From Beroe forskalii (taxonomy: Eukaryota > Ctenophora > Nuda > Beroida > Beroidae): DNA of 64,000 nucleotides. The translations under genes and the position numbers were made by a program. The notes under the pieces are model-generated. The model had not been told where the DNA came from, did not search any database, and saw nothing but the letters and a program-made list of their open reading frames with translations. The stretch's first letter is position 1, and each line of letters begins with the position of its first letter. Below are positions 1 to 64,000 of this stretch, one piece after another. The stretch is taken from contig WFMF01000005.1 of the NCBI GenBank assembly GCA_011033025.1, positions 496,001 to 560,000 of the forward strand. The letters are read 5' to 3'.

Positions 1-436
1 AGGGGGGGGTGAACTACAGCACTTTCCTGGGGGCAAGAAATGCCAAACCCAAGGGTGTAGAACTACAGCACCATGCCCTCTATTGAATTCTACAGACAGA
101 TTTGATGAACCGCAGCACTTTCCTGAAAATTAATTTGAAAACAGGGGTGAACCAAATATGCCCAGGAAAATGGACCCGAGGGGCCAAAATTCATGTTTGT
201 CCCAAGAATTCCGTCGGATTAAGGAGGGGTTGAACTACTGCACTTTCAAGGGAATTAGAAGTCAGACTCAAGGGATGATGAACAGCACTTTCCTGAGGAT
301 AGGTATCAATATAATTGGTGAACTACAGCACTTTCCTGAGGAATGGGAAGTCAGACCCAAGGGGTGAACTAGAGTACTTTCCTGGGCAATTAGGAGTCAG
401 ACCCAAGAGGGTGAACTACGGAACTTTCCTTGAAAT
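1..436. repeat. Degenerate minisatellite with 'gaactacagcactttcctg' core
   Basis: The core GAACTACAGCACTTTCCTG followed by a GTCAGACCCAAGGG-type stretch recurs about eight times with unit length near 40-60 bp and strong divergence. The array runs off the left edge. No coding content is supported; the small open frames here are by-products of the repeat. Confidence 0.7.
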
Positions 437-639
437 AAGTACACATAATGATCCTACATTAAAGGAGAATTCATGACGATTGATAGCCATATTGTACAGG
501 TGATGTGTCATAAATGTATTCGGCGTGTGAAGGCCCTGTCAATGGACCATTGTTCAGATTGGTACTTTGTGCCCAGGTGCAACTGTAATCTGAACAGATT
601 CGCAACTTTCTGGAAATATAAATACAAATGTCAACGTGG

Positions 640-840
640 AATTCGATTTCCAATGCGGCAAGAAATGCCACGTATTGTGTAGAACAGTACAATCCATGCC
701 CTCTATTGAATTCTACAGACACATTTTAATATACTCGCGTGCAGCGCTGAAAAAATAATTTGAAAAACATCGCGCGTTCCAAATATGCCCAAGAAAATGG
801 CTTCTGTTGCCAAAATTCATTTTTGTGCCAAGTACGCAAA
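640..840. repeat. Second copy of the 36-205 segment without minisatellite blocks
   Basis: Blocks such as GGCAAGAAATGCCA, CCCTCTATTGAATTCTACAG, CAAATATGCCCA and GCCAAAATTCAT occur in the same order here and at 36-205. Between these blocks the left copy carries pieces resembling the minisatellite core, while this copy carries unrelated sequence. It is a roughly 600-bp-offset duplication with patchy replacement. Nothing recognisable was seen in 841-1200. Confidence 0.55.
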
Positions 841-1257
841 GCATTAACAGCGCTTCTTTACTTCTTGATATAAATGCTCTGTAACAATTAATTTGCTGAT
901 TAACAACATTCCAATTAATGGGTGCTTTATTCATTCTCATTTTGACTCAATGGTACACGTACAAATGGAAACGATGTGGTTCTTTAATGACAATCAATTT
1001 CGTCGTTCTACGACATCTTCAGGCCTAAAATTTTATTGTACAAAGTAATGTTGTAAAGTTTAAAACTTTACAACACAGTTAAAACTATAATTATGCTACA
1101 TAATCACTTGTTTAAAAGCGTTAGAGTGAATGATTAGTTAGCGTCCATGATAACATGAATGTCTAACCATCACTGACCATAGCATCTGATCTGGGGCAGG
1201 CGATTTAACAAACAAGGATCCAAAACTAAAGGTTCACAATATCTACTATCTCTGAAG

Positions 1258-4200
1258 ATAACAGGGTGCTCGAACGTCTTATCAGGGGCTGGCGCAGGTG
1301 GTTCCTTAGGATCCTTCATAAACTTCACAATATCTGCTTCTTTGAATTGCAGAAAGAAATTGAAGGTTTTAAATGAAGAAATGACAGGTTCTAAATGGAG
1401 AAATGAAGGGTTTTAAGGGAAGAAATGACAGGTTTTAAATGAAGAAATGACAGGTTTAAATGAAGAAATGAAAGTTTTAAAACGACAGTTCGAACTTTTG
1501 TGCGTCTTTTGTGCGCGCGGCTCTATTTTGCGCGGCGTGTATTTCTGTACGCCGCGCAAACTAAAGACGCGCAGAGTGCAGTTCTAATTGCCCCTGAGAA
1601 TGACAGATAGAATGGTGCCATCAATTTGATTATCTTAGCTTATCTATCATTGCTTAAATCTGAGATAAAATGATAGTTCATAAATTGATAGTGTTTCATC
1701 CAGCAGAATTCGGCAAAAAAAGAGTTTTATTGCCAACTAGTCGCCTGCAGACTTTTTAGGCGCCTATAGGAGTCCATCAACTGCCTATAGGCGCCTTATA
1801 ACGGGTATGTGCATTGATGGGCGTGTTTCGAAGATTCAAACCACACAAATACGCTTGTCACTTCTTCAAGAAAACGTGTAAGTATGTTACAGAGGCTTCA
1901 GATAATTACAATAAAAACCTTACAGAATCATTGGATTAATGTTTCATAATTTAAATCCACAGATTTATCAAACACCAAACAGCGATTGGTAATAAAGTAA
2001 TAAATACCAACAGCTATTGGCTCTGTGAACTATAATTAGAGTGACTTCAGTATCACAAGCTATATATATTTTTTTATTTCGAAGGTTTTACTTCTATTCC
2101 AACAGCTGTACAGCCAATGACAGGAATCGAAGGATTTAAGTGTAATCAAGGCAGTAACGGTTAAGGAAGTGTAATCCATACTTTCTTCGCCCGAGACTTC
2201 GCTGCAATGGGCAGCTCCTCATTTAACCCTCCCGCACAGTTTCCTGTACTCCTGTACGCTCGGCTGAGTGAACCGTCGGGCTGCATAGGCTCAAGATAAA
2301 TCTCTCACCCTTAGATCAGTGGCGCTGGCAGGAATTCGAACTCACTACACCACTCACAAGGCATATTGTTAATTAACGACTCTTATTAATACCTGCCTCT
2401 CAAACTGTGGATGTAATCTGATATAAGCATGTCTATTGTCTAATATACTCCTTTATAATATTTTCACAGGGGTCTAGAGTTTAACACAAAGTACTAATAA
2501 CGTATTAATAACGCACGAGAAAAAGGCGGTTCAACGTCATCAACTCACTCCATTGAGCTGTGATAATGACGTCATCCTACCCGCCTATTTCTCGCGCGCG
2601 GCGTTTAGTTAACAGTTAACACAGTACATTGTGTGGTATATTCCTTGAAAGAAATGATAGTAGAGTTGGGATTCTGAGTGGAAATTGTCAAGTACACTTC
2701 AGTTTTAAGATTCTTTGCGATAATTGATTTAAATTAGTTAATCAATTAATTCGATAAGTCATACAATTATGGACACAATTAATTAGAGTTAAATAGTTTT
2801 GATATGATGCTTAACTAATTTAATTCTCACAATGAGTAGTGTGTTTATTGCGACGACATTAATGATTAATAACCATTATAGCATTACCACTGTTTTTATT
2901 TCTGAAATCCACTACAACAGTATAACACACAAAAAAGAGATACAAGTAATGAACCTAACTGTTGTTTCGTTATGAACCTTCTAACTTCTAATTTTTCGCT
3001 TTATTCGTCTTAAAATTAGCTAACAATGCTATATTGGGGGCTGGGGCTACATTTAATGATAGAATATGTTTTTATCTAATTAGGTGTAATGATGTCATTT
3101 GCTGTTAGCTCATCATCCTAGTGTAATCTAATTATAATACATACTACTGAGTCTGGACCCGTGTATACTGTACACTGTACACTGTATAATCGTATTACAC
3201 TGTAGGAACGCTGAAGACTTCTTTTCTCACCAGCAATGAGCAAATCTCACCTGAACAACCTTACAACCGTCCTCTCCTTCACTCACGCCCACTCTACTCC
3301 CTCACTCAACCCCCACTCACTAACCCCCTCCCCCTCCCACTCACTAACCCCCCAGTCCCCCTCTAACTCCCCCATCTTCCCACTCACCTTGACCCCGAAA
3401 GCGTCCCCCAGGTCTCTGTTGCTTGTCACATCCACTGCAGCTAGCTTCCCAGCCACTTCTTCCTCTCTCATCACTGCTGCACTCACTCAACCCCCACTCA
3501 CTAACCCCCCACTCAACCCCCCCCTAACCCCGCCCCCCTCTAACCCCCCTCTCCCCCTCCTTCCACTAACCTTGACCCCGAAAGCGTCCCCCAGGTCTCT
3601 GTTGCTTGTCACATCCACAGCTGCTAGCTTCCCAGCCACTTCTTCTTCTCTCTCATCACTGCTGCACCCACTCACACCCCTCTCTTACCACTCACTCAAC
3701 CCCCCCTCACTAACCCCCTCACTCAACCCCACTCACTAACCCCCCACTCCCCCCTCTCCCACTCACCTTGACCCCGAAAGCGTCCCCCAGGTCTCTGTTG
3801 CTTGTCACATCTACAGCTGCTAGCTTCCCAGCCACTTCTTCTTCTCTCATCACTGCTGCACCCACTCAACCCCCCTCTAACCCCGCCCCCCTCTAACCCC
3901 CCCTCTCCCCCTCCTTCCACTAACCTTGACCCCGAAAGCGTCCCCCAGGTCTCTGTTGCTTGTCACATCTACAGCAGCTAGCTTCCCAACCACCTCTTCT
4001 TCTCTCATCACTGCTGCACCCACTCACACCCCCTCTCTTACCACTCACTCAACCCCCCTCACTAACCCCCCCCTCACTCAACCCCACTCACTAACCCCCC
4101 ACTCCCCCCTCTCCCACTCACCTTGACCCCGAAAGCGTCCCCCAGGTCTCTGTTGCTTGTCACATCCACAGCTGCTAGCTTCCCAGCCACTTCTTCTTCT

Positions 4201-7200
4201 CTCATCACTGCTGCACCCACTCACACCCCCTCTCTTACCACTCACTCAACCCCCCTCACTAACCCCCCCTCACTCAACCCCACTCACTAACCCCCCCACT
4301 CCCCCCTCTTCCCACTCACCTTGACCCCGAAAGCGTCCCCCAGATCTCTGTTGCTTGTCACATCCACAGCAGCTAGCTTCCCAGCCACTTCTTCGTCTCC
4401 CATCACTGCTGCAACCACTCAACCCCCCTCTTACCACTCCCCCCCCCCCCCCCTCACTAAGTCACTAAACCCCCCCACTCCCCCCTCCTCCCACTCACCT
4501 TGACCCCGAAAGCGTCCCCCAGGTCTCTGTTGCTTGTCACATCCACTGCAGCTAGCTTCCCAGCCACTTCTTCCTCTCTCATCACTGCTGCACCCACTCA
4601 CACCCCCTCTCCCAACCCCCCTCTAACCACCACTCCCCCTCCTCCCACTCACCTTGACCCCGAAAGCGTCCCCCAGGTCTCTGTTGCTTGTCACATCCAC
4701 AGCAGCTAGCTTCCCAACCACTTCTTCCTCTCTCATCACTGCTGCAGCTGCATCGTACTCAGGTTTCATGGCTTTACAGTGGCCACACCACGGCGCGTAG
4801 AACATAACCTGGAGGAAAAGAAAGGAATAAGTAAAATCATGGTGCATAGAAAACGACCTGGTAGAAGGTTGCTAATAATAAACACGTATTTCTTAAAAAA
4901 ACGTGACTTTTACCGTATTGCTCAACTGCATCAGTTGGAAGTTTTCAATGAAAAAAGTCAAATTTCAACATAGCGAATGGGTCCGTTACATAGCTTCATC
5001 CCCCCCCTAAGAAAAGGGGGGGGATGAAGATTTTGGGTCAGATAAGGCAGGTGGGGGGTTGCCCTAATTTCAACGATTCTGGGGGGACTTGGACTGGAGG
5101 GGGGAGTGAAAAAATTAAGGGGGGGATTGGGATCTGGCAGAAGAATTTCAAAATTTGAGATGAAAATCCTATTTCCGTGAGAAATATTTTTCTCCGACCT
5201 CTTGGTTGGGGGCTGCGCCCCAGACCCCGCTATCTTTTGTAAGACTGCCAAATAACTACAATACTTCAATTGCCTGCCATTTTCAAGTGAAATCAACTTA
5301 ACTAATGTGTTTCTATGTTTCAATATTGTGTTGACAATATCCCTGAGACTTGCTTTCATGCCATGATTCCCTTACAAGTGTCACTTGTAATTATATTCAA
5401 GGATTAATTTACATTAAAATTGAACTTCATTACCATTTCAGTCATTAGCAATATTATATGTTAAAACTCAAAATTGACTAAATTTCTTGTCTGTCAGCCA
5501 CATATCATAGTTAACATACTTTCATCTTGTCATAAAGTTTTTAGTTTCGATTGATTCTATTGTAAACATTTCAATGGACATATCTGAGAAAGTTGTCTAA
5601 GTTTTTGGTGGGGGGTTGGTCGAATTTTTGAAATTCAGGGGGCGGGTGGCCAAAAGGGGGGGGATTGAGGATTTTGAAAATTCAGGGGAGGTTTTGTCAA
5701 GGGGGGAGTTAAAAAATTCAGGGGGGGGATTGGACCCAGGATGAAGCTATGTCCGTTAAGCTTGTACCTGGAGGCACAAGGTTGTTAAAGTGTTAATAAT
5801 AAACACGTATTATTACAAATATGTAACTTTTAACCGCAATTTTTGAACAAGGATTTAATACAGACGTTCGATAAAAAAAATCACGCATTTTGTAGATAAA
5901 TATGAAGCTTTTTTGTCTTTTTTTGTACTCCCCTGTTGCCATGGGTTGGCTTGTAGTCAGTTATTAACATATCAATTGTACCCATAAGCAATTGTGCTAA
6001 GTGGTGTCGACGACTCCATTAACAATAGTATCAATCATACCTAATAACTATACTTTAGGGCCACAAGCGCTGCATAATGAGCTGTTGTTGATATTCGTTT
6101 TTATTATTATTCTATATTATTATTCAGATTATTATATTTCCCTTTATATCCCTTTACTTTGATATAGTTATTCCCCCGTGAATATAACTTTCCCTTATAT
6201 CTGAATATAAACTCAACATACTCTTCCTTCCTAGGCTAGATGGTTCGTTACCCCTGATAAAGTTCTTTTCATTTGGTTCTGGGTTCCGGTTTACGCTTCC
6301 ACTATAATTATCTCATGGTAGCAGGAAGTGGTTTAATTGATAATGTAATCTGAAATAGCGTATTCAGAATGTGATGTTTTTTGAAATGAGAAAATATGTA
6401 TTGTAGTGACCAAAATGAAATGTATTTGAAGGCTTGTATTTGTGCTATAAAACCTGAAAGTAATATGTTCAGAGTGTAATGTATTCTGAAATTTGAAAAT
6501 GTGAATTGACTAGATCTACCATATAATCTGAAATACTGTTTTCAGAGTGAAATGTTTCTGACATTTTCTGGCTAATGTGAATTGTAATGAACAGGCCGAA
6601 ATGTTGTACTTCAAGACTTGTATTTCAATTAAAGACTATATTTGCTGTTAAAATTGAAATAGTGTATTCAGAAACTGTTAAATTCTGAAACTTGGAAGAA
6701 TGTATTCAAAATTTCTAGAGAAGTAGAGAGAAATGCTTTTTCTAATAAGGGTACTTAGTAATGTATTGTGTGTACAGAATTGGTCATGTCGTGCGAATTG
6801 ATTGATAGTAAATGACTGGATTACAAACTTGTATTTAGATTATGGCAATTGTTAAGTGGGCAATATATTGTTGAATTTGACATTTGACAATTTCGAGGGC
6901 TACAATTAAAAATGTCGTGTTATGATGTAAATTTGAAGGTTTAAAACCAAGTGTACTGTAATTCTGAATATGATAATAGACATTTGACAGTGATTTAACG
7001 GCTGTAAACAAATAATGAAGTATTAACCATATTTCTGGGAATGTACTGTAATTCCAGGAATGTACTTAAGTACATTGATGTAACAGGACGTATTAAACAC
7101 GTGCCAGATTTCAAGGAATGGTAGTAGTATACCAGGTATACATTATACATGAAATGTATAGAAATGTATGGTATGTATGGGACTTTTTACCATTAATACA

Positions 7201-10200
7201 CACATAAGTCGCATATGGTACATATACTACGTTATATCTCCCGTTTACACTCATAATATGTATCATTTTTTTTCAAAAATGTGTGTATAAATGTCAGTCC
7301 ATAAGCAGATATATTATAATATCAGCACATTTAGTTTCTTTTAAAATTTATTCACTGAGTTGTAATAAGTTATTTATCGTCTGCATGATTTGAATGACGA
7401 AATTAAATCACCACGTAAGTTATTTTATATATCATTTCTGCCGTGTTTTATAAATACTATTTGTTATAACGAGGTTTTTGAGCAACTTTTCAATTCGTTT
7501 CTCCTTTCTTTTTGACGAAGTGAGGACCCTAAGTCTCCCTGACAATTTGGATCCTAGGTGGTTGTCAGGAGCAGGTTAGGTATATCCGTATTTCGCCACT
7601 AGTGATGTGGTGGTCCACTGCACAGGGGAGCTATTTAGCTACCTGTGTGTGGGAAGTGGGCTCTAACACGGGGACTCGCTCGGAGACGCACCGTTGGGCC
7701 AACACCTGTGCTGCATGCGTGCAGCATGCGTTGTCCGAGAGGGGAATCACATCTCGTCACATTTTCCTTCTTCTCAGATCATTTCAAGTTTTCAGATTGC
7801 TCAAAGCCCATTTTCATACATTTTTGTACCATTTTTTATACCTCGTTATAATGAATATTTTAACTTATCCAGTATCAGTCGGGTACTAATAGCATCTGTG
7901 ATGTCAACTAATATTTGTGGAATTGAACAACTTTTTACCATCTTATAATTTATATTTAAATCAAAACTACAGGATAATTTGTTATTTATTGTATAGTCGT
8001 ATTCAGGATGAATGTGATTTATTGGTGGTGTGGTGCGTCGTGAGTACTGAAGTGTGAATGTCCTTCGTGTAAATTATGAAAAGTTGAGTTAAATTTTATG
8101 CGTGCAGCAGATAAGTTTATTACGTAAGTGAAGTCAATTATTCAAGTATATATAAGCTGTTTAAGTTTATTATGAAAGGAGGTTACGGTAATATTATGGA
8201 TGTGTTATAATTAATGGAAGAAGTAGCCTATTTAGTATCTATATTTTAGCTCAGGTAACACGTGACCTTTGTATTGTAAATTATTGTCTGATCAACAATT
8301 ACAGTTTCCAATACGGGCTATTTTAGATATCAAATTTGTGAAATATATGCAGATCTGCTATTAAATACCGAGGAAAAGGTTTAACGAGATATTTTGAAGA
8401 ATTTAATCGTGTAATATAATTATTTGAGATGTTTGAGATGTAAAATGGGAATATTAAACGCAAAGTTAAAAGTGAATGTACTCGTGATTTTAAATTGAAT
8501 GTGGAGCGAAAATACGCATGATAAGTGAATAAGTAAAGGCGAAAATGCGCATGATAAATGATATTTGGGATTCAATGTATTCAAATGTGTGGAATTATCA
8601 ATGAGAACGTTTAGTTCAATGAGCGTTTAGCTCATCATAATTCATTGATTGATAGTAATACGGGTGATATTTGACAGAAAAATTTGTAACTGTGTACTGT
8701 ATAATTTGTAATAATCTATTCTTTACTTCCTATTAAAATTTATTGTATCCGCAGTTACTAACACCCTTTATTTCAGGAAGTTACTAGTCAAATTTCCACT
8801 GCTGCACCGTTATCACACACTCAGTTAGCTCACAGTTCTAGTAAGTACCGCTAATCACCGCACACTGCCACATTTCACCTTTTGATCCAGGCTAATAGTT
8901 AGGTTAATTGAGGCTTTAGGGTAATTTAGAACTAAAGTATCGTCGTGAGATTGCCGTCTATTAACAATGTGAATTAAATAGATAAGTGAATAATTAACAA
9001 TGTTTTTGTGTATAAGTGATCATGAACAATATTACTGGACTGATAAACTCTCGTAATTATTAACTTGGAAGCTACGTGCTAACAGGACAATAAACTTTTC
9101 GCGATGGAAATTGTAATTTAAAGTCAAAATAGATCAATAGTCATTAAATTGTATTTAAGTCAAAATAGATCAAATCATTTGTCATTCATTTGTGCCCGAT
9201 TTTATCCGTATTTTAAAGATTGTTTGATAATAACCGTCCGTATGTGTGTATGTTTCATGTCTGAAGAACACGTTTCATGATGCGTTGCCACTTTGGTACA
9301 TTTAACGCATATTTGTTGTGTTTGTGTACGGCGCAGTGCATTCCACAGGTGCACATTCTTGCGCACAACATTCCTGCGTATCGTTTTTTCGGATTTTAGT
9401 ATTCGTACGGCGTGTTCTTCAAACATTGTTGATCCAGGATTTTGGCTGTGTGCCATTACTAAAAGTACTAGCAAGATTTGCGTTGCGCGCACAGAAAGTA
9501 GTTATTTTTCAGTAATCTTGTGTAAATTTTAGACGCGCGCACGTATAGTTTTATTTCCGAGAGTTCTGCTTTAATTTGAAATTGCGTATGAATTATTTTT
9601 GGCCGTTTATTTACGTTTCTTAATTTCAAGGTACAAAATTCAGTTTTATTTATTATCAAGGGTTAAATGAGTCCAATTTTTTAAAATGATTGTAGTTATC
9701 TTCTAGAATTTGTATCAGTGGACCATCTAGTCTCAGTATTTTAGTTGATAGTATTTGATTGTATTTAGAAGCTTCATGTAGTGTCGTAAATAATGATGTA
9801 AAATGTAAACAAATTAAAACAATTGTGTTGTAACAATGAAATTGTGTAAATTGAAAATGTTTGACAATATTATATCTCAAAAAATTTGGTCTGGGCGGGG
9901 AGAGTATGTTGATATTCGTTTTTATTATTATTTTATATTATTATTCAGATTGTGATACTTCCCCTTATATCCCTTTACTTTCATATAGTTATTCCCCCTT
10001 GAATATAACCTTCCCTTATATCTGAATATATACTCAACATACTCTTCCTTCCTAGGCTAGATGGTTCGTTACCCCTGATAAAGTTCTTTTCATTTGAGTG
10101 ATTTTGATCAACATACTGTCGTCGCTAGGAATGCATGTGCCTCATCCTATAAGCCTATAGCTCTATAATACTGGAATGTAGCTCTATAGCTCTATCATAA

Positions 10201-13200
10201 ATGTATGCAGATATAATTGACTGACCAATACACTGGCGTGCTCCTCAATGAAGGGTTGGAAAGTGTCTGAAGTGAGATGTGCTACAGCAGTGTCTGGGTC
10301 CTCATCAGCCCAAGCCACCTCCTTCTCCTCCTCCTTCTGTTCCACCTCAGCTACTGGGTTCTGGAGCCACGTTACAATGCCTGGAGGAGTAGAAATATAA
10401 CGGGTTCTGTAGCCAAGTTACAATGCCTGGAGGAGTAGAAATATAACGGGTTCTGTAGCCAAGTAACAATACCTAGAAGATAGGAATTACTGGGTTCTGT
10501 AGCCACGTCACAATACCTGAAGTAATGTAACTAAAAGCTACTGGGTTCTGTAGCCACGTTACAATACCTAGAATATAGGAATTACTGGGTTCTGGAGCCA
10601 CGTTACAATGCCTGGAGGTGGTAATTACTAATCAGCTACTGGGTTCTGTAGCCATGTTACAATGCCTGGAAGTTAGGAATTACTTATCTGCTACCGGGTT
10701 CTGTAGCCACGTGACAATACCTGGAAGCATTATAGTAATTAGTAATTACTTATCAGCTACTGGGTTCTGGAGCCAAGTTACAATACCTAAAAGAATTATA
10801 GAAATTAGTAATTACTTATCAGCTACTGGGTTCTGGAGCTACGTTACAATACCTGGAGGAGTAAAAATAACTAGGAGAGTAGAAGAGTAGGGATATATTG
10901 GGTTCAGTAGCCAAGTTACAATGCCTAGAAACATGCGTATGTCACAGTGCGCGCAATTCAATCAGTCGAAAGAAGGTGGCCTTTTAATACGCGTTTTTAT
11001 CAATCGATCCATGGGTAATTTCCACTGACCATCTGCAGTCCTGTCTCCACTGAACTTGAACTGGAAACTCCCTTTCTCGAAGTAGAGGATTGTCGGGAAG
11101 CTGGTTACGTTGTACTCCTGGGTGGCACCCGCCCCTTTGGCGCCGTCCGCATCAACCCCAACCAGCACTGCTTTACCTGCGGTACAATGTAATTAGGTTA
11201 CACAGTGTAGATTGTATAGTGTACAATGTTTAACAATAAACAGTGTACTTTGTACATTGTTCAGTGTACAGTGTACATTGTACACGGGACAGTATACAGT
11301 GTACAGTATACAATGTACATTGTACACTGTAAAGTGTGAAGTGTACACTGTACAGTGTACATCCACCCCTACTAGTGTTTCTTTACATGGTTTATGGAGT
11401 CTCCAACTTATCGCGTAAACTATTTGCATTGTGCACATTACACATTGTATAATTGACACTACCTACTGTGTATACTTGACACTACATACTGTGTGTACAT
11501 TGTGCAGCATGAACCGTAGCAGAGTAGAAGCATGAATAATTGAAAGGTATGTTTAGTAACTGTGTGGGCAACAAAGAAAAGCAGCTGAACAGATTAAAGC
11601 TGTCAGTTTAATGGCATAACACCAAGTTCTGTAAGACCAAGTTCTGAAATAATGCTCATTATTCCGAACACATGATTTTCTGGTAAGTTTCAGCCACAAA
11701 AGTTAAAGAGTCACATCCAGTGGTCACGCTTGGACAGCATTCCAATACATCTGAATAAATTAATAAATCGCACTAAAATCGCTTGATGATAGATTTAAAC
11801 CTTACGTCATTGCATCTTCTGTCAACGGCAGTACGCCTTAAGTCAACAGCTGGACGTTTGTTGACAGTGACATTAAGTCTAAACTTTATTATATTGCACA
11901 ATCAAGCTTCACAAGCAATAACCGACCTTTGAAGTTTGTAGCAATTTGGTAGTGGTAGTCACTAGTAAGTGACGTCATTATCAGGGGCTCAGAATGGTGA
12001 GTTGATGACGTCATTATCATGGCTTAGAATGGTGAGTTGATGAAGTCATTATCATGGGGGTTAGAGTGGTGAGTTGATGACGTCATTTTCAAGGTTTAAA
12101 ATGGAGAGTTGATGACGTCACAACACGTAATTCTAAGTTTCTGTCTTTCATAATACTGCCATATTAGAACGCTACCGGTTGGTTTTATATACGTGGAAAT
12201 CTAATGCTCTAATCGTTTGGTTACTCGGTACAAAGTTAAAGTTTTGACTTTAAAAATGGTATACCTACAAACTTCGCTAAACGCCTTTTTCTCGTGTCTA
12301 TGGAGAACTGATTAGATAAAAACCGACTTACTTTTAAATAGGTCACAACACACCAAAACACTCTTAACAAGGCTCTAATTGGCTGTGCCTACCACCACAT
12401 ACTTAGCTACCACACTCTTACTCTCTTATTGATGTGAGGTCTATAAGCTCTATAATGGGTTCACGCCGACCGTTTATCTCTTCACACCACGGACAGAAGG
12501 GATACGAAAAGGAGGAAAACGTGCGACGTTATCCTGCTTTTTAAAAGTTTAAATACGGAATATAGAATTTAGGGGTTGTAGATAATTATAAATACCTCTA
12601 CTACCACTTTACCGTATATCTGAGTTTAAAAATCTTCTTTTGTACTTTTGTACTAACCGCTAAACGTGGCAGAATACCAGTGTCAAATTCATAGGTACGT
12701 CGGTATCGAAGTACCGAGTGTATGCTTGGCTAAATTTCATTGCTTCATTGCCACATATGAGCTGACTAGTCGAATGAGTATTGCTTGAATCATGTCTAAA
12801 GGTGAAGCAAAAGATAAGCTTTTAAAGGTATTAACGGTTATAGCCAATACATATAGTTCAAAGTGCTCTGTTCATTAGCAAACGGTTGACATTTGCGCCC
12901 CTTATGATGCACCATTGTGTATATTTACGCTGTGTAATTATGATTGACAGTTGGAATGACGTCATTATCAGGGGTTTACGTGATCACTTGATGAGATTGG
13001 TATGCCTGTCATATAGTGTACAGCGTACGCAGTATGGAATCGATTCTAAGAACACAGTGATCTTGGAAATACCCGAAATAACCTTGTGAGTAGACTTGGC
13101 AAATTGACCAGTGGTTGAGACGAGCTAGACAGAAACGGAACGGAATCTGATTAAGAAACTTTCTCATGATTTCTCTTGGGATTTGATCAAGTAATGTCGT

Positions 13201-15607
13201 GAATGATAGGATTCGTCTTCGATATTTCGTAATTATAGATTGGTTAAAAAAAACGGTGACAAGTCCAACTCAAAATGTGATCGTCCGCAAACAAAAAGGC
13301 TGTGCACGTAGGAGTTTGACACGACCTAGTAACCTTACATCTGGGATACTTCGTGCTTTACAGTTTGGGTAAATTAACCTTCGTAGCTATGATTTGGGTA
13401 AATTAGTAACCTTTCATCTGGGTTGCTGCGCTGTTGAACTCTGGCTTCATTTTCTTGCAATGTCCACACCATGGCGCGTAGAACATCACTAGAACGGGCT
13501 CTTCAGTCTTACGCAGCAACCTGCAACGTATGACAAAGTTAAAAGAGAACATCACTAGAACGGGCTCTTCAGTCTTACGCAGCAACCTGCAACGTACGAA
13601 TAAGTTACACAAGAACAGGCTCTTCAGTCTTACGCAGCAACCTGCAACGTATACGAAAAAGCTAAAGATGATGGCATGCAAACCCTTAAATACCTACAAA
13701 AAGGAGGAAATTTTTTAATTTCTATGGAAACTATGTTAGTAAGAAACATACGAAAATCGTAATCAACGCAAGAATGTGATATGTTTTTGATAAATTCTCA
13801 AAAAATTTTTTCTGCGTTTTTAAGTGCTGACGAAGGTATCAAGCTTGAATTGAGATGGTATTCCGGGAAATTTGTACCAGAATTCATTTTTCACATAATC
13901 ACACTTCAAAATTTACCTCTTGAATCCAGGGAAGTCCAGGTGAACCACGTCTCTGGCAGCATCGTCCTCCACCCACGGTAAATCACCCTTAGGATCCCTC
14001 AGGAAGTTTTCCATGGATTGATAAGAATGTTCAAGAATTAGTTCAAGAATTAGTTCAAGAATTAAATAATTAGTTTCTCTCAAGAAATTGTTTCAAGAAT
14101 TAGCTTCAAGAATTAGCTTCAAGAATTAGTTTCTCTAACCAGCTTAGGTAAGAAAGTAGTGTGATGCTGAACTTTAGGCAGGTTCGGTACGATTGCCAGC
14201 TCGGCATAAAAATAGAAATATCGAAATATAACGAGCCGCGCAGCCGTACCAAACCTAGAAACATACCGAACCTGATTTTCAGCAATTCAAAATAAGTTCA
14301 GAGAAACAAGTTAACAAAAAGTTAGAAAATTTTGAACAATTCAGACAATTGAAATATTTTGAAAATGACCCCTCACCATGGATTGCAGAGTCTCCTTCCT
14401 GTCGTATTCCTTGTTGAATTCTCCATTGCTGTAGTGGTACAGAAGATGGGGCTTCGGCGTTATCTGGAGATTGGAAATACAATAGGATGAAATCCCTCAC
14501 ATAAGCACATATATTGATAGCTCTAAGAAGTCCTAATTAGCTCTAAGCAGTCCTAATTCATCGCATCAAGTAACCATTGTCGATGAAATTCAAATCAAGC
14601 AGGATTTGCGTTCATTTTCTGTTCAAGTTTCACGAGTACTTATTTTCCTTTGCCAGTGGTTATCCCTAAATCAAAACAATGTAAGCCACGCCAAATCATG
14701 TAAAGATGTTCCAAAAACACTTCTACGATCCATTAAATGCCGCGCACGATGAATAGGCGGTTCAATGCCATCAACTCAGTACATCGTGATATGATAATGA
14801 CGTCATCCTAACTGCCTATTTCTCGTGAGCGGAGTTTAGTTACCCAATACCCAATCTTAACAATACACGTAGTTTATTACACGTATACATTAGTTGAATT
14901 ATTGTTGGAACCTCTTCCACCATTCTTAAGTGTAAACTTTGAATAAAGGGTAAATATTGAATTAAGTGTAGAATTTGAAGAATTTTCATTAATTCTATTG
15001 TGTGGCCCATAAAACAATTATCCAATATTTAACATCGAGGGCCCAGGCACATCATCGTCCATTATTAATTGTAACCCTACATCAACCCTTTTTGTAAAAA
15101 CAAAAAGGCAGGAGGAGGCGGGACAAGCGAACGAACCTTGAGTTTCTTACAGAGCTTTGAGGCCTCGGTGCAGTCTACAGAAATGACTGATGCAAGACCC
15201 CGCATGCTGATGGAAACGTCATCCAGAATAGCGGACAGCTTACTTGACTTCTTGCTGTCCTGAGGTGATATTCTGGGTTAGGTATGAGCAAATACTAAAC
15301 AGTGTGGTTCTTGCAACAGAAAAAGGGCGTTTGGGATATTGCATATATAATAGGGATGATTAAATTTATAGAAATTTAATATTGAGAAAATAATATATCT
15401 ATCTTACAGTAGCGGCAATTTGAAAGAATTTGAATACTTAAATGTGGGCTATCTGTCCTTGGTAAAGAGAGCAAGAACATTGTTCTTGGTTCTGAGTTCC
15501 TTCTTCCAGTCCTTCAAATCATCAATGTGGATAATTTCACTGGTCTTTGTTTTCTTTGTGGAGACAGCAGATAAAGCTACCAACAAAACCAATAAACGAA
15601 GAAACAT
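1258..15607 (-). CDS. PDIA5: PDIA5-like protein disulfide isomerase (partial, 3' end incomplete)
   Basis: This gene encodes an ER-lumen thiol-disulfide oxidoreductase that forms and rearranges disulfides in secretory proteins. Exons on the minus strand are 15607-15458, 15259-15137, 14463-14377, 14011-13917, 13520-13411, 11176-11030, 10380-10226 and 4808-4653. Together they give 341 codons in one frame. Exon 1 starts [16 protein letters not shown], a signal peptide. Exons 1-3 form the PDIA5-type non-catalytic N-terminal domain. The exons at 13.4 and 4.7 kb each carry the thioredoxin motif [10 protein letters not shown]. The linker exon near 10.3 kb is acidic ([17 protein letters not shown]). 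A further piece at about 1258-1345 reads [20 protein letters not shown], matching the linker before the third thioredoxin domain. The exon expected between it and 4653 (the FPT..KYF part) was not found, nor the last catalytic domain. Introns after exons 1 and 3 lack a normal dinucleotide at one end. The start has no upstream in-frame alternative that fits a signal peptide. The family call is firm; whether the gene is intact is uncertain. Confidence 0.88.
1350..1480. repeat. Tandem ~26-bp repeat in a candidate polypyrimidine tract
   Basis: GAAGAAATGACAGGTTTTAA recurs about five times. On the minus strand it reads as a repeated pyrimidine-rich tract directly upstream of the PDIA5 coding piece at 1258-1345, so it may act as a multiplied 3' splice-site tract. 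Confidence 0.6.
1488..1600. mobile_element. Small foldback element, GCGC-rich
   Basis: The termini are imperfect inverted repeats (CAGTTCGAACTTTTGTGCGTC on the left, GACGCGCAGAGTGCAGTTCT on the right) around a CpG-rich centre. A related, internally duplicated copy lies at 51178-51420. No coding capacity. Confidence 0.5.
1757..1798. repeat. Perfect short hairpin
   Basis: TAAGGCGCCTATAGG-type arms at 1757-1770 and 1784-1798 are separated by 13 bases. Each arm contains the palindrome AGGCGCCT. Nothing else recognisable was seen in 1600-2190. Confidence 0.6.
2190..2345 (-). repeat. GC-rich island with a tRNA-like B-box, possible SINE fragment
   Basis: On the minus strand GAGTTCGAATTCCTGCC resembles the polymerase III B-box. 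It is followed by a GC-rich body in an otherwise AT-rich intron. No convincing A-box or cloverleaf could be drawn, so this is at best a SINE relic. Confidence 0.25.
2511..2611. mobile_element. CRE-palindrome MITE, copy 1
   Basis: The ends CGCACGAGAAA.AGGCGG and CCGCCTATTTCTCGCGCG are inverted. The core holds CAACGTCATCAACTCA and GATAATGACGTCATCC, which includes the perfect CRE octamer TGACGTCA. The flank GTTTAGTTAA is part of a longer terminal repeat seen in other copies. It lies in the last PDIA5 intron. The AT-rich stretch 2612-3230 shows nothing else. Confidence 0.75.
3380..4652 (-). repeat. Tandem array of a PDIA5 exon end plus its splice donor (8 copies)
   Basis: GACCCCGAAAGCGTCCCCCA (minus-strand exon end) begins at 3391, 3574, 3770, 3928, 4125, 4323, 4502 and 4656. 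Spacings are 154-198 bp. On the minus strand each unit has about 95 bp of exon (from around GCAGTGATGAGAG to GGGGTCAAG), then a donor GTGAGT (GTTAGT in two units), then C/G-skewed intron. Only the rightmost unit is joined to the exon start with the CGHC active site. The exon part is strongly conserved, while the spacers vary more. Long open frames on the plus strand here are antisense to the array. Confidence 0.92.
4989..5750. mobile_element. Non-autonomous DNA transposon with 13-bp TIRs
   Basis: Inverted termini CATAGCTTCATCC are perfect when the base at 5751 is included. They are flanked by the direct repeat TCCGTTA (4982-4988 and 5752-5758; 8 bp GTCCGTTA if the G is counted). The body is G-rich, with repeated AAAATTCAGGGGGGGGATT motifs and an internal hairpin just inside the left end. 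No transposase frame. A 7-8-bp duplication suits P-like or hAT-like elements, but the superfamily is not established. Confidence 0.8.
6086..10096. mobile_element. Pair of 190-bp direct repeats around a 3.6-kb non-coding interior
   Basis: The segments 6086-6275 and 9907-10096 start TGTTGATATTCG and end TTCTTTTCATTTG. They have equal length and are roughly 94% alike by eye. The interior lacks any gag, pol or long frame. It holds diverged repeats of an AATGTATTCTGAAA type motif (6300-6960) and a GC-rich patch near 7540-7760. This could be a non-coding LTR derivative (LARD-like), but no flanking target duplication, primer-binding site or polypurine tract was identified. It sits in a PDIA5 intron. 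Confidence 0.45.
10381..10930 (-). repeat. Tandem array of a PDIA5 exon start plus its splice acceptor
   Basis: On the minus strand the acceptor and exon start CCAG|GCATTGTAACGTGGCT, followed by exon bases to about CAGTAGCT, is repeated next to the real exon 10380-10226. Including the real one there are eleven copies of the TTACAAT(A/G)CCT signature between 10371 and 10925, spaced about 40-70 bp. Several copies keep an intact AG acceptor. They lie upstream of the exon in transcription order, so they could compete as 3' splice sites. Confidence 0.9.
11177..11470. repeat. TGTACA-rich self-complementary low-complexity tract
   Basis: Interleaved GTACAGTGTACATTGTACAC motifs can pair within and between themselves, which creates open frames on both strands with no coding meaning. 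A short similar tract occurs at 3165-3205 and at 54720-54790. Between 11470 and 11960 nothing recognisable was seen. Confidence 0.65.
11968..12121. repeat. Minisatellite of a CRE-containing core
   Basis: About four units of roughly 46 bp carry GTGAGTTGATGACGTCATTATCA. The unit matches the core of the dispersed CRE-palindrome MITE in reverse orientation, so it probably arose by amplification of that core. TGACGTCA is intact in three of the units. 12122-13400 shows no gene; a lone related motif is at 12957-12975. Confidence 0.8.
13521..13660 (-). repeat. Two extra copies of a PDIA5 acceptor and exon start
   Basis: On the minus strand the block ACGTTGCAG|GTTGCTGCG, followed by the exon start up to the segment coding KTEEPVL, occurs three times. 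Two copies lie upstream of the functional exon at 13520-13411. The middle copy continues to the ATGTTC codons before diverging. Each upstream copy keeps a full acceptor. Confidence 0.9.
14030..14130. repeat. Tandem TTCAAGAATTAG repeat beside a splice junction
   Basis: TTCAAGAATTAG is repeated about seven times on the intron side of the PDIA5 exon at 14011-13917. This is where an ordinary acceptor would be expected, yet no AG precedes the exon's homologous codons. Confidence 0.7.
14739..14840. mobile_element. CRE-palindrome MITE, copy 2
   Basis: Termini CGCGCACGATGAATAGGCGG and CTGCCTATTTCTCGTGAGCG surround GATAATGACGTCATCC. The right flank GAGTTTAGTTACC matches the extended terminus of other copies. 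It lies in a PDIA5 intron. Confidence 0.72.
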
Positions 15608-16143
15608 CAGTCCCTCAAATTTATAACATAATTATTGCTGTCCTTGATAATATAATGTATTGTATGAAAAAATCAAATCATTCTGTAATTCCAAGTTCAA
15701 CTATGAATTTACTGCTCCTACTGCAGTAGTCTTTGCATATTTCGTGGTTTTTTGAGATAATCATGTGATCTGATTACACCTCCTATAGTTCCAGTGTATT
15801 TCAGGTACACTGTTTCAGAAATTTAATTGCATGCTACATAGTCACCAGCATATCTAGGCAGTAGGTTGTCACTACAGGTTGTGCCACAAATTATAAGGAA
15901 ACTATACAGTATGAATTATGAAACTATCTGGTACAAATTATATACAAAGAAACAAGTTTCTATCATGAAAATATGATTTCCTAATTAAAAAGTTAAAAAA
16001 CAAAATTCATTGAAACAAAGCAGGTTATCATAATTCCTTGATAAGTGGAATAAAGCTTTAAAAATATTATCAAATTCCTTGGTTCTTATCTGTAAGAAAA
16101 AGTTTAGAATGAATTCTATGATTCTAATTATTCAATTAGAAAT

Positions 16144-17674
16144 TTAAACTTCATTCTCAATGTCATATAGAATAGCACCATATGCAGCAGTGATATCTTT
16201 TTCATAAAGAATATAGTCACCAAGCTTCTGTTTTACATAGTATTGTAATATTTTCCTCCCAGATATACCAACTGCAAAGAAAGGAACATCATCACTTTCA
16301 AAATCTGGCATCATAGAGCAAAGATTTTCAACAATGCCACGAAATACAGCAGCTGACATGTCTCCAATAGTAAAGTTGCTGGGTTCTATATTAAAAAAGC
16401 TGCCATGTGTTGTTGTATCATGTCTTTCTCCAAAAAACACAGGGCTTGCTTTTAAAGTAGTATCTTTACACTCATATGCAAGTTCCATCATCATATCATA
16501 ATCAAATATCTGGTTGCTGGTATTCGTCAATGAGTTGTTGAACAGTTTATAAACAACCTCCACAGCATTGCCCCCATTTAAGGATGCAGCAGTGGCAAGA
16601 TCCAACTTATCTGTATACAATGTCCTTCTAATTGATGGTTTAAACAACTGAAGAATACAAAATCAATTTTAAAATGTGCACCTATACATTACTAGTTTTA
16701 TCATACTTGACTAGTTTTTATACATATTTATACTGAGAATCTGATCTAAATTGACAAACAAGCTATGCCTTTGACTGATCTATTCATACATAATTTGCAG
16801 CACAGTGTTCTAAATATAATAAAACATTATTTTAACTATTGATATGAATCAATGAAATTTGTCATACCTGGTCATTAGGCTTTTCCAAAGTCTTAACAAG
16901 TTGAGAAGCAGTTCCATAGTTAAACACCTTTCTAGCTGCATTTCCAAGCACAGAATAAACTGATGCTTGGAGATCACCAATTGGAACAAAGACCTTAGCA
17001 CCACTTTGAATCAAATAATTTTCATCTACCACCTCACCAATAATACTGCCACTTTTGATTATCTGTGGTAGCTTGAACTTAATATTTGCAAGTTTTATTC
17101 CTTTTTCATTCCATGATCTGTTATCATGATCGAAAAACCCCCAGCTCTGAGCATTATGGTCACTTATCAAAGATTTGTTCTTAAAACCACATAACACAGA
17201 GGTAAATATGTCAGCAATTGAACCACAGTGGGTGTACTTTTCAAGAAATTGAGGCTCATATCTTGTTAACCAAGCCAGTGTTGCACAACCATATCCTTTA
17301 TGTAAATCTATTGTTTGAGTGAGGGTCTTCAAATTGGATAAGAAATCACTGCTACACCTTTGATCTTGCCATGTTACCAGATCTGATGTATGTCCATCAT
17401 CATCCCAGAAAACAATTCCATGCATCTGACAACATAAAGAAATTTGTTCAACATTCAATGCCAAACATCTGAGCTGTTTAGCAAGGTCTTCTAAAGCCCC
17501 ATGTATTGCAGCAAATATCTGAGAAACTGATTGCTCATTCTTGGCGACATCATCTTCACTACATTTATTGGTAGAATCATGAACTTTTTGTGAATTATGT
17601 ATAAGCCCAGTTACTTTGTCATAATAACAACATTTGATTGATGTAGTGCCAATATCAATTCCAAGGCAAGCCAT
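16144..17674 (-). CDS. SHPK: Sedoheptulokinase
   Basis: This enzyme phosphorylates sedoheptulose to sedoheptulose 7-phosphate with ATP, feeding the non-oxidative pentose phosphate pathway; it is cytosolic and belongs to the FGGY carbohydrate kinases. Two exons are supported: 17674-16868 and 16647-16144, joined by a canonical GT-AG intron in phase 0, giving 436 residues (vertebrate SHPK is about 480). The N-terminus MACLGIDIGTTSIK is the first phosphate-binding loop. QMHGIVFWDDDG and LVTWQDQRC follow near residues 100-125, NYGTASQL near 255, and GGN near 293 in the C-terminal lobe. The start at 17674 is chosen because the upstream in-frame codons contain no ATG and the family begins just before this loop. 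The stop lies 537 bp upstream of the PDIA5 start on the same strand. No disruption was seen, and the codon use fits the AT-rich neighbourhood. Confidence 0.93.
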
Positions 17675-17798
17675 GACTAAACCAAAGGTATGAACTGCAG
17701 TATTGAGCAAATTACATTCCACAAATTTAATACTTTAAATTTGAAGCATTATGATAAGAAAAAGTTTCCTGTGATGCAACTCAATTGGGCAATACTTC

Positions 17799-18760
17799 CT
17801 AAACCCTCATAGGTGTGTGTGTACGTGTTCAGCAAGGGCAATACATTCATCCGACACACTTCACAATTTCAACAAACGTCCTTCACAATTTCAACAAACG
17901 CCCCTAACAAATGTAAGCTATTTCTATTGTAACACCAAATTTATTTATAGAACATTCCCTGCAGCAATGAGCAACATTATTTACTGGTTTAGAGTTCAGC
18001 ACACTGTTAACAGTTACATTGCAAATATGAGATGTTTAATGTCTTCACTCTGGTTCTCTGACTTTTCTTCTTAAGTCTTTCCTAAGCCCGCATAGGTGTG
18101 TGTATACGCGCCGCGCGCTTTCCTACGGGATCGTTCCTTAGCCCGTATAGGTGTTTGTACGTATACGCGCCGCGTGGCGCGCTTCCTTACGGGAATGGGG
18201 CCGGGGGAGTTTCAAGTTTAAAGCTAAGCGCGCCACAAACAAGGGTATACGTACTGTTTAGCAAACGGGATCGGAATTGAAATGGGGCCGGGGACCTCGA
18301 ACGGAAGCGCGCCGCGCAACGCAAACACGTATATCCCTGTCTGCATTGCGCGGCGCGCTGCCCGTTTATTTTCCTGACTGGATGGCTTGCAAAGTGACGT
18401 CCAAGACAGGGAACGTTGCGCCGCGCGCGAGGGCCGCGCGTAACATCCTACGAGGCGGGCATAAAAACCAGGCATTTGCATTGCCTGGGCGCCTGGCCCT
18501 ATATGCGCGCGGCGCGAGGTGCGCGCGCACCGGACCCCGACTCACGAAAAATATCGGACAGCGACGGACGTTGCCCGTTTATTTTCTGACTTGGCGAGAG
18601 TGCAAAGTGACGTCCAAATGTGGAACGTTGCGCAGCGCGCGAGGGCAAACTTACAGTTCACACCTATGCTACACTGGCTTGGGATGTCAGACGTTGTCTG
18701 ACCCTACGCCTTCGGCCGGCGGGCGCGCTGACAAGGTTTGGGGAAAGAGTATTGACTATT
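17799..18760. repeat. CpG-rich mosaic repeat block
   Basis: Modules recur in direct and inverted order: CCTAAGCCCGCATAGGTGTG (also 63886), TACGTGTTTAGCAAAC-type segments, and GTGACGTCCAAATGTGGAACG (18391, 18607 and also near 34790). GC content is far above the surroundings. Open frames inside (for example 18277-18792) are compositional. The block lies between the divergent SHPK and LRRC74 genes. From 18770 to 20050 the DNA is AT-rich with no feature recognised. Confidence 0.7.
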
Positions 18761-20061
18761 TTGCACCCTGGTTGGGGAAAACAACATTCTAATAAGTCAT
18801 AATTATAATTATAATTATTCATTTCTAGATGACTATATATATTTGTTTTTCGGAGAAGAAAAATTGAAAATTGTTTATATAAAAACACAGCAGTGAATCA
18901 AACTAACTTGATTGATTGACCAATTCCATTCAATTGACAGATGTTTTGTACAAGCCCCCATCTTTTAAACCCTTATATGTCTAGATCGGAGATTGAATTT
19001 AAATAAATTATGTTGCAACATAATTTCTGGTCTTTTGTGCTTCATACAACAAAACACTATCGCATAGTTTTGGATGTTGCTTGGTCTGAATGAATTTTGA
19101 TATTCCTCTTGTGATGTTTTTATATTGCTCTTTTATATCCCTCTTTATATTCTTCTATCTTTATCTTTTATCTTTATCTTGAATTGCTTTCTGTCCATAT
19201 GTTGTTAGATTACTTCTTATGAAAGAAGATACTACTATTGAACTTTTAAATATATTGATTATATATAAAATCTTGATTTTGGCTCTTTATCACTTCAATT
19301 GGAAAAAGCAAATTCAAGGAAAAAGCAAATCATAGTTCTTTTCTTTATTATACACACAAATCAACAATAACTATAATATAAATGACTGTATTAGTATCCC
19401 AAATATAATATAAATTACTGTCATATTACCTCAATCAATGGATGGAGCTGAATAGCATAATTGTCATTTCTTAGTTGTTTGGCATAAATTGGTAAAATAT
19501 TTACCTCATTTCATTTATCAATTAGTCATTATGTGTCTTCTAATAGGATAACAAGACCAGCATCACTGTCCACCAGCTTAGAGAGTGGCACTCCTTTAGG
19601 GTAATTAGGCAGACCATCTCACTGTGCAGAAATAGGGAGACAATGATGCTTGGTGCTTATAATTGCCCACTTGAGATAACACAAGTAGACAATTTTGGAC
19701 TTTTGGGTAGGGTGTTAGCAGGTGGAAATTTCATAAAATGAAAGTTAGGAAAAGTTGTTTTGATATTAAGGAAGTCATCATATTGTACAATATCCCTAGA
19801 ATAAGTTTATTGGGGTAATGAACTTCTCAGGATATTTAACCAATTCAGGAAGGTGCCATATTTGATAGAATACTTTTAAAAATTGGGTGATAGCTGCTTA
19901 TTGACAAAAGTATGTGACATTTGGCATAGTAAGGGAGCCACTCTCAAGTGGGAGTCTAGTGACATACCAGATTATGAACTTTTTTGGGGATCTAGTTGCA
20001 GGAGCAGACTTAAAAGCAGTGTTTCTAAAGTTCAATTGATTTGTATCATTATTTACTAGGA

Positions 20062-21495
20062 ATGGTGGAAGCTGTTGATCCACCTACAGTTGATACCCCT
20101 GTGGAAACAAAACATCCTGAAGCTAAAAAACCAATCATAGAAGAAAGAATTGAAGTTCCACCAATGGAATCACCTGATAGTGATGGTTATGAGACAGACC
20201 TTGAAATTGAAGAAGAGAAGACTAATTATGATACTACAGGAAGAGAGATATATGTTAACCAGTGTAAATCATTAAATATAATTCCTGTCAGCTATTTTTT
20301 GCGACACATGCAATCAAGTGAAATTCAAATGTCTCACCATGGATTAGGTTCTAATGGAACTAAAGCTATTGCTCTTGCCCTAGTTAATAATACAACTGTT
20401 TTAAAGCTCAACCTGTCAGATAATGCTCTTGAGGCAGAAGGGGCTCAACACATTGCAAACATGCTAAGAGAGAACATTTTCATTACTACAATGGATTTGA
20501 GTGAAAATAAATTGGGAACTGCTGGAGCAAAGTGCCTTGGGGATATGATGCACATAAATGTTAATTTAAGAGAAGTCTATTTATCTGGTAATTCTTTCAC
20601 TGACAAAGATATTGAGCACTTTGCAGAAGTGATGAAAGAATTTAGATTAACACATTTTGATTTGAGTCGCAATAGTATTGGAGAAAAGGGTGGATTACTT
20701 CTTGGACCAGCCATTGCAGCTAATGAAAGCCTTGAATACCTCAACCTTTCCTGGAATAATATTAGAAGGAAAGGTGCAATAGCAGTGGCTAATGGACTTA
20801 AGAATAATGTTATGCTAAAGCATATGGATTTGTCATGGAATGGCTTTGGGGATGAAGGTGCTGTTGCAGTTAGTGAAGCATTGAAAAACAATACAATTAT
20901 ACAATGGTTAAATGTCAGCCATAATAGAATAACTTCAGAAGGTGTCAAATTTATAGCTCGGAGTTTTGAAGCAAATGAAGGAATAAAATATTTTAACATA
21001 GCTCATAATCCTATAGGATCACCAGGAGCTTGTCAACTTCTAGAGAGTGTTGGTAAAAACAGCAGTTCTGTGATAGAAACTCTAGATATCTCCAATGTAC
21101 GAGTTGATGAAGAACTTTGGTCAGCCCTTAAAACATCAAAACAGACACTTCCTGAAATGAAAGTTATCCATCAACCATATATGGAAGGCAGAAAGAAGCC
21201 TAACCCAATTGCATCATTGAAAGAATGGTTGAGTCATAACAAACATTTTGAACTTGTTGAAGTATTCAAGCGCTTTGATGAAGAAGAGAGCATGGAAGTT
21301 TCCAAAGAAGTCCTCATGGATGCTTTTCAGCAGGCACATTTGCCATTTGACAAAGCAAACATGGAACTACTCATAGATCAGTTGGAAGAAGGAGGAAAAG
21401 AAGTTGTAAATTACTCATCTCTGATGGAAACTGATCAGATGAAATGGCTTGATGACTGTTTGGCTAGATATAATGCTAATAATCCTGACTCATGA
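20062..21495 (+). CDS. LRRC74A: LRRC74-type leucine-rich-repeat protein
   Basis: The 477-residue product starts MVEAVDPPTVDT and has an acidic N-terminal stretch (YETDLEIEEEKTNYD). It then carries about nine ribonuclease-inhibitor-type leucine-rich repeats between residues 80 and 370, with repeat cores LNLSDN, MDLSENKLG, VYLSGNSF, FDLSRNSIG, LNLSWNNI, MDLSWNGFG, LNVSHNRI and FNIAHNPIG. The C-terminal 90 residues look like degenerate EF-hand helices (FKRFDEEESMEVSKEVLMDAF), as in LRRC74A/B. Such repeats are protein-interaction surfaces; the cellular role is poorly known. The reading frame is a single uninterrupted exon, unusual beside its intron-rich neighbours. TTTACTAG just before the ATG could be an acceptor for a 5'-UTR intron. 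AATAAA at 22176 may be its polyadenylation signal. The assignment to LRRC74A versus B is not settled. Confidence 0.85.
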   Translation: MVEAVDPPTVDTPVETKHPEAKKPIIEERIEVPPMESPDSDGYETDLEIEEEKTNYDTTGREIYVNQCKSLNIIPVSYFLRHMQSSEIQMSHHGLGSNGTKAIALALVNNTTVLKLNLSDNALEAEGAQHIANMLRENIFITTMDLSENKLGTAGAKCLGDMMHINVNLREVYLSGNSFTDKDIEHFAEVMKEFRLTHFDLSRNSIGEKGGLLLGPAIAANESLEYLNLSWNNIRRKGAIAVANGLKNNVMLKHMDLSWNGFGDEGAVAVSEALKNNTIIQWLNVSHNRITSEGVKFIARSFEANEGIKYFNIAHNPIGSPGACQLLESVGKNSSSVIETLDISNVRVDEELWSALKTSKQTLPEMKVIHQPYMEGRKKPNPIASLKEWLSHNKHFELVEVFKRFDEEESMEVSKEVLMDAFQQAHLPFDKANMELLIDQLEEGGKEVVNYSSLMETDQMKWLDDCLARYNANNPDS

Positions 21496-22839
21496 TTCTA
21501 ATATAAATGTGTTGAAGCTTTTCAGGATGATGGTGGAGTTAGCTTTTTCAAATTCAGGCTGTACTTCATGGCCAAAAGATGATAGAAGTCAGAAGAACTT
21601 GGGACAGTGTGTAACTTAATGAAGTTACACATACCTACTATTTATGAGTTGCTGTTCAGCATTTTATTTACAGGTACCTACTAAATAACCTAAGGTACCT
21701 ATAAATGTGTATATTATTTTGTGAAAATTGATAATTTTGAAAGTCAGCTACCTATTTGAAATATTATCTTCAATAGTCTATACCTATATGAATATTCATT
21801 TTTGTATAAACAAGGGTTGTTTTGTATATAATGGTATCATTCATCATGATTCGATTCTGCCAATAATCAACAAAGTTTGCTTTATGCTGGTACCTATATG
21901 AATGTCATTTAATGGAAATTAATCAGCAATCTAGCAAAATGGTATATAGTATTGGGTGTTGCATGCTTTATGGTGTATGAGTTTTGATGCTCCATTAGAT
22001 TACATTTTTGGTTTTGGTGATTTATTTTTAAGCTATAGAATTCAAGCATACAAATGAAATTTTTAAAGGTTAAACTTGAGTATCTCTTCACAATATCCTT
22101 CAATATAGCAATTGGTGGATGTTTACAGCATGGAACCTCATTTGTGAATAATGTTCTAATTTATTGCTGTTTTGAAATAAAACTGGAATGTCAATAATTA
22201 TAAATGTGTAATGCAGTTTCATCTAACATAGTTTTGCACTGCTCATTGAGTAATTGTAAGATATCAAAATTGATGGTATTAGCCAATATTTGGCTCAATT
22301 ATCATTGATGTGTAGGTTATGTTTTTTCATTAAATGAGAATCAAAAATATATGAGAATTTCATAATATTATAATTTGATATTTTCAAATAGAAATTCAAC
22401 AATCTGATGGGAAACATTATTATACTGCCAATTTCTAATTTATCATTAAACAGAATAAGTCATGATTAAACAATTGCCTTTAGGAAAACAATATAGTCTC
22501 TTGGTCTTATATTTTCATCTTCTCATTTTTCTTTATACCAAGAACCTAGTGTATATAGCAATTTTTGCTAATTTTAATAAATCATCATCGTTTTCTTCCT
22601 CTATACTTTCTGCCACTATGAATTTTACTACAAAAAGTTTATTAAGATATTATTCACAACAATCATGCAAATTGTTGGTGCAGAGCAAAGTCTTTCATTC
22701 CAATTTACCATTTTACAAACTATGACCATTATATCATGTTTGTTTTGAATGGATACAAAAATGTAAAATTACTAATGAAACTTCTATCTCTAGATAATCA
22801 TGTGAAAGCCCAACAGTCTTCTCAATACTGCAATAAACG
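21496..22839. other. Intergenic region between LRRC74 and the dynein gene
   Basis: AT-rich, with an AATAAA at 22176 suitable for LRRC74 and no conserved coding segment. An in-frame TAA just before the ATG at 22840 marks the 5' limit of the dynein frame, so 22730-22839 is probably its leader. Confidence 0.5.
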
Positions 22840-25800
22840 ATGTCAAGTGGGGAAACCATCGATCCCTACAGTTATGTCTCTCCCCGAAGACCCATTCCTG
22901 CCCTTCCTAAGATTACCAATGACCCTGTCCTATCTCAGAAGATGACTCGTACACGAGCAAAACTTGCTCAGTACAGAAAGAGTAAACTAACCCAAGACAT
23001 GCTTATCAAGACCCTTCATGGTCAAGCTACTTCAAATCTACAAAAAATAACCATACAAAACAGATTGGGTAGCTTGAAGAAACCACCACCATCCACGGTT
23101 TCAGAAGATGGTGAGGGTTCAACCAAACGACCACCACCATTCCCTGATCAGATGATGAGTGATGATCGTCGGATGAGATTGAACTATGAGTTCATGAAGA
23201 AGTGTGTCCAATCGGCCCCCATACCCACAATGTCAGAAGATACCTGGGAGTCCATATTGACAATGATCCCTCCTGAGTTGAGAGAGGAACCATCTTACTT
23301 CCCACTTATTGATTCTCTTCATTTTGAAATAGAAAAAGAATATGAACTCAGTTTAAGGAGGTATAATGTGGCAACTACTCTTCTAAAACCAGATTCAGGT
23401 GGAAAAGTACCTGAAACTAAGATGAAGTTTGATGAAGAGGGCCTTGACTTTTCTACCCCATGGAGAAATTCATATGAAATTGCCAGGGCTAACATAGCAC
23501 AGAGGCTCAATATTCTACACCCTTCAATGCAAACGATTCTGAATCTCAGTCAGAAATATGTCACTACTTTGTTGATTGATTGTTCTAATCTTCGAAAGCA
23601 AGGTCCTATTGATGCTGAAAACATGAAGAACAATGTGATTTTAGATTGTGAGAAAAACGAGGAAAAGCTTATGAATTCATGGTTTCATGAAGTCGTCAAT
23701 ATATTTTACGACAAAAAGTCATTTGCCCATCTGAAAGAAGACCAACAGGACAGTTTCTATAACTGTGTTTCACAACTCATGGCCAATATTCTCCAACAAC
23801 TTCTCATCAACACTATCGAATCTTGGGTTGGTTTGTTCGACCCCAAGGACCAAAATAACCTGCCTCTGTACAAAGTGCAGCTGGTCCTTGAAGAGGGTGA
23901 GATGTGTTTCTCCCCCACTCTAACAGAGCTGGAGGAAATGATAAAAAGCGTTGTGGTGACAGTGTGCAAGAGTCTGCAGAACGTGCCTGGGGTCCAGTCC
24001 TGGTTGTCTGGTGCTGCTACCTTTGTTCCTGTGAAGTCCGGTGTCGAGGCTACCATCATAGACGCAAACACCAAGCTCCTCAGTGAGCGGGTCAAGGGAT
24101 ACTTCCAGTCGCCCAAGGAGCATTTGGAGATGCTGCAAAGCAAGTACCAGTACTTGGTGGATGGGACTGCGCAGAAAGATGTTGAGGAATTTCTGTCAGA
24201 AGATCGTGACCTTGAGGAGCAACTGGCTAAAATCCTTCATTTCAAGGGCGTGACATCAGAGATTGCCTTGGAGGATAGCTATGGTCATTATGAACTAGTT
24301 GATCTCAATGTGGATCAGCTGAAGAGCAGTTTGATGCACATTTCCAACAAAATGGTGAATCAGTTGCTGGATGCTTTGGTGGCCCAGCACTTGAAGAGCA
24401 ATAACGATATCATTGATGAGTTTGAGAACATCAAAACTAAAGCTCTGAAGAAGCCGGAAGATACCCAGGAGATGATTGATTTGATTGGGTTTACCACAGT
24501 TTCAACAACTGAAACTATTCCAAAGCTGGAGAAGAATATTTCAGAGGCTGCCAAGCGACTTCACTTCTTGCTTGATCACTACATCTTCAACGACAATGAG
24601 GTATTTTCAATGGCACAATACATGTTTATTGTAAAATGTTAGTCACTCAATGAAACAAGTTGATGAAACAACTTTTAAATTTTTGGGTTTAAAGTTAATT
24701 TTTCGCCATAACGAATAACGATATGATTATTGCTAAATTCCGTTATTGATGCAACCTAATTAACTTCAGATTGATTTGAATCGTACGACTTTGAATTGGC
24801 CTTCAAAGATTGCGCCCATCTTTGAGGAAAATGATGAAATTGTTGCAGAAGCGAAGAAGGAAGGTATGTATTACAGTATTGTCTAATAATTGTTTCTTTG
24901 GAATCATATCCCAAGTTATTAAAGTGGAGGCTCAAGTCGAATTTCCTTATTGTATGGAAATTTGAATTGATTAAACATGTGACAATATAAAAGTATATAT
25001 TTAAAAAGAGGAACTTTATGTTTTCAGAGATTTTTTCCCAGAGATGCATTGATATTCGGTACTGTAACAATTATTGTTGTTTTCCAAACCTTTCTTTAGA
25101 CTTTTAAATTAATGATACTAGTCGGTTCCCGTCCTACGGACGGCGAATGATGGCAGCCGCATGAGCTAACGGCCACATGTCCCTTTGACAGTGATTTGAC
25201 TGTGCGAGTTTGGAGGGGAAATTCGAAACTTTAATTTCTGCGAAAAAAAGCTTCCCACGCCCCAAACGGTAACCCAATATTGCCGAATATATTCTCAAAA
25301 CCTTTACTCATCATAAGCAACTTGATGGCGGAAGAATTTTCAAAAAATTCGAATTTTAATTTTTCGCGGAAAAAAGGGCGTGGCCTCCCACGCACCTCAG
25401 GGCGACCCAATCATTTGGAAAAAATTCTCAAAAGCTTAACTGATCATAAGCAACTTGATGGCGAAGGAATTTCGAAAAAATGCGAAACTTGAATTTTTGC
25501 GAAAAAAGGGCGTGGCCTCCCACGCCCCTCAGGGTGACCCAATAATTCGGACAAAATTCTCAAAATTTTTATTCATCATAAGCAACTCGATAGCGAAAGA
25601 ATTTTGAAAAAATTCGAAAGTTTAATTTTGGCGGAAAAAGGGCGTGGCCCCTCACGCCTCGGGGCGACCAATATTGCGGGGAAAAATCCTCAAAATTTTT
25701 ATTCATTATAAGCAACACAATGGCGGAAGAATTTTAAAAATTCGAAATTTTAATTTTGCGAAAAAAGGGCGTGGCCTCCCACGTCCCTCAGGGTGACCCA

Positions 25801-26013
25801 ATATTTCGGACAAAATTCTCAAAATTTTTATTCATCATAAGGAACTCGATGGCGAAGGAATTTTGAAAAAATTCGAAACTTTAATTTTGACGAAAAAGGG
25901 CGTGGCCCCACTCCCCTCAGGGTGGCCGCAAAAAAATTCTATATTTTTCTGATTTATTATAACTTTCTTATAACACGATTAAAAATAATTTTGATGCTAA
26001 CCTGAAAACGAAT

Positions 26014-26052
<39 letters not shown>

Positions 26053-29000
26053 TCAAAATTCAACAGGACTCAAATGAAACGACATTTAACTGATCTGGAA
26101 CTTCGATAAGTTACATCTTCTGGGGATTATATAGCTAAAATACACAAACAAATTAGTATCACAGAATACAATATCAATTTAGAAAAGTCAAGTGGTGACG
26201 TACGGTCAGAGCACAGATTAGGTAATTTTTACAATATCATGAATCATTACATCTAAAAGAAAATATTACAATATCAATGTATAACATCCATCTGAAAGAG
26301 TACAATATCAATAAAATAGTTGAAAACATCAAACTTCAAAACATCTGAAAATATAAAAGCAATAAATTAATAAATTAATAAAACCTGAAAAATAATACGG
26401 GGTTAATAACTGAATGAAGCTATGTAAGATATGCAATTAAGCTGACTAGTGTGTACCAGTAATAATCAAAATATAGGAGTGTCTGATAGAAGGGATTTTG
26501 GAATGCTCTGGTGCCTATCTATAGCCATGGGATTACGAGCCATTAATACGCTTATTGGCGATTATTCGTTCATTGCGGATGTTCAGCCCTCCATCTGATT
26601 CAAAAGTTTTAAGTTGGTGCTGCCAATAAGCTTCCTTCTTACTTAGTTTACGAGTTATGCTTTCTTGGGTATCCCATGGTTCAGGCTTAACCTTATCTAC
26701 AAGGGTGACCTTTAGTTCTAGTGCTAGAGTAGCATTGTACTGGGCCTGACTATCTATCCTAAACTTATGAGCCTTATTCTGATTATAATGGACTGCTACC
26801 CTACAACTATTAATCTTTTTTCTTGATGTGACTTTTATGGTTGGAAAATCGAAGTTTCATAGTGCTATCAGTACTGCCTACATTCTGTTTATTACACACT
26901 AAATCAGTAATCACATAAATAACATGCTCATCCTCACAAGAAATAGAATGGTTTATATTATATATATATATATTAACAACACGCATTATATATAGTAAGA
27001 TACTGAATTCCTTAGGTGAAACGCAACTGGGCGATCGTCGGGAGAAGGTGATGTTGGACCTCTCCAAGTTGATGGTAAAAGTTGAGGAGTTCAATGACTG
27101 CGGAGACATGGAAATGATGCAGCAGTATGTCAAGGATGTTATGCAGGTGGGGCAGCAGAATTATAAGATTAAAACGCTCGCACGAGAAATAGGCGGGTAA
27201 TATGACGTCATTATCATAGCTCAAAGTAGTGAGTTGATGACGTTGAACCGCCTATTTCTCTTACGCGTCGTTTAGTTCCTGGATGGGTTACAGGATAAAA
27301 GGATCACCTCAGACTGTATTTTGTTTGACAAAATCAAAACACTGTATCAATGTTTCAACCATATGACTCTGACACACAATTATCTTGTGGATAAGTGTAA
27401 TTTTTAATGGTGGGTGGGATATGAAAAATGAATTGATTGTGTCGTAAATGTTGAAATTTTCCTTTGATTGACCTCCTGTGTTGTGAACAAGATGATATTC
27501 CTCGTGAATGTACTTGTGGAACTAATGAATTGTATGCAAGGTACATTTCGAACATTTCCTGACCGTTTCCGTCCCTACCAGGTTCAAAAGAAGATAAACG
27601 AGTTGACGGGAGAAATAGAGTTTATCAACAAGGAGGAGGAGCTCTTCCAGTGGGAGATCTCCAACTACTGCGAGATAGAACAGGTATTTCTTATAAACTA
27701 GCTTTTTGAGTAGCAAGATAATCATAAATTTGCGCTCAGAATGAATAGGCCGTCGAAATGACGTCATTTACATTGTGCGAGCTAACAATTTGTAGAAAAT
27801 AGCCGCCTATTTATCGTGTGCGGGGTATAATAATCTAAAATTGCGCTATTACCCCCTTTGTGGGTCTGAAATTCCCTCCCCAGTAGAGTGTAATGGGCTT
27901 GGCCAGGAGGTGCAAGCACTGGGTACTGGATATTGCTGCACAGTTTCTAAAGAAAGCAGTGCAAATTCGCAGTTTTCAGGAGCTGATTGTTAAATAATTG
28001 TTGTGCAACCATCCCTGACTGAGTATCATTTGTGATATATATCTTAATATCGTGGCCAACAGATATCCACGATGCTGGAACCCTACCAGAAGCTCTTCAC
28101 TACCGTCCTCAAGTGGCAACGAACGGAAAAGAAGTGGATGGATGGATCCTTCATGGAGCTCGATCCAGAGGATGTAGAGGTAAGTTGCATGCTGGATAGC
28201 CGGCTGGATAGCAAGATAGCCGGTTGTCCAGTCGAATGGCTGGATGGATAGCCAGGTTATCGGATAGCTTGCCGGTTGTCCGGCCGAATATCTGGCTGGA
28301 TAGCCAGGCTATCGAATAGCTTGCCGGTTTTCTGGTTGTGTTGGAAGTTTTCAGCACTGCCGTTAGTAGATCTATAGAATTGACAGTTTACCTTCTTTCA
28401 AAAAGAGAACTGGAGTTACCATGGAACCGTACAGATCTGAGATTGCGATGATTGTTTGAACGAAGCGATGACGTGAGCTCCTAAGAAGTCTTTTTTGCAA
28501 TCTAACGACATTAATTACATATTTCTGAATCCTATATATCTCCAGGCTCAAGTTGAAGAGTTCTGGCAAGAAACCTACAAGATTACAAAGACCTTTGCAA
28601 AGGGCTCCAAGAAGACGGACAGCAAAGACAAGCTGACAGCCACTACAAGGAGAACCTCGTCAATTAACCCTGTAGCTTCCTCCGAACAGGAGGCACAGGA
28701 TGCTTATTCTGTGAGTGCTCAATTAACCTCCCCAATTAGCCTCCCTAATTAACCTCCCTAATTAACCCTGTAGCTTCCTCCGAACAGGAGGCATATGATG
28801 CTTACTCAGTGAGTGCTCGATTAACCTCCCCAATTAACCTCCCCAATTAACCTCCCCAATTAACCTCTTCAATTAACCTCCCCAATTAACCTCGTCATTT
28901 AAACCTGTAGCTTCCTCCGAACAGGAGGCACAGGATCCTTACTCAGTGAGTGCTCAGTTAACCTGGAAGCTTTTTTTTCATCAAAAATCGACAGAATTGC

Positions 29001-32000
29001 GAAAAGTTCTCAAAAATTAAAAATACAATGTTTGATTGAAAAGTGACATTGAAAGTAATGATCTAATTTTTCACATTCAATGCAAGCTTTTAGGCAAGAA
29101 ATGCCACCTGATTCACGTTATAACTTGATCATGCAAAATGTACCTGAAATGAACCCTGCTCAACTATAGTTTGTTGCGACCGATATTATGTTTGATGAAT
29201 ATGAGAATAATATGGCCACGCTGCATTTTTCTCAGTCTTCGTGTATTCCCAATGATTAATGAACGATGATATTATATAATATACGCAATGAGTCTCGACG
29301 AATCTCGGCGATTCATTACAACACACTCGACCAATCAGCTCCCTTCTTTCCCAGGTGTGTCAGCGAGTCCAGAAGAGTGTCAAGGACTTCAAAGGTAACC
29401 TGCCCGTTGTCAGCATCATGTGTAACCCTGGAATGCGGCAGAGACATTGGAACGACATGTCGGGTGTTATCGGCTTTGATATTACACCAGATAGCGGGAG
29501 TACGCTGAGGAAGATGCTGAAACACAACCTAGATCCTGTGTTGGAGGAATTCGAAGGTGAGTAATGTGTGAAACTAGATCCTGTGTTGGAGGAATTCGAA
29601 GGTGATTATTAATCACTAATTAATGATCTTGTGGTTTGCTACGCAAATATAGCAACTTTTGACACTGAAAATATAGCAAAGTTTGCAACACAAAGAATAA
29701 AGAGAAACGCAGAGCTTTTAATCTAAGCTGACAGAACATCAATGGTTAAGCCCGGAAACGTTTTGAGCACTTCGTGCCCCTAGGAAATCGTCAATTAAAC
29801 CATTGATATAATGTCCTCAAATTTGATTGTAATTAGTAGTGTTGCTAAAGTTTATATAAATAGCACAGAAATTGAGGGTAGCTTTCCATCAATTAAATCG
29901 GACAAACAGCACACGCATGACACAGGCTATTTGAAAGCTCCCAACCGAACAAACAAAATATCTCAAAACTTTAAGCTAGTATCACTGAATCCTTTCGACT
30001 TCGATGACTCAATTTTCAACCCTCCTTCTATTCCAGCTATCAGTAACGCTGCAAGCAAAGAGTTTGGTCTGGAACGAGCCATGCAGAAGATGGCAGACGA
30101 ATGGGAAGGCATCTTCTTCAATACCACCCAGTACAGAGATTCAGGTTTGCTTTTTGTTTTTATTTAATTTAAAACCCCTATGCTTTTATGGGTTTCAACC
30201 TACAATAAATGAATTGATCACCATCGTTCGATCGATGATCAACTTTTGTTAGCAATGACTACCCTCGAACATTTATAGTACTCTCAATTGGGTTGTCTGA
30301 CACAGTTAAGTGTCTATGTCCGCATTATTGGATACCATCCTTATCATCATCTCAAAATTTCTTTGCACTCGCAGGAATTTCCATTCTGGCGTCCGTTGAG
30401 GAAATCCAGACGACTCTGGACGATCAGATCATCAAGACTCAGACGATGCGAGGCTCGCCCTTCATCAAGCCCTTCGAGAAGGAAATCCGATCGTGGGAAG
30501 ACAAGCTTATCTTAACGCAGGAGATCATTGATGAGTGGCTGAAGGTCAGTTGTGATTTCAAAAACCGTATCCTTTTAAGTTTTCAGCAGAATTGGATAAA
30601 AATCATGAAGCATAATTATGAAAATAAATAATTATCAGTACTCAATGCTCGAGGCAAGTTCTTATAATCATCGCACCCATTAAATTCTAAAAACACCTAT
30701 CATAATTTGTTACCCAGGAAACTGTTTTGGATGGATATTCCGATATTTACGAATATTTGCTTTTTAAACCGAACATCCAATATTCAATTTTTCAATCCGA
30801 AGTATATTCAATAAAACGATGAATGAGCTTTACACGGAGTAAAATTATTCAACAATTGTCATTTCAGGTCCAATCATGCTGGCTGTATCTCGAGCCAATC
30901 TTCAGTTCGCCCGATATCATGCAGCAGATGCCAGAAGAAGGTCGACTGTTTCAGATTGTCGACAAGAATTGGCGAGATACCATGAAATTCGTTACCAATG
31001 ATCCCAAGGTGGGTACATGCATGCTTAATTACAGTACTTCGCAAGGTGATAGCATGCAATAGCTGGTCACGCGAGTTTGTGACTTGTGTGGCAATGAAGC
31101 AGAATTTTGGAATTTGTGGAGCGCGCGAGCAAATTTTTGCAGAGGTCTTCTTTCCTAATTTGATGTGTTGCCATGGTTATGAGGACTGATAAAGTCATTG
31201 CGCGCGTTGTTTTCATAAGTGCGCGCTTAAATCAAGATTTACAATCTACCACTGTCAACTAATGCAATACATGGATACATTTGAAAGGCATTATCAGTAA
31301 ATTATGCAATTTTCCGAAATTTCGGCGGAATCTACTCTTCTGTAATCTAAGAATCTACACCTCTCTAATCTAAGAATCTACTCCTCTCTAATCTAAGAAT
31401 CTATCTACTCTTCTATAATCTAAGAATCTAACTTCTCTCAGGTCCTTCACGCTACCTCGATGCCAGGAATGTTGGACAAGATGAAGGACAGTAACAACCT
31501 GCTCGATAAAATCATGAAGGGTCTCAACAACTATCTGGAAAAGAAACGTCTCTACTTTGCTCGATTCTTCTTCCTCTCAAACGATGAAATGCTTGAGATC
31601 CTGTCTGAGACCAAAGATCCGACCAGGGTTCAGCCTCATCTCAAGAAGTGTTTCGAGGGTACGTTCTGGAATTGCTTTTAAAGAATGCCGGCATTTTTGT
31701 GAGATTTCCGTGATATGGGTTAAAATGCTAAAATCTTCTACCAAAACTAAAAACCTTTGAATACATACTGATTAATAAGACGTCGTGTTTACACATTATA
31801 ATCATGAATAAACATCGTGATTCACCACCCAAATTACCAATTCACTGATCATGATTTATTACTGAAATGATTTATCATGATAATCATGATATTGTATCGC
31901 AAGTCTGAAGTTCATTGCTCGCATATCTTTGTTGATAGTCATGAATTACCGTCTAATCTTACTATATATAATGCGTGTTGTTAATATATATATATATATA

Positions 32001-32712
32001 TATGTGGTTGGCAGGCGTTAGCAATTTCAGGTAGGCAACGAAATTATGTTTTAGTCGTGTTGCAAAAACTTAGTAATAAATCAGAAAAATAATGAGAAAT
32101 TTTTCGGTTTCCTGAGGGGTGGGAGGCCACGCCCTTTTTTTCAAAAATTAAACTTTCGAATTTTTCAAAATTCCTTCTCCATTGAGTTGCTTATGACGAA
32201 TAGAAATTTTGAGAATTTTGCCCGAATTATTCGGTCACCCTGAGGGGCGTGTGGGGCCACGCCCTTTTTTTCGCGAAAATTAAACTTTCGAATTTTTTCA
32301 AAATTCCTTCGCCATCAAGTTGCTTATGATGAATAAAAGTTTTGAGAATTTTCTCCGAATTATTGGGTCACCCTAAGGGGCGTGGGAGGCCACGCCCTTT
32401 TTTTCACAAAAAGTAGATTTTTGAATTTTTTCCTCCAAACTCGCACGGTCAAATCACTGTCAAAGGGAAATGTGGCTGTTAGCTCATGCGGCTGCCATCA
32501 TTCGCCGTCCGTAGGACGGGAACCGACTAGTCATGATAAACTCTTAAATCACTGAAATGACTCATCATGATGATCCAGGTATCGCAAGTCTGAAGTTCAC
32601 GGCAGACTACGACATCCTTTCCATGATGAGTTCGGAGAAGGAGCTGGTTAACCTTACAAAGTCCATCTCCACGGCAGAAGCAAGGGGAGCAGTCGAGAAG
32701 TGGCTCCTACAG
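22840..32712 (+). CDS. DNAH7: Axonemal dynein heavy chain, N-terminal part (DNAH7/12/3 group)
   Basis: This is the stem and linker part of a single-headed inner-arm dynein motor that drives ciliary and flagellar beating. Twelve exons join in frame: 22840-24600, 24770-24863, 27016-27146, 27582-27683, 28063-28179, 28546-28710, 29355-29556, 30037-30144, 30375-30544, 30868-31008, 31442-31658 and 32579-32712, giving 1114 codons, all with GT and AG ends. The start has an in-frame stop six bases upstream. Exon 1 carries the tail ([33 protein letters not shown]). Later exons form the DHC_N2 linker: [16 protein letters not shown], [65 protein letters not shown] and [20 protein letters not shown]. The closest recalled family members are DNAH7 and DNAH12. 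The six AAA modules are absent. No following exon was found between 32712 and the window's right end. Two exon ends are tandemly duplicated and an exon start is copied upstream. The subfamily symbol is tentative; the family is certain. Confidence 0.9.
25117..26996 (+). mobile_element. Helitron-like or Pearl-like element with tandem core, copy 1
   Basis: The left end ACTAGTCGGTTCCCGTCC contains the hairpin CCGTCCTACGGACGG. Then follow about six units of roughly 130 bp built around AAAAAAGGGCGTGGCCTCCC, and a (TA)n tract. The right end is TTAACAACACGCATTATATA..TAGT. The same termini occur in opposite orientation at 31961-32531. The design (unique head, tandem core, microsatellite, short tail) matches Helentron-derived HINE or mollusc Pearl elements. 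A Penelope-like fragment splits the (TA)n tract. It lies in a dynein intron. Confidence 0.72.
26533..26945 (-). pseudogene. Penelope-like element GIY-YIG endonuclease remnant
   Basis: Minus-strand translation gives [18 protein letters not shown], then [10 protein letters not shown], and after a frame change [29 protein letters not shown] and a stop. These match the C-terminal GIY-YIG nuclease domain of Penelope-like retroelements, with the YVG tyrosine replaced by asparagine here. The frame is broken at a run of A residues near 26815. The reverse transcriptase part is absent, so the copy is 5'-truncated. A likely 3' untranslated tail extends to about 26051, and the insertion lies within a (TA)n tract. 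Confidence 0.78.
27168..27277. mobile_element. CRE-palindrome MITE, copy 3 (reverse orientation)
   Basis: Terminal repeats extend to TTAAAACGCTCGCACGAGAA on the left and CTTACGCGTCGTTTAGTT on the right. This shows the true inverted ends are about 30 bp and include the (G)TTTAGTT/AA(C)TAAAC flank. The core ATGACGTCATTATCA is in the opposite orientation to copies 1 and 2. Dynein intron. Confidence 0.75.
27731..27826. mobile_element. CRE-palindrome MITE, diverged copy 4
   Basis: GAATAGGCCGTCGAAATGACGTCATTTACATTG and AGCCGCCTATTTATCGTGTGCG (shown in parts) are degenerate family termini and core. It lies in the next dynein intron, about 450 bp from copy 3. Confidence 0.55.
28185..28335. repeat. 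Intronic tandem repeat (GGCTGGATAGCC)
   Basis: About two units of near 70 bp contain GGCTGGATAGCCAGG and ATAGCTTGCCGGTTGTCC, directly after the donor of the dynein exon ending at 28179. The repeat does not include exon sequence. Confidence 0.6.
28711..28945 (+). repeat. Two extra copies of a dynein exon end plus donor
   Basis: The segment coding [15 protein letters not shown] with its donor GTGAGTGCTC (exon end at 28710) recurs ending at about 28808 and 28945, with single-codon differences (A-Y-D-A-Y-S, A-Q-D-P-Y-S). Copies are separated by CAATTAACCTCC repeats. Each keeps an intact donor. Confidence 0.9.
29557..29606 (+). repeat. Extra copy of a dynein exon end plus donor
   Basis: The exon end CTAGATCCTGTGTTGGAGG..GAAG and following GTGA are duplicated in tandem after the donor at 29557, with about 48-bp spacing. 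The second donor reads GTGATT instead of GTGAGT. Confidence 0.88.
31325..31441 (+). repeat. Tandem polypyrimidine repeat at a dynein acceptor
   Basis: AATCTAAGAATCTACTCCTCTCT recurs about four times directly before the acceptor CTCTCAG at 31441. Each unit brings a CTAAG branch-point-like motif and a pyrimidine run. Confidence 0.7.
31850..31915 (+). repeat. Displaced copy of a dynein acceptor region and exon start
   Basis: TGTATCGCAAGTCTGAAGTTCA matches the start of the exon at 32579, and the 40 bases before it (ATCATGATAATCATGAT type) match the real acceptor region. AG at the junction is changed to TTG, so this copy is probably not spliced. The copy-2 Helitron-like element separates it from the functional exon. 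Confidence 0.8.
31961..32531 (-). mobile_element. Helitron-like or Pearl-like element, copy 2
   Basis: Reverse-orientation partner of the element at 25117-26996, with the same head hairpin (CCGTCCGTAGGACGGG), three core units (GGCCACGCCC near 32129, 32263 and 32391), a (TA)n tract and the ACTATATATAATGCGTGTTG end. It is uninterrupted. Confidence 0.75.
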
Positions 32713-32959
32713 GTTCGTTTACTGTTATCATTTTTGTTTAGAAGCCCTCTGCGGTACCCTTCATGGGTTTTCAAACAAACGAAGTGAAAAATTGCGAAAT
32801 GTGGTGATAATTACTCAATTAGTCCTCGAGGAGCGGTCAGTAGACTGCTACTTTGGGGGAACGGACATTCCGTCTCACGACATTTCATTTCACGAAACTT
32901 TATTTCGTAATATTTCGACACCGAGAAAAAGTAAGGGTCTGGGTTGGGGTTGGGGTTGA

Positions 32960-33035
32960 GTCTGGGTTAAGGTTAGGGGAGCAAGAGGAGCAGTCGAGAA
33001 GTGGCGAAATCTGGTGATAATTAGCATTTTTACTC
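32960..33035 (+). repeat. Partial copy of the last dynein exon end fused to its intron
   Basis: GCAAGAGGAGCAGTCGAGAAGTGG repeats the end of the exon finishing at 32712, and is followed by GCGAAATCTGGTGATAATTA, which repeats intron sequence near 32795. The donor itself is missing. From 33036 to 34560 no gene or clear element was seen. Confidence 0.65.
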
Positions 33036-34559
33036 CCCCCTGGATTTAACTCGCGTGTTACCCTCCAATAACATGAAATGAAAATGTGAAACAATAGCTT
33101 ACCTTTCAAAAAATATCAGGCCATTTTCTTATCTGTTGGTTTATACATTTTTACTGTGCCCAATTAAAATGAGGCATTCTTAATAACTATTTTCTATGAA
33201 TTGAAAAAAAAAACAGAAAAAACAATCCATTCCTGATTCCAAGTACTTAATTTTCAAACTTTAACAATTACAAATTTACAGTGGTAACCGCTCATCGAGT
33301 CATAACTTCAACCTAAGTTACCTATTAGATTATTTTCTAACTGGTCGTATTCCAAATGATTGCGCGCAACCGTCTTATCATTTCCCATCACGTCATCTGT
33401 AACAGCTAACCACTAGATTGATAAACCTCAGATCTTGTCATTAAAGTCGGAATAAATTCTATTTTTATTTTCCTGACATCTAACTTAGATTTCAACTTTA
33501 TCAGTTAACGATCAACTGTAAATTATAACTTGACATCTTAAATGTCATTGCTTCCTTGAAACTTCGCGTTGTAATCTTGGTTAGGAAATTAGATACTCGG
33601 TTACTTAGTTGACGCCTATATCTTAATTTTGAAATGCTGCGCGAATTAGGTAATTTCTAAATTTGTAGTCCACGAAATCCAATATTATCAAGATTAGAAT
33701 CTCGCCATCAACTTAGCAACTAGATGCTGCCCAGTTGGTTGGAAGCATCTGAGTGCAAGATATCTGATATCGAGTAGTACTTAGTTGAGGGGGATTAATT
33801 ATCTAATTAATATCTACTCAATTAATTAGGTCTGCTACATCATGATAATATCGATAATATACGGCGAAGTGAAGGGCTGTCGATAAGTTTGACATGACAG
33901 CTTATGATACCAGACCCTGTCACTTCAGTCGAAGTACTATATGATATCTCTTCTGGTTATATTTTGCACTTCAAGCTATGAAGCGTCGCTGTAATTTTGA
34001 TACTTCAAAATTTTGATACCAAAAACTTTACTCTAGTTAGGGGTTATCATGTTGTTTGCTCAGAAACTAAGAATTCACTCACAATCTGAATTTTTAGGAT
34101 ATTTTAAATTGAAAACTTTGTTTGCTCAGCAGCTCAGAACCTAAGTAAGCAATTTCTGAAAATATATTATTCTGAAATAGGCCGAGTAAAGTGGTTACAA
34201 ACATCTTCAATTGTAAGATGTTCGCAGCCACTACCCACTCTACTCCTCCTATTTCTGATTAAATGGGCGAAGAAATCCCTATAAATTCTAACATCATTCT
34301 GACAATCTGGATATATAATGAATTAATGAATATCCTTTCATGAATAACCCCATATATTGGTACCATACTATGTCACTGTCAATTGCCAGGTTTCACAACA
34401 CTTTAATGAGACACACGAGCTGATGGTACCATGGCCCATCATTGCGAGTTTCATTTGGAGATTGGGTGTTTTTTTCAAGGCGAGCACTCACTCCATTACT
34501 AGCAGTAATTTATGTTTCATTGAAAGACTTTCATTGAAAGTGTACTAATCCCTCGAAGC

Positions 34560-34840
34560 GTTCTAAACTCGACGCATTTGATTTTTGCCGGCTAGGTCAC
34601 GTGATCCAAAATTTTGATCTGACCTGGCCCCTGGGGCGGTTACTGAAAAACCTTTTAACTGTTAACACTCAGTACACGGAGTGCTGCTTCCACATTGGAA
34701 GTTTCTAGTCTGTAGGTGTTTCAGTCGACGGGCGTTGTCCGTCCCTTTCTTCTGACTTGTTGGTAGGCAAGGTGAAGGCGCTGAGGTGACGTCCAAATGT
34801 GGAACGTTGCGCGAGTGAGGGTAGGGTATCATCCTACGAA
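34560..34840. repeat. Dispersed CACGTG-containing repeat
   Basis: CGACGCATTTGATTTTTGCCGGCTAGGTCACGTGATC and GGGCGGTTACTGAAAAACC (parts quoted) recur at 36960-37170. The right end also shares GTGACGTCCAAATGTGGAAC with the CpG-rich block near 18.6 kb. No coding content. Confidence 0.55.
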
Positions 34841-35317
34841 GGTTTCAGTTTCTGCTCCTGGTCAGTTCAGAGCTTTGTGCCACGTCAGCTGCAAATCAGA
34901 GCAAGCTTTCTTAGTTTCTTGGATTACTATTGGTCAATTAGAAGATTAGAGTCTTAAACTTTACAATACTACTTTAAACGATCAAATTTGAGGTGCTGAT
35001 GGTGTCGGTGTTGCGAAAGTAAAAAGCGTGAAAGTATATTAGTATTTAGTAAGTTGGCGTATTGCACCACGGCCAGTTAGCCAGTTATTGAGTAGAGTAC
35101 TCTGTTTTTAATCACACATCACTAATTTGCTCGGAAGTGGTTCAACATATTGCGGAACACAGCATTTAGCAACATATCAATATATACCTAAACTCGGCCG
35201 GCAACTGAACCACCTATTAATTTGAAACTCTTAGTATACCCAATCTCGGCCATGTCACATGGTCAAAGAATTTGAAGCTGGGAACTGTTACTATACTAAA
35301 CCACCTATTAAATAGGC

Positions 35318-35408
35318 GCGCGCGAGAAATAGGCGGTTCAATGTCATCAACTCACTTCATCGTGATACGATAATGACGTCATCCTACCCGCCTATTTCTC
35401 GTGTGTTT
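35318..35408. mobile_element. CRE-palindrome MITE, copy 5
   Basis: GCGCGAGAAATAGGCGGTTC and CCCGCCTATTTCTCGTGTG flank GATAATGACGTCATCC. It is the copy nearest the apparent consensus. It is inserted beside an ACCACCTATTAA repeat. Confidence 0.75.
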
Positions 35409-35984
35409 AATTTGAAACTTTTAGTACTACTTACCACTTGCACTCTGTAGTAAAAGTTTTACGTTAATAGATGCTCCAGTTGCTAAAATTGATCACGGGA
35501 CATAGCCGGCCAATAAAATTGGCTTGCTCTTGAATCCCTGTGAACACCTCAAGTCATTCATCATTTGATTTCATACGAATATTTCCTTATGATTCATTGG
35601 GATTCTGTATTGGTATGAATAACTAAATACCGCATTAAAAGAGCATTACCGCATTAAATGCGGCATGAGCATTAAATGGCCGTTTAGTAGATATCAGCAT
35701 AGGATATTCAAATTCAAAGGAGATATAATCGGCTGGAAGGTTTTCATTCGTCATATTCTCCCCTGCTAACACCTGAATAAATTACTGAAGTTATTTAATT
35801 TCAGGGGACATGATTCATGTCTGAAATAATAACTTTATGAGTAATCTCATGAGTCATACGACCAGACTTTACAATATCTCAATATTTCGGCGTTTTTCTT
35901 GCTATACGAATGAATTGGAATAATTTGGATATATATCCATTTAAACATATCTTTATCGAAACTGGAGACTATAAAGGAAGCGGA

Positions 35985-36470
35985 GGGGGGATTGTCTAGG
36001 GTCGCTTTTCGATTTTTTTTGTGTCTGATAGAGCTGAACGCCAGGCAAGCTACCAGTAGGTTTTTACCGCATCAAAAATATTGTTCCTAGCCGAAGTAGT
36101 GAATTTTCAAAACGCGATTTCGCCTGCAGTCACAGTGCGCGCACGACCTTCTAACGCGATTTGCCGAAAATCAACTTTAAGATCTATCTCTTCCTACAGT
36201 TTTTGAGGAAACCCATTGAAACTTGGTAGTTATGTTTTAAAGTTTTGAGGATTTTCCTCAAAACTTTAAAAGGGTATAGTTGATTTTCGGCAACCTGCTT
36301 CGGAAGTTTGTGCGCGCACTGTAATTACAGGAAAAATAGAAATTTTAAAAATTCATAACTTCGGCTAGGAACAATATTTTTTGATGCGGTACAAACCTGG
36401 TGGTAGCTGGCGTTCTCCTCTATCAGAAACAACAAAAAACGCGAAATTGAACCCAGATCCCCGGCCCCCT
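35985..36470. mobile_element. Long-arm foldback element
   Basis: Arms of about 170-200 bp pair. On the left are GTCTGATAGAG, GAACGCCAG, ATTGTTCCTAGCCGAAGT and GCCGAAAATCAAC; the right arm gives their reverse complements in order. The centre is itself palindromic around GAGGATTTTCCTC. No frame of interest. Confidence 0.8.
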
Positions 36471-36959
36471 TGATTAATGAAAACATGACTCTGCAATCTT
36501 TAAAATACTTATGCCCACTTCTTACATCTATCGGGTCCAATTTGGGATGATTCCCGAGGGCGTAGCCCGAGAGATGCATATCCGATGATGATAATATAAC
36601 GTCAGATGGTTCTATATTTGGCTCAAATTCAGTACCTGACTCATTATTCAGTATTAAATAATATTATTCAAGGATATTATGCAGCACCTTTCGATTTAAT
36701 AAAATCCGTTTAATGTCCGATTCTACCTTTCTAATGTTCCCATGAGCAATGGTGCCCCACTAAACTGCATGTTATCAATCCTGGTCTTTTGGTTCCTGGT
36801 CCTTTGATTCCGGGTCCTTTGACTCCGCTCCAGAATTGAAGTTTTCATTATCCGTACCTTCTGTATGTTGAATAAAGTAGGGACGAATATTATAACAATT
36901 TGGTACCCACTCAAATTTGTTACTCAAATACTCAACGTTCTTTGAGAGCATTTGCCCTC

Positions 36960-37170
36960 AAATCCTGAACTCGACACATTTGGATTGTGCCGGCTTGGTC
37001 ACGTGACCTAAAACTCCGATCTGAATTGGGGCAGTTACTGAAACATCTATTGACTTGAAACATTCAGTACACGGTGTGTGATCCAAAACTCCGAGCTGAC
37101 CTGGGGCACTGGGGCAGTAACTGAACACCTATTGACTTGGAACACTCAGTACGGAGTGTCGCCTGCACAT
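36960..37170. repeat. CACGTG-containing repeat, internally duplicated copy
   Basis: GGTCACGTGACCTAAAACTCCGATCTGA and the following TTACTGAAACATCTATTGACTTG.. are repeated in a second half-unit (parts quoted). This is the same family as 34560-34840. A TTTGGTTTCAGCGACAGCATT triplet lies at 37740-37795. Elsewhere in 37200-39850 nothing was recognised apart from a GC-rich non-coding patch at 38660-38930. Confidence 0.5.
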
Positions 37171-39867
37171 TGCATGAACTGGAGGTTTAAAGTGCTTTAG
37201 TTTCTGCCCCAGTTCAGTTCAAAGTTTAAAATCACGTGTCCAGGTCAGCACTATTTAAATGTCTAAATGCGTTGAGTTAAGGGTCCAGAGCAAGGTTCCA
37301 TTTCGTCGACGTTCCAATCTAACGTGTTAGGAAAAGCTGTTCGTTGTTTTAACGATGCCACCAATTTAAATACCAAACAGATGTTCAAAATTCCCAAAAT
37401 TCCAATCAAGTTACCCTTTTACTCTTTTAGAGTTTTAGGCTGGAATTTAAACGTTCACCAAATTTCCTTGAAAATTCCCAGTTTGCTGCCCCTGATGGTT
37501 TAGCTTTGAACATCTTGCACCTTTAACCTTAATTAAGGGTTTAATTAGACCGAGAGCTTTTCGAGAGAGATTTCAGCTCGCGCCAATTGTTTCATGTCTG
37601 TCGCGTGATTTATTGTAGAATTGCACTACCATATTACGATGAAGGTGTGATTTTCATCAAAAGGTGCTGTTGGTGGAGCCAGATATTTATCAGTATGACC
37701 TTTATTCATGACATTTCATTGTCAGATTCTAATCAAATTTGGTTTCAGCGACAGCATTAATTTGGTTTCAGCGACAGCATTCGTTTGGTTTCATAGCGAG
37801 TTCATTCGATCGGTTTCATTGTGTTTGATATATCATTGATCAGTGATTAGAATCTCAGTCAAGAGATCGATACAATGCCAATCATGGAATTATCTCCCCA
37901 CTTAGTTTACTCTGAGAAATTCAGTAATTGCCTCTGTGAGCATCTAATATATAAGATACCATTAAGTATATTAAAAACTCTATTCTACTGGCTGTCTCGC
38001 GCAGAGAAGCTACCTGAAGATCTGCCAAAAGCTTTCCTACTTTTATCGCTGACATGTTAACATTCCATCTTGGTTTTAACGCGACTTTACTTATAATGTC
38101 GATTACTTCCTGTATTTAGATAATGAGAATTGGGGAGAATCTCTCGAAAGAAATTTAATTTATAATTGACTTCTGGAGAATGGAGATTATCTTTATATAG
38201 GGATCTTGAAAAAGGGATTTCGTTCCACTACTAAACGGGATTTCGTTCAAAAACCCCAAATTTAACACGCCAAATTAGGAGGATCTTCCTATCCTTCTCT
38301 TATAGAATAAGCTCAATTTATTCGAAGTAAAGTTATGAATTTTCGAATAATGTTCCATATTCTTCATGGAACAAAGCTGTAACAAGCTGTTTAAGCTGGT
38401 TGAGTGGCTAGTTCAACGGTTATACCTAACCTAAACCTAGCAGAATACTTAAAAGCTCTTAACCATTAAAGTTTAACTTCCGCCTTATTATCAATCTCCT
38501 TACTTCTAGTGGTAGGAGACACCGGTGGTGTTAAGTATGTCGATGTACGTTAGGGAGTAAGTTCAATCCAATGTCTTATCTATTATAGAGGTGTATGAGT
38601 ATACTACAAACATAACAAAATACTGTACATCGATTTTCTAATTCAAGGATTGACATAAGAGGCGGAAGAGACTAAACTGTGAATCATCAGCGGTTACCCT
38701 ACAGTTGTAAGGTCTTCCTGCCATCTGCGATGTCGGTGTCCCATCAGCAGGTGACAAGGGAAACGGAGGGGTTTCGGCCCACGTACCCCTCACAGCTTAC
38801 AACTGCAGGGCTGGGCCACCCAGGACTCCGGATTCCTGAGCAACACAGTTTAGAGGGAAGGGGGAGGAACAGGAAAGAGTTCAGTAGAGGCAAAAGATCA
38901 ATGAGTGTTAAATACGGGTGAAACATCTTAATGTTACTATTTATTTACTATTTACTATGATACGTTAAATCAGGAGCATTTGAAAAGCATGTGATTATCG
39001 TAGTCAGCTGAGGATTGGAAGGGGGGTTAGGGTTAGGAGGTAGATGGTGTTTGTTTGCCCTCAGTACTTCCATAATTACACTTTACACTATATAATTTCA
39101 TGATCATTGACTATTATAACTGTAGCCGTTGAAGAACTTTCGATCTTACACGGTTTGAGTCAGCCTCCTTATATAAATTTCTTATCTCAAATTCTTATGC
39201 GCCTCAACAAATGTTCACTGCAGGTCACGTGTGCGCGTCACGTGACTGCGCTGAACCAATAGTAGCACGGTTTAAAAGAGAGTCAGCGGCGCCATCCGCG
39301 TTTTGTGTGAGAATTAATTTATGATTATTGGAGTGGGATTGAATGAAAGACAACGCAAACTTGAGGTTCTGTAAAACGGTATTAATGTTGATCTGTTTGA
39401 TACCTTAGCACAATTGGTGCGAACTTAAAGTTGTACGCACTCACTTAGTGCGTGTTTTAATCAAACATATAATATCGATAACACAATTTTAATCAGTGCG
39501 CGCACTTAATAAGCGTGAGTTTATCAAAATCGCACTAATATTACGTGTTAGTCATCATCACATGGATAATAACGAAAAATACCATATTTTTGAACCCCCA
39601 AAATTTCGATCACCAGAATTATAAATTGTCCCACATTAACAGGTCTTGTATGCAGTCCTCAAGCAACGTCAGTGGTCTGAATATCTCGGTCAACCGTCTA
39701 TTTCTCTCTTATCATTTCCTCACGACACATTAGCATTATAAGATGGTAGCTCGAGACATAATTGATAAAGATCTAATTCTTAAGCACTCTCAATACCCTT
39801 AATTCAAGTTCTCAGAAGTCATGTTTGGTTAATTGTTCAGTATATATAAGAGTGATCGTGAATTATT

Positions 39868-41450
39868 AAAGGTGATAATGGTTGCAAGATAAGGTGACAG
39901 TATACGCAATTTATCTGTCTACTTATTGGATTTTGAGTGAACTCTGTATAAGAGAGATTTCACTGAGTAGGGAGGGATTGTCAAATCACGATCAGTAGGG
40001 TGGCCTAAAAACCACCCAGGAGTTCACACCCCCTTAGCCTGGTGTATAAGGGATAATCTCTATGCTCAGCATGGCTGCCACCGGCCTAGTCGATTAAATG
40101 GTTGCAAGATAAGTTGACAGTATACGCAATCTATCTGTCTACTAATTGGGTTTTGAGTGAACTCAGCATAAGAGAGATTTCACTGAGTAGTAAGGGATTC
40201 CAGGTTCTGATGATTCGGGCACCATACCGTTAAATCAGAACATCGGTGAGATTCCCTGGAACGGAGCTTCGTTGCTGCTCCCGAGGCCGTAGTCTGTAGA
40301 TTAGCTTGCTAATACTACAGCGATGGTGCGTTAAGACCAAGAAGCAACAAGTAGGCTGCCAACTTATGCTCTTGGAGTATAAGAACAATGTGCAACCTAA
40401 CAGACTAGCGCTGTATCAGCCATTAGTCTTTTCTCTTAAAGTCAATAGTTCTTTGTGCTTTCAGCCGGATGAGAACTAAAAATCCTCCAGATCTACCAGT
40501 GAGGTTCCAGTCTCTTAAAGCTTTCAGCCGTTGGGTACTTTCTCTCTTAAAATGCAAACTGATCCATAAACCCCTAGAGATCAGGAACTGTCTCGAACGT
40601 TAACCGTGTATAGAGACAGTTCACCCGGCCCTTCTTCCCGAAAGGGAAAAAGGACCGGTTAACCCAATACCCGGGATAATCCTTTTCAACCAAATCATAC
40701 AAAGTAACTAACAACAAAAGACGACGATAATCAAGTTTAATCAAGACAATAATGGAAGGAGAGCAGGAGGGTCCTGACATTTTGATAATCTACCACTTAA
40801 CATGAAACCCGTACCACTGTTTCTAATTACCTGATACCGAAGGCAACCCAGCTCAGGCCATCAAAAACTTCACTTACCTTTATGACTTTTTTTTGACTGA
40901 CCCATGGCAATGTGGACAGAGAGTAAATCTATTTTTCTGTGCTTTGGACAGAGATATAGTTGACTCAAACTGTAGTGTGCAGCAGTAAAGGCGGCTTGTC
41001 TGGCCTAACACCCGGACCCCCATTGCTCAGTGAAGTTCACCAAGCCAATGTCACTGAAATGCTGTTCCCAATAAAGCCAGAGCACCCAGTGGGTACCAGT
41101 GGCAACTTGCCGTCGCTATAAGTGGTGTCCCGTGGCCCCAGTGCTGGCAGTGCCCTTAAGGGTACTGTCCCCCTTACTTCCGAGTTTGGGGAACCTACAA
41201 TACAATACAATACAATAGTAAGGGATTGTGAAATCACGATCAGTCGGGTGGCCTAAAAACCACCCAGGAGTTCACACCCTTAGCCTGGTGTATAAGGGAT
41301 AGTCTCTATGCTCAGCATGGCCGCCACCAGCCTGGTCGATTAAACCGACCTTGGCCTTTCTACTCAGACTCACCCAGACTATTGGGTTTTGAGTGAACTC
41401 TGCATAAGAGAGATTTCACTGAGTAGTAAGAGACTGTGAAATCACGATCA
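39868..41450. repeat. Tandem 230-bp repeat split by a retroelement
   Basis: The unit starting ATGGTTGCAAGATAAG and containing GGTGGCCTAAAAACCACCCAGG and CTCAGCATGGC is present at 39878-40095 and 40098-41345 (interrupted). A third partial copy is at 41385-41450. GGTGG..CCACC can form a hairpin. Confidence 0.75.
40200..41215 (+). mobile_element. Non-LTR-type insertion with 12-bp target duplication and (ACAAT)n tail
   Basis: TAGTAAGGGATT occurs at 40188-40199 and 41216-41227 and flanks a 1016-bp insert ending in a TACAATACAATACAATACAA tail. A variable-length target duplication and simple-repeat tail are hallmarks of target-primed reverse transcription. No reverse transcriptase motif was seen, so this may be a SINE-like or deleted LINE copy. 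It interrupts the second unit of the surrounding tandem repeat and is therefore younger. Confidence 0.82.
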
Positions 41451-41574
41451 TTGCAATGCAGAGTAACTTCTGCTGTTCTGTGCTTTGTAGATTAGAAATA
41501 TAGACTTTTTACTTTAAGATTTTATTATGCGTAATTTCTCATCATCGTTCCAAATCAACTTTGTTATTAAGAAC

Positions 41575-41705
41575 GTGCAAAAATTGCCAGAAAATACGAC
41601 GTATTTGCCTCTGAAGAAAAATACGCGTATTTGCTTCTGAAGAAAAATACGACATATTAATTTCTGAAGAAAAATACGCGTATTTTCTGCAAAAAGCGTG
41701 ACCTA
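41575..41705. repeat. Tandem 29-bp TACGCGTATTT repeat
   Basis: GAAGAAAAATACGCGTATTT recurs about four times, alternating with TACGACGTATT variants. Each unit contains a self-complementary AATACGCGTATT. 41706-42200 shows nothing else. Confidence 0.7.
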
Positions 41706-42204
41706 CCATGAAAACAATAATACTAGAAGCCGTGGCATCTTCGTGTGGATATCTTTTATAGTATGTACCTACGCACTACTCACTAATCACTTCAAATTCA
41801 CACTTCACACTTCTCACTACTCATATATGAGCGATTTCGAAAACTTCGGATCGCACTCATTAAGTGCTAGCTGTTAACCTGCGCATAAATTTAAATGTTC
41901 TCTGACTCAGGAGGTTGTCAATTTGATTTCCTACTTTTGGGGCCAGGACATTTATAACATTTTACTTCACCATGAAATTGCCGTGAATTCTGGTTTTGCT
42001 TTATTCTTAAATCATTGCAAGAAATTTGTTACTCTGTCCAGTGTCCACGATGTAAAGTAATCAAAAGAAAAATTCATTATAATAAATAACAGAAAAATTT
42101 TGCCTCCATAATATCAATTTGATATCACAGAAACTCGCACTATTCAGGGTGAGATGAATCTCTCCTCCAGAATCAAATTTATCACTTTCTAAGCGTCTGT
42201 CTTA

Positions 42205-42557
42205 GGGGCCATCCAAGAAGGGCGTCCGCAAAATTCCGGCTTTTTTAGACCTCTCCCTCCCCCCTTTATCCACAAACGTCCACAGCCTGATATACCCCCC
42301 TTCCGCTTCCAGACGTCCGCATTTTCATTCAAAATCTTTTGTGTGATCATTTTATGCATGTTTTCTCAAATATGGTGACAAAATCAACTTTATTATCTGA
42401 CTCAATCTAGAAAATCAAAAGTCAAAATTCTAAAAATCGACAATTTTCCAGTGAAAAACTACTAGTCAAATTGACCAAAATTTTCATAAATGCAGACGTC
42501 CGCATTTGGCCAAACATTCCCTCCCCTACGTTCGCGAACGTCCACATGGATGGCCAC
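42205..42557. mobile_element. Foldback element with GTGGCCATCC termini
   Basis: Left GGGGCCATCCAAGAAGGGCG and right CGTCCACATGGATGGCCAC are inverted. Inside are GACGTCCGCA motifs and C-rich CCTCCCTCCCCC blocks. Related truncated blocks form 48300-48540. From 42560 to 44030 no gene was recognised; a 102-codon frame at 42691-42999 has no known match. Confidence 0.65.
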
Positions 42558-44044
42558 TTTCTGCATTTTGCACTCCAAAGAGTATAGACGCTAAAGTTAG
42601 ACGGTAATATTCCATGCTATACCTAATAGCTTGGTCATAATTCATGGAAAAATATAGTCATACGGAGTACGGACTCGAGTTCTGCACCCATTAAAAGATT
42701 AAAGTATTTTTCTTTGATTTAGGATTATTTAAATCATTCTCATGTGGAGCCTGCATTTCCATAAATGAGCCTACTTTTCCCTCAAGAATGAGTTGAGTGA
42801 GACGATGTTGGGAATTCCTACCTTTCCTTAAAAGCGCAGCATTTACCTGATTTGTTTTAACCTCTGTAGCTGGATACTGGGTGGCCACTAAGTGATCTTC
42901 AAGTGATCTTCTAATAAGCAATCTCCTAAGTGTTTGGTAGGGCAGCCTGCAAGGGTATGTCATGTCACGTGGCAAAACATAATGTCGAAAGCAAATCATA
43001 ACTTATTATCCGCTTTATCGATATTCTCTTTAATAGAGAGAGAGGTTTACTGGACTATTCATTTCCTTCAAAATACCATATTGTAATTTTATGCTAGAAT
43101 TAAAAATAGCGTACTCGCAAGACTTCGACAACCAGCTTGGGAATGCTAGTTATAGCCGTGTTCTTTCTGTATGTCAATAGCAGCAAAAAATGCATCAGTT
43201 CAATTCACACGCAAAAATGTCCAATTTATCCGGCCAATTTATTCTGAATCAAGTTAAAGACTCGAATATTCCGAGTCATCAATTCCCCATTTAAATTTAT
43301 GATAATGACGTCACACTTACTCACTTATCTGTGTGACAAGTGGAAGTCGCTCTTCAGCTACTGACAGGGGACTTTGTCACTCATCCTATAAGGACTTTTC
43401 CAGTGTCGCCCTTTAGGATGAGTAACATGAGTGATAGGATTTTGCTAAAGTGACAGTTTAATTGATATTCATATGTCCACTTTAACAGCACATTTTCATA
43501 GCCATTTATGAATATTTTTATCAGAATAGATTAATTGATTTCTTGCAAGGGGAACAGTGTTATTTACTCATTTGAGGTGTGTTCTGTGCCCTTATTTGGT
43601 GCAAGATTTTTTGGGACGTTAATTTATTGAATGAAGCTTTTATATAGCAAAGCGATATTGTCACCAAGTAATCTGATCTCAAATTAAACTTTTTCAAATA
43701 AAAAAGTCTGGTCTAAGCTCGGTCATGGTGCATTTTCTCTTTTATTCTTTCTCATCATGATATTTCGTAAGTTTCAGTTGTATAATATAATATGGTAGAC
43801 CTACAAACATATTATTTCGATTTATTCATTTCTGATCTTGACGATCCGATAATATATTCGAAGATAGCAAGATATCGAGGACTGAGTATATTTGTCCGAC
43901 TGTTAATTAATTAATGGAGTTGCTGAATATTACAAAGCCTGATTAATTTGTGAACGCCATTTCGTGTTCAAAGAATAGCCCCAGAAGCTCGTGCGATCGA
44001 AACCTTTTCCCAATTTACACCGTTCATTAGCTCACTGTATTCCA

Positions 44045-44290
44045 TAGAACAGAGAAAAGCACTGCTTTTCACTGCATTTCATAGAACAGAGTAAAGCACT
44101 GCTTTTCACTACAGTTCAATGAACAGAGAAATGCACTGCTTTTCATTGCAGTTCAAAGAACAGTGAAAAGCACTGCTTTTCACTGCATTTCATAGATCAG
44201 AGAAAAGCACTGCTTTTCACTGCAGTTCATAGAACAGAGGAAAGCACTGCTTTTCACTGCAGTTCATAGAAGAGAGAAAAGCACTGCTGC
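44045..44290. repeat. 37-bp tandem repeat with palindromic core
   Basis: Seven units, each with AAAAGCACTGCTTTTCACTG, are spaced 37 bp (for example 44057, 44094, 44131). Each core can form a hairpin. The last unit ends in a (CTG)n run. There are no non-repeat spacers of constant length, so this is not a CRISPR. From 44300 to 46667 only short repeat scraps were seen, including a motif shared with 39230-39265 near 45535-45580. Confidence 0.85.
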
Positions 44291-46667
44291 TGCTGCTTCA
44301 CCCGAGTGCCCATAGGGTCCATTTTGGGATACTTCCCGAGGGTGTATTATTATTAGGGTTGTAGACTTGCAGTCCGAATTTCTAAATCTTTAAATCGCTC
44401 AAAATGAAGCCCCGTTATTACATATTGGCAATTTTCACACCCACCGAAATTTGGTGGGTTCCATCGAGAAATTCGCCGAAAAGGAATTATTTTTCTGACC
44501 AATACTTTTTAACTTGCAGCTTGAAAATTCAATCCGTGACTACTGAAGGTTATAAGCAGTTGAACTAAATGCTCGCTACATGCTATATTAAAGCTTTCAA
44601 TCAAAATACCCAATGAAATTGTTTAGAAGCTACAAAGTTCAACGTGTCGTTGCAATGAAATTTTCTTTCTCACCCCCTTCTTTACGCTCGACATGTATTA
44701 ATTCATTACTGTACCAAGAAAGTAATATTTGATTCGCGTCCCTCCCAGAGTTTCCAAGTGGTTGAGTAAATTCGTAAAATCGCAGGTCGCACCCCCACTT
44801 CATGGCAGTGTTGAGTTGTCAATTTAAATTCCACGGATTGGAATGTGATGGGTTCTGATCGTCGCTTGAGCGATTGCAGGAATTAAACATGAATTAAACA
44901 TGAATTAAACAGGAATTAAACAGGGATTAAACAATACACTTCCCCCTCCCAGTATTCGAAAAAAATAACCTTCAAAGAATGCTAACGTGGGCCTAGGCAA
45001 TACACGCCTCCCCCCGTAGCCATGGGCAGGCCGTGGGGGCTGCGGCCCCCCTCGGAAAAATGGAAACATCCCAAAATTTTGCTCTAATTTTAAGAAAGAT
45101 TATAAAATTCGTGTTAGGATGATAGGATGATATTTTTGTGTAAAAGAATCCGTCAATGATAATTGATATAATACTTGATATACTTCGACCCCAGAAAACA
45201 GTCTGGAACACCTCATTTTTCAATAAAACTTTTCGGGGGCTGAGCCCAAACCCCTGCTGCAGCTTGTTAATTGTGAAGCGCCCTACCCGGAAAAATATCC
45301 TGTCTACTAGCCTGCCCCAAATTAATTGTTGATGCTCAAATTTTTGAAAAAATCCTAGTTACGCCGTAGGCCCCCTAAGGATTTTTCAAAGGGGCCTTTT
45401 GGGGAAAATAATTTTGGGGTTCGAAATTTTGGGGGTACGATTTTTTTCGAAAAATTCCCGAATTTCGTACCTTTTAAATATGTCTCGTAAGTTATATAAT
45501 TTGATATTCGATCTTAGACTCGTGCGCGTCAACGAATGGTTACTGTTGGTCACGTACGTGCGTCACGTGACTGCGCTGAACGAATATCAGGGAAGTAGAT
45601 AATTGAGACAATCGTAGTTCATCTTAGTTTCCATCACGTTCGTTTCAATCATGGTATATAAGTGCTTCATCCGTGTTTCAATGTTCATTTTGTGTCAGAG
45701 TTGATTTCTGATTGTAGAATCGAATTAAAGACTATAACGCAGACTTGAATTACTATTATGAATACAGTGTATTTCTCTGTTTTGTTTTCATTATTTCATG
45801 AAAAATAAAGTCGAACATTACACAGAACTTTCCTTGATATTCACCTTTTTCATTACTACGAAAATTTTTGAAAAACATGATTTGAGTTGAAATTTTTATG
45901 AGAAATTAGGGTTCTTAAAAATTAAAATTTGCCTAGCTTTAGGCCCCTCCCATTTAGCCCCCGTTTTTTAAAACTAAAAGCCCCTCCCCTCCCCCCTCGA
46001 AAATGTAGAGGACTGGCATACCAATAAATCCTGGATGAAGTACATTAGCCCAGGCTGATTCGGTCAAGCACTTGAACAGATTTCGATCGAGAGCATAATA
46101 TAGGGTGATAAGAGCCATTGAAAAGTGGAATCTAAAAGCATCTATAAACAAACATTAAACTTATTTTACAGACATCAAATTATATTTCTATTCTGCTATT
46201 TAACCAATTCATATATACTCCCATACTCCATTGCTCCAGTTAATCTTAGAAGCCAATTCTCTAGTATTTTAATGGCAACACTATAATGCAATATTTAAAC
46301 ACTTTGAGTTTTGTTTGAATTGAGATCCTATCCAACGCATTAGTGCTACTAAAGTCTTTGAACTTTGGCTTAAAATCGTTTCCTGCTTTCAGTCAGTGAA
46401 ATTCGTCGTGGTAAAGTCTATAAAAGTCTGAGATTTTATCCCTCTTTTGCAACCCTCCTTGCTAGTATTTTATACCCAAGTCTGAGTTGATAGTTAACTT
46501 GTTATAGATAAGGCGTGATTGAGACTGTTAAAAAGTCGTGAATTTCACGCATTCCGACTTTGTACTGTTTTCTCAGTTATTCGAAATATACCGCGCATTC
46601 CAGCCTTAAGCCTTTGATAATTGGTATTCCGACATCGCGATTCGTTCTTTCGACCCGTCAGCTGATA

Positions 46668-47487
46668 TAGGGGAGCGATGGGGCAAATGGGATAGTATAC
46701 CAAATGGGACCCTTGCCATTTCAAGGAATTTACATGGGTTGGGACCAAAATTTATATTGCTGCTCAATGGGTCACTGAGATAGTTCAATTAAACCAAGAA
46801 GTCATTGAGATAATTCAATCAGGCTCTTCTTCACTTCCTTACACCAGATGATGAGTAACGATGCTGCTTGTTTTGCTCCTCATGACATGATTTGTATTGG
46901 AATATTCCTTTATGTTTGATTGTATTGCAACATTCTCCAGTGATGGGTTTTTGGTTGGTAAATGATAGTCTAATATGTTAATTAGCCATAAATCAATTGC
47001 CATATAGATTGTAAAATGGGATACTTGTAAATTTGTAAAATGGGATATCCCATTTGACCATTTTATTATCCCATTTGACCAACTATGCTTTTTCTAATTT
47101 TCTATTTAGTTGGGACATGGTTTGAACTTTATCATTTTACCATAGAAATTTATTCCTATTTCATTTGTACTATCCAGGCATCCAAAAATTTAGTTTTAAA
47201 TACACGATGTTAAATGGGATACTGGAAGTTGGTCAAATGGGATATCCCATTTAAGTATTTATGTGGGTTCCATTTGACATACTTTCACAGGAAAATCAAA
47301 TGAGGGTTGGCCAAACGGGATGAGCCCCCACCCAAAAAATGGGCGGGGAATGGTGAAGTTTGGTGTTAGTACACCAATCTACATGTAATAGCGAGTATCT
47401 ATGCAAAAAATTCTATTGAAATCGGCTAAAACGAAAACTCTACGGACTTTAGAATTTTAGGGTCCCATTTGCCCCATCACTCCCCTA
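46668..47487. mobile_element. Foldback transposon with TAGGGGAG termini
   Basis: Left TAGGGGAGCGATGGGGCAAA and right (reversed) TAGGGGAGTGATGGGGCAAA are 25-bp inverted ends over an 820-bp element. The interior repeats AAATGGGATATCCCATTTGACC. No transposase. The target duplication is unclear. Confidence 0.75.
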
Positions 47488-47816
47488 GTATGACCTCAAA
47501 AGGGAAAAATGAACAAGGCAAATAGCATGGTTCATGCCAAGAATTCTTCTGAAAGCAGACTTGCGTTGCTCTAATTATTAAGCAACTATTTAAATGGTGG
47601 GGCGAGAGCATATTAAGAACTTAAGTTATCAATCTGGGCAGCTTCTTGACGTTTTTTTCTACTTATGGATTGTCTAGCATAAGATTTCAGTCTGAATTTT
47701 CTGCTTGGATTGAAGGATTGAAGTCACTTGAATTTAACATTGTCAAATTCAAGGAATTGTGGAATGTGGAATTTAACAAATTAATACCTCTCACTTTGAT
47801 AGTTAAAACTCTGCAA

Positions 47817-48257
47817 TAGTGCATCATGATCAACGGGATCTCACGCACATTCATCGTATTTGAACTTTAAAGCGAAGAAGCCTGTGTAAATACCGGTTTC
47901 TTATTAATGTTCCTTAATTTCTACAAAACTTCCGCGTGTGCTCAAGTGCATGATTCTGGTTTGCATTTCACTATGTTTTACATATTGCATATTGATCATA
48001 TTGCAGCACTTCTGTATTGTAGTATGAAGAATTTTAGATTCTACATTCTAAAGTACTGCAGAAGTGCTGCAATATGATCAATTAGTGAGATGGAAAACAT
48101 AGTGAAATGCAAACCAGTATCATGCACTTGAGCACACGCGGAAGTTTTGTAGAAATTACGGGATATTAATAAGAAATCGGTATTCACACACTTCACAGGC
48201 TTCTTCGCTTGAAAGTTCAAATACGATGAATGTGCGTGAGACTCGTTGATGCACTAT
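47817..48257. mobile_element. Long-arm foldback element
   Basis: Arms of about 200 bp start ATAGTGCATC. They include CTCACGCACATTCATCGTATTTG, AGGCTTCTTCGC, AACTTCCGCGTGTGCTCAAG and ATTGCAGCACTTCTG (partly quoted), with the reverse complements in order on the right. The arms differ by small indels, suggesting age. Confidence 0.82.
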
Positions 48258-48299
48258 CTCATCTACAGTAGACGAGATCCATCATATCGCATGATTTGA

Positions 48300-48540
48300 T
48301 TACATAAAGGACGTCCGCAAAACTCGGCCATTCTAGACCCCTCCCTCCCCCTTGTCCGCAAAAGCCCGCAGTCCAGAAACCCCTCCCTCCCCCCAGCCCG
48401 CAAAACTCGTTCATTCTATATCCCTCCCTCCCCCACCCCCTTTAGTCCGCAAGCGTACGCATTCCAGAAACCCCTCCCTTCCCCCAGGACGTCCGCATTT
48501 TTCCTAAAAATCTTTTCAGTCATCAATTTTGGGCACGAGA
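48300..48540. repeat. C-rich relative of the 42.2-kb element
   Basis: GGACGTCCGCAAAACTCGGCC and repeated AGACCCCTCCCTCCCCC blocks resemble the interior of 42205-42557. No right terminus was identified. From 48560 to 50440 nothing was recognised. Confidence 0.5.
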
Positions 48541-50442
48541 TTTCAAGATATTCTATTGAAATACCAGTCAAATCCACCGAGATAAGCTAATTCTTGAACA
48601 TTATTTCTCACAAACTACTGGAGATATCAAATATGATATATGCATATCAAATATGAATTGATAGTGTCGAAAATAATAAAATTTGAGTTTGATTAAATAA
48701 ATTTTAATTTGATTGAATAAATCTTGGTATTCTGAGAACACCAAATTGAGTTCTTTTGAATGCATATTCATTCTCCAGACTTTTATTACCTTAAGCAGGG
48801 AAAAATATCTCATATTAATATAATTCTGATTGTGTCTGGAACTCCATTTACTCATTTATATAAAACCCACTTTAGGTTAAATAATATAGAACTTTTTTAT
48901 GCTTTGAAAAACTGTCCCGCACATATTTGATTAATTCCGGAGCTCCTGGCGGCATTGTTCCGTTATCACTATTTAACTGTATGTTCTAGACATATTACCC
49001 ATCCTAGATTAGTATAAATTGCTCGTATAGGATGAGCAGGTTGTCGAGATTCCGGGATTATTATTGCCCCATTTCCTCAAATTTGAGGGCGTTTAAACTT
49101 TAACATACTGCCTTCTGATGTCACGCGAGGGATGGCATGTTACGAATGAATATAAAACTGGAAGGAGTAGCCATGAAGGTCATTCTTCTTTATTTCAATG
49201 GGATTAATGATTATGTTCGGAGTTAACATAAGGGTCTCTATTTTATCTAGTATATTGTCATAGTTATGGAGTGACCAGCGAGATGAAGTTGAACTAGATT
49301 GATATGATGACTGATTATAGATGCAAATGATTATTCATATTGTTAGCAAACAGTTTTATTTATCCGTACATAAGCATGCCGTGCACTATAGTCTTCTATA
49401 TCAACAATTAGAAGCTTTTTGGTACACTTTGTGCTGCACAATCACCCTTGCCAAACTGATGACCCTTCTTAGCCCGTGAGCACTGTTTTCACCTTACAGG
49501 CCTCAAATTAATTTCAACCTCATGTACCCTTTTCTTTCGTGGAGACCAGCTGTACCTTGTAACATTCAGGGGTTGTGTTGAGAAACACACTTTGTATATA
49601 CCACAATTTGACACATGAGTTTATAGGCCCATTTACTTGCCTCTCTACTGTTTATTAAAACATGGCTGATCTTATTGCAGCACCTTTGTTCTGTAGTTTT
49701 TAGATGTAATTGAGTGCACCGTTTCGTTTAAAACTCACAAATTCTGGTCTTCCTACTTCCTAACCCAAGTTAATTTATTGTACCCTATAAAGCCATATTG
49801 CAACCCGCACAACCCTTAAACTTTCCAAAAACTTAATTTCCATTACACGATAACTCTAAATTTATTGCCTCTGCAGAAATGATGACCAATCAGTCTGCCT
49901 GTTGATTAGTCTAATCGATCAAAACCTGCTGTTATCATCGAACCAATGAGAAGGCAGGAAATGAACGACGTCAAGGGTTACAGACGATATCTAATCCTCC
50001 AAAGCAAGACATGAACTTAAATGAAGTTTGTTAGAATAGCTGGAATTCATTATGACGCGCAATCCCGCACATTAGGAAAATTAACTTTCAAATAAGTCTG
50101 AGTTTTTAAATAAGTCTGGTGATAAAAGCGTACTTAAATAGCTGCTGGGAGGTCTTTTGATTAATTCTGTGACTTCTTGAACGCAGGTTTTCGGAAGGTC
50201 CCTACCACTAGCTATAGCCTCGACTTAATCCGTTTATTATTTGTCTAATATTTTGGTCCATAATCTAATATTTTGGTTCCTCTGTAAACAATTGTGATTG
50301 AACCACGTGCAGGAATTATGAAAGTCAAAATCGTAGATCGTGTCGCCATGTTCACACGTCACACGTGCACGGAATTTTGACTACTGAAAATTGAAGGGAT
50401 ATTACAGTTCAAGTTCCGTGTTCATTGGACGGCACCCTGTTT

Positions 50443-50548
50443 ATACGCCGCGCGTGAGATATAGGCGGTTCAACGTCATCAACTCACCACATTGGGCTAT
50501 GATAATGACGCCATCCTACCCGCCTCTTTCTCGTGCGCAGAGTTTAGT
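50443..50548. mobile_element. CRE-palindrome MITE, copy 6
   Basis: GCCGCGCGTGAGATATAGGCGG and CCGCCTCTTTCTCGTGCGCAG are the termini (partly quoted). The CRE is changed to TGACGCCA here. Confidence 0.7.
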
Positions 50549-51177
50549 GTTTGAACACGACGTGGCAATTTAAAGCGCCGCCTGTCAGTTGTGACGGTCA
50601 AGTAAAAGTGGAAGTTTGTTAAAAACACCTGAGCCATAGGATGTCGAGACATTTGTCACTTAACTTGTGGGCGTGGGTTTTAGATTTAACCAAAAGATTT
50701 GACCCAATAACGCTAAAATATTTATGTTCTTGTAGCCGATTTTAATACCAAATCCTAGATTTTAGAAGGGTACAGACTTGAGTGGAAAGCTGCAGTTTTA
50801 TAGTTCCGCAACGACTTCCACCACATTAGGCAGACGAGGCACGCTGGTTCTTTCCAGTGACAAGTGTCGCTTAAATGCAGTCTTTCCAAGGAAATATTTC
50901 CTTGTGGTTTGGAAAGTTGTTCATTATAAATATACATCATAATCAACCGCAACCAGAAACCTCTTCGCAGAGTCACTGGGGCATTGCTTTTGATAAGGAG
51001 GATATCTACTTTCGCACCAAAAGTCGAATAAATTCGTTCAGAAAGAATTTTTCCTAATTTCTACAAAATTTTTGCGTGAACTCACCTCCAAAAATATGTC
51101 ACATGGAGCTGAAATTATTGGGACTTGTTGCAATGGAACCAAGTAGCTCATCCGGTTATGACACTGATTTCTTTTAT

Positions 51178-51420
51178 GTCGCTAATTATTACATTGTAAA
51201 AAGTAAGTTTGAGCGGCGCACAGATATGTTTTTCATATGTCTTTACGCCGCGCAAACGTACGCCGCGCACACAAAAGACGTGCAAGTGCAGTATGTCATT
51301 AATTATTACATTGTAAAAAGTAAGTTTGAGCGGCGCACAGATATGTTTTTCATATGTCTTTACGCCGCGCACACAAAAGACGCGCACACAAAAGACGCGC
51401 AAGTTCAGTTCGAACTGTCC
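51178..51420. repeat. 117-bp tandem duplication of a GCGC-rich element
   Basis: AATTATTACATTGTAAAAAG through TTTACGCCGCGCA is present twice (from about 51184 and 51300), nearly identical. The outer right end AAGTTCAGTTCGAACTGTCC matches the element at 1488-1600. 51420-52430 shows no gene. Confidence 0.75.
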
Positions 51421-52436
51421 CTGTTAAAAACCAAAACTTCTACAAGTCCCTTCCACCTGCAAATATCCTATTAGGCTCCTAGTCCATATCCATTTACTCA
51501 AGAAATGGCACAAAAACTCGAATTATTGCAACTGCTATTAATCCCTTCTGTTGGACAGCGAAATGTTACTTCATGAAGCGATAGACGCCTATAATTCGAT
51601 TGTTACAGACTCAAATTAGACGACTTCGGGCAGGGCTAGAGTCAGGGCATTGGTTAAGGTTATGGTTTGGGTCACGGCGGAGAAATGATAAGTGCCGTGA
51701 TGTGAATGGTCGTGGGTTAAATTTCGGGCTTCTCAATCAAATTATACTTGGCGTATTAGATATTGGCGGATGGCCCATCTCGTGATCTCCATAGTCCAAA
51801 GTTTGTCATACCGAATGGCCCAATCAGATGTTTGTATCTGATATTGCCAGATACAACCAAATGATTGGTCCATTTGGTGTCACATACGAAGGAGATCACT
51901 TGATGGGCTGTCGAAAATTCGAGCAATCCGCCGATTTCTAATACGCCTAGTATAATAGTTGTCTGTCGCATTTATTCTTAACAACTTCCAGCTAAACTGT
52001 TGCCTTTGGAAGCTTTAACGAGTCGTGCAATGTTTCGCAAAACAGCTGTCTGGCAATTTAATATTGGATTATATCCGCTCCTCAGTTCATATGAAGAGTG
52101 GAACTTCACCCTTGCTCCTGTAACCCATAAGTGAGCTCATGCATTGATCGATAAAAACGCGTAAAATACTACAATATGATAGAAATTGTATGAAAAGTAA
52201 GTTGCACGCATTGTAAAATGCGCGTCTTTATCAATCCATGCATATGGGTCACTCTTGATTCTGTACACCTATCAAGTTGTGATCAACTCATGAAGGAACT
52301 CATGAAGGAACTCATAAATTCAGCTGTTCGCCGCCGAGTCAGACATTTTAAAACCATCGGGTTTTAGATTTCATAAATATAAATAGCATTTAAATGTTTA
52401 TTCGGTCAGACTGATTTTATAATCAGGTTCATGATA

Positions 52437-53931
52437 TAATAATAATAATAATAATAAACTATGGTGGCTTAGAGACAGCAACGAAAGAAGCTAAAACATA
52501 ACCCTTTATGCACAGCTGTCTATTGAAACTTAAATAATAAACTAAGAAAGTTCATGTTCAAAGAAATACATGCCCAGGGCATGTTAATTCAAGATATCAT
52601 AGCAGTAAGAAATACTAAGTTAATATAGTTTCCATTCAGATATTAAAACTTTTCTTGAATAAAAATGTTTTCAGTCTACTTTTAAACAATTGAACATCAC
52701 TACATTCCTTCAGTTCAGATGGAAGCTTATTCCATAGTTTAGGGGCACAAGAAGTGAAAGCTCGATCACCATCGGTGGATTTGAAAGAAGTCTGCTTGAG
52801 AGTTGGAGTACGGCTACCACTGACATTGTTGTACTGTAGCATATCAGACAAATATGAAGGAGCAAGGCCATTCAAGCATTTGAATGTTAAGAGAACAATC
52901 TTGAATTCAATTCTTTCCTGCACTTTCAACCAATGAAGCTCTTGCAGATGATTATTTACAGATTCGGATTTCTTTAGCCCTAAAAGAATCCTACAGGCTC
53001 TATTTTGTATAACCTGAAGCTGTTTCATATTGCAAGAGCTTATTCCATAGTAAAGAGAATTGCAATAATCAAGGCTTGAAAAAACAAGAGCATGAATGAG
53101 GGTTTCGCACTGGTTCTTAGTAAGAAATTTCTTCATAGCAGCTATCTTCCTCATAGTTCTGAAACAACTTCTCTTCAATTTCTTTATCTGTGATGTCATG
53201 TTCAACTGATTATCTAATAGAAATCCTAAACTTTTTGCAGTGGAAACAAAACGAATACAAGTAGCGGGATTGATGAATGTTCCATGCATTGTAAGACCAG
53301 AGAGCAGTTTAGGCTTGCCAAATACAATGATTTCTGTTTTCCTGCATTAAGTTGAAGAAAATGACCAGCCATCCATTTGTCAATGGCTGCAAAGCATGAA
53401 GGAAGTTCTCTGACAAGGATTTTATGTTCTTGTTCCTTAAAGAATGATTTATATACCTGATGATCATCAGCAAAACCATGAACAAGGAAGGACTGATTCT
53501 TAACAGTAAGGTATATGGACCTGATGTAGATGTTAAAGAGAACAGGGCTAACACTGAACCTTGAGGGACTCCAAACTTGATGATAATTTCTTCAGACTCA
53601 TACTCATTTACTTTGACTCTCTGGCAGCGTCCAGATGAAGCTTTTGAACCATTTCAATGCAGTGCCTTTGATACCTATTTGTTGTTCTAGAACTTTAAGC
53701 AACTTGGGGTGGTACACAGTATCAAATGCTGCAGAGAGGTCTAATAACATGACAACTGTGCCTTTGTTTTCATCACTGGCAATTAAGATATCATTAACGA
53801 TCCTGACCAGGAGAGTTTCACAGCTGATATTTCTTATAAGCTGATTGAGTGGTTCATGAAGATTGTTGGCTGTTAAGTGCTTGTTCAGTCTCTTAAGGAC
53901 AATCCTTTCAATCAATTTTGAAATAAACCCC
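52437..53931 (-). pseudogene. LINE reverse transcriptase fragment (L2/CR1-like)
   Basis: In order on the minus strand: FISKLIERIVLKRLNKHL, VVMLLDLSAAFDTV, FGVPQGSV, GFADDHQVY (the catalytic aspartates), then a C-terminal frame with SLDYCNSLYYG, IQNRACRILL and PKLWNKLPSELKECSD. These define a non-LTR reverse transcriptase of the L2/CR1 type. It is 5'-truncated at 53931, missing the endonuclease and early polymerase blocks. Single-base indels after GSV and near the NAGK segment break the frame. The 3' tail ends in (TTA)n at 52437-52456. Antisense small frames here are not genes. Confidence 0.87.
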
Positions 53932-54450
53932 TCAAAAACCCCCCCTAAAAAAAAATTAAAACCCCCTTCTTGGCTTTTTTTTAATATCCACTTTGGGGTT
54001 TTGGGGGGTTTAAATGAAATTTTCAAAATAGCCAAAACCCAAACAAAATTTTAATTTCAGGGGTCGAAAATATTCAAAAGTGGAAAATTTAAAAGGTTGA
54101 AAATCCTCAACAAAAATGGTACCATTTCAGATTAGGGTCGAAAATCGTCAACGAAAATGGTACCATCTCAGAAAAGGGTCGAATATCCTCAACAAAAATG
54201 GTACCATTTCAGAAAACTGCCAAAAATCCTCAACAAATATGGTACCATTTGAGAGAAGAGCCGAAAATCCACAACTAAAGTAGTACCATTTTGAGAAAAA
54301 AACGAATTTTCCGACCGAAAAACGGCTATTTTTAGCAGTTTAGCCTCCTTAAACCCTCATAAACCCCGAAAAATTAAACCCCCATTTGCCAATTTTTATA
54401 TCCACCCGGGGTTTTTCGAGGTTGCCCCCCCCCCATCAATGTTCAATAAT
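53932..54450. repeat. C-rich-ended element with 40-55-bp internal repeats
   Basis: It begins CCCCTCAAAAACCCCCC and ends near GGTTGCCCCCCCCCC. Inside, about five units contain AAAATCCTCAACAAAAATGG and GTACCATTTCAGA. It abuts the truncated LINE 5' end, so it may have inserted there. 54451-55790 shows no gene. Confidence 0.6.
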
Positions 54451-55792
54451 GTTTACAAAATTTGCCACATTCTTTACAATTCAGTAGCCACAGCGCAAAT
54501 GCCATGACTTCCAGCCTCTCTTGAATGTTAAATGGAGTACAATATTAACTTCGCTGCGTATAATAACGTATGAAATATGTATGGATTAAATATGAAATAT
54601 TATAAAAGCTTCGGCGAACACAGAAAGAAGATTATGCAGTAAGCACTACTACATTGGATCTGAGGGCATCACTGAATCAAGATAATATACGAATAGTAAC
54701 ATGAAATATGGGTTGAAGTTGTGTATACAAGTACTGTATTCGTGAGTATACTGTATAGTGTACAATGGTGTATATGTATACAATGCTCATTGCTCATAGT
54801 GTGCTTCCATGAGTGCTTTTATGTACTATTCAAAGCTTCAAATCTTCAAATAAATATCTTGTCTGAACTTCAAATTTCACAAGGTTTCATCGGGCGATAC
54901 AGACAACAATAGGAAGGTAGCCAACCCTCTGTAAAGTACATACAACGTTATATACATTGGATTCTTTAATCCTATCAAACAGATACTCCATGAACTTGAT
55001 TCAATGTTTCAATGAACAGAATTATTCAGAATTATTCAGAATTAATCCGATTCTTATAGTTGAATAACGCATTAACCATCACCTACTTAACCCTCCTCCA
55101 GATTTAGTAGTTGCATCACACGAACGTATACAGTATACACGCCTTGTGTTAATTAGAACCAATAAGAGAACACTTACATTTCGGAAGCATGTTCTCACCA
55201 CCTGCCAGGAAAGAGCAGGATACTCCGGCAGAAACTGAGCGACTCTTACGGCTTCACCAGCCTTGTCGACAGTGGGTGTTTGTTGTGCTGCACTTCCTTA
55301 CCATATTATACTAGCTTGTAACTCAAAATGTGCCGCGAATCGGGATATATCATGTTTTATTTATCAGTTAAGTTGTAAAGTCAATGTCCAGTATTTATTA
55401 ACATGGGCCACCATTTCAATTAACTGCCATCATTTCTTATTTTATTACTTCCAATTGGCAAGAATTGAAACTTTCCTGGGCTTTCAAATCTGATCGTTGA
55501 CGTCAAAATAGAAATTAACAGCACCGCAAGCCAAGCTCAATTTTAAGACTTACTTGAAAAGGCAATAGAACTGGACAGAGAGATTTGATTTTTGCGTCAA
55601 TTTCTATAAAGAAATTAAGGTATGGGAATAAAGTTAAACATACCCTATAACCAGTTACTATTTAGCTGGTAAAGTAGTAAACTACAACATAGCACTGTCC
55701 TCAACCTTATGAACATCTAACTACTTTCCATGATAACTATGTAGTTCAAACTAGGGGAATAAGTTGTAAACGTAGTTCAAGCTACATTTAAG

Positions 55793-56257
55793 TTAAGGTT
55801 TTTCTTTTCAGGTAGCCACAGGCCCACCCTAGGATGCTGGGTTTTTTCGTCGTTCAGGCCCACTTTTTTTCCGCCGCAGGCCCACTTTTTAGCAGAAACT
55901 TGATAACAAAAACAGGCCCATTTGAGACATCACAGGCCCATTTGAGATAATACAAGCCCATCTGAGACAGCACTGGCCAATTTGTGACAATTTATGCCCA
56001 TTAATTGATACATCACAGTCCCATTTGAGACATAAAAAGGCCCATAAGAGACCAAACAGACCCGTTCGAGACAAAACAGGTCCACTTGAGACATCACAGG
56101 CCAATCTTGAACATTGCAGGCCCAAAATTTCACCACCCCTACCCCCTTTTTCCAAAAACTCCTCGGATTTCGAAATTAAAGACAAAATTTCAAAATCAAG
56201 GAAAAAGATCGATCTAGGATGCCAGCCACCAGCGCATCCAGGAAAGAAAAACCTTAA
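55793..56257. mobile_element. TIR element with TTTAAG duplication and ACAGGCCCATTTGAGAC repeats
   Basis: Termini TTAAGGTTTTTCTTT are inverted, and the direct repeat TTTAAG lies at 55787-55792 and 56258-56263. The interior carries about twelve copies of an 18-22-bp unit ACAGGCCCATTTGAGACATC. Inside the TIRs are GGATGCTGG and CCAGCCACC blocks. No transposase. Confidence 0.78.
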
Positions 56258-56307
56258 TTTAAGTTAATAGTATAATGAGTAACCATCCCGAATTGTCCTT
56301 ATATTTA

Positions 56308-56380
56308 GAATTACTGCCGTTATTTGCACTTTGTTCAGAAATAATATTTCTGAACAAAGTGCAAATAACGGCAGTAATTC
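56308..56380. repeat. 73-bp palindrome
   Basis: Arms GAATTACTGCCGTTATTTGC.. of 35 bp with a 3-base centre at about 56344. It directly abuts the large palindrome at 56381. Confidence 0.85.
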
Positions 56381-56781
56381 TTACCCATGATATCAATTGT
56401 TGTCATTATTTCATTGCTTTCATAATTTCAAGCATCCTGTCCAGATCACTGACGTGTCATATGTCATTATCAGAATTACACAAAAGCAAAATAATTGTAC
56501 TATTTCCTGCTATTTCTCACATTATGTTCTTCGAAAGTTCGAACTACAGAGTATGTAACACTAATAAATTAAACAATATAATATATTGTTTAATTTATTA
56601 GTGTTACATACTCTGTAGTTCGAACTTTCGAAGAACATAATGTGAGAAATAGCAGGAAATAGTACAATTATTTTGCTTTTGTGTAATTCTGATAATGACA
56701 TATGACACGTCAGTGATCTGGACAGGATGCTTGAAATTATGAAAGCAATGAAATAATGACAACAATTGATATCATGGGTAA
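56381..56781. repeat. 401-bp palindrome with 200-bp arms
   Basis: The arms 56381-56580 and 56582-56781 are reverse complements around one central base. They begin TTACCCATGATATCAATTG and meet at AAACAATATAATATATTGTTT. No mismatch was found by reading along the arms. No target duplication or coding frame. Confidence 0.9.
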
Positions 56782-57749
56782 CACTTCGTAAAATGATACA
56801 GTATGTTTATTAGTGCTATACTTCATGGAGAATCATTAAATTATCATCCTGATTTACAGACTCTTTCTTCATTTCCAAAGTAATATTTTATATTATTGAA
56901 AGTACCTACTTACAGTGTTTAAATGTAGATACCAGTAGGTGTAGGTATTATATTGTAAAATGGGATCCCTCAGAATGATAAATAAGTAACTTAATAATAA
57001 GGACCATAGCCATACACGAACGTTTTGCAGAGTGCATTTCATAAGCATGTCTAAGCATGCATAATGACTCATTACCTAGGTATAATACACAGTACTGGCA
57101 AGCATGTTTTACATGAGAATAGTAAACTATTTGATCACGAGGATAGAGCTTGTAGCACTGCTTATGTTTGAGAAAAAGAACATTGACACAGTGAAAAGAG
57201 AAGCTTCAGTCGTTTAAAATTTATTGGCTGTATAATAGTATTATTTGAATTGATAAACCAAATAACTGAATCAACTTATTGGTCATTATTATCAGACATA
57301 ACTTTCATGCTGAGGGCCTTAGCATGAAATGTATGTGATGTTAATGTCCATTTCCTTTCTATTCAAGTCTGTGACAACCAAGTTCACAAATATTTCCCAA
57401 ATTTTCATGTGTAAGAGTAGTTCTGACTACTCACTACTGATTGCTATTGGTAAGTTCAGATGCAATCATCAATTTAAATATAACACACTTTATGACCTTG
57501 ATAACATTTCTTATTTCTCCTTATATTTTCATGTTCTAGTAGTAAATTTTATTGTTAAATCAATTTACAGAGCTATATCTCAATAAAGCTATAGCTCTGT
57601 AGTCAACTTTCAGGGTCAAAAACTAAAATAAATAAAGTAGTGATTTTTCTATGCTGATTATCACATTACATCAAAGTTTGTGGTTAATTTTTTACAATAT
57701 ATTCATTACTATTGTAACAAGTCATAATCATATTTAATGAGGCACAGAC

Positions 57750-59934
57750 CTTATCTCTCATCTTGCGCTTCTTTGTTTCAGGCTTCTTAGGTTGATCTGA
57801 ATGAACTGATGGTTGTATCTTCTCAAGTGGGTAATACTCCTGAAGGGATGGAATAGCAATTTTGTGTTTAAACTTAGACATCAGTCATGGCACTTGGTCA
57901 CCCTATGTGAGGTAGACAGTCAATGAGGCAGGACACCTCACGGTTTGAACATCAATCATTTATATTGAAGTAGGTAATTTGCCCTTCATAATGTATGGCC
58001 ACTAGTTCATGAGTATAAATTATTGAATTAATTAGCTCCCAAAATTAAGTATATATATATGGTATGACAAAAAACAATTGGAAATTGTGTAGGTTCCGCA
58101 GCGCCCTTGTAAATTTTAGTGATTAAAAGAGGTGATATGAACTTTAATCGCAGCGCTGGCGTGTTGGTGGGCTGTAGTTGCAAGGAAAATTTCAATTATA
58201 GTATAAATTCAGTTGAATTCATAAATACAATATGAATGAAACTACTGAATTGATTAGCCTATATTCCTTTCACCAAACAGCCCAAAACCACGCCAGCGCT
58301 GCGATTAAAGTTCATATCACCTCTTTTAATCGCTAAAATTTACAAGGGCGCTGCGGAACCTACACAATTTCCAATTGTTTTTTGTCATACCATATCATTC
58401 TTTTTGTTGAAAAAAATTCTGCATTACCAATCTCATTCAACATGACTCATGATAGTGATTCCAAATTTCCGATGCCGTTTGATATAAGTCAAAACCATAA
58501 TGCCATATTCCTGTGACGAGATATTAGCGATAATTGCAGGTGTAATTGGCCAATTATCCAATTAAGCGATTTGCAATGAAAATTTTTACAAAGCTCACTT
58601 CACGCAATCTATGCCAAAGTTTACGATGGCGTTGGAATGAAGTCGATACCATATTCCTGAGACGAGATATAAGCGATTATTGGTTTAATTGGCCAATCAT
58701 TCAATTAAGCTATTTGCAATGAAAATTTTTACATAGCTCACTTCACACGATCCATGCCAAAGTTTACAATGGCGTTCGAATGAAGTCAATACCATATTCC
58801 TGAGACGAGATATAAGCGATAATTGGTTTAATTGGCTAATTATCCAATTAAGCGATTTGCAATGAACATTTTCATATAGCTCAAATTAAGCAGTCTATGC
58901 CAACGTTTACGATGGCGTTGGAATGAAGTCGATACCATCTTCCTGAGGCGAGATATAAGCGATAATTGGTTTAATTGGCTGATTATCCAATTAAGCGATT
59001 TGCAATGAAAATTTTTACTTAACTCACTTCACGCAATCGATAACAAAGTTTACTATGGCGTTAAAATGAAGTCGATACTATATTCCTGAGACGAGATATA
59101 AGCGATAATTGGTTTAATTGGCCAATTATCCAATTAAGCGATTTGAAATTAAAATTCACATATAGCCTACGACACGTGCCTTATGCCAAAGTTTCTGATA
59201 CCGATGGACTTACGACGATATCTGTTTTGGTTTTCTCGCAAAGTGATTTATAAAAACTGTCGTGGTTTCGAGAGAGACGACGATAACACTAATTTTCGTG
59301 ATTTAAGGCATTTTTTGATAATTTTTCCTACAAAAACGGAGTGATCGATTTTCATGAAATTTTCAGAATTTCTTAATCATGTGATGGACTACAGCTGTGC
59401 AAATTTTCATGACTAACTTATGTTAATAAGAGGTCTAAATTGCCACTTGAAAACCGGACTTTTTTGAAATCGCTGTATTTTTATATAGTGGGCGCTGGCA
59501 TTTCAAGAATTGAAAGACGGGATTGTTGCTACCTATTCTATTATTATAACACATGTAGCCACGGCTCATCTTTGAGTCTGACCATAGTCTCGGCCCTTCG
59601 GGCCGGGACTGCTGATGCCCTCGGCCCTTCGGGCCGAGGGCATCTGCCCTTCGGGCAGATGCCCTCGTTCTTTTTCTTTTTCTTGCGCTGCGGGCGCTTG
59701 CCAGCGCCCTGATATAGTGACAGTTAAAAGTTGCAACAAGTTTGAGATACAATAACCTACAGTGTATGTTCTTACCTTGAGATCATCATAACTATTAAAT
59801 GAAAGGATACTGATGCCATCCACAGTATCTTCATCAAAGTCCAGGCTTTCCAAATTAGATTTGACCTTAGGGAGTTTTCCTAGAATCTTTTCATTAGCTT
59901 TTTCTCCATTAGCTATCTTCTTTGACCTACCCAT
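57750..59934 (-). CDS. Two candidate 5' exons of an unrecognised gene
   Basis: Exon 1 (59934-59776) reads MGRSKKIANGEKANEK and then an acidic LDFDEDTVDGISILSFNSYD to a donor CTCAAG|GTAAGA. Exon 2 (57872-57750) reads FKHKIAIPSLQEYYPLEK, then a basic KKPETKKRKMRDK to a donor AAG|GTCTGT. Both are phase 0. The acceptor of exon 2 (GATGTCTAAG) has a poor pyrimidine tract, and an in-frame ATG at 57881 offers an alternative first exon. The basic, nuclear-protein-like composition and the DG..ILSFNSY motif vaguely recall the N-terminus of the AUTS2/fibrosin group, but this is only a resemblance. No further exons were found to the left. Confidence 0.4.
58057..58395. mobile_element. MITE with ~113-bp inverted repeats
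   Basis: GGTATGACAAAAAACAATTG at 58061 and its complement ending at 58391 begin arms of about 113 bp with only a few mismatches. The flanks are ATAT on both sides. The arms include GGTTCCGCAGCGCCCTTG and CGCAGCGCTGGCGTG. The unique centre is AT-rich. It lies in the intron of the candidate gene. Confidence 0.88.
58456..59190. repeat. 143-bp satellite, five copies
   Basis: The signature ATATTCCTGAGACGAGATAT recurs at spacing near 143 bp (CCTG at about 58511, 58656, 58799, 58942 and 59085). Each unit contains TTTAATTGGCCAATTATCCA, a CCAAT-type palindrome. Confidence 0.88.
59485..59715. mobile_element. Small foldback element with overlapping strong hairpins
   Basis: Ends GGGCGCTGGCA and TGCCAGCGCCC are inverted. 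Inside, 59614-59644 is a hairpin with 14-bp arms (GATGCCCTCGGCCC) and 59635-59667 is another with 15-bp arms (CGAGGGCATCTGCCC). They share ten bases and so exclude each other. It is located in the candidate intron. Confidence 0.72.
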
Positions 59935-60118
59935 AGCATACTAGATACTCAAGAAGTGTACATTAAGAGACAATATCATGAAGTATCAGATCACTTGCAG
60001 TTCTCAGAATGTTATCTCACACTGTGTGGAAGAAAACAATGTGGAAGAAATCATTCTTTACTTTCTGGATTTAAAATCTCCATATTTAAGATTCTTCTCA
60101 AACTGCCTAACTAGAGTA

Positions 60119-60295
60119 TCTAGGGATTGTTCACATATTACGTAATCACCTAGAGGGGGAGGGGGTTTCCGAATGATTACATTACATGTTATTGTAACAA
60201 ATACAACTACTGTAAACTTGATTACGAGGGGGAGGGCCAGGGGGGGGGTGAAATCGGCAAAAAATTGATTACATAATATATGAACAATCCCTTAG
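60119..60295. mobile_element. MITE with AGGGATTGTTCA termini
   Basis: AGGGATTGTTCACATATTACG on the left and its near-complement ending GAACAATCCCT on the right give about 27-bp inverted repeats. The interior is G-rich. A clear target duplication was not found. Confidence 0.78.
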
Positions 60296-60589
60296 AAGTA
60301 ACAGTTTGAATCACCAAACAAATTATAAATCTGATTAATGGTGTTAGATGCAACTCTTGATATATCTGCTCATGGAATAAGGTCAAAAAATCCTGATCTA
60401 AATACTGCCTTGACCCTAAATACATTAATGCCATCAACCACATCAGATCCATGTTATGGAGTGGAGTGTCATTGTCCCTGTCTACTTTCATTCAGTTTGG
60501 TTTTTGGGACTACTGGGACAAATGTCTCATCTTCCCCTGTCCCAATTCATTCTTTATGAATTAGGGACATCTTCTTTGTAGAACAAATA

Positions 60590-60745
60590 CAGTCATCTTT
60601 GTAGTCAAGCCACAGAAATCTCCAACAACTCTAACCATAGTCTTTGACAGGATTCATGAAAGAAATGCCTTCATCAGAGAGCTAGGCAGATCCAAATAAA
60701 GCATGAGAAACCAAAAATGATATGGTGTACTGAAAGCTATTACAC
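60590..60745. repeat. Copy of a segment also at 61365-61525
   Basis: GTAGTCAAGCCACAGAA, CTTTGACAGGATTCATGAAAG and ATGATATGGTGTACTGAAAG recur in order at 61365-61525 with about 10% differences. The second copy lies inside the TIR element at 60996-62157, so one end of that element may have captured local DNA. Confidence 0.7.
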
Positions 60746-60995
60746 TGTGGCACATGGACTTACAACTGCGTTGTGGGGTTGAATGCATTTGACAGGCACC
60801 CAACACTCCCCCAACCACAAGATGTAGTGTGTTAGTTTCAGAAGCTCCAAGTTCATCAAGGAAATTAAGTTCATCAATGTCTTAAGTTCATCAATGTCTT
60901 AAGTTCATCAATGTCTTCATTCAATTTAACTTTATTAAATTATTATTGATTTTTCAATAAGCAGAGGGTACATTGCATAGATATTTGTTCTGTTT

Positions 60996-62157
60996 ATTGT
61001 TCATTGGGCTCACAATAAGGAGCAGGTTATACCCTGTGTATAACTAAGTAGATTAATTAATTAATTAAGTGTAGGGAAGATAAAGTTCCATCTGGTCCTG
61101 ACAAGATCAAAAGATCAAGTCGACTGTGTTTACTTGTAAACATAAATCAGGCTGCGACTCCGAAGAGACAAGAGGTAAACAAAGAAGTTAGGTAAACAAA
61201 GAAGTTTTATTTATCTCCACAAAATTTACAATTCACACCACACAAAAATACAAATGGGGACTCAATGTTAGGAAGATCTTTCTTTACAGTTACCAGAGAA
61301 ACAATGGGACTCCATTCTGGGCGACTTCACCCTTGCTTGCAGGGTTAAAAACATCTTCTTCGTACAGTCATCTAATTGTAGTCAAGCCACAGAACTCTCC
61401 AACAACTCCAACCAAAGTCTTTGACGGGATCCATGAAAGAAATGCCTTCATCAAAGAGTTAGGCAGATCCGAATAAAGCATGAGACACCAGAAATGATAT
61501 GGTGTACTGAAAGCTAACACTTAGGGACAATTTGAAATTTGGTGGCACATCCCCTGCAGTCTCCAAATGATTCCTGTTGAAACTGGTGACTTAATCAGTG
61601 AGCAGGCAGAACCCCTCCATCCCCTGGGCAAAAGTCCCCCTCCCACCCCTGTCCCCTATGCCCTAGCATCTACCAGTACATCAGTTTGTGTTACAATTAG
61701 GGCCAGGGTTAGGGTTATGATTAATAGGATTAGGGTTTGGGCCATGGTTACTGTTATAGTTACGGTTTGTAATGGTAACTGTAAGAGTTATGGTTAGGGT
61801 TATGGTTAGTTTTAGATTTATAAGGGGCTTTTGTCTAGGAGGGGGGCTTTTTGTCCAGCTGGGGGTGTCTGGTGGGGCTTTTGTCTGGGGGGCTTTTGTC
61901 TGGGGAGGGGCTTTTATCCAGGGGTTGGGGGGATTTTGTCCAGGGAGGGGGGCTCCTGTTGTGGAATCAATTTATGGACTAGTTAATGATCAGATAATAA
62001 GCATATTACAAGTATTACTGATTTGTGCAAAAACATCCTAAAGGACAATAAGGCATAGTAAACAGGTGTCCCCACTTGAAACAATCAATTCATGAATTAA
62101 TCTACTTAGTTATACCCATGGTATAACCTGCTCCTTATTGTTAGCCCAATGAACAAT
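60996..62157. mobile_element. 1.16-kb TIR element
   Basis: ATTGTTCATTGGGCTCACAA on the left and its inverted partner AATAAGGAGCAGG..-type arm on the right pair over about 65 bp (small internal differences around GTATAACTAAGTAGATTAAT). The interior has GGTTAGGGTTATGG runs at 61700-61810 and GGGGGGCTTTTGTC repeats. No transposase. Confidence 0.72.
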
Positions 62158-62892
62158 TTCCAACACAATTCTTTACTTTCTATATGATGCAATCTCACAC
62201 AAATGTTCATAATAACCTAATGAAATGAATTAAGTTAAAAATTAAAAAAAGGTTGAATACTTAAACAGGGGCATAGCCAGATTTTTGAAAAGGAGGAGGC
62301 AAGTTACATTCGAACCCTTTAGAATGCCTTATTTTGCTTGGCTCAAAGCTCTCATTACAATTAAATTAACAAAGTAGATCTGATTTGAATCCATTATTGC
62401 ATTTTTAGTGTTTCACTATGGGGTCCCCCTCAGTCAATGCTATAAGCAATCAAGTTCAACACATTTCACATTTTCTATCCAAAAAGGGGGAGGCAACTGC
62501 CTGTGTAGCCTTCCCCTTGGCTACGCCCCCGTACTTAAATGTAATTTCAACCTACTTGAAACATAAAGACATCAAAACATTGAGAAATCAATTCTTAGTT
62601 TTCTTTGCTTTTATGATCAACCAGAAATTTAAAATAAAAATAAAAAATAAATGGTTTTGATAAGTACATCAACACTGTTTTCATAAAACTACCTTCAAAC
62701 TTCCACTTTTAACTGGATCTTCCAGCCACTAATGAGATACTGAAAATTTAAATTAAATCTATATAACAAAACATGCAATAATGCAAAGAAGTGTTAACCA
62801 GAGCATTAATTAATCTGTTAATTAAAAACTGGAAAATATGCTTCAAGTAATTGAGATAAATTAAAAATTATCAAACTGAATATAATAAGTTA

Positions 62893-63579
62893 GATTAAAT
62901 TAAATTAAATTAAAGTAATCAGTCCGATGAAAATAAGCTTCCCATGAAATTAAGAGATAGGTCATTAAAAAGGCGAAATTCAATGAAGTTTAAAAAGAAC
63001 AAAATAAAACTAATATCGTAAGTTGAAGAACCTCTTCTTAGCTAGGAATGGTCTCGTTTTAAGATACTCCACTTGCTGCTGTCTATTCTCTAAGTAGCTT
63101 ACAGTTTCTATTTTGGAGAGTACAACATCCGAAATGTTCCAGTAGTAGTAGATACTATTATGTCCACATTTGATACAATCATTTTTAAAAGACTCTAATC
63201 TACATTTAAAATCATCTACTGAACAAGATTCTTTCACTGAAACTGGCAGTTTATTCCATAACTCTCTAACACGCTCAGTAATAAACCCTCTATGCAGCCT
63301 CTGAATACTTTTAGGAATACTATTTTTAATTTTAAGACTTGAGATCAAATTATGCCTATTTTTACTGAAATTGAAAATATTGTTTAACCCATTGATATTT
63401 TTGAAAGCTTTGAAAGTTTCGATAAGATCACCTCGGTAACGTCTTTCAGCTAAAGTCGTAAGCTGAAGGCATCTCAACCTCTCAGAGTACGGAAGTTGGC
63501 CCATCCCGTCAATCAAGCAAGTAAAACGTCTTTGGACGCTCTCTAATGTAAGGCACCTGCATCGTTCCGCGTCGATCAA
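62893..63579 (-). pseudogene. LINE 3' fragment
   Basis: The open minus-strand frame contains LESVQRRFTCLI, LPYSERLRCLQLTTLAERRY, RGDLIETFKAFKN and LWNKLPVSVKESCSVDDFK, which is the C-terminal region after the reverse transcriptase of CR1/jockey-type LINEs. The 5' part is missing at the boundary with a foldback element at 63560. A (TTAAA)n run at 62893-62915 may be the 3' tail. Confidence 0.82.
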
Positions 63580-63704
63580 ATGGATTGATCAAATGAAAAA
63601 CGCACACCATTGCTCGCGCTTGCTGTTTTGCGCGGACGTCATCGCAAAAGTGTATTGTGCGCGTTTTTCATTTGATCAGTCCATTCGATCGACGCGGAAC
63701 GATG
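63560..63704. mobile_element. 145-bp foldback element
   Basis: CATCGTTCCGCGTCGATCAAA on the left (partly quoted) pairs with TTTGATC..GACGCGGAACGATG on the right. A second inner pair TGATCAAATGAAAAACGCGC follows. It joins the LINE fragment end. Confidence 0.8.
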
Positions 63705-63824
63705 AAACCATCTTAGAATTAGAGACCAACTCCCATGCTTGATTTTGGATTTATTCATACGAAATTAATGCGTTTTTTTTATTAAATAATGCAATGGAAT
63801 AATGCAGAATGGATCGCTTGCCAC

Positions 63825-63950
63825 GGTGCTTTGCTAAACACGTATACCCCTGTTCGCGTTGTGCGGCGCGTACACACAGCTAAGTTCCTAAGCCCGCATA
63901 GGTGTGCGTACGCGCAACGCACACAGGGATATACGTGTTTAGCAAACAGC
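63825..63950. mobile_element. CpG-rich foldback element
   Basis: TTTGCTAAACACGTATACCC and GGGATATACGTGTTTAGCAAA are inverted ends with about 45-bp arms around CCTAAGCCCGCATAGGTG. These are the modules that make up the mosaic block at 17799-18760. Confidence 0.75.
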
Positions 63951-64000
63951 TTTCCCCTAACCAGGGTCCTGGTTAGCGTATAACAAACAGCTAAGCTATC

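Follow-up and report, generated by a model that had tools for sequence, protein, structure and literature searches.

The window, meaning the whole 64,000-nucleotide stretch of Beroe forskalii DNA analysed here, holds two genes: PDIA5 on the minus strand and a fragment of DNAH12 on the plus strand. The exon joins of DNAH12 are backed by an alignment to residues 602-1094 of human DNAH12 with two single-residue gaps, neither of them at a join. Those of PDIA5 are backed by two related PDIA5-like proteins from contigs of about 2 kb, which are 68% and 61% identical to our model and lack repeat-derived residues. PDIA5 intron 1 was not placed, as no canonical donor was seen; intron 3 was placed and then excluded from the junction statistics because there is no AG at the expected acceptor; and the intron 8 acceptor and intron 9 donor are uncertain. 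From the array at the exon-8 donor as far as window position 1340, PDIA5 lacks most of one exon, whose residues KTFEHP appear joined onto the exon that follows, so the contig may be rearranged here. A patchwork duplicate (76%) lies at 832-657 and 206-32. An Rfam scan of the window at gathering score returned no matches. Contig C163, tried as the location of the missing DNAH12 motor, was rejected, its best match being DNAH3.

Splice junctions in both genes carry tandem copies. The parent exons of three arrays, followed by the arrays and displaced copies themselves, are listed below by window position.

4653..4808, minus strand: PDIA5 exon 8 (peptide ends FGVK), parent of a donor array
10226..10380, minus strand: PDIA5 exon 7 (GIVTWLQNP...), parent of an acceptor array
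28546..28710, plus strand: DNAH12 exon, parent of the intron 4 donor array
1..431, minus strand: outermost 7 copies (29-431) of a large PDIA5 acceptor array
3303..4746, minus strand: PDIA5 exon-8 donor array, 8 copies, junction 4652/4653, GT in 8/8
10349..10930, minus strand: PDIA5 exon-7 acceptor array, 11 copies, junction 10380/10381, AG in 11/11
13324..13428, minus strand: PDIA5 exon-5 donor (13410) with one decoy at 13333
13480..13661, minus strand: PDIA5 exon-5 acceptor array, 3 copies, junction 13520/13521
28653..28950, plus strand: DNAH12 intron 4 donor array, 3 copies, junction 28710/28711
29529..29605, plus strand: DNAH12 intron 5 donor duplicate, 2 copies, junction 29556/29557
31894..31914, plus strand: displaced copy of the start of the exon at 32579 (intron end 32578)
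32981..33005, plus strand: exon-sequence copy without donor, from near the end of exon 32579-32713

An earlier note on this DNA had named five arrayed junctions with 8, 11, 3, 3 and 2 copies. Our counts match, and the splice dinucleotide is present in all 27 copies. As that note had proposed, each array offers several splice sites that could compete with one another. Two further arrayed junctions came to light, the donor at 13410, whose decoy has 6 mismatches in 28 positions and was absent from the earlier note, and a PDIA5 acceptor whose exon (ESAVVHPLG...) begins at position -1398, beyond the edge of the window. The array at this acceptor has 36 copies, or 37 at a looser threshold, of a unit mostly 46-47 bp long, with a higher-order period of 255 bp; 7 of the 36 fall within the window. 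The exon-8 unit comprises exon edge, GT and G-rich intron at a spacing of 154-198 bp. Copies of the exon-7 array are 44-72 bp apart and differ at up to 8 of 28 sites, and those of the exon-5 acceptor array are spaced at 66 and 55 bp; the exon-5 copy at 13586, if used, is predicted to add 66 nt in frame. In DNAH12, the intron 4 array holds a nested 13-bp repeat and the intron 5 copies lie 45 bp apart, with 13 unrelated bases separating the parts that they share, as read by eye. The supposed displaced acceptor at 31.9 kb does repeat 21 exon bases exactly, but its AG is gone and TT stands instead; the copy at 32981-33005 is, as described before, exon sequence with its donor missing. Chance is excluded as the origin of such copies, since by our own arithmetic the probability that a 24-mer finds a match with 4 or fewer mismatches within 1 kb on either side is about 6e-6 per probe.

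Junction arrays in dynein genes on other contigs

We chose dynein genes on other contigs by Pfam search, blind to repeats. From 81 candidate introns in this unselected sample, 67 were kept on splice-site and alignment scores, giving 134 junctions, and five of these carry copies (three on C790, one each on C489 and C441). Junction duplication is therefore recurrent in this genome, as had been suggested. Outside the 134-junction count we found an acceptor array of 20 copies on C163, with AG in 20/20, and a second C441 gene copy with a donor array. The two adjacent gene copies on C441 differ in array length, one having 3 and the other 8 copies of one 86-bp unit, the eighth being degenerate. Altogether, affected genes lie on five contigs (C580, C790, C489, C441 and C163). 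We dissected 14 junction arrays (9 donor and 5 acceptor, so both sides are affected) plus the C163 acceptor array, and in every one the repeat unit takes in the edge of the exon and the splice site together with the intron next to it. AG or GT is kept in 81 of the 88 copies of the 14 arrays, the 14 parents included.

Junctions compared with intron interiors

The earlier note had taken a repeat density at junctions equal to that elsewhere in introns as the result that would refute its idea, and had described the copied units as almost always spanning the junction. Raw density does come out equal, and the description does not hold. Raw density outside the window was 5/134 (3.7%) at junctions versus 205/4987 (4.1%) in intron-internal windows, and within the window 7/38 (18.4%) versus 1004/4700 (21.4%). 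Of the 21 arrays detected by TRF in 19 window introns, 4 span a junction by TRF limits. By these limits 17/21 arrays in the window and 10/14 elsewhere have no contact with one, although those 17 include the -1398 array, shortened by TRF, which in truth spans its junction; TRF also overlooked the duplicates with two copies at 29557 and 13410.

Correcting for copy number, the junction/intron ratio in the unselected sample was 1.99 (95% interval 0.73-3.34) at 4 mismatches, 1.90 at 3 and 1.67 at 6, with all intervals including 1. Pooled values, which include the selected window, were 1.81 (1.08-2.73) at 4 mismatches, 1.75 (1.00-2.61) at 3 and 1.53 (0.87-2.33) at 6. Unequal decay alone predicts 1.53 in our model; an excess of about 1.5-fold is thus expected anyway, because a conserved exon copy keeps its duplicate recognisable for longer. 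In an array-placement test, 4/14 arrays outside the window were at junctions versus 1.54 expected (P = 0.03), and 4/21 in the window versus 1.99 expected (P = 0.11). Seven non-spanning arrays end within 40 bp of an acceptor, and arrays near or across an acceptor number 5/21 in the window (P = 0.035) and 5/14 elsewhere (P = 0.10). Density does not bear out a strong form of junction targeting; the placement test leans the opposite way. Repeated junction duplication, as first proposed, thus stands as recurrence, but with raw densities equal a process preferring splice junctions is not established; given the weak placement excess, there may be a modest bias.

Decoy splice sites and differences between copies

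We examined 84 decoys with an intact dinucleotide, a set that omits the C441 copy at 1493, and predict an in-frame, stop-free product from 1/84. Changes between copies in seven arrays comprise 37 synonymous and 25 nonsynonymous events; this count drops C441 copies 1076, 1157 and 1493 and C163 copies 898 and 945 (indels or misalignment) and trims the exon-8 part to 78 bases. Neutrality would give 74% nonsynonymous changes (P = 3e-8), and 58% would be expected if decoys descended from a constrained exon and then changed neutrally (P = 0.003), both P values being optimistic because copies are not independent. The 11 copies of the exon-7 array show 8 synonymous versus 2 nonsynonymous changes and the 18 gap-free copies of the C163 array 6 versus 0; the exonic part of the largest array is near-neutral (8 to 15). 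The dinucleotide differs at 8/148 decoy positions versus 271/1924 other positions. Counted as events, AG is lost in the -1398 array just as often per site as the remaining intron part changes, by our reading. The synonymous bias may reflect rapid rewriting of the arrays from functional alleles. Selection on the decoys was considered as its cause and not accepted, since 83/84 of the decoys examined would give no in-frame, stop-free product.

Origin of the arrays

We think it probable that the arrays are mirage minisatellites of the amphioxus type, that is, ordinary repeat growth which survives at exon edges and is not aimed there. Small tandem duplications would arise across introns regardless of the splice site, and tandem repeats make up 13% of the genome of another ctenophore, Hormiphora (PMC8527503). 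The route would be slippage or break repair, because duplication ends have short shared words, none, or filler; among the few ends that we read by eye, those at C489 share about 5 bases, those at C790:8911 share none and 29557 has 13 filler bases, with no common position or motif. Duplications confined to an exon would be removed by selection. Those straddling its edge would survive with the mRNA unchanged, because a working splice site should still be supplied by the copy joined to the body of the exon. Unequal exchange would then enlarge and rewrite the arrays, which length differences and the higher-order period support. Under our model, junction duplicates would seem about 1.5 times commoner than intronic ones, the exon copy staying constant and the pair recognisable for longer. 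In favour of this reading are the equal raw densities, a corrected ratio whose intervals in the unselected sample include 1, the many arrays that touch no junction by TRF limits, the effect on both donors and acceptors in genes on five contigs, and the single usable decoy among 84. Against it count the weak placement excess, the pooled corrected ratio and the synonymous bias between copies.

A junction-biased process, for instance breakage or template switching tied to transcription or splicing, was the idea of the earlier note and is unlikely: the placement excess outside the window, corrected ratios near 2 and the number of arrays near or across acceptors point towards it, but raw density is without excess, the interval of the unselected sample includes both 1 and 1.5, and the few duplication ends read by eye share no position or motif. 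We are doubtful of a related proposal, in which a copying process favouring transcribed exon-intron boundaries keeps renewing the arrays from the working edge of the exon. The copies would then be young snapshots of functional alleles, which would explain why they differ mostly at synonymous sites and retain the splice dinucleotide, and the genome would hold a rolling, mostly unusable stock of spare junctions for intron shift or origin. That selection acts on the decoys themselves, as alternative splice sites or as coding segments, making the arrays functional, we regard as very unlikely. The synonymous bias in the exon-7 and C163 arrays and the rarity of dinucleotide changes speak for it, but against it stand the near absence of usable decoys, the almost neutral exonic part of the largest array, the optimistic P values and the unexceptional AG losses of the -1398 array.

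Stuttered or collapsed repeats, as an artefact of assembly or sequencing, are highly improbable. The possibly rearranged contig part near PDIA5 exon 8 would suit such an origin, but copies within arrays differ from each other, as do unit lengths, and like structures occur on several contigs and in an amphioxus array gene where re-sequencing spoke against assembly error (PMC3902484). Finally, we give very little credence to the arrays being intermediates of intron gain or sliding now under way by tandem AG|GT duplication, a route proposed by the amphioxus authors (PMC3087553). As for new or shifted introns, PDIA5 intron 3 is one odd candidate, short of proof: it has CAATCCATGG, a 10-base direct repeat, at both ends, and exon continuity across it matches relatives, but there is no AG at its repeat, which leaves its acceptor putative, and the array copies are at most candidate intron ends.

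Significance and relation to known systems

In the conserved dynein genes, about 4% of unselected junctions carry copies; if this rate applied genome-wide, it would by extrapolation mean thousands of decoy splice sites. Such a genome would be a natural test of how the spliceosome settles on one of several nearly identical adjacent sites, and of whether introns slide or are gained where exon edges have been duplicated in tandem. In the model attributed to Rogers, introns are reportedly gained by tandem duplication of AG|GT-bearing sequence, and potato RdRp is said to be a case. Gain of this type likewise begins with a local tandem duplication that copies splice signals, but it requires a new intron absent in outgroups, whereas here there are candidate arrays alone. 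Ordinary intronic minisatellites overlap with the junction arrays in size range, occur in the same introns and have a similar density; they differ in that the junction unit includes exon sequence, so that one copy stays under coding constraint.

The type of structure is already known, under the name mirage, from lancelets (amphioxus). Amphioxus mirage minisatellites occur in Adh3, the globins BflGb6 and BflGb9, PGBD5 and TnC as tandem repeats over exon-intron boundaries, at the 5' as well as the 3' side; AG or GT is retained in many of the copies, unit length is variable, copy number differs between haplotypes, array length is described as unstable between haplotypes or individuals and even somatically, and splicing is reported to be normal (PMC3087553, PMC3902484). 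An intron-gain model was published alongside them (PMC3087553). Our arrays share with them a boundary-spanning unit of variable length, on both sides, with AG or GT in many but not all copies. Copy-number variation there is between haplotypes and here between the neighbouring C441 gene copies (3 vs 8). A limited literature search found no published ctenophore case of junction-spanning minisatellites. What is new, beside this copy-number difference, is the occurrence in a ctenophore, which extends the mirage structure to a branch that is among the deepest of the animals, together with its frequency among unselected junctions and the synonymous bias of differences between copies; arrays of up to 36-37 copies further set the ctenophore apart from the described amphioxus cases.

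Junction arrays in PDIA5 and DNAH12

The window spans 496001-560000 on contig C580, which is 1.89 Mb long in an assembly of 216 Mb and 1134 contigs, and we placed 20 introns in its genes. The features concerned are:

29-431: outermost seven copies of a PDIA5 acceptor array whose exon lies outside the window
20029-21492: single-exon leucine-rich-repeat gene, from protein matches
27015-32713, plus strand: DNAH12 fragment, from its match to human DNAH12 residues 602-1094
minus strand: PDIA5 gene, from a spliced model compared with related proteins

Every junction array (tandem copies of exon edge, splice site and adjoining intron) named in the earlier note was found with the copy number given there, and two further arrays came to light, at the PDIA5 exon-5 donor (13410) and at the acceptor of the PDIA5 exon starting at window position -1398. 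The latter holds 36 copies, or 37 at a looser threshold, of a unit of mostly 46-47 bp. Viewed within the window alone it is a plain tandem repeat; its exon was located in fetched adjoining sequence, and the seemingly purely intronic repeat therefore proved to be a junction array. Nearby, 832-657 and 206-32 share 76% identity as near-identical backbone segments separated by short patches; those in 206-32 resemble the core of the acceptor array, as if it had been spread by short conversion tracts.

The PDIA5 model shows 68% and 61% identity to two PDIA5-like proteins, both from contigs of about 2 kb. Its intron 3 carries CAATCCATGG at either end (14376 and 14011-14020), the flanking exons are continuous as in relatives and the expected acceptor lacks AG; this may be a vestige of an intron that was created by duplication or has moved. 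Within 1200-4650, most of the exon GFPTVVYFKNGNKTFEHPG, known from a related protein, is missing and residues KTFEHP seem fused behind PAPAPD of the next exon, which suggests local rearrangement or assembly error.

The human DNAH12 alignment has two single-residue gaps, neither at an exon join, and the copy in the window comprises the pre-motor region only. Among the matches listed, none outside the window exceeds 84% identity, and a Pfam search of C580 beyond the fragment found no AAA_6, so the gene looks incomplete at this locus; no motor exon was found downstream on C580, nor was one from another contig assigned to this copy. Most of the fragment is flanked by a 132-133-bp tandem repeat in opposite orientation (25219-25924 and 32111-32432). 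Inverted stretches rich in AT occur near 26960 and 31970 as well, and the whole may be a mobile element that carries repeats. The leucine-rich-repeat gene matches one protein at 89%, a Bolinopsis microptera (ctenophore) protein at 79% and named proteins from other animals at no more than 47%, among 120 matches listed, so the genome almost certainly belongs to a ctenophore.

Junctions of dynein genes on other contigs

An unselected sample of dynein loci was gathered by a Pfam AAA_6 search of other contigs and then extended. To set the exon joins, we aligned the loci with dynein reading frames from this genome that lack introns. We accepted 67 of 81 candidate introns, giving 134 junctions, of which five carried copies when as many as 4 mismatches in 24 were allowed (three on contig C790, one each on C489 and C441); a sixth, on C248, appeared at 6 mismatches. 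An acceptor array on C163 (20 copies, 49-bp unit) is not among them, as the limits of its upstream exon were not set. On C441, neighbouring gene copies carry 3 and 8 repeats of one common 86-bp unit, the eighth degenerate.

A long minisatellite, EPPRKPKNLPGNLRTSQET, also lies in a dynein-gene intron at index about 2400-4800 of C163_247920 (loci L028, L048), with no junction contact seen. Alongside intron-rich dyneins there are open heavy-chain frames of 3715 (G000:C1024:1425165), 3010 (C534:80398) and 1583 residues (C26:9056), for which retrogenes or foreign contigs are suggested as alternatives; pieces of the C1024 frame show 62-88% identity to the intron-rich C248 gene.

A possible preference of duplications for junctions

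The earlier note suggested that a process may repeatedly duplicate splice junctions, and the three tests of a junction preference (Table) are not in full agreement. Raw copy density was no higher at junctions than in introns, and the placement of TRF arrays outside the window weakly favoured junctions. The pooled corrected ratio exceeded 1 at 4 mismatches; its interval takes in 1 at 6 mismatches. In a simple decay model the ratio expected without any targeting is 1.53, because one exon copy of the pair is held constant and only the other can change, so that a junction-aimed process would not be needed; a modest junction bias is still allowed for.

Table. Tests of junction preference
Raw density, outside window: junctions 5/134 (3.7%), intron windows 205/4987 (4.1%)
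Raw density, in window: junctions 7/38, intron windows 1004/4700
Copy-number-corrected junction/intron ratio, 4 mismatches, outside window: 1.99 (95% 0.73-3.34)
Same, in window (selected for such arrays): 2.89 (1.30-4.79)
Same, pooled: 1.81 (1.08-2.73)
TRF arrays across a junction, outside window: 4/14, 1.54 expected, P = 0.03
TRF arrays across a junction, in window: 4/21, 1.99 expected, P = 0.11

Origin and fate of the copies

Local tandem duplications are plentiful in the examined introns, some taking in an exon edge, and array length varies from gene copy to gene copy. Such duplications would arise via slippage or break repair; by eye, the duplication ends share about 5 bases on C489, those at C790:8911 have no bases in common, and the two copies of the donor duplicate at 29557 are set apart by 13 unrelated bases. 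The copy contiguous with the exon body would stay the one used. Among decoys (copies other than the parent junction) with an intact dinucleotide, 1 of 84 examined, the acceptor at 13586, yields an in-frame, stop-free product. The remaining 83 should disrupt the protein if used, so the spliceosome must usually ignore decoys if the genes work.

Differences among the exonic parts of copies in seven arrays comprised 37 synonymous and 25 nonsynonymous events, against an expected nonsynonymous share of 74% for neutral decoys and 58% for neutral offspring of a constrained exon (P = 0.003 against the latter, a value too small since copies share ancestry). The exon-7 array, with 8 to 2, and C163, with 6 to 0, leaned most strongly towards synonymous change, and the -1398 array (8 to 15) showed no such lean. 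Because decoys can hardly be usefully translated, we infer that the lean may come from arrays being rapidly rewritten from functional alleles that differ at synonymous sites.

Comparison with amphioxus mirage minisatellites

In amphioxus, 'mirage' minisatellites lie on both exon sides with AG or GT intact in many copies, their lengths vary among haplotypes and an intron-gain model has been published (PMC3087553, PMC3902484); as there described, their anatomy is the same as that of the ctenophore arrays. Tandem repeats make up 13% of the Hormiphora genome (PMC8527503), and the literature searched yielded no report of mirage-type arrays in ctenophores. The structure is thus of a kind already known from amphioxus, and its occurrence in this ctenophore genome places it in a distant phylum.
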